A program made the translations under genes and the position numbers. This document shows, in pieces, positions 1-64,000 of a DNA stretch of 64,000 bases. The notes under the pieces were generated by a model. That model was not told the DNA's origin. It did not search any database and was given only the letters and a program-made list of their open reading frames with translations. Within the stretch, counting starts at the first letter, position 1. Each line of letters opens with the position of its first letter. This stretch comes from Glandiceps talaboti (taxonomy: Eukaryota; Hemichordata; Enteropneusta; Spengelidae): the NCBI RefSeq assembly GCF_964340395.1, contig NC_135562.1, positions 5,001 to 69,000 on the forward strand, read 5' to 3'.

Positions 1-107
1 TAGCACATGACATACACTCTTTCCAATGGAGGCCATTTAATAAACAAACAAAAACAATTTTGGAGTGGTCAAAATGAGTGCATGTATTAAGTCCTTGCTC
101 CTTCAAC

Positions 108-262
108 CATACATACATACATACATACATACATACATACATACATACATACATACATACATACATACATACATACACAGACAGACAGACAGACGCAGGA
201 AGGAAGGCAGGCAGACAGGCAGACAGACAGACGGACGGACGGAAGGACAGACGGACGGACGG
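108..262. repeat. Compound (CATA)n-(GACA)n-(GGAC)n microsatellite
   Basis: About 16 CATA units are followed by GACA, GGCA and GGAC units. The open frames seen through it on both strands (YIHT, VCMY repeats) are products of the 4-bp period and are not genes. Confidence 0.95.
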
Positions 263-856
263 ATGGACAGACTGACACCACACCATGCCTATAGTATTAC
301 TGAACTTCATTAGTCAGTTGTGCTAAAAAGATGTTCCATTGTCACCACAAAGGAAATATCTATGACCAAGTTATTAAAGTTAAAACAAATCAAACAATTT
401 AGATGGTGAAGGTTTATTCTACTAGTATCATGTATGGTCAAATTTTCCTTACTTTCACATTTTATGCTAGTTTCTTTCAGACAATCAATACAGGAAAAGA
501 GCACTATATGTACATACACATGCGAGTGTCTGGAATTTATTAGGAGAACTGGTGCATTATAAATACACATTGTTATTGTTATTATACTCGCCTGTTCTAG
601 TACAATAGCATTTAATAAGTATGCCTTCTACAATACAGTAAGCCACATGATAAGGGTATAGTCGTCTACGTCCTATTTCTAGGAGGAGTCACTCATTATG
701 AGATTTGATTGACTTCTCAATAATTTATGATTTCACAAACGAAATATGATCTCTATCTCATAACCGCAAATTATGGACCTTATGTTTCATAAAACAAAAT
801 CTAATACCTAGCTTGATTACATATAATAACACTTTACATATTGAGTGTAGTTTTCA

Positions 857-890
857 CCCTAACCCTAACCCGAACCCGAACCCTAACCCC
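857..890. repeat. Interstitial telomere-like (CCCTAA)n tract
   Basis: CCCTAACCCTAACCC followed by CCCGAA variants and another CCCTAACCCC. Looser CCCTAA/CCCGAA words continue to about 945, and similar words recur at 1855-1885 and 2295-2330. It is short, degenerate and embedded in unique sequence, so it is interstitial and not a chromosome end. Confidence 0.8.
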
Positions 891-944
891 ATGGCCAACC
901 ATAACCCTTACACTAATATAAGTATAACCGAACCCGAACCCTCC

Positions 945-2210
945 CACTAACCCTTACAAGCCTTCCCCACCCCTTCAAATGGCAACTTTAATTCAAATTA
1001 TCAGGAGAATTCCACCCTTTTTCTCCTATTTCTTCCACACTCCATAACCCACATTCATTTTGTCACTTCCCGATCTTTCAGATCGTAATGTTCCCCATGC
1101 ATTTACACACCTCAGTTTGAAGCCCGCCAACTACCCATATTTCATGAGTCCACATAGATGTGTGCCCATATCGTACACTACTTCTGATAATAGCCTGGAA
1201 ATCCCAACAATCCATTTGCTACACATTCGATTGTGTAAACCTTGTATAAACTGTGACTTTAGCATATCCATTCTCGCCATGCATTTACCTTCGACCATGT
1301 CATTCTGTGTCAGTCTCTCCATGTATGAGTCAGTTCATCCCCTTTACCTACCTATACCCTGACAATACACAATTAGCATTGTTACTTTTACATCTACCAC
1401 CTTAGTACTCTACTACAGATGTAAGGTTTTATACCATCACCCACCACATACAAGCATTTACTGTAAGGACATCGGACCCCGATACTCTTCACGGATACGA
1501 AACCCTCAAGCTGTTGCTGTATTTGAACACCAGTCACCTTTCTGATATACCTTCAAGATGACGTATAGCTACATGATGAACCTGTTCCTTGAGATGTTTG
1601 TATACCCATCACTATGGAGCTGGAACTCTCAACAGCCCAACGTCCTTTATGGACATCAAATCCAGGCACTCTACACTGATGCAAACCCTCGCAGAAGATC
1701 ACTAAACGTGAATAAACACCCAAATTTTACTACATAATCTGTCGCTCTACAAATGTGTCCACCCTTTATAACCCGCCCTTACCAATAGCTTGTCAAATTC
1801 TTTGCCACCTTGTTTTTCCCGCCAATTCTGCATTTTTTAACTTTAACCAAGTCCTAGCTAACCCCCACCCTTATCACTATTAACCCTTACAGACCTTCCC
1901 CCACCCCTTCAACTTGAACTGGAAACTTTATAAATTCAAATTATCAAGAGAATTTCACCTTTTTACGTCTATCCCCCCCCCCCACTCCATAACCCACATT
2001 CATTTTGTCACTTCCCAATTTTTCAGATCGTAATGTTCCTCGTACATTTTCACACAGCAGTTTGAAGCCCGCCAACTACCCATATTTCACAAGTCCACAT
2101 AACTGTGTGCACATATCGCACACTACGTCCGGTAATTAGCCAGAAAACCCCGACAATCAATCAATTTGATACACATTCGATTGTGTAAACCATGTATAAA
2201 CTCCTACCTA
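945..2210. repeat. Duplicated ~320-bp block (two copies ~930 bp apart)
   Basis: The segment at about 945-1262 recurs at about 1880-2205 with substitutions and small indels. Both contain CACTCCATAACCCACATTC, then TTTTGTCACTTCCC and TTTCAGATCGTAATGTTCC, in the same order. A CCCTAA-rich stretch precedes each copy, so the repeating unit may be CCCTAA tract plus block. No coding potential is shared between the copies. Confidence 0.75.
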
Positions 2211-2697
2211 CACAGAACACACTCTTTTGAACATACATCATATTACTTTCCCATGTGCAACAGTTCATGGTACCATTGACACGTTTCTTGTTTACCTAAC
2301 CCTAACCCTATCCTAACCATAACCCCTACCAAGTTCTACTGTTTGTATACTTTACCCATGAAATCTGTTTCATGTGTTTAATTACGTATTCTTCTGCGAT
2401 ATAAAGTACCACGCACCCTTTGCATGCATTGAGAGTATTCAATACATGACTTCGTAAGACTAGTAAAACAGCAAATTATGAAGTTAACAGGAACAAGTTC
2501 AAAGCTTGAGCAGTAAGTTAAATATAACTTACAATTAAATAAATTATTAATTTATACCAAACACATGCAATGACGTGTAACATACTCTAATAATTAAAAA
2601 TGAAATGATTCAGATCAAGGCAAAGTATAACTTAGAAATATACTAATAAAATTTACATTACATAATAGGTTTATGGTACTACAGTTGTTTGTTTCGT

Positions 2698-2703
2698 TTT
2701 ATT
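2698..2703 (-). promoter_or_regulatory. Candidate polyadenylation signal of the sulfatase gene
   Basis: AATAAA on the minus strand, 29 nt after the stop codon. It is the nearest canonical hexamer. It would give a very short 3' UTR, so a more distal site is possible. Confidence 0.4.
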
Positions 2704-2731
2704 TTCGTTATTACCGAGATACATATATCAT

Positions 2732-5700
2732 TTACTTTACCCAAGGGCCAAGTAGATTACCCATTTTATCATAATTGATCTTTGGTTTAATTGTTACATT
2801 TGGCGCAATAGCTCCTTTGAGGTATTTGCCAAGTAGTTGTAGTATCTTCTTCACTACATCTGTCTTACGTGATGCAAGGTTGATCCTCTCCTCTGGGTCA
2901 TTCTCGATATCGTAAAGATACACTGAACTGTAGGGAACAGGGCCATTGTCTGGTACATTTTTTTTATTCATTTCCATAGGCGGACTCCAAATATGTTCAC
3001 CAGGCCCACCTTGACATACAAGAAATAAATCAAAATGTTTAAAACACATCGGAAATACAGAGAGTTCTGTGGTATTATTCTGTAGTATTGATCTCGAATA
3101 GCTAACGATAAATCATGATATAAACCAAGCAAAAAGGTAGCAGAATAACAAACACTTAGAGCTGATATAAGCCAGAAATTGACAAAAAATCTTTAATATA
3201 TTTCATGACCCAATACCATTATTGTCTAATGAGCAAATATTTTATAAATATAAAACACAACTCCAAGGGTTTTCAAACATTCTGGTCAGCTTTCCCATGG
3301 ATGCATACACATAAAATCATTACTTTCCTTAGTTTTTATATCTGTTAAAGGGATATGGGAACTAGTCAAGTAGCCACAATTCTATTGAGTATCATTCTCT
3401 GCATAAATGCTGTTTTGTCGTAAATGTTAAAACTAGTTATACCGGATGGATCATAGTTCAAGCATCTAGATCAGATATAACAATCTCTGAATGAATGACA
3501 TAACCTATTCCCGAGGATAGAAATTCGTGATGGTTTCTAAATACACAAGGCTAGCACAAATGATTGTCTCATACAGTGTATATCATGTAAATATCAATGT
3601 CAATGAATATATCGATGCTATTTGTGAAAACCATTGATGTGGTTACTTCTTTTGTAAAATGTGATCATATGTGCTTCAAACTTCAAATCTCCCTAAGAGT
3701 TTAAATGAGGTGTGATGTGTGAAGTGGACTGGATATTTCAACAACCAACATGAATTTCATTTTTACCTCGTTAAAAATAATTGTAAGTGAATGGTATTTA
3801 TATTTCCGGGGAAAATCTAGTTTGGTCTGTGGCATAAAATGTGATTGACACTCCCTCAATTTCCATTCTCTAATATATGAGTCTCCCCATGTTCATGTTC
3901 AAATATTTCAAGGAAATTCTTTTAATATCGTCTTTCTGTGGAGTAGTTGTTAGAGCTCAGTAGTAGTCAGGAGGTCCTGGGTTAGAATTCCATCAGAGAC
4001 AAACATTTTTTCTGTAGTAAGATCCACCACATTTATAGTTTTAAAGGCACTTGTTGTTTCCTACTATTACTATGTGAATGTACGCCTATCTTTGGATCTA
4101 ATTAGCTGAGCTGGAGTCCAGAACTCCTAAAGACCAGATGAGTGCACAACTGGAAACCTCAAGACTGAGGTCATTATCTCCACCTCAATCATTATCCCCA
4201 AAATCTTGCCATGCTGTTTCCCCTTTATTAATGTGAGACCCACTCCTCTCCTCACACCACAACTAGCTGTTAACTCACTGCATTTAACTGATATGTTATT
4301 ATATTACTTTACAATGGTGGCAGTGGTGGGATGTGGTAGCAGTGACATTCGAAACCGTAGGCAGCAGTTGGATCTTGCCAAAACCACAAGTTAATGCGAA
4401 GTTTGATTTTTTAAAAAGGAGAAAAGTAAATGGCCTTCCCCTAATTTCCATTTCCTAAAATATGACCCTCCACGAGGGCCGATTTGTAAAAAGTGACCCA
4501 CCCCATAATTCCCCTGGCCCTCGACCCCTCTCTCCTGTAAATAATGAGGGTGCCATAATTGTATTTTATATTGGATGAAAATATATCACGAAAGTGAAAA
4601 CCCAACCAAGGTTGTCACAAAGAGAATATACAAAACAGATCTTACTTTCATATATGTGACCAAGTATACTTGTAATATACCAAACGTGGGTTTTTTCGAT
4701 ACTACAAATAACGTTTGTTTGTTTGTTTGTTTGTTTTGTTTGTTTGTTTGTTTGTTTGTTTGTTTGTTTGTTTGTTTTAAATATTTGTATACATCTTAAA
4801 TAAGACCTACATACCTGTCAACAGTTTCCATTTACCAGCTCTTATTGCAGCATGCATTCCAATATCAAAAGATGTGTTTTTGGAGTCAAATTCTTCAGTT
4901 TTATGAGTTGGATACATGCGAAGTTGGTTCATTGCAATCAATGCGTCCTTTCTGATCGTTCTTTTACTCTTATATTCACTGTAATGCAATATATATGATA
5001 TTTCGTTAGACAGTTTGCAACATCTTATTGCGCACGATGAACCATGTACTGTTCGTTATTGCACTTTCACTGTAATGCAATATAATATGATATTTCGTTA
5101 GACGGTTTACAACACCTTATTGCGCACAATGAACCATGTACTGTTCGTCCTTGCACTTTCACTGTAATGCAATATAATGTACATGTGATATTTCATTAGA
5201 CGATTTGCAACACCTTATTGCACATAATGAACCATATCCTTTTATTTGATTCTTTCATGTACTATAATTATGCTACAAGCAAACACCTTTCATTAGGGTC
5301 ACACGATATATCTTGGGAGATTAGTTAGGCTCAACTAGTTGATTACTGAATGTCTGTTAAATCTTTATAGATCAAAGGCGATGGTTGGTAATAGTGTAGC
5401 AAAACACACTGAACAGGGAAATAATTGCAACAGAAATAATGTTTGATACTCTTGCACAGAATGTTATGCTGGACAACGTAAGCCTTAGAAAAAATCTACA
5501 GGGGGGATCTAAATGGTGGAACATGGCAGAACATGAGGTTTCATTTATTCGCATAAATAAAGAGAAAATATGATATTCATGAAATACAGTTTGTTCAAAA
5601 CTCCATGGAAGTAACAGGTCTTATGATAGGTCTGAAGTTCGAAAATGATTTTTTTTTAGAACCACCCTTTGATCATAAAACTTATTCAATATAAACAGAA

Positions 5701-6789
5701 TTGATGTGTGTATGTTCAAATACAAACTGAATAATATACACTGACTATAGGTATACATTTTAAAAAAACACTACCACGTGTACATCTAGTATATCTATCA
5801 TTAGGAACTGAAGTGGATTATAGTACTTGACTACCTTCCTTTATTGTTCCATGAACATACATAGTAAGCAAGTGTTAATTGATTAGTATAATTAACATGG
5901 GAAAAACCTTTATATACAGCATGCATGATAATAGAGATATTGAAGACCATATCCAAGTATTCTATGCCTATAAATCATGTGTATGGTTTGATCATTTATG
6001 CCTTCTAAATGGCCTCCGACTTCGTGTTATTGAATACAGTGTGGGAGGGAAACATTCCCTCTCATCTACTCCTTACCACAGTCCTAAGTATATCTTAGTG
6101 GTCAATTGAGATTTCTCCTTGCGAATCCCACTTTTAAATTGTTAAGAACTCTATAGGGGATTCAGGAAGTGATTGTCCCTGCTACTTTAATGTAGGATAT
6201 GTTTGTAGAATATATGTATCGTACAAATGAACATATAAAAATAAAAATCCCTGGATATTGTTTGGCGGGGAGGGGGGGTGTTTTGAAGAGCACAATGGAA
6301 TGGGGTGTGGTGCGGTGCGGTGTGGAAACAATTTTGATCAAAATATTTTCTCGATACTGATACTGCTCGTTCGCGTTCCCTTAAACCTTAACATTTACAC
6401 TACAGGTAAACCACAATGCATACAATGAGGTTTTGTCAGTAAATCTATCTTCAGAAAATATACCCGGGGAGAAGCTGAACTAGTATAGACCAATTATCAG
6501 AATATGATATTCGGTTTAGACTTGCTCCCCGTTTCTGCCGCTCGACAACAAAGCCCTAACATTTATGCATGCAGTTTGTAAAATTGAGATCATATGTTTA
6601 TGATTGTCTGTGTACATGACCAGGTGCAGCACGATGACACTTCTTTCACATATCATGTATCTACATCTTTGCCTAGACATAGGTATAGTCTATGTCATGT
6701 TGTAGAGGCAACATGACATGTTTACCTCCCGTAAGGATACGGAAGGTATTAAAAGGGGTATATCTGTCTGTGTGAACTGTCATATGTCC

Positions 6790-6875
<86 letters not shown>

Positions 6876-9800
6876 GTCATCATTTTCTTAAGAACGACTG
6901 GCTCAATTATACTGAAATTAGGTACACACAATGTTTGGGGCAATGGCTAGACATGATTAGGTTTTGAGCGATATCAGTTCATGTTAATTAGATAAATTTG
7001 CATATCAATGAAATCAACTAATTATGCAATATCTCAAGACTGCATACTTCAATTTCAATATAATTTAGTATATTCGTTAAACATAAGAAAGTGCATTTGT
7101 CCTATTAATGATGTACCTTTGATGTACCTAACAGTGTTAATGAATAATTTGTATAATTAATGATTTTCGGTAATTAGGCTATATCTTACGAATGTACACT
7201 TCAATTTCAATACAATTTACTCCATATATTAAGCATAACAAAGTCCACACACCTTATAAAGTTTGTTGATGTACCTTACAGTGTTAATGACTAATTTGCA
7301 TAATTAATTATTTTCAGTAATTAGGATGTATCTTAAGAATACATACTTGAATTTCAATATCATTTAGTACATAATGTTAACCATAACAAAGTGGGTACAT
7401 CCTGTAAAATTTGTTGATATAGCTTACAGTTTTAATCAAACATTTGCATAATTAACGATTTTAGGTAACTAGGCTGTATCTTAAAATTTCAAGCTTCAAA
7501 TTTCATATAATATTATAATATGGTACATATATCAACCATAATAATACGCACCTGTCCTATGAACTTTGTTGATACAACTTTTACCTTTAATGAGTAATTT
7601 TCATAATTAGTGATTCCTTTACGAGAGGCATTCAGTTTAAATCTGGTTTCATTTGACATAGTACACTATGAACAGTATCTTATCACTTGTGCATGGAGCA
7701 CAAAGTACGTTATATTCCGTAATTCATGATAGGCCTATTTTAATATCCAATATTCATGAATAACTACTTTATTCCCCGTGATTTGTGACCCAGACCCCCC
7801 TCTTTCACCCTCTCTTTAATCTGTGCCTGGACTCTGCTGCTCAGGAGAGCTTCGATTTTAAAGCCAAAATCTACAGTTAAAAATAACTACCAAATTCAAA
7901 ACTGCACTCTAGCAATGGCTGTACGCGTCCTGTAATATAGCTAGTGTAACCTTTGTGTATGATGCGTTTTATAACCAGTAAGAAAGATGAAAATTCTACA
8001 CCTTATTGTTTCCCATTGATTAAAGCCATCTAACGGCTTTGTTCCATCTAGGTTACCCCCTGCAAGGTGAACAAGTGTTGGAAACCAATCAGTAACATGG
8101 AAAAGCTTATTGCATACTGTCCCTCGCACTTCTTGTTTTAGCAAAGGGCTGGTCACAAAAGCAGGCACACGAACCCCGCCTTCCCACAAGGTTGCTTTAG
8201 AACCTTTCAGTGGCCAGTTGTTGCCACCATACATAATATCACCTCCATTGTCTGCAAAAGAAATCCAAACATTTTTACTGGGTTACTCAATAGTGGTAAC
8301 GATTTCACTGACATTTAATCTAGATTCGTATTCGTGAGTAGGCACAAGCTAGAATATACAATATGTACATTACATTAGGTGAAGTATTCTTTGGGTCTGT
8401 CCATCTTAACTACAATTACACGTGCAGCTTAAAACACATAAAGTCAAAATCATTAGAACTTTAACGAAAGCAAAGTTGCCCATAGATGAGACAAAAGCCA
8501 ACTATCTATACTGACATACAACAATACAATTCAGATTAACTCACCGGATATGAACACTATTACACTGTTATCATAGAGACCCTTTGATTTCAATGTACCG
8601 ATCACACTTCCAATACCATCATCCAGACAATACGACATGGCTGCCAATGTCAATCTTTTCTTGTCCTTTATCTTAGATCTAAATGGATTTTTGTAATGGG
8701 GAGGAACTTCCAGTGGTTCATGGTTGGACGTGTATGCTAAATAAAGAAACAGTGGCTGTGTGAAAGTAAGTATAAATACAGTTGATTAAAATTCAAAATA
8801 ATACCAAGCTGTGCTAAGTACGGCGATTAGTAGCTAAGCATAAAAGAGCCAGGTACACGATGAAATATTTCTAGCAGCAGTTTTAACAATCATAAAAAGA
8901 AAGAGCATTTGTAATGCACTGTTGTCGAGAGATGTCCAGGCGCTAACAAAAAAGGGAGACATGGAATGACATTTGGAATAATGGCAACAGCACAGAAAGA
9001 CAGATTGAGAAGAATGAAGCTATAATTACATGGGATGAGTTTTAAAAGCACAACAGCTAGGAAGATGGCTTAGCGTGCAGATGACGAAGATGGAGAAGTT
9101 TGCCCTGATTGAAGGAGCAGTGACCTGTGTAAGAGAAGGGTCGTTTAGTAAACCTTTTAGTGAGATATTTTATTTTCAGAAGACGCATATCTGAAGAGAG
9201 TCGAAGTTGTCAAGGGTAAGCATACAGCTGAAGAAGACGAAAAAGATAATGAGGAGTGGTCGCATCCAACAAGTTATACCAGACAATATATATTTGATTA
9301 TGTACGAGAGCTAATTGGCAACTTATTTAATGAGTTTAGAAATGGCTGAACGTGGCTTGACTAGTTGCCTCTTCATACAAGGTATGTGGCTACATTCTGA
9401 AAGTGCTGTTACAGTAGCTTTTTAGCTCCGCTGTCAGCGACAGCTGAGTGGAGCTTAAGGGTTAGGTTGATTCTCCGTCGTCATCCGTTTGTTTACCTAA
9501 CCCTGGTCATAAAGGTTAACGCTGTAAAAGAAATTAAAACTATCACAAAGTACGTTTTGCAGTTACAGATTGGTAGATGTTAAATATGATCATAACACTC
9601 GCAATTGCGTGTTAAAGTATATTTATAGTTTCAATACTGATGATTTCTACTACTTTGTTTACAAGTTTGATCAAGTGATATATAAGAGAATGTACACAAA
9701 AATGGTGGTAATGTTGAACTTGATAGATAGAATATATGTGTTGTAAATGGGATGTCTACCTTATCAGAGTCATGTTGTTTTATCAATCGTTCAGCCTCCC

Positions 9801-12147
9801 TGGTGAATAAATGTGTTGAATAACTTCCGTTATATCGTGGTCCTTCATTGGCTGTAATATTTCTTAAGTCCCATATGCGATCATTGTACTTGTGTGTAAA
9901 GTGGTCCACTGCCGCTGATACATAACCTAGAAAAAATAGTTTTAATGACATGTATTACCTGAATCTCTTTTGATAATATTCAAAGGCATCTTATGATATT
10001 CTGGACAAAATAAATGAACTATAAACGGATATGTTAAACAAAAGCTGTAACTAAGTACACTGCCTGTTGCATTATTTATTCATCATGTTGCCTTGACAAA
10101 AAGCACGATGTGGCACTTAAAGTGGTCACCATTTGTAATTTAATGAAACTCAACCCAGACAAAACAGAGGTCATTTTCTTTGAATCACCTAAGACTTTCT
10201 ACTTTGGAGCTACATTGGACTGAAAATGAGCATCTGCAAACTACCACATTAGAAATATTGGAATGAAGTATTTGACACAGGAAGCGACTACACATCTTAT
10301 TCATGCATTTGTAATATCAACATTTGATTTTGGAAATGATTTCCTGTTTGGCATAAACATAGCAATGAACGGGAAATATCATAACAATGATTAGTTTGAA
10401 ATTTCCCGATATGATATTCGGTAAGATAAAAGCAATAAATAATTCAATCTTAATCAGTTCGATAACTGATAATCTGTACACTTGAAAGTCCTTAATACAG
10501 TTCAATAACTGATACTCTGTACGCTTGAAAGTCCTTAATACAGTTCGATAACTGATAATCTGTACACTTGAAAGTCCTTAATACAGTTCGATAACTGATA
10601 ATCGTTACGCTTGAAAGTCCTTAATACAGTTCGATAACTGATAATCTTTACGCTTGAAAGTCCTTAACACAGTTCGATAACTGATAATCTTTACGCTTGA
10701 AAGTCCTTAATACAGTTCGATAACTGATAATCTTTATGGTTGAAAGTCCTTAATGCAGTTCAATAACTGATAATCTTTACGCTTGAAAGTCCTTAATGCA
10801 GTTCGATAACTGATAATCTGTACGCATGAAAGTCCTTAATACAGTTCGATAACTGATAATCTGTACGCTTGAAAGTCCTTAATACAGTTTGATAACTGAT
10901 AATCTGTACGCTTGAAAGTCCTTAATACAGTTCGATAACTGATAATCTTTACGCTTGGAAGTCCTTAATACAGTTCGATAACTAATAATCTGTACGCTTG
11001 AAAGTCCTTAATACAGTTTGATAAATCACATTTCCACCTGCAAAGAAGTTTCCAATATTAAATATTGGACGTTCAAGTTTGCTTTGGCTGTAGCTATTGC
11101 TCCACTAGCTCGTAACGAATTTATCCTGGCCTTCCGCACGGACTTCCTTTAACCTTTAAAATTAACTCTCTTGCTCTAGTATAGCTAACGGGTTTACACG
11201 CTTTAATCAAATAGCATTTGGTTTTCTGAAAACTTACCAAAGAATGTATCGAATCCTCTATTATAAGGTAGACATTCGTCTTTGTAGAATCCACAGTGCC
11301 ACTTCCCTACAAGATGGGTTGAATATCCACTTTCTTTGAGTTTCTCTGCTATAGTTACTTCTTCCAAAGGTAAAGACCGAGGATGTACAGCTATTTCATT
11401 ATTCTGTAACCCTAAACGAATCTGAAAACAATTAAGATAAAATTTATAAAGAAAATCCTATATATTTGTAGGGTTTTAACTAAATAAATGCATACAAGAC
11501 AGTTATATCAATTAGTTACCTGTGTATGTCAATTAGTACTCTGCTTATTGATCTGTCTGTGAAGACAACCTAAGAATCAGTAACTCAGTTATTACCAAAC
11601 CAGAAAGACTATAGAGTTTCAATTAGGCGGCAGGATGATTTTTACATCTCACCCAACGTTTTGTTTTGTTACGAATTTCACAAACAATATACACATGATA
11701 TAGACACTGAAAGCGCGCGTGCGCATGATATGTTTGCTTCTATCTCACTATGAACACACATAAACAGTTTTGTTTGTATCTTCCTTGTTTCATCAGACAG
11801 TAAACGTTCGAATGACATTCAGTTTGATGGAATAGATATACTTATTTGATTCTAAATTCAACAGGTCTAAAAGGAAGGATAAATATGCTACTCACAGCAT
11901 ATCTCCCGGACATCAACATATTCCTGGATGGTACGCATACTTCACCTGTGTAGTAGTTGTTGAGTTTAACACCACTCTTGGCTAATGAATCGATATGTGG
12001 TGTTTTGAATACTGGATTGTGATACCCAACATCATTCCAGCCAATGTCGTCACCAACAATAAAAATGATGTGCGGTGGTTTCTTATTTTTACATAAAACA
12101 ATCGAAATAAATGCAAAAACGATGCCAGCTCGAAGTCTACAAACCAT
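2732..12147 (-). CDS. ARSB: Arylsulfatase B-like secreted sulfatase, 7 exons
   Basis: A lysosomal or secreted sulfatase of the ARSB/ARSI/ARSJ clade, which removes sulfate esters from glycosaminoglycans. Exons in coding order: 12147-11896, 11421-11238, 9926-9760, 8755-8545, 8251-8002, 4978-4815, 3009-2732; all have GT-AG borders and consistent phases, giving 501 codons plus stop, near the usual ~530. The chosen start begins a signal peptide (MVCRLRAGIVFAFISIVLC); an upstream in-frame Met at 12228 would put it internally. Visible active-site residues: Asp33-Asp34 (GDDIGWND), Cys71 in CVPSR (the formylglycine cysteine), Arg75, Lys124 and His126 (VGKWH), His213 (NHEPL), Asp272-Asn273 (DNGG) and Lys290. 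The end reads DIENDPEERINLA then LLGPW, as in ARSB. Odd points: V follows the modified Cys and SG replaces TG in the sulfatase signature. ARSI/ARSJ-like orthology is not excluded. Confidence 0.92.
3938..4200 (+). mobile_element. tRNA-derived SINE-like element
   Basis: The head reads like a degraded tRNA: an A-box-like TAGTTGTTAGAGC near 3946, then a B-box-like GGGTTAGAATTCC near 3980. It is followed by a tail word GAGACAAAC-TTTTT that also follows the tRNA-Gly-like head at 17293, suggesting a common tail. The 3' limit is uncertain. Confidence 0.45.
4711..4777. repeat. (TTTG)n microsatellite
   Basis: About 16 units of GTTT, one slightly interrupted, inside sulfatase intron 6. Confidence 0.9.
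4969..5245 (-). repeat. Three-copy ~91-bp tandem repeat on the acceptor of sulfatase exon 6
   Basis: The unit contains, on the minus strand, ATATTGCATTACAG|TGAA, which is the acceptor and first four bases of exon 6. It recurs around 5067 and 5158 with the rest of the ~91-bp unit (TTTCGTTAGACGGTTT, CACCTTATTGCGCAC, ATGAACCATGTACTGTTCG). Two decoy 3' splice sites therefore lie upstream of the real one. Confidence 0.8.
5246..8001. other. Remainder of sulfatase intron 5
   Basis: Holds a dispersed repeat (6718-7625) with a TG/TCTG microsatellite; otherwise AT-rich with no exon found. The open frame at 5879-6109 shows no recognisable motif or splice context. Confidence 0.6.
6718..7625 (-). repeat. 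Dispersed repeat family R2, copy 1
   Basis: Starts with a small hairpin (CCGTAAGGATACGG), then a (TG)n(TCTG)n run at 6790-6876, then three or four ~120-bp sub-units containing TTAATTATGCAAAT-like words and a GATGTACCTTACAGTGTTAATG core. Related copies on the opposite strand lie at 13065-13945 and 16845-17285, with shorter pieces at 17870-18055 and perhaps 59665-59760. No coding capacity is seen. Confidence 0.65.
8756..9759. other. Sulfatase intron 3
   Basis: No exon seen. At 9418-9470 there is a small inverted repeat (AGCTCCGCTGTCAGCGACAG then CTGAGTGGAGCT) that looks like the end of a dispersed element. A purine-rich stretch at 8930-9350 has several interrupted frames but no motif I recognise. 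Confidence 0.4.
10101..10372 (+). mobile_element. CR1/L2-type non-LTR retrotransposon fragment (reverse transcriptase C-terminus)
   Basis: Conceptual translation of the plus strand gives MKLNPDKTEVIFF, a GATLD, and, after a frame shift, YHIRNIGMKYLTQEATTHL then HAFVIS-FDFGN. These are the hallmark words of the RT thumb region of CR1/L2-like elements (LKLNPDKTEV, YHLRNI, LVHAFVTSRLDYGN). Frames are broken and only a few hundred bases remain, so it is a dead 5'-truncated copy within sulfatase intron 2. Confidence 0.7.
10455..11026. repeat. 43-bp minisatellite, ~13 copies
   Basis: The unit contains CAGTTCGATAACTGATAATC and GCTTGAAAGTCCTTAATA, with a few point variants. It lies inside sulfatase intron 2 and contains no exon sequence. 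Confidence 0.95.
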
Positions 12148-12834
12148 GACTGAGCCCGATCTGATGAAAATCCGATGTATTGTACACTTCGCGATTTCTT
12201 TTTGACTAGCTGTTACGTTTACTGTCACTTGTTCTTTTGTGAGCGCTTTTAATCAGATTGGACTGAGCCTTGCCTATTGATATTCTTAAAAATTTATTTT
12301 TTTATTGAGAAATGAATCGCAATACAAAAGATATTTAAAAAATTGATTGACGTGGATTAGAACTGCGACATACGGCAGTTCTTTTTCAAATTCTGAACAA
12401 ACCAAGCTATAGTCAATCTACGGAAGTAACAAACACAAAGGAGTGACTGGGAATTCTCAGTACCTGCAATAGCATTTCATCTCATGTTAGAGGGTCAAAA
12501 AAGAATGTCGACTTATATTAGGCCTAGTAAAAAATATTGTGTGCTTCCGATTATGCTCAATTTTAGAATAGTTGGGGTAGGTAGATTTTTATTTTATTTT
12601 ATTTTATTTTTTTCATATGATATGATATGTGAGTGCCTGTTTAATTTGTCAGTTTCCGCATCCACTATTTCAGGCGAGGCTTCACAATTTTCGCGGTTTT
12701 ATTATTTTTTCTCCTATTTGTAAAAAAAAAGTTTAGGGTCAGCAGTGAAAAACTAGGTGGGGGTCGGGTAACCGGAACCAAACAAATCTTTTAGTCCTTG
12801 TTTTCCACTATAAGTGGTTGTAACCCATATTGAG

Positions 12835-12990
12835 TTTATACACATTGTGCTTAATCCTCAAATCGAGTTTCACATGCGTTGAGTTTAAATGTAGACAAAT
12901 CCTGTAGTCTACACCTTTATTATCGACATTTTGACTACACATGGCACGTCTGCTCGTCTTCGTCAGGAATAAATCAAGTGATTGACATTG
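12835..12990 (-). repeat. Repeat with retroelement-like tail, copy A
   Basis: On the minus strand it reads CCTGACGAAGACGAGCAGAC, then GTGCCATGTGTAGTCAAAAT, then GTCGATAATAAAGGTGTAG. It is homologous to 13965-14050 on the plus strand. The CTGA-GAAGACG and GTCRAAAYGTC words resemble terminal regions of Penelope-like or related retroelements, but no coding part is present, so the family is uncertain. Confidence 0.35.
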
Positions 12991-13064
12991 CAATAATTTT
13001 TTTATTGAAGTTATTCTAAAACAAGATGGTGACACAACAAAAGCTGACAGCAGTCTGAGTATAT

Positions 13065-13835
13065 AGTTATGCCAAACTATAAGAAATATGATTTCGTGTG
13101 TATACTTAAGATATTGGCTAACTACCGGAAATTATTAATTATGCAAATGAATAATCTAGCTTTATAATAGGACACATGACATTTGTTATGATCAAAGTGT
13201 GCACCAAATTATTTGGCATTTGAAGCTTGTATTCCGAAATAATTATTAATTATATACAAATGAATGATTACAATTAAAAACTACATCAGTAAATTATATC
13301 AATGCATGTACCAAATTGTAGATATTTTGAAGTCTGCATTCTTTAAAATATAGCCTAATTACTTGCCATAATTAATTATGCATGTGAAATATTACAACTA
13401 ACAGTTACATAAACAAACCATTTCGAACACGTGCGCATTGTTATGGTTGGTGTATTTTACAAATCATATTGAATTTGAAGCTTGCATACCTAAGATATCT
13501 TAATTCCTCAAAATAATTAATTATGCATATGACCATTACAACTAAATGCTACATCAACAACCTTTTATGAACTCGTTCACTTTGTTACAACTAAAACAAT
13601 TTACTTTATCGAACCTTTTATGGGACACACACACTCATCAATATATGCAGGGACCAAATTATGTTGAATTTAAAGCGTATTTTCTTAAGAATGCATCGTC
13701 TAATCACCGCAAATCATTGGTATGTTTATAAATACCTAATCAGTTCTAGCTATAACCCCAAAACTTGTGTGCACCAAAGTTCGTTTGCATTGAGCTAGCC
13801 GTTTTTGAGATGACAGACAGATAGTAACACACACA

Positions 13836-13874
<39 letters not shown>

Positions 13875-13945
13875 ACACACACGCACGCGCACACACATAC
13901 ATCAAATCCCTAAATAGTACCTACCCTAACGGAAGATAAAAGTGG
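13065..13945 (+). repeat. Dispersed repeat family R2, copy 2
   Basis: Four ~120-bp internal units, each with AATTAATTATGCAAAT-like words and an ACAACTAA-GCTACATCAACAA core, end in a CA-rich microsatellite (13828-13898) and CCCTAACGGAAG. It is the reverse complement of the copy at 6718-7625. Confidence 0.65.
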
Positions 13946-13964
13946 TGTTGTGACCAATTGAAGG

Positions 13965-14050
13965 AGAATGCCCACGTGGGGTCGAAACGTCAGTAAGAAA
14001 GCTTCAACGTAGACTTAGACTAAAGGACTTTTCAACTTTTTTTTATCAAA
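13965..14050 (+). repeat. Repeat with retroelement-like tail, copy B
   Basis: Contains CCCACGTGGGGTCGAAACGT followed by CAGTAAGAAAG and GTAGACTTAGACTAAAGGAC, aligning with copy A at 12835-12990 in the opposite orientation. Confidence 0.35.
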
Positions 14051-16844
14051 CCTAATTTTACCAATGTGCATGTCATTCTCATTGAATTGACTGCAGTTCT
14101 CACGATAAGCTCATGAATATAACTAAGTTTAATATGGCCCATACCCGTCGAATGAGAATCAAAATTGGCCTTAAAATCTAAAGATTTGGTTTTTCTATAA
14201 GTCACAACATAATCAGGTAATTCATTCCTGGTGGTTTACAACAGGTCGGCTGAAAAAGTTCAGTCTCGTCAGTTTCAATCTTGACCTAGTTTTATAAAGC
14301 CTCAAAACATTTATTTCCCCTAAGTGCTATATAGTTTGCTAATTAAGTAAAAACCCGTGCATAGTCAACATTCTCTTTGCCAGTGAGTAACTCATACGGC
14401 ATTTAACTTTAAACGACGCTGCTTCAGTGACAACAAATTCAAGTCACAGTCTGTCTTGAATAAGACAAAAATATAATGCCGAATACCATTGCAGTAGCTT
14501 CTTTGTACTTTTTCTACGTGAACAATATTATTGATCAGTCACGTATTCTAGACTTGAATACAATTTTTCAGATTTGGCCTATAAAATGTCTTGTACATGA
14601 TCCCAATATTTTCGATGTCCAGGTAACTGAATCTTCCTGTGATACACCGGCGTAGTCCGCCTACAGCCTTTATTGCTGTACGGCAACTGAGAAGGCTCAT
14701 GATATCACAAATCAATTTAGATTTTTTTAAAGAAAAGAAAAAGGTTTATTTCATATCAACTGTAGTTTTAAAATAGAGAAAAAAAGTTTGTTTTATATCA
14801 GTTTGCATTTGCAAATCAATTTCCAAGTTAAATTGATTTCATTTTCATTTTCACTTGCATTTTCAAATTTCTCCGATGTAAAGTCATTTTAATTTTCACT
14901 TGCAAAGGAAAGCGTGACCATGACAACATTGGGGTATACACTTTAATGGTCTTTATGTGTTAACGTTTTAGTTATGTAGTAAATAATGATCGTTCACTAC
15001 AAATATGGTCGCCATTCAATAACAAGTTACATGAGCACTAAAAGTATGCTTATATAAGTTGTTCTGTTTTACCTTTAGACATGATTTAAACGAAATGGGC
15101 GAGTCATATGCTACAAAATATATGCGATAAGCTAGAAATAGCTTAATTTAGATGGTCTACCCTAACTATAAAGGTCAGGGTCAAAGGTCACTGTCTTACA
15201 AGAAAGCTTGCGTGTGTGATTAAGCACTTGAATAAAGTTCTGTATATCAAAGTTTGCAGTATAGCAATATATTGATTTCTGCTACAAATATGGCCACCAG
15301 TTACTATAATAGGCTCCAGGGGACTGGTGTCAGTCACCAATTGCACCTGAAATGTGGCCACTAAACAGCGAACAAAGAGATAATGATAGACATGTGCACA
15401 GATAATTACTTTAGCCAATCAGACGTGAAGGTACTAAGACATACCGTGGCGACATGCATGCGTCAGACTCGTGGAATTCAACAGTACTGTTTCATGAGAG
15501 GCAATTAAGATAATGACTACAAAGAACAAAAATATGGAATTTTGAATGCCAAAATGATAAAAGTAAGTCCTCCTACTCTTTTCTTCGTGTGGGCGGAGTC
15601 TAGTATGGCGTATTAAACTCTCGTATGTTCGTTGGTAATGTGTTGATGATCAATGTGAATTTGTCCATTTCTTTGATAATTAAACCATATATCATATATG
15701 AAGGTTGTAGACCATACAACAGATGACTTATAAAGAAAGCTTTCTATTAAGCTATATAAATCACCACACATTCCGAAAATTATGTATGTTCTGAAACCTA
15801 TTGTTTGTGATAGTATGGATAATTGTTCTTTTGACTTCCTGGTCCCTGAAATAGTTACACTAATGGCATATGTTCGTTTGTTATTTCTCTTCAAAACAGT
15901 TATTTGTATCCTAACAATAATTCTACCGTCATTTGTAAGTTCATCGTCTGCTCTCATGATTAAATTTCGCGAAGTATCCTTTCTCCACTACAATTTGTAG
16001 GGAGCTTGTAAAGATATAAGGTCCTTGATGATGAATGGTCTTCTCTCGTTATCTCTGAGAAGTGCAATTCTCACGAGAAAGTCACGGCAAATCAGAGTCT
16101 TGTGGTCCTGTCATGGAAAAACCAGAGATCCGGTGATATCCTGAATTTATCGTATTGTGGATAGTATAACTTGCGGTGTGTGATGAAAGCAAATATTCTC
16201 TATGTGATGGCACAACAGAAGCAGCTTGCACTTCACAAAAATAATATTTACAGATATGTAAAACATTGCCTTCACCTAGAAATAGTAAATCACTTCAGTA
16301 CAAGCTGTTGATAAATCATTTAAAAAGAATATGATGCAGGCTATCCTTTTAAATAGCAGTTCAGATAAAATAAGGACAATTCAACCAGATGTTACCTGCC
16401 AAGCCGTTTATCTCCATAGAAATCTATCAATACATATTTTGTGATGGAAAGAATAATCATATTTTGGTAGGATTAGCATGAGGAAATTACAAAAAGGTAC
16501 ATTGAAGAGATTAATGATTCTCTGAGGTCCCGCAATCCAATATGGTGAAGACCTCGACGATTCAATATTGTGGCAACCATGGCTCACATGAGTGACATAG
16601 ATAGTTATATACATTTGCATATTCTTTCTCTAGTCAGTAAAGTATAAGACTTTATTTATATTACAAAGACTGTTGGGTCAAAGGCTCTTCGTGCTCACTG
16701 TCAAGATACAAATATATACATTAACCAGATGTAAATCAAACTAATGGCTTTCATAAAAGACTTTAGATTTTTGCTCCTACATCCAATAATTGTTAGCCTC
16801 GGAATGCGAAAATCTGAGCAGCTATCATACATGATACCCCTTAA

Positions 16845-17285
16845 TTGACAAATTAATAACGCCAAACTATATGAAATTTGAGGTTTGGATATTGCCTTAT
16901 TACCGAAAATCATTATGTAAATCACACATTACAACTAACACTTGCATCAACAAGCTATTTAGTACCCCCCTTGCTTCATCAACAAGCCCTTCATGTATGT
17001 GCTTTGTTATGGCTCATGTATGTGTCAAATTGTTAATATTTGTTAATATGGAATTTGAATTATACATTCTTAAGTATAGCTTAATTACTGAAAATCATTA
17101 AAGATACAAATTACTCATTAGAATTAAAAGCTACATCAACAAGCTTTACAAAACACATGTGCCCTATTAACATCAACCTGCCTTAACCTTTCTGTATGTA
17201 TCAAATTTCGTTTGAACTGAGGACAGGTCACAGACAGACAGACATCATTAAAACATAACCTTCCCTTACTGAATGTAAAAATATC
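16845..17285 (+). repeat. Dispersed repeat family R2, copy 3
   Basis: Same order of words as copy 2 (GCCAAACTATA, TTACCGAAAATCATTA, CATCAACAAGC, then GACAGACAGACA and CCTTCCCTTA). Shorter, with fewer internal units. Confidence 0.6.
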
Positions 17286-17292
17286 AAAATGA

Positions 17293-17364
17293 GCATCGGT
17301 AGTTCAGTTCTGAAATTCTTGCCAGCCACATGGGAGGCCAAGGTTCAATTCCTCGTCGATAGAG
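17293..17364 (+). mobile_element. tRNA-Gly(GCC)-derived SINE head or tRNA pseudogene
   Basis: The 72-nt stretch aligns along its length with metazoan tRNA-Gly(GCC): GCATCGGTAGTTCAGT in the A-box region, an anticodon stem-loop with CAGCCACA carrying GCC, and GGTTCAATTCC in the T arm. The D-loop and acceptor pairing are damaged (3' end GTCGATAG), so it is not a working tRNA. The following GAGACAAATTTTG resembles the tail after the tRNA-like head at 3938, supporting a SINE. Confidence 0.6.
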
Positions 17365-17869
17365 ACAAATTTTGCTTTCAGTAACAAGAAACCAGTGGAA
17401 AAAGGCCATATGAGAGAAAAGTTTTTCTAAAAAAAATTCTTAAAAGTTGATAGAATAGTGTATGCAGAAATTGGACAAATGTACCTTTGCTGAAAAATAT
17501 TTTGTGAGTAGGGGTGTATGTCTATACAAAATCAGCTCGAATTATTAGTTGGCTTTGTTTTTCTATGTTTGATTCTTCTTTCCTGGTTGGTTGGTTGTAT
17601 TGGATATTCCTCCTTCAATGTAGGAAAGCCCTCTCCAAGAGGAAATAGTCACAGAGTTAAAAGTTGAAACAGAATAAACACAATTTAGAAATCCAGCGAG
17701 AATGCATACATTAAAACTCCTGAACTTAAATTAGGAGGAATTAACAATAGCACACTGGAGGTATGAAAAAGGGACGAGAACAACGCTTACATAACATTAC
17801 ATGTACATAACTCTAATATGTTCAGTGTAAATTTGATGATTTTTCACAATTTCTTTTTTTGAAGGGCTG

Positions 17870-18055
17870 ACTTTATTTAACGAGCTATTGCATGGATCAT
17901 GTTCAAAATCTAATCAGTTCTTCCTCTTATCGTAAGGAAGATGTGCACAAAATTTCATTTGAATTGATCCAAATGGTGACACAGACAGATAGACAGACAG
18001 ACAACCAGACATCCCTTCCCTGAAATGTAACCTTCCCTTATGGAAGGTAAAATAA
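17870..18055 (+). repeat. Dispersed repeat family R2, terminal fragment
   Basis: Contains a GACAGACAGACA run and CCTTCCCTTATGGAAGG at its end, as at the ends of the longer R2 copies. Confidence 0.45.
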
Positions 18056-18222
18056 ATAGAAGTAAATGTACAAACATACAAAGCTATGGATTGTTTTTAA
18101 ATGAATGTAAAAAAAAGAAGAGGATAAAATTTCAACCAGGAAACTGTTTTCTAAAAATTTGCACCAGTGGCATTGTAGCACAACTGTACAGTTTGTAAAA
18201 ATGTTTATCCACATGCAGATCC

Positions 18223-18850
18223 ATGCTAGGAATACATGTAGGTGTTAATTTGCTGAATGAGTATCCAGTTTCCTATCCAGCCCTATTGTTATCTTTGCAA
18301 TATACAGGATCATTTGGCTGTTGCTATGGGCTTGGTCATGTTGTTAGACATATTTTCATACATTTTTTGAATGTTCGTTCACTTGCCTATGAATCCCTGA
18401 TGTTGTCTTGTAATATACATGATCATTTGGCTGTTGTTATGGGCGTGGTCATGTTGCTAGGCATGCTTGAATACTGTTTGAATGTTTGTCTAAGAATCCC
18501 TGTTATCTATGTGAAATACACTGTTTGCTTGTTGCTATGGATGTGGTCATGGTTGCTAGGGATATTCGCATACATTTTTGAATGTTTACTCACTTTCCTA
18601 CCAGATGATGTTATTATTTTAGTTTATACTGGTATTTGGTGGTTGCTACAGGCATGGGCATGATTGCTAGGGCCAATTGTGTCAAAATGTTTTGAACAAA
18701 ATCTGCAGAATAACACTTCCAGAAACATCTCACCAAATTTCAGTCCCATTGACCAAGTACTTTGAGATATGTTTTTGACATTTTTACACCTAATTTGCAC
18801 ATTGTTGATATCATTATATGCTTAATATTTCTTCATCTCAGTATACTAGT
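18223..18850 (-). repeat. Dispersed repeat family R1, copy 1
   Basis: Reverse complement of the sequence at 52670-53640 and 31915-32640. Shared words include GACACAATTGGCCCTAGCAA, GCAAATTAGGTGTAAAAATG and repeated CCATAGCAAC units. The 146-aa open frame through it is a by-product of the ~90-bp internal repeats. Confidence 0.7.
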
Positions 18851-18889
18851 ACATGTATATAAGATCAAAACATGTGGCATCCAGTGAAC

Positions 18890-19135
18890 TGTATACACAC
18901 GTTCTGTGGGCGAAGTATCTCATGGAACAATTCTTTGACTGTCTGGGTTAGTGAGAATTTTGATTCACCAGCATGGCAAAAGACTTCGGAAATAGTTTTG
19001 CCATTTCACATTTAGGAGTGTTTTGAATCATATATGAATGGGTGGCTAGAGTACATAAATGTAAATCGATCGTGCTCATTTTCCAGGGTTTTCCAAGGAG
19101 GGTTTGGAATTCCAGGACCGTGTGAACCTTGACAT
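18890..19135 (-). mobile_element. Diverged fragment of the CAGGGTTCG element
   Basis: Reverse complement aligns with the left 300 bp of the 39396-40678 element: GGTTCACACGGTCCTGGAAT at the terminus, then CCCTGGAAAA words, the GCCACCCATTCATAT segment and CCCAGACAGTCAA. It is more diverged and frame-disrupted than that copy, showing an old and repeatedly active family. Confidence 0.7.
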
Positions 19136-19595
19136 AACACTAGAATATCTACATGCGGAATGAATATATCACATTTAAAATCCTTTATTTGTTTTTCTTA
19201 TTTTCTGTAAGAAGGGAGTTATTTGTGGAAAAAGTGAAATTCCAGTGTGAAGTGTGACTGTTGGCTGAAGCTCCTGAGCACGCATGCAAAAATAATGCTG
19301 ATTGACCAAAGCATAGTTGTAGTGAGTTTATTTGTGTAGTGTAGTTGCAGTACTTATACACTGTATAGTGGCCACTTGTTGTGGATTATGAAATTATGGT
19401 TCAGGTTACAGAGTTTGAACCTATCCTATGTGTTACCTGCGGTTCCAAACTGACTCCTTACCTTGAATACAAATGTGTGCATATCGTGTAGCCAGTCCAC
19501 TGTTCTAATTCTAGTCTTGTAGTTCAAAAGTAATCCCATTATAAAACTAAAACTAAACAATAGACTTCTTTACTTTGAAAACCTTGCCATCTATT

Positions 19596-22500
19596 TCAAA
19601 ATAAACCAAACTTTGCTTTACTTGTCTGCACATGAGGGATCAAAGATTTCAATAAAAGTTCTAAAAACACTTTTTTAATATCAGGAATGTCTATTAGTCT
19701 CTTGCTTTTTATGTCTCTCCAATTCCAGTCCAGTATAATATACTTTAAATATCTAAGATGTAGCGATTTACTTTCCAGAAGTGTTGTGATTCTGTGTGGT
19801 GTCCCAACACCAAAATGTACTTTGTGTTCGTTTAAGTATTTCTCTTGTTCTTCAACCTGAAATAAAAGCACAAATGTGGAATTATACTTAGAGAAAGATA
19901 TGCTATTAATTACACTGATTATGTTGATTTGAGTTTTGACAGGTAAAAGTGTGGGAATAGTAGACACTAGCTGATCAGTAATGATAGAAAGTGTCATTCA
20001 AATTGTTTAGATTCTAATTGTGAGGTTACCATTCAATTCAAATTTAAATAACAATCAGTTGGGTGTAGTCTGCTGGTGACATTGTTTACAATTGATTACA
20101 TATAGAGCAACTATGCACTGGGTTCATGATAATTAAACAGTTATTTTACACCTATGAACATTCTAAATGAATGAGGTATATAGCTGAAACGCTTTAGTTA
20201 TCTGTTACACATTGTAAACATGCACACACATAACATCCTGTTTAGCAAATAAATTGACAATTGTGTTATATTGAGAATATCATTTTAGTAAATATATAAA
20301 CACACATACCTTCATATGTTTAGCAAATAACTTGACAGTTTTACATTTGCCTTTGAATTCAACTGCTTCTCTATTCAGCTCCACTGCTCTCTTGGCAGAG
20401 CTGGTGATAACTAGTATAATAGGTGAATTTGTCCTTTTGTATTTTTCAGATGACACTAACTTGGTCCAATTTGGAATAACTTCTTTGAGATAGCTTGAAA
20501 GATTATCAACGTTCTTATTACTCAGAAGGAATTGTTCATCTGTAAAAGATATAAATTTTTATGGAAACTATCTGAAAGAATAATCAAATGTACCAGAAGT
20601 GTGTACATTTACAGACTTCATTTGGCTCTATTGACTCAAACACTAGATGTATCACGAACAATGTACATGTACTATCATGAAATAATGCCAGCAGTGAGGC
20701 TCGAACCAAGAATGTCAGATTCTAAACTGGCCACCCAAGCCATTCCATCACTATCATGACTGTCAAAATAAAAAGCTTAAATGATCAGTTTTACAAATCA
20801 AAGATCAAATGCATATTACAAATGTAGCTTAGAATGGTTAAATCCTGCCAAGGTGTGAATTTTATGTGGAACCTACATGTATATCCAGATTTGGACAATA
20901 TCACATTTTTGAATATATTATACAGCTTGAAAAACTGACACAAACTTTTATATTGTGTCGTCTACGCATAATTATGGACTTGGGACCCCGATATAAATTA
21001 CCACTGTGTCCTCTGGGATGCATGAATTTCGTCGTAGTTAATACCCCCTCCGTTTTACCGTGCTCACATCTGATTTCTAACTGCATCGGAAGCCCCTGAT
21101 TTAAAATGGAACACTCCGGAATCTCATCATTTATTCATAAGGACATCACTGTTTACACCAATAAGAAGATATATACTGCGTAGCCACTTTGTTAACATAC
21201 TTTTGCAAACTGTTAACTTGTTTGTAATTGGGTTAAATTTTTACCATTATTCTCAACTTTAAATATGGCCACTGCTCCAAAATGAAAGGCCGATCTCCGC
21301 CATTCCCAATATGTCGAGAAGCTCAGTTGAGGTGTAGCAAACAAGCAAATGGGGAGGGGGGGGGGGGTAGACTGACTCATCTAAGACTTAACAGCAGGTT
21401 AATTTATTATACTGGTTGACCCTGTCATAGATGAGTTGTATTTCCTGGATCACAGCCAAGACGTTTGTGCCAGGAACTGCAGGTAGAATGTAAACTACAA
21501 ACTACATGAACATGTTGAACATAAGAGAATTGTTGTTTCTAATCATGACAAAGACTGGACTTCAAGTAATATTTATTTGTTTGTTTTTTTCATTGCCAAA
21601 TCAATTCAATTAATTTTAAATTCAATTCAATTTTGTTCTTGCTTATTTTGATATGTCCATTGTCATATTACCTCATTTATCAGACATCAATTTCTTGATT
21701 TTGTGAATGACTCCCAGATTTGCAGTTGGGACCCCAAAATTTTCAGACCTTGGGTCCCAAGGACCCCATAATCCAAAAGTGATGTACATGTAAAACCCTG
21801 AATACTGGTATAGTCTTGCTAAAACTTAGCAAATATCTGTAACCCTGTACCTTTCATATTCAAATCTTGTCTTTCTACAACAGATAACTTCTTTTCACAT
21901 TCTGTATTTATGAAAGCATTGAAGCTGTGGTAAGTTGCTGCCACTGTTGTCTTGTTTGATAATTCTTCTGTAATTTTCTGAAGGACGGAAAGATAGAAAA
22001 GTACACATTTGAATGTCATCTCTAGGAATAAACCTTCCAAACTTTTTGAAGAATTTGCTACTTGACCTTGAACATGAAGGTCAAGATCAAAGCTTAGTGC
22101 CCTGCTTGAAAGTTTACCTTGTATAAATAATAAATAATTTAATTGGTTGCAATGGACATCATATGTCTAAATGATCTGATTGGTTGAAATTGACTAAATG
22201 ATCTGATTGGTTAAATTGACATCATATGACTTTATGATCTGATTGGTTAAAATTGACATCATATGACTTTATGATCTGATTGGTTAAAATTGACATCATA
22301 TGACTTTATGATCTGATTGGTTAAAATTGACATCATATGACTTTATGATCTGATTGGTTAAAATTGACATCATATGACTTTATCATATAATCTGATTGGT
22401 TAAAATTGACATCATATGACTTTATCATATAATCTGATTGGTTAAAGTTGACACATAGTACCCAAGATGGTAATAAATTACTTGGGTTTGTAATCTCAAA

Positions 22501-25500
22501 ATTGCTCCAGCCATACACTATAATGATATGAAAATTATGTCTAAAATGTCACAGGTTTAAAAGGAGATTTCTAATTGGTCAATACATTTGCAGCATTACA
22601 ATCAAGTACACATCAACAACTTACTCGTCTTTTTCTTTGTTTCCCATCACTGCTTTTTTTATTGCCGTTTTCCTTGTATTCTTCTTTGACCTTTCTCTTT
22701 AACTTTGTTTTCTTTGTTTTTATTTTTTGGGGATCTTCAGTTTCATCTTTCTCTGTTGATGTAAATAAACATGTGTCCCATCATTTAACCAGCTTCATAT
22801 ATCTTTAATTGTCAAAACTTATCATAATAAATTTATCATATTGATTTCAAATTCTCTTCACAAGGAGCGTTGCAGTAACACGTCAGTGAATGGTTAACCC
22901 TATGTGGTCGATGAGGGCACACAGTACAAAGATATGTTATGCCTATGGTACATGTATTCGAGCCTGTTGTACATGTATAGCTTTCTGGACGTTCCGGCCC
23001 CAAGACGTTCCGGCACTACCGGGAAGACGTTCCGACACTACCGAGAAGACGTTCCGGCCCCGATTCGGACGTTCCGGCCCCACCACGTAAAAGTTTCTGA
23101 CTGAATTGGACGTAGTAAAGACTGGACGTTCCGGCCCCACAAATAAAATAACCGTCGTAGAACATGCATTCCAAAGGGGCAGTCCACCGGCACAACACAC
23201 GACAACATACACATACTATGCAACATGTACTCATTCATACTGTACACAAATAAAGGTAAACAAACCACGTTTCCAAATAAAAAAAACGACAACTAGTTTT
23301 ATTTATATTACAACTTAAAAGAATATTAATTTTGTTATAAATGTTCATGTTGAAATCAAATTGACAAATTGTTGTTTTTTTTAAAATCAAATCAAATCAA
23401 ATGAAATGGCCAAATCATTAAATTAATATTAAAAGAATATTTTTATTGTTATAAATGTTCGTGTTGAAATCAAATTGACAAATTTTTTTTTTTCCAGATC
23501 AAATAAAATCAAATCAAATCAAATCAAACTGGACTGGACTGGACTGGAGAGAATGACAATGGAGGCGACATATACGCAGTACGGACTGACAGTGGGGACG
23601 ACATACGAACATTAACGTCAGTACGGACTGACAAGGGGATGACATACGAACACTAGTACGGACTGACAAGGGGACGACATACGGACGTTATATGGCCACA
23701 CATTTGCTTGTCAATTTAAGCAGCTAGCTTGGATGTTGATATCTCCTGTCTGCTATACTTGTCCCATAAATCAAAAAGTCTAGCTTGCAGACACCGATAT
23801 ACCTTGCGTTGGTATCTTTGTAATTTTCCGTCTTTTACAAGTCGGACTTGTAAATGCGTTAGCAAGGCTTCCTTGTGAAGGAGAGGTACCAATAAGTACA
23901 GCTGTAAATTACAGCGACCGGCTTTCCCATTAATATTTTTGACTTCAACTACTGTCTTAATTCTCCGGGCATTGCCAGGCTGGGCTGGATGAGTGTGGTC
24001 ATGTTTGCCCTTTAGAAATATGTTCCCTTTTTGTAACACTGTTGAAGTGCATGTCAAACGTTTACTTCGAACACTACATCGCCATGTAGTTTTATTAGAA
24101 TCTCGTTGCCCGGTACTCTTCGCAGTGTACGAGTAACCGTGGCTGTCTACTAGCATTGGTCAGCCCATTTTAGTTCCACCTAAGACTACTTCATACGTAA
24201 TTGTGTCTTGTCCTGCCGCACGCAAACGGTCAGGTAATGCATCATCAGGCAACGTATCTTCCATAGGATTTTGTGTTACGTGCCCAGTACCGTTCATTAT
24301 AGTAAATGAATCCGCTGATTCATTTTGTTCAACCTCATTGGATTCTCTAGTACCATTGACAGAATCCGCTGATTCGTCGTTGACACTACTCTTGGACCGG
24401 GTCGAGCATACAGTACTACAATGCCAAACAGGTAAATCGTATTCACCTCTACTAATGGTGCGATACGTTTTCCTGTCGATGCCAGTATTGCATGTACGAT
24501 GCTGCCATCGTGTACAGTTGTCACACTGAAAGGCCTCCTGCCTCTGCCTGACATCAGCTAAGCATACGACACAGGGGTGCTCTGGAATAGTGGACAACTG
24601 TGACATGATGAAGTTAATGTGGGACGTAATATGTTATCAGTAGGGACTGATATTGCAGACGATAGGCACAATGTGGGACGTAATATATTATCAGTACGGA
24701 CTGACGACAGGCAACAGATTATCAGTAGGGACTGATATTCAAGACGATAGGCACAATATGGGACGTAATATCTTATCAGTATGGACTGACGACAGGCAAC
24801 AGATTATCAGTAGGGACTGATATTCAAGACGACAGGCAACAGTATATCAGCAGGGTATGGTATTGAAATAATCGTATGTAATAATCGCAAATATATTGCT
24901 TCGTGTGGGAATGGTGATTCTAAGCAGTATGCTATATGATTGCTGAATCAGAATGACGGCTGTGCAATAGAGCGACGGCTTTTTAAGCACATGGAATATG
25001 TCGCCCTCTGTAGTTAGCCATTAACATATTTTCACCCGGTGAAACTCACAGAGAGAACACCTTCCCTGCCCATTTAACACCCTGATGTTTTCATAAAAAG
25101 TGTTAATATGCATTCAATGCTCGGCGATTACAATAGAGATCAAACATTTCATTGTCTATTGATACCATGTATTATCACACGGCTACACTCCATCCACCAA
25201 TCAGGGTACAGGATTGCCGTAGATTATAAGCCATAACCCACTCTTCACTAGTGCATTATGACCATAATCCACGGCACAAGTCTTGCCTCTGATTGGTTGA
25301 CAGGATATAGCCACCTGATATATGGTATGCAACAATATATTCATCAACATGAACATCAACATCAACAAATACACTTCTAGTCATGACAAACAATCAGTTT
25401 TATTCAGGAGGATGCGTGACTGCAATTTGAAAACGCATTCATTGCTAGAAAGCATTAGAAGTCAAACGTAATTGTCATTTTTTTCCCGGATCGTTCCAAA

Positions 25501-27982
25501 CAAACTGAGTCAACTCCGTCAGGAACAACGATGTGTAACACGTTACTCTGAGTACTAGACGTACGTTCTGCTGTCTTTGGACAACATTCAGCGGTCGGTT
25601 CTCTCGTTGGAGAGATCTTTAACTCCTTAGGTTTAGGAGGCTGGAGGGTGTTTGAAATATTTTGCAATAAATCCTCCGATGGGCGTTTGTAGCTTCTCAC
25701 GGCTGTCGAACGATGACCACTTCTTCCGGTTATTGACTGTTCATCGAACCCTTTTTCGTACAGTCTTGTGCAACAGGTAACTTTACCACTGTGGTTTGTA
25801 ATGTTCCGATTTTGAGATTCGTAGTCGATTCCGGCTTCTTTGTACATGGCCTTCAGATATTTTCTGAGCGTATTAATGCCTATAGCTTGCTGTGAAAAGA
25901 CTATTTGACATGAACTGTCTGTTTGTCTATTTGGCATAGGTCGCCGATAAAAGCGTCCCGCTGAACCTATCAGTCGTAGATATTGCTCAAAAATGGGAAC
26001 AACGCATCGTTGATTAGATGGGTCAGAATACTGTCTAATTACCTTAGGGCTTGATTTGCAATCAATGTTACCAGTGCAAGTCTTTGATAAACGACCTTCG
26101 TACTGCAAAAACTTTCGTCCCTTGTCATCGAATCCGACATGAAACTGACTGGCATCCAGATTTACATGCTCATCCATGGCTCTGAACCCAAACATTTTAC
26201 AGTTATAAAAGTAGACGATATATGACAGCCCTCGCGCTGTCTTTGTATCGAAAACGCCACTTTCCCATAGAACCTTCTCGTCATTTTCCGTCACAGGATC
26301 GGCTTTTCTCACAACAACCCCTACACCTTCAGACATTAACTCTTTCTTGCGCTTTTCCAATGCATTCCGAAATGTTTTGAATGTCCCATCGGTCTTTTTA
26401 AACAAATGGACATCCCTACGATCACAGACGTCGACTAAGTGACGTTGCAATCCGGCAGCTACATTCGTCAATGTATTAGGGGGATACGGCTTACCATCTT
26501 TTCGCTTTATTTCGTATATAAACCTTGCTAACCAGTAATCAAGGGATTCTAGTGAACCGGATTCCAAAGTGGGTATCGGCCAATGATGGTCTACAACGCT
26601 GTAAATCTGAACTTTTCTCCAAGTTGCCCATTCATTGTAGAGACACAAAGCCAAACTGTTGGCATGCCTAGTTCGCACTGGTATTCTTTCACTCAAACTT
26701 TGTTGAAATTGAGACTCCGTTAAGGGTTTGGCAAATCGGTTTTCATTAATCGGTCCACTCACAGGACAGAGCTCTTGTGTTGGAATTGAATCGAGTTGAG
26801 TTAAAGTCACTTCGTCCCACTGAACCCTGAGATTGAAGGACGTTTCGAGATCCATACTTTGGCCCTTAATCACTGCATTTGCTCAACTGAACAAAGTGCG
26901 GGAAGAGTCAGTAGCAAAAACAAAAACAATGTAAAACTAGTTCTAGCTTGCCACCTGACAGACTTGGAATACATGCAAATTCTATTGTTATCGCCGTGGT
27001 GATAAGTAAGATAATGAACTCGTTTGGTTGATTATGCGTCAAACACTCGGGGCTACGCCCCCTCGTGTTATAACGCATAATCAACCAAACTCGTTCATTA
27101 TCTATCACTTGTGTGCATGTGCATGTGTATGTGTGTGTGTGGTTAGTGTTCTATTGATAGAGGTCATTGCTGCGACAGTTCTTTGAAGTGACGTGTTAAA
27201 AGTTTCCCTTCTTTCAGTGGGGCCGGTTCATCCATTGTAGAATTATTCAACTTTTCATAAAGTACAGTATGTGCAAATACTCATAACGAATATGAGGCGA
27301 TTTATAAGATAGATGATAGATGTGTGTATGTGTAAGGTTAGCGACATGATTTTATTTTACTATAATAATCGATCGTTTGTATGAATGACGATTTCATAGT
27401 TCGACACCTAGACCTATTTTGCTCCGTATGTTTTGCACGTACATTTTGTGGGGCCGGAACGTCCAATCTAGTAAAATTACGTATATAAATCACAGATGTA
27501 TGTACACAAACACTGCTACGGTAATTTATTAGAGTCTACGTGGTACATGTATGTCCCGCGGTAAGGGCCGGAACGTCCGAATCGGGGCCGGAACGTCTTG
27601 GGTCGGAACGTCCTGTATGCTGTTGTATATATCGGTACATACAAAACAACCCTTTTAGCAATGCGAAGCTTCGAGGACTGTAAGAGAGTCTACACCGGTG
27701 TCTGCCCATCATATCATGACCAACCTTGAATAGAATGGTAGTTCACAAGTGACTGTCCGTGAGTGACATGACGCGTGGTGTGCATGTGACTGGTGGTGCG
27801 GTGCGTGCACTGCGGTCACCATTATGAGTATAAACGCGTAAGAGTGATTTAATTTTCACCCTTTTCTGCTGATCATATCATGTATATCAACTGCATCTTC
27901 ACTAACCTTCATTCTCATGTTGTTCTTCCTCTGTAACAGTACTGTCCTCTTGCCACCACTCATCATCAAGATTGTCGGCCAT
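19596..27982 (-). CDS. CMSS1: CMS1 ribosomal small subunit homolog, 5 exons
   Basis: A nucleolar protein family linked to small ribosomal subunit assembly, with a degenerate helicase-like fold. Exons in coding order: 27982-27907, 22752-22625, 21977-21851, 20539-20310, 19856-19596. All phases join, giving 273 codons plus stop, close to ~279 in vertebrates. The N-terminus is acidic (MADNLDDEWWQED), as in the family. Exon 2 is a lysine-rich nuclear-localisation-like stretch. Exon 4 contains LSSYLKEVIPNWTKL, ITSSAKRAVEL and VKLFAKHMK. Exon 5 contains HFGVGTPHRITTLL, LDWNWRD and the C-terminal KFGLF, all diagnostic of CMSS1. Intron 1 (~5.2 kb) hosts a tyrosine-recombinase mobile element in the same orientation. 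Confidence 0.93.
20640..20762 (-). mobile_element. tRNA-derived SINE-like head in CMSS1 intron 3
   Basis: On the minus strand there is an A-box-like TGGCTTGGGTGGCCAG followed 25-30 nt later by a B-box-like GGTTCGAGCCTC. Spacing fits a tRNA-derived Pol III promoter. The rest of the element is not delimited. Confidence 0.45.
21348..21367 (+). repeat. Poly-G tract
   Basis: A run of about a dozen G preceded by GGGGA, inside CMSS1 intron 3. It could form a G-quadruplex. Confidence 0.8.
22140..22447. repeat. 37-bp minisatellite, ~8 copies
   Basis: The unit contains TGATCTGATTGGTTAAAAT and TGACATCATATGACTTTA, with a 5-bp insertion (CATAT/ATAAT) in the last two copies. It lies in CMSS1 intron 2 and has no exon sequence. 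Confidence 0.95.
22987..23139 (+). repeat. Left terminal array of GACGTTCCGG motifs
   Basis: Six direct copies of GACGTTCCG followed by GCCCC, GCACTACC or ACACTACC. Within it TCGGACGTTCCGG contains the near-palindrome CCGGA-CGT-TCCGG type core. This is suited to be a multi-site protein-binding terminus. Confidence 0.8.
23565..23700. repeat. Tandem CAGTACGGACTGA motif array, left of PHD-FLYWCH gene
   Basis: Three spaced copies of AGTACGGACTGACA followed by GGGGAYGACATACG. The same TCAGT-nnnn-ACTGA half-palindrome recurs at 24638-24850 on the other side of the gene. Confidence 0.75.
23716..24606 (-). pseudogene. PHD + FLYWCH zinc-finger protein of the mobile element, split by an in-frame TGA
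   Basis: Starting at 24606, residues 11-67 form a PHD-like C4HC3 finger: CVVC, CDNC, H-x2-C in WQHRTC, then W-H-C and C. After an acidic linker the frame meets TGA at 24162-24160. Two codons later, in the same frame, it continues MLVDSHGYSYT with a FLYWCH-type finger (W-R-C, C near LTCTST, then HDHTHP) and a basic helical tail ending at 23716. Related PHD-FLYWCH proteins in marine invertebrates run straight through this joint, so a nonsense change (TGA from a CpG-containing CGA would fit) is the simplest reading. No MULE-type transposase follows. The two halves might still be expressed separately. Confidence 0.65.
24630..24855. repeat. Tandem TCAGTAGGGACTGA repeat upstream of PHD-FLYWCH gene
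   Basis: Five copies of TCAGTRBGGACTGA-type words (centred near 24645, 24692, 24728, 24781, 24814), alternating with GACGATAGGCACAAT and GACGACAGGCAACAG, in ~70-90-bp composite units. It sits immediately upstream of the PHD-FLYWCH start codon, where a promoter would be expected. Confidence 0.75.
25190..25310. repeat. Imperfect inverted repeat inside the mobile element
   Basis: CCAATCAGGGTACAGGATTG and CCGTAGATTATAAG on the left are partly complementary to CCATAATCCACGGCACAAG and GCCTCTGATTGG on the right, forming a degenerate hairpin just 3' of the recombinase gene. This could be an old MITE or a transcription-stop structure. Confidence 0.35.
25455..26873 (-). CDS. DUF3504/Crypton-type tyrosine recombinase (KIAA1958/ZMYM-like)
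   Basis: An intact 472-codon frame without introns. Residues ~55-190 look like the N-terminal core-binding domain: LALCLYNEWATWR, then LDYWLARFIYEIKRKDGKPY followed by PPNTL, the signature of DUF3504 proteins. The catalytic domain shows Arg231 (FGFRAMDEH), His361-Ser-Gly-Lys364 (NHSGKVT), His387 (SGHRS) and the nucleophile candidate Tyr395 (VRSYKRP), i.e. R...HxxK...H...Y. The family includes host proteins derived from Cryptons (ZMYM2-4, QRICH1, KIAA1958). Expected chemistry is DNA strand exchange through a 3'-phosphotyrosine. Lys in place of the second catalytic Arg is, from memory, common in this branch but should be checked. The start could be Met1 or Met7. The low-complexity C-terminus after residue 405 is not part of the fold. 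Confidence 0.85.
   Translation of the reverse strand: MIKGQSMDLETSFNLRVQWDEVTLTQLDSIPTQELCPVSGPINENRFAKPLTESQFQQSLSERIPVRTRHANSLALCLYNEWATWRKVQIYSVVDHHWPIPTLESGSLESLDYWLARFIYEIKRKDGKPYPPNTLTNVAAGLQRHLVDVCDRRDVHLFKKTDGTFKTFRNALEKRKKELMSEGVGVVVRKADPVTENDEKVLWESGVFDTKTARGLSYIVYFYNCKMFGFRAMDEHVNLDASQFHVGFDDKGRKFLQYEGRLSKTCTGNIDCKSSPKVIRQYSDPSNQRCVVPIFEQYLRLIGSAGRFYRRPMPNRQTDSSCQIVFSQQAIGINTLRKYLKAMYKEAGIDYESQNRNITNHSGKVTCCTRLYEKGFDEQSITGRSGHRSTAVRSYKRPSEDLLQNISNTLQPPKPKELKISPTREPTAECCPKTAERTSSTQSNVLHIVVPDGVDSVCLERSGKKMTITFDF
27000..27110. mobile_element. Hairpin MITE nested in the recombinase element
   Basis: 27010-27102 is a near-perfect palindrome. The left arm GATAATGAACTCGTTTGGTT then GATTATGCGT pairs with ACGCATAATC then AACCAAACTCGTTCATTATC, with a GC-rich apex (CTCGGGGCTACGCCCCCTCG). 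Complementarity continues outward (GTGATA and TATCAC). It lies between the recombinase start and the right terminal array. Confidence 0.75.
27450..27613 (-). repeat. Right terminal array of GACGTTCCGG motifs
   Basis: Four copies in inverted orientation relative to the left array. The innermost shared segment is GACGTTCCGGCCCCGATTCG followed by GACGTTCCGG, identical to 23048-23077 on the left. Confidence 0.8.
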
Positions 27983-28424
27983 GGCGATTCCAGCAATGTA
28001 TTATTTACAAACTGTTTGTTCTACTCGTTCGTGAAATCTTTTTAAACCGTCTACTTGCAGGAGAAAAAAAGGATTAACACAATAGTTTACACCATTACAA
28101 AGCTAGAACGTATTTAGTTTTTAAAAAAACAATATTCATTAAAAAAATAGATTTTAAGACCAATTTATGAATCTAAGTACTGAAAATAACAACCGGAAGT
28201 GAGAGCTATTTCGCTACATCGGGTCGTCGATTTATTGTGCCTTGAAAATTGTGAAAATATTCTCATATTTCTGAAAAACCACAGCAGCTTTTATTTTCTG
28301 AAAATCGTTGATAAAGTTGCCAAATAGAAATGTGATTTGTGGACATGTGACATACGGAACGCTGAACGTAGTAAGCTGTTGAACTTTGCCTTGGACAATC
28401 AAATAAATAATTAAAATAACAATC
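27983..28424. promoter_or_regulatory. Bidirectional CMSS1-C2CD5 promoter
   Basis: Separates two divergent start codons and must contain both 5' UTRs. ACCGGAAGTG at 28192-28201 is a canonical ETS/GABP-type site, typical of TATA-less bidirectional housekeeping promoters. No clear TATA box is seen. Transcription starts cannot be placed from sequence alone. Confidence 0.6.
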
Positions 28425-29296
28425 ATGCCGGGGAAACTGAAAGTCCGTGTGATCGCGGGTAGGGATTTGCCCGTAATGGACAGGGCAAGTGAACGAGCTG
28501 ATGCTTTCGTCGAGGTAAGATTTATCACATGTAGATCTCCGTATTATGTATTTAAATTACTGTTATTTTTTCGCGAAGGGGTTCTTTGTGTGTGTGGGTA
28601 GACTAGTGACTAAATGTACACTTCTCTTCCAATTTATATAATGTATCATTTCCAATTCTTATATATTATACGTGAGTTGATAACGTTACCATTTACCTGT
28701 GTCCATGCTTATACAAATTAATTCGAAAAGTTGATAGATCAATCATGGGTAGTTCTTGAAAACATAGTCCAATATTGTACGATCCTCAGTGACATCTGTA
28801 AAAATGAATATAGATAATATGGATATTTTAACTTCGATAACGCCAACACATTTCTGTTTTTTCACTATGGTCCTCCAATGAGGAAAATGTGAGACTGTGC
28901 ACAGATTTCATGCATGGAAATTTAGGGTATAAAAACCACTCACACCCTTGCTAAGGACGATAAAAAAAATACAGAAAAAAACTTTCAAATCACAGTTTAT
29001 GGCACAGTTTGAGCTGGTATATTACTTTGTATTAATGTTATAAATAATATATCATATAAAGTGTTTAATGATTTAATTTTGTTACTTTTGTATCTTCTCA
29101 ACCTTCTTTCAGCTCAAATTTGTGAACTCAACATACAAAACTGATGTGTACCGTAAATCACTGAACCCACAGTGGAATTCTGAGTGGTTTAAGTTTGAGG
29201 TAAAGTGTGTAAGCTTAATCTCCATACACTCTTACAGATATTTTTTACGCCACTGTAATTCGAGATGGTTTGGGAACCTTAGTGACAAATACATTG

Positions 29297-29353
<57 letters not shown>

Positions 29354-31729
29354 TGGTGGTGGTGGTGGTGGTGGGGGGGTTAGAGAGTAATGATGAAACA
29401 TCCACATGTATTATTTCAAGTATCAAGTATCAAATCTTTCTTTATTCCAGTAACAGAACATACATGTCCCTCCGTTATATACCTGGAGGAGGGTTACAGA
29501 AATACATACAAGTAGAATAAATAAAGGAAATTATGTGACCCAAAGCACAGAACAGTTTACATCACTATAAAGAGAAAAAAATAAAAAAAACAAGAAGAAA
29601 GTCAAGTATTGTCCACAATCTGTTCTGAATTTTACAGTTATCACTACAATCTACACCTGACATAATTACAATGAACCTTTTGTCTCACCATCTATATCCA
29701 TAAAGTCAGGATAAATAGTTTGGAAGAAACTCTTGCTTTTGTTGGTTGTACCTAGAGCACTTACATGTAAGCCGAAAAAGATCTTCTGACTCCACTTCAT
29801 TAGAATCACACACAACATACATGTACATGTATTCTGTTTTCTACATATGTATAGTTATTTTTATTTCTTGTATGGACCACCTGTTTCAGGTTGATGATGA
29901 AGAGTTACAAGATGAACCATTACAGATACGGATTATGGACTATGATACGTATAGTGCTCATGATGCTATTGGCAAGGTGAGTTTTGAATTATGGGCTATA
30001 CAATACATATAGCACTCATGATGCTATTGGCAAGGTGAGTTTTGAATTATGGGCTATACAATACATATAGCGCTCATGATGCTATTTGAAAGGTAAGTTT
30101 TGAATTATGGCCTATACAATACATATAGCACTCATGATGCTATTTGAAAGGTAAGTTTTGAATTATGGGCTATACAATACATATAGCACTCATGATGCTA
30201 TTTGAAAGGTAAGTTTTGAATTATGGGCTATACAATACATATAGCACTCATGCTATTTGAAAGGTAAGTTTTGAATTATGGCCTATACAATACATATAGC
30301 ACTCATGATGCTATTTGAAAGGTAAGTTTTGAATTATGGGCTATACAATACATATAGCACTCATGATGCTATTTGAAAGGTAAGTTTTGAATTATGGGCT
30401 ATACAATACATATAGCACTCATGCTATTTGAAAGGTAAGTTTTGAATTATGGCCTATACAATACATATAGCACTCATGATGCTATTTGAAAGGTAAGTTT
30501 TGAATTATGGGCTATACAATACATATAGCACTCATGATGCTATTTGAAAGGTAAGTTTTGAATTATGGGCTATACAATACATACAGCACTCATGATGCTA
30601 TTTGAAAAGTAAGTTCTGAATTATGATACTATGATTCGTATAGTGCTCATGATGCTACATGTATTTGAAAGGTAAGTTCTGAATTATATGGCCCATGATT
30701 CGTATAGAAATGTAGTGCTCATGATGCCATTAGAAAGATAAGTTGTGAATTATGGACCATGATTCATATAGCACTCATGATGCTGTTTGAAAAGTAAGTT
30801 CTGAATTATAGACTATAATACATATAGCCCTTATGATGCTATTTGAAAGGTAAGTTCTGAAGATCTAGAATCAGTTGCTAACTTGCTATAGAGTACATGT
30901 ACATATAATTATTGAGGTATTCTATGCTATAGCTGTACATAGATTTGAATCAGTTGCTTTGGAGTATGTTGTAATTAATGTGTTATTCTATGCTATAGCT
31001 ATACATAGATTTGAATCCTTTGCTTTGGAGTATGTTGTAATTAATGTGTTATTCTATGCTATAGCTATACATAGATTTGAATCAGTTGCTTTGGAGTACG
31101 TTGTTACTTGTAATTAATATGTTATTCTATGCTATAGCTATACGTAGATTTGAATCCTTTGCTTTGGAGTATGTTGTAATTAATGTGTTATTCTATGCTA
31201 TACACATGTAGCTATACATAGATTTGAATCAGTTGCTTTGGAGTACGTTGTAATTAATATGTTATTCTATGCTATAGCTATACGTAGATTTGAATCCTTT
31301 GCTTTGGAGTATGTTGTAATTAATGTGTTATTCTATGCTATAGCTATACATAGATTTGAATCAGTTGATTTGGAGTACGTTGTAACTTGTAATTAATATG
31401 TTATTCTATGCTATAGCTATACATAGATTTGAATTCTTTGCTTTGGAGTACGTTGTAATTAATGTGTTATTCTATGCTATAGCTATACATAGATTTGAAT
31501 CAGTTGCTTTGAAGTATGTTGTAATTAATGTGTTATTCTATGCTATAGCTATACATAGATTTGAATCCTTTGCTTTGGAAAGATGGAGTAGTGGGTATCT
31601 CTGGATGGTTTCCTATCTATGATACAATGCATGGAATACGAGGTGAAATCAACGTAGCAATCAGAGTGGAACTGTTTACTGATGCTAACAGGTTTAGAGA
31701 ATCATCATGTGGAGTCAAATTTTTCTGTA
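28425..31729 (+). CDS. C2CD5: C2CD5 exons 1-4: C2 domain
   Basis: Encodes MPGKLKVRVIAGRDLPVMDR onward. The five aspartates reported to bind Ca2+ in the mammalian protein are all present: Asp19, Asp26, Asp76, Asp78 and Asp84 (VMDR, ADAF, MDYDTYSAHD). Exon 2 carries LNPQWNSEWFKFE. Exon 4 begins LYIDLNPLLW and carries ISGWFPIYDTMHGIRGEINV. The exon 4 acceptor was set by frame: TATAG|CTATAC keeps the frame, while the next AG six codons in would give an early stop. Confidence 0.95.
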
Positions 31730-31948
31730 GTAAGTTCCATTTTTATAATATTGATTTAGCATAAACTTCATGTACTTCATTTTCTTCCATCAGGCAGACA
31801 TATTTATACATCTTTGCAGGACTGGGGACAGAATGGATTTATTCCATCTGCTATGTGGCTTTTAAGTTAATGCAATAGATTTTTATCACAACTGATTCAG
31901 AAGTAGGTCAGTAGGGCTACAGCCATCAGAAAACAGCCATCAGAAAAC

Positions 31949-32004
<56 letters not shown>

Positions 32005-35000
32005 CTTAAAGTCAAAAACCTCCAGCTCGATTGCCTTGGTATTTGGTGGGGACATTACCTTTGGTGTCTAGTTGGAAAATTGTTCAAAGTAACATGATTG
32101 CATCACAGGTGTGTGATGGGTCAAAAAATGCCATTTTTGGTTTAAAAAAAACAAAAAAAAACTTAAAACTACTGGGCAGATTGGTTTGAAATTTGGTGGG
32201 GATTCGTAGGTGTGTTTAGATTAAGAATTGTTTATGACATGATTCCAACACTATTGCACAGATTGGGCTGATGGGGATACATTTGGCTGTGTGTAGATGA
32301 ATAAATGATGATCTCATCATTAGCTATATGCAAATTAGGTGTAAAAATGTGAATTTAGGTGTAAAGCTTATATCTCAAAAAGTACTCTGTTGATAGGGCT
32401 GATATTTGGTAAGATATTTCTAGAACTTAGTGTTATTCTGCACATCAATGTTCAAAACATTTTGACACAATTTTCCCTAGCAACTATTGCCATGCCCTTA
32501 GCAACAACCAAATGCCCAACTGTATTTTGCTAAAATAACATCATCATCAGGTACAGGTAGGCATGTGAGTAAATGTTCAGAGAATGTATGTATATATGCA
32601 AGTATCCCTAACACTTAGTAACAGTAAGACCACGTCCATAGCAATCCCTTCAAGGACAATTATCAAAGTCGGGCCATTTCTTACCCATCACTGACACTTT
32701 GTAGTATTTATTTGTTGCTAAATTAAATCATATTTACAGATGATATAGAAGAAAAGAAGTATACACTTATCACTCATGTAACTTTTTTCTGAATGGCATT
32801 CAAGTGTCTAACCCCATACATGTATAATCACATACAAGCTTTCTTGTCAGACAGTGGCCTTGACCTTGACATTTATGGGCAATAATCAAAATCAAGCTAT
32901 TTCCTGCATGATGCAGACAGTCTAGCATATTTGTGTGGTAAATTTCTTTCTAAATGGTGTCTAAAGGTAATGCAGAACAAGAGAAATACATGTATACACA
33001 TCTTCGTTTTGTTGTTCATGACTTTTTACTGAATGGTGTCTATATTTGTAGTGAACAATCATGCTTTATTGCACAGCTCAAAAACTTTAATAATTGAGAG
33101 TCCATTCGAGTATCTATCACCATTTTATTAGGTGTAAACTTTCTTTTTAGACCTTTACCTATGATCTTGACTCTCATGGTCAATCATCGAAATCCAGCCA
33201 TTTCATGCACATCACAGACATTTTTGTTGCAACTAATTTCTTATAAATCATATCACCATTGAGTCGCATAGAAGTAATTTAAGTATTTAAAAGGGGAGTT
33301 TTAATGTGTTTTTAGTAAACATATGGAATTAATAAAGTATCCCTTCCCTTTAAGCTGTATTTATTTATTATAATAATTTTTATCTGTGTGTTTCTGTAGG
33401 TAGTTGTGTACCTTTCAACTACACTGCTGTGGCTATCTATGGATTTGTAGAAGAACTTGTTGTTAATGACGATCCTGAATATCAGGTATGGTGTCAAACA
33501 TGCACTATCGTTTGAACAGAGCCAAATCACATAGAACCAGGTATAACATGGTGTTGGGGAGGGGGAGGGGGGACAACAGCATTCAAAATTTGAAGGATGT
33601 TCTTGTTCTTGTTGTTGAGTTTGATGTTAACAGTCACAACAGTTATCAATTTTATTGGTTTATTTTCAGTATATATTATTGTAATTGGTACATTTACAAA
33701 TATATGCCACCACAACAAACTAAGCTATCAACAGACATGCTAGACTACATTTATAGGTTTACCAATTACATTGAGATTAGTTTAACCCATCAGAAATTAC
33801 CGTATCACCTAACTGGAAAGTGGGAGGTGCATTTATTGGTTTACCAGTTACATTGAGATTAGTGTAAATGTGCCTAACAACAAGACCACACCCATAGCAA
33901 CAGCCAAATGATCACTTATATTTAAAAGATAACAACAGATATTAATAGACAAATAAATAAACATTCAAAAAATGTATGCAATTATTCAATCAATTATACA
34001 ATTGTGCTACAATGCCATTGGTGCTAAATTTCATACAATCTAATACATCACATTATCATGACTGGTGGCAATTATCTGTAAACATCCATTGCTGGAGCTG
34101 AGTCATCTCTGATGACTGCTTGTTTGAATCACATACATGTACCATAGTGGGTTAACAAGATCAGTACATTTGTTTTCTACAGTCTTATTTAAATCACATA
34201 GTGGATTGACAAGATCAGTACATTTATTTTCTGTCATACTTAAATGACATAGTGGATTGACAAGATCAATTAGTAAATATTTCATTTTCTGTCATATTTA
34301 AATCACATAGTGGATTGACAAGATCAATTAGTAAATATTTCATTTTCTGTCTTATTTAAATCACATAGTGGATTGACAAGATGAATTAGTAAATATTTCA
34401 TTTTCTGTCTTATTTAAATCACATAGTGGATTGACAAGATCAATTAGTAGATATTTCATTTTCTGTCTTATTTAAATCACATAGTGGATTGACAAGATGA
34501 ATTAGTAAATATTTCATTTTCTGTCTTATTTAAATGACATAGTGGATTGACAAGATGAATTAGTAAATATTTCATTTTCTGTCTTATTTAAATCACATAG
34601 TGGATTAACAAGATGAATTAGTAAATATTTCATTTTCTGTCATATTTAAATCACATAGTGGATTGACAAGATCAATTAGTAAATATTTCATTTTCTGTCT
34701 TATTTAAATCACATAGTGGATTGACAAGATGAATTAGTAAATATTTCATTTTCTGTCTTATTTAAATCACATAGTGGATTGACAAGATCAATTAGTAGAT
34801 ATTTCATTTTCTGTCATATTTAAATCACATAGTGGATTGACAAGATCAATTAGTAGATATTTCATTTTCTGTCTTATTTAAATCACATAGTGGATTGACA
34901 AGATGAATTAGTAGATATTTCATTTTCTGTCTTATTTAAATCACATAGTGGATTGACAAGATGAATTAGTAGATATTTCATTTTCTGTCTTATTTAAATC

Positions 35001-38000
35001 ACATAGTGGATTGACAAGATCAATTAGTAGATATTTCATTTTCTGTCATATTTAAATCACATAGTGGATTGACAAGATCAATTAGTAGATATTTCATTTT
35101 CTGTCTTATTTAAATCACATAGTGGATTGACAAGATCAATTAGTAAATATTTCATTTTCTGTCTTATTTAAATCACATAGTGGATTGACAAGATCAATTA
35201 GTAGATATTTCATTTTCTGTCATATTTAAATCACATAGTGGATTGACAAGATCAATTAGTAAATATTTCATTTTCTGTCTTATTTAAATCACATAGTGGA
35301 TTAACAAGATGAATTAGTAAATATTTCATTTTCTGTCTTATTTAAATCACATAGTGGATTGACAAGATCAATTAGTAAATATTTCATTTTCTGTCATATT
35401 TAAATCACATAGTGGATTGACAAGATCAATTAGTAAATATTTCATTTTCTGTCTTATTTAAATCACATAGTGGATTAACAAGATGAATTAGTAAATATTT
35501 CATTTTCTGTCTTATTTAAATCACATAGTGGATTGACAAGATCAATTAGTAAATATTTCATTTTCTGTCTTATTTAAATCACATAGTGGATTGACAAGAT
35601 CAATTAGTAAATATTTCATTTTCTGTGATATTTAAATCACATAGTGGATTGACAAGATGAATTAGTAAATATTTCATTTTCTGTCATATTTAAATCACAT
35701 AGTGGATTGACAAGATCAATTAGTAAATATTTCATTTTCTGTCTTATTTAAATCACATAGTGGATTGACAAGATGAATTAGTAAATATTTCATTTTCTGT
35801 CTTATCTAAATCACATAGTGGATTGACAAGATGAATTAGTAAATATTTCATTTTCTGTCTTATTTAAATCACATAGTGGATTGACAAGATCAATTAGTAA
35901 ATATTTCATTTTCTGTCTTATTTAAATCACATAGTGGATTAACAAGATGAATTAGTAAATATTTCATTTTCTGTCTTATTTAAATCACATAGTGGATTGA
36001 CAAGATCAATTAGTAAATATTTCATTTTCTGTCTTATCTAAATCACATAGTGGATTGACAAGATGAATTAGTAAATATTTCATTTTCTGTCTTATTTAAA
36101 TCACATAGTGGATTGACAAGATCAATTAGTAAATATTTCATTTTCTGTCTTATTTAAATCACATAGTGGATTGACAAGATGAATTAGTAAATATTTCATT
36201 TTCTGTCTTATTTAAATCACATAGTGGATTGACAAGATAAGGACACCAAGGTCATCCAATGAAGCAAGGCAAAGGTTGTTTTCACAGCTCTCAGGTATGA
36301 TCTATCATTAACACACAGTCTAATGAATTTGGAAATTATATTTTAAAGTGAAATATACCATATTCTGATTACTCAGTTTACAGACATTTTTTGGAAGAAG
36401 TATCGTGTGCTACACCTAATTTGGGAAAATAATGACAATAAGTGTGCTAGTGTAGATGCTTATCACATGGCAGTACATGAAGAAGTCTACAAAATGCATT
36501 TAAAACGACTTTAGTGTACATGTATGAGTACCTTAAAGTTACTTCATCCTACATATCACACACACACACACAAATACAAAAATGTAGGACCATACAATGT
36601 AGTCAGTTGCTGCCAATAGAATTACCTTTGATGTGGAACACTTTGAAATGATAATCTTCCCAGATTGCCTATTTAAGTATCATGGTCTTCACTTCCTACA
36701 CAAACCCTTCTTCCAAACAGCACTCCTAGTGGCCAAACTTGTACAATCTTTTTTTCTATATGTACCCTGTATTGATGCTTACATCTCTTTGCCCCATTAG
36801 CTACTCCTTTTTATAAATGAATTTACAGAAAGAATGAAAATGCCAAGGACATGCCACATTATACTTTATATATTATAGTCCTATATCAGACATATCACAA
36901 AGCAAATCACAAGTTGTCTACCTATGGTGTAATATTTCAGACATATCACAAAACAAATCACAAGTTGTCTACCCACTGTGTAAGAAGAACCTCAGATGCA
37001 TCAACAATTTATAAAGTTTAAATAAAGTAATTCAATATACAATAATTTTTTTACATATTGGTAATCTTGATGTATGTATGCAAAGCCTACAGAAATAGCC
37101 TTAAGTTAAAAGTGTTTATCAATGTGGGTGTATTGATGATGACATACGGCTTTTTTGTTTTTATTGTATTGCTTACAGGTGAATTACAAAGAAAAATAGG
37201 ATTAAAAGTTTTGGAGATGGGAGGTAACGCAGTGATAGGGTAAGTGATACAATTTGTATACCTAAGATGGGAGGTAACGCAGTGATAGGGTAAGTGATAC
37301 AATTTGTATATCTGAGATGGGAGGTAACACAGTGATAGGGTAAGTGATACAATTTGTATATCTGAGATGGGAGGTAATGCAGTGATAGGGTAAGTGATAC
37401 AATTTGTATATCTGAGATGGGAGGTAACGCAGTGATAGGGTAAGTGATACAATTTGTATATCTGAGATGGGAGGTAATGCAGTGATAGGGTAAGTGATAC
37501 AATTTGTATATCTGAGATGGGAGGTAATGCAGTAATAGGGTAAGTGATACAATTTGTATATCTGAGATGGGAGGTAACACAGTGATAGGGTAAGTGATAC
37601 AATTTGTATATCTAAGATGGGAGGTAACACAGTGATAGGGTAAGTGATACAATTTGTACATCTGAGATGGGAGGTAATGCAGTGATAGGGTAAGTGATAC
37701 AATTTGTATATCTAAGATGGGAGGTAACACAGTGATAGGGTAAGTGATACAATCTGTATATCTGAGATGGGAGGTAATGCAGTAATAGGGTAAGTGATAC
37801 AATTTGTATATCTGAGATGGGAGGTAACGCAGTGATAGGGTAAGTGATACAATTTGTATATCTGAGATGGGAGGTAACACAGTGATAGGGTAAGTGATAC
37901 AACTTGTATATCTAAGATGGGAGGTAATGCAGTAATAGGGTAAGTGATACAATTTGTATATCTGAGATGGGAGGTAATGCAGTGATAGGGTAAGTGATAC

Positions 38001-41000
38001 AATTTGTACATCTGAGATGGGAGGTAACGCAGTGATAGGGTAAGTGATACAATTTGTATATCTGAGATGGGAGGTCATTTGGTAAGTGATACAATTTGCA
38101 GTGATAGGGTAAGTGATACAATTTGTATATCTGAGATGGGAGGTAACGCAGTGATAGGGTAAGTGATACAATTTGTATATCTGAGATGGGAGGTAATGCA
38201 GTGATAGGGTAAGTGATACAATTTGTATATCTGAGATGGGAGGTAATGCAGTAATAGGGTAAGTGATACAATTTGTATATCTGAGATGGGAGGTAACACA
38301 GTGATAGGGTAAGTGATACAATTTGTATATCTAAGATGGGAGGTAACACAGTGATAGGGTAAGTGATACAATTTGTACATCTGAGATGGGAGGTAATGCA
38401 GTGATAGGGTAAGTGATACAATTTGTATATCTAAGATGGGAGGTAACACAGTGATAGGGTAAGTGATACAATCTGTATATCTGAGATGGGAGGTAATGCA
38501 GTAATAGGGTAAGTGATACAATTTGTATATCTGAGATGGGAGGTAACGCAGTGATAGGGTAAGTGATACAATTTGTATATCTGAGATGGGAGGTAACACA
38601 GTGATAGGGTAAGTGATACAACTTGTATATCTAAGATGGGAGGTAATGCAGTAATAGGGTAAGTGATACAATTTGTATATCTGAGATGGGAGGTAATGCA
38701 GTGATAGGGTAAGTGATACAATCTGTACATCTGAGATGGGAGGTAACGCAGTGATAGGGTAAGTGATACAATTTGTATATCTGAGATGGGAGGTCATTTG
38801 GTAAGTGATACAATTTGTACATCTGAGATGGGAGGTAATGCAGTAATAGGGTAAGTGATACAATTTGTATATCTAAGATGGGAGGTAACACAGTGATAGG
38901 GTAAGTGATACAATTTGTATATCTGAGATGGGAGGTAATGCAGTAATAGGGTAAGTGATACAGTAACTATGAGTATACAATTTTTAAGTTGAAATCACAG
39001 TGAAGGTAAGACTACTAAACTTGTCATTGATTCATACTAAATACATAAAGTACTGCAAGAACCTGTCATTGATTCACGAGTCTTTACTAAATACATAGAG
39101 TACTGCAAGAACCTGTCATTGATTCACGAGTCTTTACTAAATACATAAAGTACTGCAAGAACCTGTCATTGATTCACGAGTCTTTACTAAATACATAAAG
39201 TACTGCAAGAACCTGTCATTGATTCATGAGGCTTGACTACATACATAAAGTACTGCAAGAACCTGTCATTGATTCATGAATCTTTACTAAATACATAAAG
39301 TACTGCAAGAACCTGTCATTGATTCATGAATCTTTACTACATGTATAAAGTACTGCAAGAACCTGTCATTGATTCATGAATCTTTACTACATACACAGGG
39401 TTCGCACGGTCCTGGAAAACCCTGGAAAACCCTGGAATTTCAAACCCTCCCTGGAAAGCCCTGGAAAACCCTGGAAAAATGCGCCCTACCCCTGGAAAAC
39501 CCTGGAAAATGATCATGTATAATCGATCAATTAAAATTGACGATCGTCATGTCTGTGCTCGAGCCACCCATTCATATGATTCTGAATCTCGTAAATGTGA
39601 AATTGCGAAAATATTTTCAAAGTCTTTCGCCACGCCGATTGAACCCAGACAGTCAAGCGATCGTTCCACGAGACACTTCGCCCCACAGACCGTGCCTATT
39701 AGTTGAATGGGCGCCGCAGTGTTTCTTTTGATCTTGCATATATTGCTACTCCATACATCTCCCCGTCGTCATTTCAGGGACATGATATTGTAACAGTCCC
39801 GGCCGCGCCGGGGTAACATGTACAGTAGGTCTGTTAACAAGATTATCGTAACACTGTAGCGAGTATCAACGCATCATCAACCTCGATTAGAAATTGTTAC
39901 AAGTTCGGCGCACGAGTCGACTGATACTACAAGATAGGGCTAGGGCCTAGAGAAGTGCAGTTGAATTTCCGGGTTGTGGAAGTACAGTTGTGACTTTTAT
40001 TTCGTCGATAAATGGGTATTTGTGTTACATGTTCTAAAAGAATAAACTACTGTTTTATGTTGTCGGTACAGTAACATTCGTCAATGGTCAAGTTGAGTTG
40101 AAATCGCGATGTTCCGCAACTCATGGCATCCGTACATAAACATCGAGACGCAAGCGATGAATGTATTCAGTTATTCATAGCTCGACATTTCGTTACGTAA
40201 ATGACGTTTTTATTCAAAATTTTGAAGAAAAAAATTATTTTAGGTGGCTTATAAATCTAGTAACATCAAACCATACAATAACGAGGACAAACTTTAGTTT
40301 TTGATTTATTTTTCTGGATATGTCTGAATTAGACTGACGAATGCTGCGACTCAATCTTACACGATCAATGCACCAGCTTGACGAAACGGCTGCTTAGGGG
40401 GTAGGACAGAGGTTTCTCCGTTAATCTTAGCGTGTAAACGTGGTTTTGAAACCAATATCTTGCATAGTGTCGATTGTCTTTAAAATGTTTTGTGACATAT
40501 GGAAACTGTTGTTGATTTTTCTTGTCCACATCAGACAATTAGATGTCATTCAAAAAATATACTTTAGTGTCAACACCCCTGGAAAATGTCCAAAATCAAT
40601 ATGAATACCCCTGGAAAACTGACGAAAAAACCCTGGAAAGTCCTGGAATTTTGTTTTGCTTTAAGTGTACGAACCCTGATACATAAAGTACTGCAAGAAC
40701 CTGTCATTGATTCATGAGGCTTTACTACATGCATAAAGTACTGCAAGAACCTGTCATTGATTCATGAATCTTTACTACATCATACATGTATAAAGTACTG
40801 CAAGAACCTGTCATTGATTCATGAATCTTTACTACATAGATTAAGTACTGCAAGAACCTGTCATTGATTCATGAATCTTTACTACATACATAAAGTACTG
40901 CAAGAACCTGTCATTGATTCATGAGGCTTTACTACATGCATAAAGTACTGCAAGAACCTGTCATTGATTCATGAGTCTTTACTAAATACATAAAGTACTG

Positions 41001-44000
41001 CAAGAACCTGTCATTGATTCATGAGTCTTTACTAAATACATAAAGTACTGCAAGAACCTGTCATTGATTCATGAATCTTTACTACATACATAAAGTACTG
41101 CAAGAACCTGTCATTGATTCATGAGGCTTTACTAAATACATAAAGTACTGCAAGAACCTGTCATTGATTCATGAATCTTTACTAAATACATAAAGTACTG
41201 CAAGAACCTGTCATTGATTCATGAGGCTTTACTAAATACATAAAGTACTGCAAGAACCTGTCATTGATTCATGAATCTTTACTAAATACATAAAGTACTG
41301 CAAGAACCTGTCATTGATTCATGAGGCTTTATATATGGAAGCATAACTAATTTAAAAGGAATTTTTCTATTTTCTTGATTGGTTGTAGATACAACCAGTG
41401 CTTTGATTTGGAAGGAGAGTCTGGTATTGTCGTACGTGGTATTGGTACAGCTGTTTATCTTGTTAGAACAAGTCTCATTGTAGCTTCACCATCATCCACC
41501 AGTCCCTCTAGAGATCCCCTTAGAGAGTAAGTCCTGATTTACCTTGTATTTGTTACAGCTTTTTTGAAAATATACTCAGTTTTGTTTCTTTTGTACCAAC
41601 AACTTCATTTTATTTTAATCGTTCGAGATATATTTTGCCCACGTGTTACATGTAACAGTGTTTTGTGAAGGTTTGGGAACCTTGATACAGGGTGGTGAAG
41701 TTTAGAAAAAAAATTGTAGATTTCCATACCTTGTACCATAAATGTAGTCAGAATCCTTAGAGGGGAAATCTGTTAAAATTTGCATAGATTTTCATACCTT
41801 GTACCATAAATGTAGTTGGAATCCTTAGAGGGGAAATCTGTTAAAACTTACAAAGATTTCTATACCTTGTACCATAAATGTAGTTGGAATCATTAGAGGG
41901 GGAAATCTGTTAAAACTTACATAGATTTCTATACCTTGTACCATAAATATGGTTGGAATCCTTAAAGGGGAATCTCCCTGAGAAGATATAATTATGTTAT
42001 TCCCAATATTGTTCTTTATTCAGCAGGAAAATACTCATGACCTAGTACCCAGGGTTTGTCACTATATGAGTCACAAAATTTGTCATGACTAGGTTAATTT
42101 TTATTTCCTTAGCCGAAGGAAGAAAATATTTGGGATTATATTATACCTGTCCAGTATATTGATGGTGCAAATCGAGAGATCTGATTGTTCAAGACATCAA
42201 ACTAACACATCTAAAATAGTTATGCACAGTTAGTGCAACTCTAAGTGGCCCTAAATGAGAATAGTATACTCATTTTTTGATCACTGTCGTCTGCATCCAT
42301 CATGGCTGCCACATCCATACTGTCAATCGCCTGCACAACACTTATATTAGTCATCCATGCCGAATGATAATATTTTCCCTAACTTGGGGAAATGAATAAG
42401 ATGTCTAAAAGCCCTAGAACTGTCCTATATTTAGTCAAAACAAACTAAGTTAGAGTGGCTCAGCTTAAGCCTACAGCATTGTTCTTGGCCCCATAAAATG
42501 CCGACATTGTGAGGCAGATAATGTATGTAAATCCGTCACAAAACAAATCTAACTTCAGACCATTCACAAATGAACTAGCCACTGTACAAACTAAGCAAAA
42601 CTACTTATATATATGCTGCACAGTATTAAACTTTTCATAATTTGAATATGAATTTAATGTTGTCCCTGACTTCATATCGTGAGATCATACCCATAATGGA
42701 AGGAATCACAATCAACAGATATTCAGGTTTTTGGGCCAATGTATACCTACACTTCATTTCTATTCCAAAGCATAGTTTGTTTTACCGCTTTTTAAAGTTT
42801 TGTTTTTGCAAATTTCAATACTGGTATAATAGAATGGCAATAAACCTTCCCCCTGGGGGTGGTATACCCCTTGATTTTTACCAATTGACTCCACATGCAC
42901 ATTCGCTGATGCTCCTGCGTATATGTTGTCAACTGGTCGAAACCTTGGAGTATGCCATCCCCAGGGGTGGTTTATTGCTTAAATAATAACTAATGATATA
43001 TACATACATGATATAAAAATGGTTTAACATCTTTTAGTACCATAACCTTTGAGAAAAACATAAGTCGTAACTTACTAAATCTGTTAATAGATATTTCACC
43101 ATCTCTATCAAAACCAGTGTGTCAACTCAGATTTGTTGTTGTTAGTTTCATGTACATGTACATGTACATGTGTCTGATTGGTACACTGACTTTAGCCAGT
43201 AAATTGGGGTCTTATTTAGACATAGATGTTCATATACTACCACTTTTAAGTATAAATCAACTTGACAAGTATTCTCATCAGTAACTGATACTTTTAGATG
43301 TTTTTGTCCATTTTCTTGCTACTCAAAGATTGTGGGAATTCAACCGAAGAAAGTGAGTATCTTCACTTCCACCCCTAATTTATTTGTGAATTGGTCTGTC
43401 AGAGATTCTGTTGTTTTTGGTAGCCAATCAGAATTGGTCTGTCAGGGATTCAGTTGTTCTGGTAGCCAATCAGAATTGGTGTGTTAGAGATTCTATTGCT
43501 TTTGGAAGCCAATCAGTCCAATCTGTTATAATTTGTAGGGTTATCACTTTATATGAATTCACTATTCATATTTCATCTTCACCTTTTTATGTGCTTTTTG
43601 CCACAGTAGAAAGGTATACTGCTAATAAATACCTTTTTTTTTGCAATTTTGTATCTTACTTTGATTTTTTTTTTTAGCTATTTAGTATTAATAGTATCTG
43701 TGACTTCAAGTATATACATGTAGTTGCATATTACAATGAATTTGTGCAACTGTAATGCTAAAACCTTCATTTTGTATACTGCTAATGAAATAGTACTAAG
43801 TGTGCATGATGCATTTGTGTTTTATTCTTGTTTCTAAAATCTGATTTTAGTTAAATTCGCAAATGTTACTTTTAAAGTTTAAAACTGTTATTCATATTAG
43901 ACTGAGCTTATTAAAACCAACCTCCTACATACAAAAAATACATATAGAATAGAGTAGAATAGAATATAACTTTATTGTCCTTTTTATGAAAATTTTCCTT

Positions 44001-47000
44001 TTGCTTCGCCAAAATATAAAAGGCACATTAAAATACATATACACACAAACATAATTAGAGTAACACAAACACAGTTACAATCTTACAATAATATACATAT
44101 ACACACTAAAATAATTACAGTAACAAACACAGTGCATATAAACAAACAAACAGACAGACAGGCAGACATGCATGGCTAAATACATACATGTACATATATA
44201 TGTACGTACACACATGTACGTATGTACGTGTGAGCTAGTATGTGTGTATGCGTGCATGCATACATACATACATACATACATACATACATACATACATACA
44301 CACACATACACACGTACGTATGTACATACGTACGTACGTACGTACGTACGTACATGCATACATACATACATACATACATATATACATACATATATTCATA
44401 CATATACATGCACACACACAAACAAATGTTCTTAGACTAGTAACTATAATATTACAAACATTTGTTTATATTTACAGTTACTAGCTACCACAAATCTAAT
44501 TTTTCTATTTCTTAATGTGCTTACACACAAAGTTGGAGCATACATGTAGGATATTACAACATTATACCATGCACAAGCCAAGTTGAACAAAATATGGGAT
44601 ATATACATTGGTCATTCTACGTCATGACAACACATGTCTACGTCACTGGTTCTGCTGTGTTTGAAAATCTAGTCAGAAAACAGTTTTCTTCTGTCAGCCA
44701 GAAAATATTGGTGACCGAAGGGTTGTCACTACTCGTCTGGTGACTCATAGTGATAAAGGCCCCTTAGGTCACTCATTTTTCTTGGCTGAAAATTTTGGGA
44801 ATAACATTGAATTACTTGGCTAAGTTTCTTAAAAGTATTCTAATATGGAAATATTTCTCAAGAGTCCAATGTCCTTTCCATGAGAAAATCAGTATCATAA
44901 ATGACTGCATATGGATACTACATGCATGTTTTGTTCTTTGATAGAATTTTATTTAAGAATTCAGAAAAATGTTACTCAAGTTTGTGTTGTCAGATTGTCA
45001 ATCTTTCCTCCAGATTGTTGGTTTGTGAGATTGTCAATCTTTCCTCCAAACTGTCGGCTTTTAAAGAGTGGCATTATGTCCTAGGTAATGTTTGTTTGTT
45101 ACTCTCCCTTCCAAAACATTAGTTTTCAAGAATTGTAATTTTCTCCTCAAAATTGTTAGTTTGCCAATCTCCCTTCCAAGCTGTTCTAAAAGTACATTTC
45201 TTATTTTTTGCGTGTTACTGTCAGGTTTCCATTAGCAGAGGACACAGAAACTGGCTCACCAAGTTCTCCTACAACTCTAACACCAGCTCGGTTATCACAT
45301 TCACCTACTAAAGCTGTACCCTGTGTTACAAGAAGGTCCTCAGACTCAGACATTGGTGGAACACCAACTAAAGGTCTGGCTTTACTTCTAACTTTCAAAT
45401 TGGTCTTTTTTTTCAAATTATCTTTTTCATCTAATCAAGTGTGAAAACTATGTGATGCCACCAATGTGAATGACATGCTTGTCAATGACATATTGTTCTG
45501 AAAAATCCACCAACATGGTAAGAGTGACAAGCTCAAAAAGCCAATGTAGCTTACACTATAACAGGATATCTCTGTGTGCATGTTTTCCCAAACTGAAGGT
45601 GTGACTTCTTTTAAGGCATCTACACTCAGTGTTTTAAAGAGATGTTTTATATCAGATGAACAGAGAGGAGAAAATGTTGACAATTTAGACACATAACTGT
45701 AAATTACATGTAAGGATAATTACAGAAGGGAATAACTTGAGTCATTTCTGGTGACAACTCTCCAAGTTACATGTAAGGATAATTACAGAATGGAGTAACT
45801 TGGGTCATTTCTGGTGACAACTCTCCAAGTTACATGTAAGGATAATTACAGAAGGGAATAACTTGAGTCATTTCTGGTGACAACTCTCCAAGTTACGTGT
45901 CAGGATAATTACAGAAGGGAATAACTTGAGTCATTTCTGGTGACAACTCTCCAAGTTGCTCTTTAATACTGACAAAAGACAATATTCAAACAAAGCTACA
46001 GTACTCTACCAGTACTACAATGTATACTAATTGTGTCATTCACTTTTTACAAGAAAGCTCCTTGTAAATAGGGCTCCTCATAGCCTAACTAATACAATTT
46101 TCTATAAACCAAAACACCCAGAAATATGGCACATTTGGCATTAACGGTAAATGTAGCAGATATGCATTTAAAAAAAATATATCTTTTCTCTCCACATGTA
46201 TAGTTGGTAGTCAACCTAGCAGTGGTAGTGGTAGTGGTGGTGTTACAAAGTCTTTAGTTCCTATAAAACCTGTTATTCAACAGAGCAGTATAGATATGCT
46301 GGTAGGTTTTGTATCAGAGAATTTTTATGAATGATTGGGAAAAGTATGCATATGTGATCATACATTCTTTTGTATTATATTTATATTTATATTTATATTT
46401 GTAATTTTTTGGCTCTTTGTTTTACCATGTCATAATCTCTATGCTTCAAGAAAGATGGTCCAAATTATTCCCACTTTAATGAGACCTTATGAATATTGAA
46501 CAAGCAAACAAAAAAGTCTGTAGTCTTGTCATATATAAATATCATGATTGATTTCATTTTTTTCCAGGAATATCCCTTCTTCAGTATAAATCACTTTCCA
46601 CCTACTTTCCTGGTCCATCTTGGTGGTATGGTAACTGCAAGGTCTGTCAAGTTACTGGATAGAATACATAACCCAGGTATAGCTGATATGTCATTGGTTA
46701 CTTATATGTCATTGGTTAGCTGATATGTCATTGGTTTCTTTACTGTACTACCTATCTCTAGATGCTAAATAAGGGATAACGTTGTCTTATAATTTAGTAC
46801 ACAATTCTGCTGCTGTCACAGTAGACTGTCGACAGTCGCTCGAGCCTTTTTTTCCTACGTCTTATCTAAACTCCGATCCGGTGCAACACTACTATAATCG
46901 CATACGGATATCGAGGGCCAAAGGCCCAAGTGATCGAGGGCCAAGGGCCTTCGGCCTTCGATATCAGTATGCGATTATGGTAGTATTGCGCCGGATCGGA

Positions 47001-48012
47001 GTGTGGCAACGACTTAAGTTTAGATAAAACATAGTGAAAAAAGTCACAAGCGACTGTCGACAGTCTACTGTCACAGTACTAGATAAGAGATGACATTGTC
47101 TAATGATATAGTACACAGATAAGGGATGGAATTGGAATATATGCAAATTTGACCAAATGTCTAGTATTTGAGGATAGCTGTGTGTTGTATGAAAACTTGT
47201 TGGAAGTTGAAATGGTCTTCCTTTTATGTGTTTCAATGCTGTACTAAATGTATTTATTAACTCATAATTTAAAAGCTCCTTTATATACTACGGTAGTATC
47301 TTGTAAGTTTTCTTGTACTGATTTTTCTTTCTTATCTTAATTCATAAAGTTCCTTTATATACTAGTATCTTGTAAGTTTTCTCATACTAATTTTTCTTTC
47401 TTCATAAAGGTCTTTTTTTCTCTGTATGTTGTTGACTGTTTCTTGTAGTGTAATTGTTTGACTTCCATGGTGAAGATTTTAATTCATGTGTTCCCTTATC
47501 AACATAACTTTATTTTGGTGGGGTGGGGGTGGGGGTGAGGGTAGGTTCCAAAGTGGATATTGCATATTGAGCTTGCTTTCAAGTGTATGGTAGTTTTTAC
47601 CCATAAAGCAATGCTGTCTTAATAGTAAACAATCTCATAGTCATACTGCTACATATTATTGACAACTGTAATGAACAATGTCTAAACATGCATGTAATAA
47701 AACAATGACCAAACAAACATCACAAACAAAGATATGAGTCACCCATGTGTTTATCGTTTACATTATACTCTATTATTAATTATATTTTATTGCCAGATGT
47801 AACAAACAAAACCTATTTTATATGTTTAAATATACCAACCATGCACTGTTCATGTAAACCAACCCTAAAAACTTGTCAGTTTTAGATTAACTGAACCATG
47901 GTTTGATATATAGGCAAGTGACACAAGCCAAAACCCTGAATAACACAAAACCTTGCATACCCCCCACACACGCACACACATCACACTCACTCCTACACAT
48001 ACCCCTCCCTCA

Positions 48013-48054
<42 letters not shown>

Positions 48055-51000
48055 CACTCACACAATACTGCCTTGTGTACATCATAAGTGATGGTGATAC
48101 ATGATTGTGTAATCATCTTGGTTATTTTGTTGACCCTGTTTTAACCAAAAGGTATAAATCTACAATGAAACGCTTTCTAAAATATTTGCATGCTAAAAAC
48201 AACAATTTGGTTTTAAGGTGTATGTGTAGTCTGCTGTTTAACATCCTTAATTTTTTACAGGCAGATTATTTATCAGTGGTAAGTTGAAAACACTTACAGA
48301 ATGATAGCATGATAGCACAACACGTTGCATGACATTGCTCATGGCATTGTTACATTTTGTGATCAAAGTATAATTCAATGTTATTACATCTGGTCTTCAT
48401 TTCTTTTGTATGTTTGTGGTCTCTCATAATTATCACTCATCCTAATTTTTGGCAATGTACATGTTACAAGAGGTAGCCAGAAATTTAGATATCTACATCC
48501 AGAAGACATGAAAATTCCTATTTCATAGATTTAAAACTTTTTCATTCTAATGCCCAAGTGCTTACAACTTGAAGGATATTTTTCTTTGAATTTTCCAAGT
48601 TGGAGAATGCACCAAGCCATACATGTACATAGGAACAGTTCTGTTCTTCTAAACTATCTGACTATTATTAAGAGTTGTTGGTAGAATGTACCCTAAAATG
48701 AATTTGGTTCTTTTGGACTAAATTATCTGAGTGTGTTTTAAGAGTTGATGGTAGTACATGTATGTACCCTAAAATGAATTATGTTCTTATGGACTAAATT
48801 ACCTGAGTGTGTATTAAGAGTTGATGGTAGTGCATGTATGTACCCTAAAATGAATTATGTTTTTATGGGCTAAATTACCTGAGTGTGTATTAAGAGTTGA
48901 TGGTAGTGCATGTATGTACCCTAAAATGAATTATGTTCTTATGGACTAAATTACCTGTGACAGTATGTACCCTAAAATGAATTATGTTCTTATGGGCTAA
49001 ATTAACTGTGACAGTATGTACCCTAAAATGAATTTAGTTCTCATCATATGTGTGTCAACAAGTACAACACCATTAACAAGTTGAAATAATTATTTCTAGC
49101 AAACAGTATGAAAAATGTTATTATCCTGGACCAGTTACTATTACTTGGATTTCAAAATAGGGATATTGCACAATGTAATCCATATTATGAAAGTCTTTCA
49201 TTGTAATATATGGGTCAGAAGAAGACAAAAGAAAACAAAACTTTGAAATTTAATTAAAACAATTGAGTGGATTTTATTTGCTGCTTTTTCATTGCCTCAA
49301 TAATCTTAGTCTTCAGGCTGATCTTGTTTTGTACAAGAAATGTATTATACACATAATAGTTTTCATTATCTGATTATTACATACATGATTTTATTCTGCA
49401 AACTTAACATGCTTGAACAGTTTCATTCTGACTTTTGATTTTTCACTCTATGGTAATGTTTAGAAATTTACTTCCTTAATTTTAAATTTTATGACAATTC
49501 ATTGGCATGTTGAAAAGCATACAGTTATAGATAATTATAATAATTTTATTGTGATATCATTTTTGACCAGATTTAGATAATCAAAACAATCAAACACAAA
49601 AAACTTCATAGAAGCAAAGGATAACTAATGGGTTTGATTGGTAGAAAAAAAGGTGTTAATAATTAATTTTGTTTAATACTTTCTTTTTCTCTGTGGATAT
49701 ATAGATGAACCAGAGACACGTGATGCATGGTGGACAGAGATACGTACTGAGATCCGATCACATGCTTATGCCATGGGTTGCCATGCAGTGATAGGATACA
49801 GAGAGACAACTTCTATTTGGTAGGTGCAGTGATATATATTTGGTAGGTTAGGGGATATATATTTGGTAGGTGCAGTGCTATCTATTGGGTAGGTGCAGTG
49901 ATATCTATTTGGTAGGTGCGGGGATATCTATTTGGTAGGTTAGGGGATATCTATTTGGTAGGTGCAATGATATCTATTTGGTAGGTGCAGTGATATCTAT
50001 TTGGTAGGTGCAGTGATATCTATTTGGTAGGTGCGGGGATATCTATTTGGTAGGTGCAGTAATGAAATCTGTATTTTGATATTAATATGTTTATTGCAGT
50101 GATGAGATCTGTGTTTTATCAGCTAGTGGTACAGCAGCCATCATCAATCTCCAAAGTGATATCGTGCAGCAAGCTGCCAGTAAGTCATTAACACATTCAC
50201 ATTCTTGTGAAAGTTTCAAACATTAAATAGTCTTTGGGACTTTTTTATTCATGAGATATCAGAGTTGTGTTAACAATTACTTGTTTGTTTTACATTCAAA
50301 CAAACAAATAACTATGTAAACACTTTTAAGTGTTACATTCAAACTAGAAACCATGAACACATACAGTTGTTTTACATTTCGATTTTCAAAAAAAAAATCA
50401 GAAGTAAAGACTACTTATGTTCCTTTAATCTGCTTGCTATATGTTGCAGAGTAATGACAGTGTACATTATCATGATGAAATACAAATGTAAGGTTATGTA
50501 AGGTTTTCAGTGACTAAACACAACACTGGCATGTGTCAATTTTAATTTCGCAATATCCTGGCTCTCACCTGTAATTGAAAATTTGCTGCAGGACAGTGCC
50601 CCTATAGTGGACAAAATACATGTGTGCGATCATTATCTCTCTGATAAAGCAGAATAGAAGATATAGCTCATAATCCTTATAATGTAGGAATAAATTTGAC
50701 TAAATCTCAATGAATCAAAATGGATGGTTGATGAAAATGAATTTGTTAGTTTTAACTTATCATTTATAATAAGTTATTGTTCAAAGGAAAGCAAAATATG
50801 TCTTTATTTTTAACTTCTTTTAGCAGATCAAAAGAGTTTATTAACAATGTCATTAGACAGGAAAGAATTCGAGAAGGAGAGAACACAGTTGAAGGACTCA
50901 CAGTCTACACAACAAGATGGGTATGTATTATATGACTGTAAAGATTTAAGTCCAGCTTTTAACAGTTACAGTTTAATAATACTCAACAAACTGTGTGCAC

Positions 51001-54000
51001 TGTTTACTATTGCAAAGGTAGTTAAAAAAATGACTTTTAATGTTTCATTTTAGCTACTGTTAACAAAATGACTTTTAATGTTTCATTTTAGCTACTGTTA
51101 ACAAAATGACTTTTAATGTTTCATTTTAGCTACTGTTAAATAAATGACTTCTAATGTTTCATTTTAGCTACTGTTAAAAAAATGACTTCTAATGATTAGT
51201 TTAACTACTGTCATTCAAAAAAGATGATTTCTAATGTTTAATTTTAGCTACTGTTAAAAAATGACTTCTAATGTTTCATTTTAGCTACTGTTGTTCAATA
51301 AAGATGATTTCTAATGGATGATTTTATCTACATGTACTGTTATTCAAAAAAGATGGTTTCTAATGGTTTAATTTTTAAGAGCAACTGTCATTAAAAAGAG
51401 ACATAAAACTTATCTTACAATCTTCTTCCATTTTGCAGTGTTGAAGATATTGAGCGTGTTTTTAAGTTCAAGTGTAGTCTATGTCACATTCCATATAAAG
51501 AGAATTCATTACCATTCCCTGTTAATATGGTCAAATGTTTGCAGTGCAGGTAAGCTGAAATATGGTTTCTAGTATGTGAAATTGGTAATTTGGTAAGGTT
51601 TATGCAGTTTAGTTGCTGTAGTTTTTGTAAATATTTTCAAACGTATTATATGCAATTTAACTATTATAGATCATATATCTTTAATTTGGAAACAAGCCAA
51701 ACTGATAAAAACAGACAATCCCAAAAATACAGACAATACATGCACATCCAACTATCTCAACCTTGATAAGATAAAAAGGTTTCAATCCAAAATAATATTA
51801 TGCACAATGATAGGTTAATAAGAGTAGTTGGTTGAAACTTTACTTTTGCTAGTAATGACAACCAGAGATAGCTTTAATCTGAGTATTATGACTAGTATTT
51901 ATCCTCAAGTAAAAATGAGACCATTTTATTATTAGGTCTATGACAGTTCAGTTATTGTCATATCTCATGTCATGTATATTGTTTTGATTCTTGCAGACAA
52001 CATGCTGTTCCTGATATTCTGTTCACCACTATTCAACCACCACAAGATTTAGAGATTACAGGCAGGGGATGTCTCCTTCAAGCCAGGATTTGTAGAACTA
52101 AGAAGAAAGCACAGGGTGAAGCTAATGCTTCTCTTGTCAGTGATGTAAGCAATTATTAATGCAAATGAAACTTGTCATAGAATTAATTTAAAACCATTTT
52201 GTACTTGATTACTACAAAATTGACAAGATTCAAAGCTGTCATGAGACTTTGACATTTGGTTTGTTGGTACATGTTGGTAAAAATTGAACTTTTGGGCCAG
52301 AAAGTTTATTGGTTGATATATTTAACGTACTGGCTAGTACTGCCTAACTAGTATATTTTAAGTTCCTGTATACAAAATGATTTAATTCCTAATGTACATA
52401 AACAGGTGACTTTTTAGACCACAGAAAATGATGATAAAGTCTTTGGTAATTTTGCAGGCTCTACCATTTATGGAGTATGAACTTCACAGGCAACTGATGA
52501 GTAAGCTCAAAGTAAGTGAGGCACAATGTTACTGTACTATGTAGAAAATATATTATTTTGTTATAACCAGAATATTGATTTAATTTCCATTGATCAATTT
52601 GACCCTGAAATGAGGCATTAAAGGGGTACAGTATGTAATTTACTACTGTAACATCATTTTTTATCTTTAGCACAACTGAACTAGTTTCAGTAGTGCTATA
52701 CACATGGAAAAGTGTGGATGTGTGTGTGTCTGTGGGTGTGTCTAAACAACTTAAAGTCAAAAACAGCTGGACTGATTGTCATGATATTTGGTGGATGTAT
52801 TACCTTTGGTGCCTAGTTGGGAAATTTGTCCAATCAAAATGATCTTACCAGCAGTGTGTGAATATCGGTCAAGAAATATGATTTTTGGTCAAAGAGCTTA
52901 ACCTCAAATTTCAAAATCTAATGTGCAGATTAGTGGGAATATTCTCAGGGCTCTTTAGATTATGAATTGTTGACATTATGATCCCATTAGTAATATGCAA
53001 ATTAGGTCTAAAAATGTGTCTTTTTGGTCAAAAATCCTTAATCTCAAAACTACTAAGCAGATTGGGCTGAAATTTAATGGGGATGCAGCTGGGGATGTAT
53101 AGATGAAGAAATATTAATCATATAATGATATCTTCAGTGATATGCATTTTAGGTGTAAAAGTGTGAATTTTGATCAAAAACTTAAATCTCAAGAAGTACT
53201 TGGTCAATGAGACTGAACTTAGGTAGGGTGTTTCCAGAAATGATATTCTGCAGATTTTGTTCGAGACATTTTGACACAATTGGCCCTAGCAAACATGAAC
53301 ACGCCCTTAGCAACAACCAAATGTCAGTATATTTTGCTAGAATAACAACATCATCTGGTAGGCAAGTGAGTAAACATGCAAAGTGTGTATGCAAATATCC
53401 CAAGCAACCATGACCACGCCCATAGTATTAGCCAAATGATGGTGTTTTTTACAAAGATAACGAATTAATAGACAAGTGAACAATCATTCAAAAAGTGTAT
53501 GCAAATATACCTAGCAACAAGACCATGCCCATAGCAACAACCATATGATGATGTATATTGCAAAGATAACATCAGGGATTCATAGCCCAGTGAACAAACA
53601 TTCAAAAAATTAATGCAAATTCATATGTCTAGCAGCATGCCCATGCCCATAGCAACAGCCAAATGATTGTGTACATTATACATGTATATTGCAAAGATAA
53701 CAGTAGGGCTGGATTGCCAACTGGATAATCATTCAACAAATGAACACATATACCTAGCATCAATCAGCATGTGGATAAAAAAATTTTTAAACTGTACAGT
53801 TGTGATACCACCCCATTGGTGCTATTTTTTGGAATATTGGTGGGGCCCACTTTTTTGAAATATACTCCATGTGTAAGACATAATATACCAGCTTGTACTT
53901 GCCCATATATGAGTTCAGTAATATGTTATTTACTAAGTAGTTCATGTGTGCTAAACTGATGTAAGATATGGTATACCAGCTCAGATTTGCCCATATATAA

Positions 54001-57000
54001 GTTAAGTTATGTAATTAGCGGCTAAACTGACTTAAGATATGGTATACCAGCTCAGATTTGCCCATATATAAGTTAAGTTATGTAATTAGTTCATGTGTGT
54101 TAAACTGACTTAAGATATGGTATACCAGCTCAGATTTGCCCATATATAAGTTAAGTTATGTAATTAGTTCATGTGTGCTAAACTGACTTAAGATATGGTA
54201 TACCAGCTCAGATTTGCCCATTTATAAAATGTTATGCAGTAACAGACTGTGTAATTAGAAGTGTAAATAGTCCAATTGAAAATAAAGTATAGTGATTCGA
54301 TGGAATTTAAATTTTACATATTGTTGATTTTGTATCTGTTGTAGTTGAAAGGCATGAATGCAATATTTGACCTAAGAGTTCAAGTTAATGTTGGTGAAAC
54401 ATTACTGGTTGGTGTTGCTGTAAGTATAGTATCAAACTTCCACTTCAATGCTTATATTCAATAAAGATTCTTGATTATCTCCAGATGTTTCTGTTCTACC
54501 CAATGTTGTCATTTGTCATTGATTAGCAGAAAATTGCTAATTTGTTGACAGTCAATAATTTGTTGCATGTAAACCTTTCTTCCAATTGGTTTAAAAGTCA
54601 TTGGTTTGTTGCATGTTGTAAACCTTTCTTCCAATTGGTTTAAAAGTCATTGGTTTGTTGCATGTAAACCTTTCTTCCAATTGGTTTAAAAGTCATTGGT
54701 TTGTTGCATGTAAACCTTTCTTCCAATTGGTTTAAAAGTCATTGGTTTGTTGCATGTAAACCTTTCTTCCAATTGGTTTAAAAGTCATTGGTTTGTTGCA
54801 TGTAAACCTTTCTTCCAATTGGTTTAAAAGTCATTGGTTTGTTGCATGTAAACCTTTCTTCCAATTGGTTTAAAAGTCATTGGTTTGTTGCATGTAAACC
54901 TTTCTTCCAATTGGTTTAAAAGTCATTGGTTTGTTGCGTGTAAACCTTTCTTCCAATTGGTTTAAAAGTCATTGGTTTGTTGCATGTAAACCTTTCTTCC
55001 AATTGGTTTAAAAGTCATTAATTTGTTGCATGTAAACCTTTCTTCCAATTGGTTTAAACGTCATTGGTTTGTTGCGTGTAAACCTTTCTTCCAATTGGTT
55101 TAAAAGTCATTGGTTTGTTGCATGTAAACCTTTCTTCTAATTGGTTTAAAAGTCATTGGTTTGTTGCATGTTGTAAACCTTTCTTCCAATTGGTTTAAAA
55201 GTCATTGGTTTGTTGCATGTAAACCTTTCTTCCAATTGGTTTAAAAGTCATTGGTTTGTTGCATGTAAACCTTTCTTCCAATTGGTTTAAAAGTCATTGG
55301 TTTGTTGCATGTAAACCTTTCTTCCAATTGGTTTAAAAGTCATTGGTTTGTTGCGTGTAAACCTTTCTTCCAATTGGTTTAAAAGTCATTGGTTTGTTGC
55401 ATGTAAACCTTTCTTCCAATTGGTTTAAAAGTCATTGGTTTGTTGCATGTAAACCTTTCTTCCAATTGGTTTAAAAGTCATTGGTTTGTTGCATGTAAAC
55501 CTTTCTTCCGATTGGTTTATAAGTCATTGGTTTGTTGCATGTAAACCTTTCTTCTAATTGGTTTAAAAGTCATTGGTTTGTTGCATGTAAACCTTTCTTC
55601 TAATTGGTTTAAAAGTCATTGGTTTGTTGCATGTTGTAAACCTTTCTTCTAATTGGTATTGAAGTCATTGGTTTGATGTGAATCTTTTTCAGACTGGTAC
55701 AGCAGTTTATTTAGCAGCACTGCCAGCACCCTCTGTTCTAAGAGTGACAAGTAAGGTAAGCAAATGTCGTGATAACCAAACCCTAAATGGATTTGCACAA
55801 GGCATTTGAATGACAGTAACTTGAAAGTATAATGTATGTAATACAAAGTGTGTGTGTAAGAAAAGTAAATTAATTATCATTGACTTTGATTACCCAAGCC
55901 CTATATGAAAGTGATGAGATGTGCCCTAAAGATTGGCCAGAGAGAAAATGTTGTCAAACATGAATCTTTCAAGTTGATGAGTTCTTGTATAAGTCATTTT
56001 AACTGCTGATCAAGCTATGTTGCAGCAGTAGAACTTTTTGACTTCAATTTCAGAGTGTTTTAGAAAATACTAACAAGCAACTACCTGAAGTTCGAAAGAA
56101 GATATTAGATGCAACTGCCAAGAACAAAGAAAACTATGGTGTGCAAGTAACTGTAAGTACTTCCACACTTTTATTTCAAGCAACAGAACAAAATATTTAT
56201 TCAAGAGTTAAATGCATTGTTGTGCACATTGTATCTTTTATAAGTTGTAGAGAGAATTATTTTATATTACACCTCCTTGTGGTATGTATATATTCTTGAT
56301 ATGACTCTAATTATGGTTCACTTAGATAATATATCGGTTACAGAAAATTTGCATAGATTTCCATATGCCAGTCCTTTCAATATAACTTTGCTAGAGAACC
56401 TTAGTATTAAAAGAATATGTTGAACTCATGCAGTTAGATTTTACCTACCCTAAGAAAAATGTTGGTTCATTAGTCCCCCATAGGGTGACTATTACAATGG
56501 GCTATGTCCATCAGTTTGTACGTCCACTAGACTGTCGACAGTCGCTCGCGCCTTTTTTTCCTACGTTTTATCTAAACTTCGATCCGGCGCAACACTAGTA
56601 TAATTGATATCGAGGGCTGAAGGGCCGAGTGGTCGAGGGCCGAAGGCCCGAGCTCGGGCCTTCGGGCCTCGATATCAGTTTGCGATTAGACTAGTGTTGC
56701 GCCGGATCGGAGTTTAGATAAAACGTAGGAAAAAAAGGCGCGAGCGACTGTCAACAGTCTATACGTCCACCTGCAGTACATCATTTCTCTGGGATGCAAT
56801 GTCCGATTTCTTTCAAACCAAGGACAACCTAGGTGACATGTCATACAGGACATATGCACATCACTTTGTTTCAATATATTACTGCATAACTCAGAAACTT
56901 TAATACATACTAGAAACTCCATTCAAATGTTTAACCCCATGTAAGCGTTCTTGTAAGACTGAACTTTGACCTTGAACTTCAGGGTAGACTATCAATATTA

Positions 57001-60000
57001 AGGTATTTCTTTGCAAATTGCAGATACATTGTTACAATAGCATTTATATGTGGCCAATTTCTTTTCAATCATATTTAAAGGTAATAAAGGACAAAGAAAT
57101 ACATAGCACATGAATTACTTTTGGTGCTTATGTCACTTTTTACTGAGTGGCTGCCATAGTTGTAGTGAACAATCATTATTTTTCATGTTACTAAAAACGT
57201 TAATACATACTGAGACTTCATTCAAGTGTTTACCCCATTTTTGGAGAGATTTACCTTTGATCTTCAGGGTCAGTTATCAAAATCCAGGCATTTCCTGCAT
57301 TGTCACAAACACTTTGTGCATTGTAGTGTTTATTTGTTGCCACCAATTTCTTTTAATTCATGTCTCCATTCAGTCAGACACATAGAAATAAAGTTGTTGA
57401 ATAAAGTAGTTTATAAAAAAAATTATGAGCAAAACATTGTAGTAAAACATTGTACATGTGATAACTATATAATACATTTGAATAATGAAAATTGCCATTC
57501 TTATATTGACAGCAACAGGCTTTTGGAGATAGTCCAGAAAGTCCTAAACTCCCACTAAATGGAGATGCAGAAACTATTGATGATGTCAGTGAAATTAACT
57601 TATCGTCAGGAACCAAAGAAACGTTTGTTTTAGAAATCGATGATGCTGAAGATGAAGATATTGTGTCTGTAATTTTAGATCCAGAAATTCCCAAAGGTTA
57701 GTGTGATAAACTTTTCTGTTCCACAGCCCTGTAGCCCTTCTTGACAAATATTGTCCTCTAGACCCAGAAACTCTCAAGGTTGGTGTAACAGCTTTATGTT
57801 ACATTGCACTCTAGACCCAGAAATAACAAGTGTGTCACAGTGTAATACCTGTAGACCTTCTTGACAAATATTGCTCTCTAGACCCAGAAAACTCCCAAAG
57901 TTAGAATGTAGTGTAGTACATGTAATAGAGCTTTCTGACATATACTGCCCTCGAGACCCAGAAAAAATGCCAAGGTTACAATTATCACAGTAATAGGTCT
58001 TTCTGACATATACTGCCCTCTAGACCCAGAAAAAATGCCAAGGTTACAATTATTACAGTAATAGGTCTTTCTGACATATACTGCCCTCTAGACCCAGAAA
58101 AAATGCCAAGGTTACAATTATTACAATAATAGGTCTTTCTGACATATACTGCCCTCTAGACCCAGAAAAAAATGCCAAGGTTACAATTATCACAGTAATA
58201 GGTCTTTCTGACATATACTGCCCTCTAGACCCAGAAAAAATGCCAAGGTTACAATTATTACAATAATAGGTCTTTCTGACATATACTGCCCTAGAGACCC
58301 AGAAAAAATGCCAAGGTTACAATTATTACAATAATAGGTCTTTCTGACATATACTGCCCTAGAGACCCAGAAAAAATGCCAAGGTTACAATTATTACAGT
58401 AATAGGTCTTTCTGACATATACTGCCCTCTAAACCCAGAAAAAAATGACAAGGTTACAATTATCACAATAATAGGTCTTTCTGACATATACTGCCCTAGA
58501 GACCCAGAAAACCCCTAAGGTTAGTGTGATAGAGCTTTCTGGTGAATATCCTACTATAGTTAAAAAAAAATAACAAGTACCTGGCAGTGATTATTAAACT
58601 AGCCCTTCCTGTTTAATTATTTGCTTTCTAGATCAAGACATACCCAATAGTTATTATGGTAGACTACTTCCTTCTAGGCTGAAAAATAACAAGTTGTGAG
58701 TGTAACAGAACTTTGTTAATATTGCCCTTTGCTCAACCCCATACTGTTTCGATATATTTCAGGGTTTGATTTATGCAGTACTGAAGTATTTCCTGGCAAT
58801 AAGGCTCTGACTAAACAGTTACAGGTATGTAATATATATATACGACCCTGACCAAACAGTTACAGGTAGGTAATATGTATATAATTATAAGGCCCTGACC
58901 AAACAGTTACAGGTATGTAATACTGTATGTATATAATTATAAGGCACTGACCATTGAACAGTTACAGGTATGTATATAAGGCCCTGACCAAACAGTTACA
59001 GGTGTGTAATACAGTTACAGGTATGTTATACGTATATAAGGCTCTGACCAAACAGTTAGATGTATGTGATACATATATAAGGCTCTGACAAAATGGATAC
59101 AGGCATGTGATACATACATGTATATAAGGCTCTGACTAAACAGTTACAGGTATATGATACATACATAAGGCTCTGACTAACAGCCTGATATCTGTGTAAC
59201 TGAGTGAGGGGTTATAATACATACTGGTGTAATAGCCTGATATCTGTGTAACTGAGTGAGGGGTTATTATACATACCGGTATAACAGCCTGATATCTGTG
59301 TAACTTAGTGAGGGGTTATAATACTGGTATAACAGCCTGAAATCTGTGGATTAAACTTAGTGAGGGGTTATAATACATACTGGTATAACAGCCTGATATC
59401 TGTGTAACTTAGTGAGGGGTTATAATATCTTGAAACAGCTCACAGAAAACTGTTTCATTCAATGCTTATATTATCTTTCCAAGAAATGCCATGATTTCTT
59501 TTCTTTTATGACAGATGTTTAGTGTTGTATATCGACAAACATTCAATTTGATGGAAACTCCAACCAACAAAAAGTTAGCAGAAGTCTTTGATAAACTTAT
59601 CAAGGTAAGTAATGCTACTAATAGAAAGAAAGTGTTACTTAGTAGAATTGAATCTGATATGTTTTACCTTCTGTAAAAGAAGGTTATATTTTAGGGATGG
59701 CTGTCTGTCTGTGTCACTGTTTACTTTACAGCTGTTTTCTGTAGAGCGAGTCAGTTGTATTGAATAAATCAAGATACTAAGTGAGCCTAATCACAAGGTT
59801 TCATGTTGAGATAGACACCATAAAAGATAACACACACACATCACTTACAAGGTGTGGGCTCTTTATTTAGTTAGTGATATAAACACTAACGGCATGCACA
59901 CTACTACACAAGGTATAATCAGTTGAAGTTCAAACAAAATCCATTGTCATTGCAAGCCGGACTACCCTGACACCAACTTTAGTCTGTTGTAGATGAACAT

Positions 60001-63000
60001 AAACTTCAGTAGTTCAGGAAGATTCTCTCCCAAAAAGTACTCTTACAGATAAAATACAACTGTACATAATGTCAGGACAACGGTAGTGTCATATAGAAGT
60101 AAACGTCTGTTAATATTAAATAGTCCAAAAACAGTCCACACTATGAGAGTTTATTTTAGAATATGACAGATATAATATACAAAGTCATAAAAGTGTCCCA
60201 TCACCCTACATCAGAGGCACCCGCTGTTGTTTTGTGTCAGCTATCTTGTTGTCTTTATCTAAATTGTCTCTGTTTGAAAAACAACATGTGTCTGTGCATT
60301 TAGCATGCTGTGCCAAATGCTACTAAACCAATTTATTTGTGTACTTTTCCTGTCTGTAACGGGTAAGGTTTGTACACCCTTTGCTGACGGAGGTTGTATT
60401 ATCTCAATGCCATCCATGATACACATGCACCAACAATAAGAATAAAGTCCCAACAGATAGGAAAACCACCTCCTTGTACAAAGCAATACAGAATGAACTC
60501 AGATCTGCCAAACAAAAACAACATTGAGCTGAAAGACAGAAGAAAACAGGACTTGAAATTCACAAACAGATGTACAATCAGACTAAGAATTTTGTTATTA
60601 AACTTGTCCATAATGCAAAAAATCAATCATTTCAATCAAAGAATCCTGGAAAGCCAAACCTGCAAGCAATTGTTCAGTGTGTCGTGCCAGTTATTACATG
60701 TACAAATGTAGGTAATAAACCCTCTGTGTTACTGACATTATTTTCCTCTCCTGAACTACCACTGTGACAGCACTTCCCTCTGTGTTACTGACATTATTTT
60801 CCTCTCCTGAACTACCACTGTGACAGCACTTCCCTCTGTGTTACTGACATTATTTTCCTCTCCTGAACTACCACTGTGACAGCACTTCCCTCTGTGTTAC
60901 TGACATTATTTTCCTCTCCTGAACTACCACTGTGACAGCACTTCCCTCTGTGTTACTGACATTATTTTCCTCTCCTGAACTACCACTGTGACAGCACTTC
61001 CCTCTGTGTTACTGACATTATTTTCCTCTCCTGAAGTACCACTGTGACAGCACTTCCCTCTGTGTTACTGACATTATTTTCCTCTCCTGAAGTACCACTG
61101 TGACTGCACTTCCCTCTGTGTTACTGACATTATTTTCCTCTTCTGAAGTACCACTGTGACAGCACTTCCCTCTGTGTTACTGACATTATTTTCCTCTCCT
61201 GAAGTACCACTGTGACAGCACTTCCCTCTGTGTTACTGACATTATTTTCCTCTCCTGAAGTACCACTGTGACAGCACTTCCCTCTGTGTTACTGACATTA
61301 TTTTCCTCTCCTGAACTACCACTGTGACAGCACTTCCCTCAATTTCTTTAACAAGAAAGTCCATTGTATCAGCAACAGTCTTGATTCACAATTGTCTCCC
61401 ACTCCCTCTTACACTGAGCCGTGCTTGCAGGGTCGTTTTTTTTAGCACAGCTGAACTGATAAGGTTCAGTTCTGCTATAGGCATGGCAAAGTGTCTGTCT
61501 GTCTGTCTGTCCATCTGTGTGTGTGTGTGTGTGTGTACAATTTAAAGTAAAAAAAAAACGCTGGACCAGTTGCCATGATATTTGGTGGGTGTATTACTTT
61601 GGGTGTCTAGTTGGGAAATTGTTCAAATCAAAATGATCTTACCACCAGTGTGTGATTTGGGTGTAAAAATGTTATTTTTGGTCAAAAAACTCAAAAACTA
61701 ATTGGCACATCCATCTGAAATCTGGTGGGAATATTCTTAGGGAAAGGGAGGGGTTTAGATTAAGAATTGTTCATGACATGATGATCCTTTCAGTTATATG
61801 CAAATTAGGTATAAAAATGTGTCTTTGGTCAAAAACATTAATTCAAAAACTACTGAACAGATTAGGCTGAAATTTGGTTGGAACAGTCTTCGGGGTTTTT
61901 ATTTTAAGAATATGTTTGTACTATGCAAGTAAACCATTGTAAATGATTGTACTATGCAAGTAAACCTTTGTAAATGATTGCATTATGTAAGTAAACCTTT
62001 GTAAATGATTGTACTATGCAAGTAAACCATTGTAAATGATTGTACTATGCAAGTAAACCTTTGTAAATGATTGTACTATGCAAGTAGACCTTTGTAAATG
62101 ATTGCACTATGTAAGTAAACCTTTGTAAATGATTGCACTATGCAAGTAGACCTTTGTAAATAATTGTACTATGCAAGTAAACCTGTGTAAATGATTGCAC
62201 TATGCAAGTAAACCTTTGTAAATGATTGCACTATGTAAGTAAACCTTTGTAAATGATTGCACTATGCAAGTAGACCTTTGTAAATAATTGTACTATGCAA
62301 GTAAACCTTTGTCAATGATTGCACTATGCAAGTAGACCTTTGTAAATAATTGCACTATGTAAGTAAACCTTTGTAAATGATTACACTATGCAAGTAAACC
62401 TTTGTAAATAATTGTACCACGTAAGTAAACCTTTGTAAATGATTGCACTATGCAAGTAGACCTTTGTAAATGATTGCACTATGCAAGTAAACCTTTGTAA
62501 ATGATTGCACTATGCAAGTAGACCTTTGTAAATAATTGTACTATGCAAGTAAACCTTTGTAAATGATTGCACTATGCAAGTAGACCTTTGTAAATAATTG
62601 TACCACGTAAGTAAACCTTTGTAAATGATTGCACTATGCAAGTAGACCTTAAGTAAATAATTGTACTATGCAAGTAAACCTTTGTAAATGATTACACTAT
62701 GCAAGTAGACCTTTGTAAATAATTGTACTATGCAAGTAAACCTTTGTAAATGATTGCACTATGCAAGTAGACCTTTGTAAATAATTGTACCACGTAAGTA
62801 AACCTTTGTAAATGATTGCACTATGCAAGTAGACCTTTGTAAATAATTGTACTATGCAAGTAAACCTTTGTAAATGATTGCACTATGCAAGTAGACCTTT
62901 GTAAATAATTGTACCACGTAAGTAAACCTTTGTAAATGATTGCACTATGCAAGTAGACCTTAAGTAAATAATTGTACTATGCAAGTAAACCTTTGTCAAA

Positions 63001-63280
63001 GGTTGTCGTGCTGTGTGGAGTATCTGTAATATGTTAAACTTAGCATGGTGTTCAATGCTGGTTGGACTTTTTCCTGATTATTTTATATTATTGTAGATGA
63101 AGAAAATTTCCTAGATACAGTCACTGACTCTTCTTAAAATTATCTATTCTACAAATCATAGGTTTTCACGATTTTTTTTTGATTGCATAGATGGCTTGTT
63201 TTAAACTACGTACAATGGTTCCATGTTGTGTCTGTGATCTCCATTTTGATGTCAGGATCCCAGAAGATGACCAGTTACAA
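28425..63280 (+). CDS. C2CD5: C2 domain-containing protein 5 (CDP138-like), exons 1-24, 3' end outside window
   Basis: A Ca2+/phospholipid-binding C2 protein known in mammals as an Akt2 substrate in GLUT4 vesicle insertion. Exons: 28425-28514, 29113-29199, 29890-29976, 31549-31729, 33400-33485, 36225-36294, 37179-37239, 41389-41526, 45225-45373, 46204-46301, 46568-46676, 49705-49819, 50100-50179, 50824-50920, 51439-51549, 51997-52144, 52458-52511, 54345-54419, 55693-55755, 56054-56152, 57513-57696, 58763-58824, 59515-59604, 63191-63280. Every junction is GT-AG and phases join without a break: 808 codons, then a donor (GTATGT). The human protein is about 1000 aa, so roughly the last fifth is missing. 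The exon 9 donor (GTCTGG) is weak; the small low-complexity exon 10 (SSGSGSGG) is the least conserved. Confidence 0.95.
29300..29352. repeat. (GT)n microsatellite
   Basis: About 26 GT units followed by GGT repeats, in C2CD5 intron 2. Confidence 0.95.
29946..30865 (+). repeat. ~58-bp minisatellite built on the exon 3 donor, ~15 copies
   Basis: The unit contains ATAGTGCTCATGATGCTATT-GGCAAG|GTGAGTTTTGAATTATGG: the last ~27 nt of exon 3, its donor and the start of intron 3. The first intronic copy (donor at 30035) keeps GCTATTGGCAAG|GTGAG exactly. Later ones read TTTGAAAG|GTAAG, still good donors. Reading past the true donor meets TAG within 12 codons. Confidence 0.92.
30918..31580 (+). repeat. 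~66-bp minisatellite built on the exon 4 acceptor, ~9 copies plus exon
   Basis: The unit contains TTCTATGCTATAG|CTATACATAGATTTGAATC and GCTTTGGAG, the acceptor and first ~31 nt of exon 4, then TATGTTGTAATTAATGTGTT. The last copy is the real exon. With the donor array it makes up nearly all of intron 3 (29977-31548). Confidence 0.92.
31915..32640 (+). repeat. Dispersed repeat family R1, copy 2 with (TG)n
   Basis: (AT)n(TG)n at 31952-32003, then AAAACCTCCAGCTCGATTGC-like and GGTTTGAAATTTGGTGGGGA words, then GACACAATTTTCCCTAGCAA and CCATAGCAA units. Same order as at 52670 and 61440. Confidence 0.7.
32640..33290 (+). repeat. Dispersed repeat family R3, copy 1
   Basis: Shares ATCAAAATCAAGC-ATTTCCTGCA, TTTTACTGAATGGTGTC and GACCTTGAC-TT-AGGG-CAAT-ATCAA word order with 56465-57390, in the same orientation. 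Confidence 0.6.
33400..41526 (+). CDS. C2CD5: C2CD5 exons 5-8: first half of the conserved middle domain
   Basis: Exon 5 ends VEELVVNDDPEYQ; exon 6 reads WIDKIRTPRSSNEARQRLFS; exon 7 has GELQRKIGLKVLEMGGNAVI; exon 8 has YNQCFDLEGESGIVVRGIGT. These follow the vertebrate order exactly. GGNAVIG is the first of two related motifs; the second (CHAVIGY) is in exon 12. Exons 6 and 7 each border a large array built from their own splice junction. Confidence 0.95.
34140..36238 (+). repeat. 58-bp minisatellite built on the exon 6 acceptor, ~35 copies
   Basis: Every unit contains TTTAAATCACATAG|TGGATTGACAAGAT, i.e. the polypyrimidine-poor acceptor and first 14 nt of exon 6, then CAATTAGTAAATATTTC and ATTTTCTGTCTTA. 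The final unit runs into the true exon at 36225. Using any decoy would give W-I-D-K-I-N/E then TAG in frame. Variation is limited to a few sites (C/G after AAGAT, TAAAT/TAGAT, CTTAT/CATAT). Confidence 0.96.
37213..38963 (+). repeat. 50-bp minisatellite built on the exon 7 donor, ~35 copies, with higher-order repeat
   Basis: The unit is TGAGATGGGAGGTAAYGCAG-TGATAGG|GTAAGTGATACAATTTGTATATC. It contains the last 26 nt of exon 7 and a strong donor GG|GTAAGTG. A truncated unit (GGTCATTTGGTAAGTG) at about 38074 and again at about 38793 reveals a ~719-bp higher-order duplication with matching variant order. The antisense strand has no stop in any frame of the unit, which creates long spurious frames of up to 382 codons. 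Confidence 0.96.
39005..41331 (+). repeat. 50-bp minisatellite, ~21 copies, interrupted by a mobile element
   Basis: Unit contains TACATAAAGTACTGCAAGAAC and CTGTCATTGATTCATGA. About eight copies lie before 39395 and about thirteen after 40679. No exon sequence is recognised in this unit. It follows directly after the exon 7 array. Confidence 0.93.
39396..40678. mobile_element. 1283-bp TIR element with 5-bp target duplication
   Basis: Ends are CAGGGTTCGCACGGTCCTGG and, inverted, CAGGGTTCGTAC. Subterminal CCCTGGAAAA words are repeated at both ends. Flanking ATACA is present on both sides (39391-39395 and 40679-40683), and removing one copy plus the element restores an intact 50-bp minisatellite unit, so the insertion is precise. 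It has higher GC than its surroundings. The longest internal frame (39479-39706) shows no motif; it is presumably non-autonomous. Terminal CAGGG resembles hAT-type elements but those make 8-bp duplications, so the superfamily is unresolved. Confidence 0.88.
41690..41975. repeat. ~70-bp tandem repeat, ~4 copies
   Basis: Unit contains ATACCTTGTACCATAAATGT and GGAATCCTTAGAGGGGAAAT. Located in C2CD5 intron 8 after the donor; no exon sequence. Confidence 0.85.
42837..42978. mobile_element. Hairpin MITE in C2CD5 intron 8
   Basis: GCAATAAACCTTCCCCCTGG then GGTGGTATACCCCTTG pairs, with mismatches, with the right arm ending CCCCAGGGGTGGTTTATTGC. Arms of about 50 bp enclose a ~40-bp loop. No clear target duplication was recognised. 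Confidence 0.6.
43385..43522. repeat. ~50-bp tandem repeat, 3 copies
   Basis: Unit contains AATTGGTCTGTCAGAGATTC and GGTAGCCAATCAG, in intron 8 of C2CD5. Confidence 0.8.
44135..44425. repeat. (CATA)n/(CGTA)n low-complexity tract
   Basis: Alternating CATA, CGTA and CACA units with GACA at the left edge. Several overlapping frames on both strands (YIHT, YVCM) are artefacts of the 4-bp period. Confidence 0.93.
45225..49819 (+). CDS. C2CD5: C2CD5 exons 9-12: variable linker and second middle repeat
   Basis: Exons 9 and 10 are Ser/Thr/Pro/Gly-rich (SPSSPTTLTPARLSHSPTK, SSGSGSGG), matching the phosphorylated linker of vertebrates in position but little in sequence. Exon 11 returns to strong conservation (FLVHLGGMVTARSVKLLDRI), and exon 12 carries DEPETRDAWWTEIRTEI and GCHAVIGYRE. 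Confidence 0.9.
45705..45957. repeat. ~63-bp tandem repeat, 4 copies
   Basis: Unit contains ACATGTAAGGATAATTACAG and GAGTCATTTCTGGTGACAAC, in C2CD5 intron 9. Confidence 0.9.
46822..47067. mobile_element. 246-bp MITE with 9-bp target duplication (copy 1)
   Basis: Terminal TAGACTGTCGACAGTCGC is inverted at the right end. CTGTCACAG flanks both sides (46813-46821 and 47068-47076). The interior is a long imperfect hairpin with GATCCGG-GCAACACTA and a GC-rich GGGCC apex. The 9-bp duplication suggests a MULE-type transposase acted in trans. Confidence 0.9.
47517..47545 (+). other. Potential G-quadruplex in C2CD5 intron 11
   Basis: GGGG-T-GGGGG-T-GGGGG-TGA-GGG on the coding strand, so it could fold in DNA or nascent RNA. 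Prediction from sequence only. Confidence 0.5.
48014..48056. repeat. (CA)n microsatellite
   Basis: About 19 CA units preceded by CA/CT-rich sequence, in C2CD5 intron 11. Confidence 0.95.
48665..49037. repeat. ~60-76-bp tandem repeat, ~6 copies
   Basis: Unit contains ATGTACCCTAAAATGAATT and GTTCTTATGGACTAAATTAC, with two length classes (the longer includes TGTGTATTAAGAGTTGATGG). C2CD5 intron 11. Confidence 0.88.
49810..50065 (+). repeat. 23-bp minisatellite built on the exon 12 donor, ~11 copies
   Basis: Unit CTATTTG|GTAGGTGCAGTGATAT contains the last 7 nt of exon 12 and its donor. It fills almost all of the 280-nt intron 12. Read-through past the real donor hits TAG at once. Confidence 0.93.
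50100..52144 (+). CDS. C2CD5: C2CD5 exons 13-16: Cys-rich segment
   Basis: Exon 13 has CDEICVLSASGTAA. Exon 14 has a tandem acceptor (TTTTAGCAG). Exon 15 carries CSLCHIPY and KCLQCR, a CxxC pair suggestive of a small zinc-binding unit present at the same place in vertebrates. Exon 16 carries VPDILFTTI and GRGCLLQARICRTKKKAQGE. Confidence 0.93.
51010..51300 (+). repeat. ~38-42-bp minisatellite with acceptor-like units, ~8 copies
   Basis: Unit contains AATGACTTTTAATGTTTC-ATTTTAG|CTACTG, each with a plausible 3' splice site, but no clear identity with exon 14 or 15. C2CD5 intron 14. Confidence 0.85.
52458..63280 (+). CDS. C2CD5: C2CD5 exons 17-24: C-terminal region up to window edge
   Basis: Exon 17 LPFMEYELHRQLMSKLK, exon 18 LKGMNAIFDLRVQVNVGE, exon 19 TGTAVYLAALP, exon 20 KKILDATAKNKENY, exon 21 an acidic stretch with FVLEIDDAEDED, exon 22 GFDLCSTEVFPGN, exon 23 MFSVVYRQ, exon 24 FKLRTMVPCCVCDLHFDV. 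The Cys pair in exon 24 matches the vertebrate PCCLCH motif. The next exon should begin in phase 0 beyond 64000. Confidence 0.93.
52670..53860 (+). repeat. Dispersed repeat family R1, longest copy
   Basis: Begins AGCACAACTGAACTAGTTTC-AGTAGTGCTATA, continues with GTGTGTGTCTGTGGGTG, AAACAGCTGGACTGATTG, GCAAATTAGGTCTAAAAATG, GACACAATTGGCCCTAGCAA and four ~90-bp units with CCCATAGCAACARCCAAATGAT. A similar partial copy lies at 33855-34080. It appears to be a non-coding element with internal tandem structure. Confidence 0.7.
53945..54232. repeat. ~75-bp tandem repeat, 4 copies
   Basis: Unit contains AAGATATGGTATACCAGCTC, AGATTTGCCCATATATAAG and GTGTGCTAAACTGACTT. C2CD5 intron 17. Confidence 0.9.
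54535..55692 (+). repeat. 46-bp minisatellite abutting the exon 19 acceptor, ~25 copies
   Basis: Unit contains TCATTGGTTTGTTGCATGT and AAACCTTTCTTCCAATTGGT. The last, diverged unit reads TCATTGGTTTGATGTGAAT, CTTTTTCAG|ACTGGT and is the real acceptor plus the first bases of exon 19. The array therefore looks derived from that junction, with CAGACTGGT replaced by CCAATTGGT in the repeats so that no AG remains at the splice position. Confidence 0.85.
56465..57390 (+). repeat. Dispersed repeat family R3, copy 2, with nested MITE
   Basis: Begins TTAGTCCCCCATAGGGTGAC and continues after the MITE with CTGCAGTACATCATTTCTC. Shares the GACCTTGAAC-TTCAGGGT, CATTTCCTGCAT and CACTTTTTACTGAGTGG words with 32640-33290. 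Confidence 0.6.
56528..56761. mobile_element. 234-bp MITE with 9-bp target duplication (copy 2)
   Basis: Same family as 46822-47067: TAGACTGTCGACAGTCGC at the left, inverted with one mismatch at the right, and the same GATCCGGCGCAACACTA hairpin arms. TACGTCCAC flanks both sides (56519-56527 and 56762-56770). Confidence 0.92.
57735..58525 (+). repeat. ~68-bp minisatellite built on the exon 21 donor, ~12 copies
   Basis: Exon 21 ends TTAGATCCAGAAATTCCCAA-AG|GTTAGTG; units read CTAGACCCAGAAAAAATGCC-AAG|GTTACAATT. The first and last copies (AACTCTCAAG|GTTGGTGT; AACCCCTAAG|GTTAGTGTG) are closest to the exon. Units in the middle are homogenised and their donors weakened (GTTACA). Confidence 0.88.
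58795..59190 (+). repeat. ~45-bp minisatellite built on the exon 22 donor, ~8 copies
   Basis: Unit contains AAGGCYCTGACYAAACAGTT-ACAG|GTATGTAAT, i.e. the last ~24 nt of exon 22 and its donor, plus a variable TATATA spacer. Most copies keep ACAG|GTATG or ACAG|GTAGG. Confidence 0.92.
59175..59430. repeat. ~55-bp tandem repeat, 5 copies
   Basis: Unit contains AACAGCCTGATATCTGTGTA and GAGTGAGGGGTTATAATAC. It follows directly on the exon 22 array and has no exon sequence. Confidence 0.9.
60719..61338. repeat. 56-bp minisatellite, 11 copies
   Basis: Unit contains CTCTGTGTTACTGACATTAT and CCTCTCCTGAACTACCACTG-TGACAGC; highly homogeneous. C2CD5 intron 23. Confidence 0.95.
61440..61910 (+). repeat. 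Dispersed repeat family R1, copy 4
   Basis: Begins AGCACAGCTGAACTGATAAG-GTTCAGTTCTGCTATAGGC, then (GTCT)n(GT)n, then the GATATTTGGTGGGTGTATTA and TCAAAATGATCTTACCA words shared with 52670. Truncated on the right by the next minisatellite. Confidence 0.7.
61905..62998. repeat. 31-bp minisatellite, ~35 copies, with 62-bp dimer structure
   Basis: Unit GTAAACCTTTGTAAATGATT-GYACTATGCAA. In the right half GTAAAC and GTAGAC units alternate, giving a dimeric higher-order period of 62 bp, with rarer ACCACGTAA variants at regular intervals. C2CD5 intron 23. Confidence 0.95.
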
Positions 63281-63431
63281 GTATGTTACCTCTTAGTGAC
63301 AATAGAATAGAAATAAGTATTATCATATACAGTGACAATTAGAATGATAAATAGCACATTTAGTGACAATGAGGTAGACATTAAAGATAGCCACTTATTA
63401 TAGTGATAAGTATGTGGACATTTAGTCTATC

Positions 63432-63514
63432 TGCTAGACCTTGGATGTTCTTCCGATAGAATACGACACACGACCGAGCATCGCTATCGAGGATGGAACA
63501 TCCAAGGTCTAGCA
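63432..63514. mobile_element. Hairpin element with TGCTAGAC ends (A)
   Basis: TGCTAGACCTTGGATGTTC on the left is complementary to GAACATCCAAGGTCTAGCA on the right, enclosing a CGATAG-rich loop. It lies in C2CD5 intron 24. Confidence 0.65.
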
Positions 63515-63822
63515 AATGTCATCAGGATATAAATAACTGCCAATCAGAGAACTGTATTAGCGACAAGCACAAACAGAGGACAATAGCTCATTTTTCATGC
63601 ATATTCATCTTAAGGAGGGGCTTGTAAAAATAACCACAAATGCGTTAACTAAATGTGTGAATGACAACGTCTACACACTCATCAAACACAATTACCATAA
63701 ACTGATAAGACATAGTAATGATGTAAATGTGTTTGTCAACACCTGCATGCAAGTATATATATGTATACATGGCCCAACCCACTAATCTCAATGGAATGTC
63801 CGGTCTGAAAATGACATTTGCT

Positions 63823-63895
63823 AGACTGTTCGGGCGAGCCCTCACTGCGAACTTCGTTCGCTTATAGTATCGAAAGAAAGCCAGAACGTCTAGCA
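63823..63895. mobile_element. Hairpin element with TGCTAGAC ends (B)
   Basis: TTGCTAGACTGTTCGGGC and GCCAGAACGTCTAGCA form inverted ends around a GAACTTCGTTCGC hairpin. It shares the TGCTAGAC terminus with element A. The two may be the ends of one ~460-bp element. Confidence 0.45.
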
Positions 63896-64000
63896 GCAAG
63901 ACTAGTGGACATTAGGATAGCAATATATAGTGACAGTAACTGCATACAGTGACAGTTAAATAGACATAAAGAGATCAATTTAAATGTATACTGAATGTTA

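Follow-up and report, generated by a model that had tools for sequence, protein, structure and literature searches.

Mirage-type minisatellites on exon-intron junctions of C2CD5 in a probable enteropneust hemichordate, at a modest excess over random seeding

The C2CD5 gene in the window, meaning the whole 64,000-nucleotide stretch of DNA analyzed, raises the question of why its minisatellites repeatedly include the edge of an exon together with its splice site, and of whether they do so more often than random seeding would allow. Such arrays had been described in a first-pass annotation at introns 3 (both ends), 5, 7, 12, 21, and 22, and TRF detection, exon mapping, and alignment of the units to the mapped junctions agree on all of them, the one at intron 21 being the decayed E19 array (introns 12, 18, 21, and 22 of that annotation are introns 11, 16, 19, and 20 in the numbering used here). 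The junction-spanning arrays are confirmed as real. The reading to which we give somewhat more than even credence is that they are mirage-type minisatellites, born from short tandem duplications and later expanded, with junctions being hit at about twice the random rate.

Junction arrays in C2CD5

The joined C2CD5 exons 1 to 8 translate in an open reading frame through the authentic splice sites. The model misses one small exon or more between E9 and E10, possibly another between E12 and E13, and its E9 donor is uncertain. With the donor array at exon 23, located in the tail of the gene outside the window, C2CD5 has a total of nine junction arrays. Both types of border are hit, donors at E3, E7, E11, E19, and E20 and acceptors at E4, E6, E17, and, in the sulfatase gene, window position 4978 (Table 1). 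The units of the six intact C2CD5 arrays, as set here, carry 8 to 32 nt of exon. In intron 3, the donor array and the acceptor array together leave 44 of 1,572 bp, and the E11 array fills most of a 280-bp intron.

Table 1. Coordinates of the gene, its junction arrays, the sulfatase array, and the two-copy junction duplications of myosin loci (myosin positions are those of the named stretch).
Feature	Position	Strand	Exon	Unit and copies	Exon edge in unit	GT or AG present	Score against own junction
C2CD5 gene, exons 1-22 modeled, three further exons past window end	28425-63278	+					
E3 donor array	29945-30861	+	29890-29976	58 bp, ~16 copies	32 nt, plus GT	15/16 copies	114
E4 acceptor array	30906-31579	+	start 31549	66 bp, ~10 copies	30 nt	10/10 copies	127
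E6 acceptor array	34222-36238	+	36225-36294	58 bp, 35 copies	15 nt	35/35 copies	108
E7 donor array	37214-38962	+	37179-37239	50 bp, ~35 copies	26 nt	36/36 sites	122
E11 donor array	49812-50060	+	49705-49819	23 bp, 11 copies	8 nt	11/11 copies	69
E17 acceptor array, decayed	54559-55675	+	start 55693	46 bp, 24 copies	~6 nt	consensus without AG	36 in one run, 34 in another
E19 donor array, decayed	57697-58540	+	57513-57696	68 bp; proximal copies diverged, ~9 regular copies at 57862-58511			21 (TRF consensus)
E20 donor array	58799-59177	+	58763-58824	~43-47 bp, ~9 copies	26 nt	8/9 copies	105
Sulfatase acceptor array	4975-5235	-	4810-4978	92 bp, 2.8 copies			77
Myosin L033, two-copy junction duplication	3601-3884			141 bp, 93% identity			
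Myosin L032, two-copy junction duplication	6435-6567			66 bp, 98% identity			
Myosin L036, two-copy junction duplication	3959-4060			50 bp, 90% identity			
Myosin L030, two-copy junction duplication	4583-4815			117 bp, 78% identity			

The units of the six intact arrays score 69 to 127 against their own junctions, whereas the next-best junction among those tried reached 20 to 34. The wide gap between a unit's own junction and the others tried indicates that these arrays arose independently. This difference also leads us to reject an introner reading: introner elements are dispersed families that bring splice sites into genes, whereas each of the six intact arrays matches its own junction only.

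For the decayed arrays, the scores are lower. The array at intron 18 of the first-pass numbering had been taken for a decayed example, and it proves to be so, its E17 acceptor unit aligning at a low score and having lost the AG. The TRF consensus of E19 is level with another junction, although alignment of three parts of the array over the E19 junction gives scores of 33, 30, and 49, compared with maxima of 25 to 27 in 300 shuffles. The sulfatase array, also anticipated, was recovered at its acceptor, but it lies outside the strict count because its TRF coordinates overlap the exon by 4 nt only. Over the 91 array rows, 28 score at least 30 against junction windows, repeat rows of one array and intron-side-only arrays included, compared with 11 against intron control windows (five times as many) and 3 for shuffled units. 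Two candidates were rejected at background scores: 41717-41972, considered for the E8 donor (score of 18), and 51021-51331, considered for the E13 acceptor (score of 15). A whole exon is never duplicated, as had been stated, none being found inside any of the 91 arrays when checked against 117 modeled exons.

Junction arrays compared with random seeding

For the test inside the window, every array in C2CD5 was reduced to a single unit (leaving 23,249 bp, 2,232 of them exonic), and strict junction overlap was defined as at least 6 nt on each side of the border for minisatellites with units of at least 15 bp. TRF rows with shorter units were removed, the best of overlapping rows was kept, and rows of one array were joined by hand (37214/38098, 39035/40679, 48686/48912, and the rows of 58799-59177). 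Arrays lying just inside introns (46680, 45393, 69994, L030 1914, L030 3443, L034 756, and L034 4952) still score against the junction window but were kept out of the counts. Exon 22 was taken as 63193-63284, being 63191-63278 in the later model. Within this exon sits a weak 20-bp repeat of two copies (63220-63259), which was excluded from the test.

Under random seeding, 1.75 of the 24 C2CD5 minisatellites would be expected at junctions, compared with six strict junction arrays (p = 0.006), or eight if the decayed E17 and E19 arrays are included (p = 0.00017). For the 15 arrays with at least four copies, the expectation is 1.18, with p = 0.0006 for the six strict arrays and p = 0.000005 for the eight. 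These p-values are post hoc, the window having been selected for its junction arrays, and therefore sequence outside it was tested. The outside sample comprises NOL10, recognized from the open-frame listing, nine myosin loci, and the C2CD5 tail. The myosin loci are nine stretches around myosin exons, picked for compactness and with incomplete exon models, whose exon ends in L029, L033, L034, and L036 were hand-corrected before the count.

In the pooled outside sample, 10 of 58 arrays lie at junctions compared with 5.48 expected, a 1.8-fold excess (p = 0.035), the array 68978-69176 being left out of this count as its unit is identical to that of 67979-68511. Adding a 29-bp array of L032 brings p to 0.013; L032 8055-8123 crosses a border by eye, with a score of 64, and is outside the strict count. 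By themselves, neither NOL10, with donor arrays at exons 8, 9, and 13 (3/15 versus 2.00 expected, p = 0.31; 3/14 versus 1.40 excluding a 428-bp unit), nor the myosin loci (6/40 versus 3.22, p = 0.09) reach significance. Among myosin arrays with units below 40 bp, none of 22 is at a junction (0.56 expected), and among those with a copy number below three, 5 of 30 are (2.57 expected, p = 0.10).

Moreover, tandem recurrence was examined for two donor 9-mers. The word CAGGTAAGT has 7,510 sites with 657 pairs at 21-51 bp (reversed word: 5,869 sites, 250 pairs), and AAGGTAAGT has 8,922 sites with 777 pairs (reversed word: 12,217 sites, 291 pairs), pair counts that are driven by few large arrays and rest on two control words, the motif alone not amounting to a proven donor. 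Arrays were also tallied by eye among the matches listed, which cover contigs C1 and C2 for CAGGTAAGT and C1, C2, C4, and part of C5 for AAGGTAAGT, with C3 unrepresented. Among these matches, CAGGTAAGT is found in at least 8 arrays compared with 4 for its reversed control (p = 0.33), and AAGGTAAGT in at least 19 compared with 10 (p = 0.01) or 11 (p = 0.016) for controls. Among the matches listed, the two words form tandem arrays about 2.2 times as often as their reversed controls, and if only some of the 9-mers are true donors, real junctions would show a larger excess.

A junction excess of roughly two-fold over random seeding is supported by these data, short of overwhelming. The first-pass annotation had considered the placement to be far more than chance; the excess stands, at the smaller size seen outside the window, and a comparison of tandem repeats with exon edges gives a significant excess in C2CD5 (post hoc) and in the pooled outside loci, with a non-significant one in NOL10 or myosin alone.

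A junction-targeted duplication, with germline breaks or nicks concentrated at exon borders by transcription, R-loops, nucleosome edges, or splicing-coupled events, is a doubtful though serious alternative. The outside excess in arrays and, among the matches listed, in motif arrays, two-copy cases included, points in its direction, but the effect is small, with nominal significance only, and myosin arrays whose copy number is below three are not significantly enriched. It is unlikely that arrays were seeded at random and then tolerated, coding duplications being purged, junction arrays being the chance share, and the window being striking through its selection. The separate NOL10 and myosin counts are consistent with such seeding, as is the position of the window, which begins 5 kb from the end of contig C15 in very array-rich DNA (minisatellites occupy 56,911 of the 244,000 bases of C15:5001-249000). 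Nonetheless, the pooled outside sample, with or without the L032 array, the AAGGTAAGT arrays among the matches listed, and the post hoc counts in the window argue against it.

Proposed origin and the decoy splice sites

The favored origin, by short tandem duplication and later expansion, would start with a break whose repair creates a tandem duplication, from tens of bp up to about 150 bp long. When such a duplication crosses an exon border, the intact exon would be left beside one authentic splice site, and the allele would usually be tolerated, since the extra copies fall within the intron. The array would then expand and homogenize as any minisatellite, through unequal exchange or slippage, and either a mutational bias toward junctions or differing survival of the alleles would account for the roughly two-fold excess there. 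The placement of donor arrays downstream of their exons and of acceptor arrays upstream, already pointed out in the first-pass annotation, holds, but geometry explains it, because copies of a border-straddling segment must fall on the side of the intron, next to the exon that stays intact.

Junction arrays recur in genes unrelated to C2CD5, and duplications of only two copies are present at junctions in four myosin stretches (Table 1), that of L030 being older according to the lower identity of its copies. In L033, L032, L036, and L030, the array length minus two units is +2, +1, +2, and -1 bp, and these near-zero offsets suggest little microhomology. A similar product is obtained in mouse and human cells, where fill-in by CST-Pol alpha-primase at breaks with 3' overhangs yields small tandem duplications, also of tens of bp and there mostly by end joining (PMC8355091), although in that system the breaks are induced and the part of the paper considered here makes no link to exon borders.

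Tolerance of the decoy copies in splicing is plausible. However, it is not a given, since minisatellites at exon-intron boundaries of human genes are reported as altering splicing (PMC2812944, in the part considered). It is very unlikely that the copied sites are retained by selection, for example by buffering the loss of the authentic site or by slowing splicing. The GT or AG dinucleotide is kept in 154 of 160 copies (10 arrays), 11 of 14 decoys at E3 outscore the authentic donor on a donor matrix, and the splice core belongs to the less divergent third of unit positions in five of the six arrays examined first, with its lowest divergence at E4. Nonetheless, these six arrays alone looked more favorable than the set of 10, in which the cores show no significant extra conservation compared with the rest of the unit (mean mid-rank of 0.43, Wilcoxon p = 0.31), and selection was rejected on this basis. 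Also, the E17 consensus is without AG, and the authentic site outscores the median decoy at NOL10 E9, NOL10 E13, and myosin L029 and equals it at E7, E11, E20, and NOL10 E8. An assembly artefact, with repeats collapsed or inflated at exon borders, is hardly credible: tandem arrays misassemble easily, and one mirage was aberrantly assembled in the amphioxus draft according to the globin study (PMC3087553, in part), but the arrays are within a 24.4-Mb contig with scattered substitutions distinguishing their copies, and the two-copy cases are spread over contigs C5, C6, and C12.

Relation to amphioxus mirages and identity of the host

Junction-spanning minisatellites are already described as the mirages of amphioxus, known from Adh3, TnC, the globins BflGb6 and BflGb9, and PGBD5 (PMC3087553, PMC3902484). 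As far as the parts of those papers considered here go, both systems share minisatellite-like tandem duplications over donor and acceptor boundaries alike, with units of 10-160 bp in amphioxus, boundary copies outside the homogenized part, and AG or GT in many though not all copies. In contrast, the arrays reported here reach up to about 35 copies, one intron (C2CD5 intron 3) has both a donor and an acceptor array, a single gene has nine junction arrays, and the host, by its mitochondrial characters, is not a cephalochordate but probably an enteropneust hemichordate. Undisturbed mRNA splicing and haplotype length instability are features of the amphioxus mirages, whereas the present arrays are known from the DNA of one assembly. 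Literature searches on mirages, in mostly freely accessible papers, gave no report from hemichordates or echinoderms among the matches listed. The present arrays would extend mirages, known from a few amphioxus genes, to probably another deuterostome phylum, with a rough estimate of their excess over chance.

Boundary minisatellites are also described in human segmental duplications, with units of about 30 bp on average and 27 intron modifications (PMC2812944). In the part of that work considered, the repeats are likewise at exon-intron boundaries of genes, but there the variation affects exons of recent primate paralogs, and novel introns or alternative splicing can result, whereas the copies described here are intronic beside an existing border. 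Intron gain by way of tandemly duplicated AGGT proto-splice sites, a topic of PMC3087553 (in part), similarly multiplies splice signals, although in our case, the duplication adjoins an existing intron. The arrays bear on the idea of intron gain from duplicated borders, and introns in which dozens of near-identical donors or acceptors accompany one authentic site lend themselves to testing how the spliceosome makes its choice. Tentatively, exon-intron borders could be preferred birthplaces of germline tandem duplications in minisatellite-rich deuterostomes, mirages being a general mutational signature in amphioxus and hemichordate; if so, they would keep providing such genomes with decoy splice sites as well as new introns.

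Finally, a cephalochordate host was rejected because the mitochondrial tRNA-Lys UUU with AAA read as lysine, as in cephalochordates, was not found. A search of the genome for the GFP family gave no match, the control of this search likewise having none. The cob gene is placed between atp6 and cox3, not beside nd5, which it adjoins in the mitochondrial genomes of Balanoglossus and Saccoglossus (PMC2697986); with this adjacency absent, the hemichordate label is one that we infer from the remaining mitochondrial characters, by which the host is probably an enteropneust. The mitochondrial tRNA-Lys has the anticodon CUU (ctt), with a doubtful Lys/Asn ttt match on the opposite strand, the AAA, AGA, and AGG codons are absent from eight mitochondrial genes (cox1, nd4, nd5, nd6, and atp8 not among them), and the body of cox1 has no AAA and no AGG. 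This matches Balanoglossus, where the mitochondrial tRNA-Lys is CUU and the AAA and AGG codons are absent (PMC3121625).

Anatomy of the junction arrays

The tandem-repeat finder (TRF) recovered the minisatellites that the first-pass annotation had placed on exon-intron borders of C2CD5 and of the neighboring sulfatase gene. For six of the C2CD5 arrays, alignment of the unit to its own junction scores 69-127, the next best junction reaching 20-34, and the sulfatase array matches its acceptor with a score of 77. Two others are decayed: the unit of the exon 17 acceptor array scores 36, and the consensus of the exon 19 donor array scores 21, with three stretches at 30-49 versus shuffle maxima of 25-27. 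Across 91 array rows, a score of 30 is reached in 28 with junction windows, in 11 with the fivefold larger set of intron control windows, and in three with shuffled units. Two further candidate junction arrays were rejected, their alignment scores lying within background. As had been claimed, no array contains a whole exon (0/91). Donor arrays do lie downstream and acceptor arrays upstream of their exons, but this arrangement is imposed by geometry.

Two arrays, the first at the donor and the second at the acceptor, make up all but 44 of the 1,572 bp of C2CD5 intron 3; by subtraction, it would have been only ~100-200 bp long before its arrays grew. In the 72-bp array beside the last C2CD5 exon, the first copy is similar, by eye, to part of the preceding exon, and the array is possibly a decayed one that belongs to the junction at the opposite end of the intron.

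Border overlap compared with chance

In the chance model, each array was collapsed to one unit and a seed of that length was placed at random, intronic or border straddling, overlap requiring at least 6 nt on both sides of the border. In C2CD5, six of 24 arrays overlap a border versus 1.75 expected (p=0.006), or eight versus 1.75 if the decayed ones are included (p=0.00017). Because the window had been chosen for junction arrays, the test was performed on sequence outside it. In nine stretches of myosin genes from a Pfam search (74,809 bases), 6/40 arrays overlap a border versus 3.22 expected (p=0.09), being 6/18 versus 2.66 for units of at least 40 bp and 0/22 for shorter ones. NOL10, downstream on the same contig, gives 3/15 versus 2.00 (p=0.31), and the C2CD5 tail 1/3 versus 0.26. 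Pooled, this sequence yields 10/58 arrays versus 5.48 expected, a 1.8-fold excess (p=0.035), or 11 (p=0.013) with one extra array that spans a border beyond its TRF coordinates. The proposed excess over chance is thus retained as a modest one.

Minisatellites with units of at least 15 bp span 56,911 of the 244,000 bases of C15:5001-249000 (the window and L010-L027, the stretches beyond it), near the contig end; in the nine myosin stretches elsewhere, minisatellites occupy ~5.3 kb of 74.8 kb.

A second test, genome-wide but coarser, relied on just the donor motif and compared it with a reversed-sequence control; its sites are candidate donors, as the motif by itself is no proof of a real one. 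CAGGTAAGT has 7,510 sites and 657 pairs at 21-51 bp (control, 5,869 and 250), and AAGGTAAGT has 8,922 sites and 777 pairs (control, 12,217 and 291). Since pairs lack independence, arrays were counted instead, by eye and in matched spans; among the matches listed, there are 8 versus 4 in the control for CAGGTAAGT (p=0.33) and 19 versus 10 for AAGGTAAGT (p=0.01; 11 in the control if two adjacent blocks are split, p=0.016), which per site count is 2.2-fold over controls.

Decoy splice sites, likeness to mirages, and origin

Over 10 arrays, the GT/AG dinucleotide is intact in 154/160 copies, and conservation of the splice cores does not significantly exceed that elsewhere in the unit (p=0.31); for this reason, youth and homogenization are enough to explain the intact decoys, that is, the extra splice-site copies inside arrays. 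Scored with a donor matrix, 11 of the 14 decoys at C2CD5 exon 3 outscore the authentic donor, the median decoy equals the authentic site at C2CD5 exons 7, 11, and 20 and NOL10 exon 8, and decoys are weaker at NOL10 exons 9 and 13 and in one myosin stretch (L029). Splicing to one inner copy would usually break the reading frame because unit length is not a multiple of 3 in nine of 10 units as set for this comparison (8/10 by TRF periods).

In amphioxus, tandem duplications of exon-intron boundaries, named mirages, are described in the Adh3, TnC, globin, and PGBD5 genes, with splicing reportedly undisturbed and length instability observed (PMC3087553, PMC3902484). The arrays reported here share the structural features of mirages, a likeness of sequence anatomy, and are therefore classed as mirages, probably in a new host group; the literature searched, mostly excluding subscription papers, gave no report of them in hemichordates or echinoderms. 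In human segmental duplications, variable minisatellites at exon-intron boundaries are likewise described and reportedly can yield novel introns (PMC2812944).

Regarding their origin, we infer that break repair would generate a short tandem duplication, that the gene would remain functional when this duplication straddles an exon border, and that the array, being tolerated, would then be free to grow. In four two-copy junction cases in myosins, array length is within 2 bp of two units. This is consistent with fill-in and end joining, by which small tandem duplications arise in mammalian cells (PMC8355091).

Gene content and mitochondrial genome

The window belongs to a 590-Mb genome assembled in 47 contigs. 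C2CD5 was located with a human protein probe, and exon limits were set by eye on splice sites; 22 exons were modeled within the window and three more downstream, at least one small exon not being found by this procedure. Exons 1-8 give an open frame when joined through authentic splice sites. The head-to-head arrangement of the C2CD5 start codon and a weak CMSS1 N-terminus match, with 443 bases between them, suggests a common promoter region. The open frames amid the CMSS1 exons, where a PHD match falls slightly below its Pfam cut-off, are likely a mobile element. Farther along the contig (L014-L015), two long open frames are, by eye, parts of an LTR retrotransposon.

Features of C15:5001-69000 and its flank, in window coordinates
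Feature	Position	Strand	Evidence
Sulfatase gene		-	PF00884
CMSS1-like gene		-	PF14617
DUF3504/phage-integrase-like open frame			
C2CD5 gene		+	protein-probe mapping
Open frames	23716-26882	-	FLYWCH, DUF3504, QRICH1, phage-integrase matches
CMSS1 N-terminus	27982	-	weak match, E 0.02
C2CD5 start codon	28425	+	
C2CD5 intron 3	29977-31548		
72-bp array adjoining acceptor of last C2CD5 exon (L010)	69994-70646		

The mitochondrial genome, on contig C40 of the same assembly (G000; L008, L009), seems to be present as three head-to-tail copies of a 15,435-bp unit, cox1 occurring three times at that spacing. The tRNA-Lys anticodon is ctt, eight mitochondrial genes contain no AAA, AGA, or AGG codon, and the cox1 body is without AAA or AGG. 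In Balanoglossus, tRNA-Lys is also CUU and AAA and AGG are missing (PMC3121625), whereas echinoderms and a pterobranch carry the CUU anticodon but use AAA. The cob gene lies between atp6 and cox3, a placement that differs from those of Balanoglossus and Saccoglossus (PMC2697986). On mitochondrial characters, the host is probably an enteropneust hemichordate and is not a cephalochordate.
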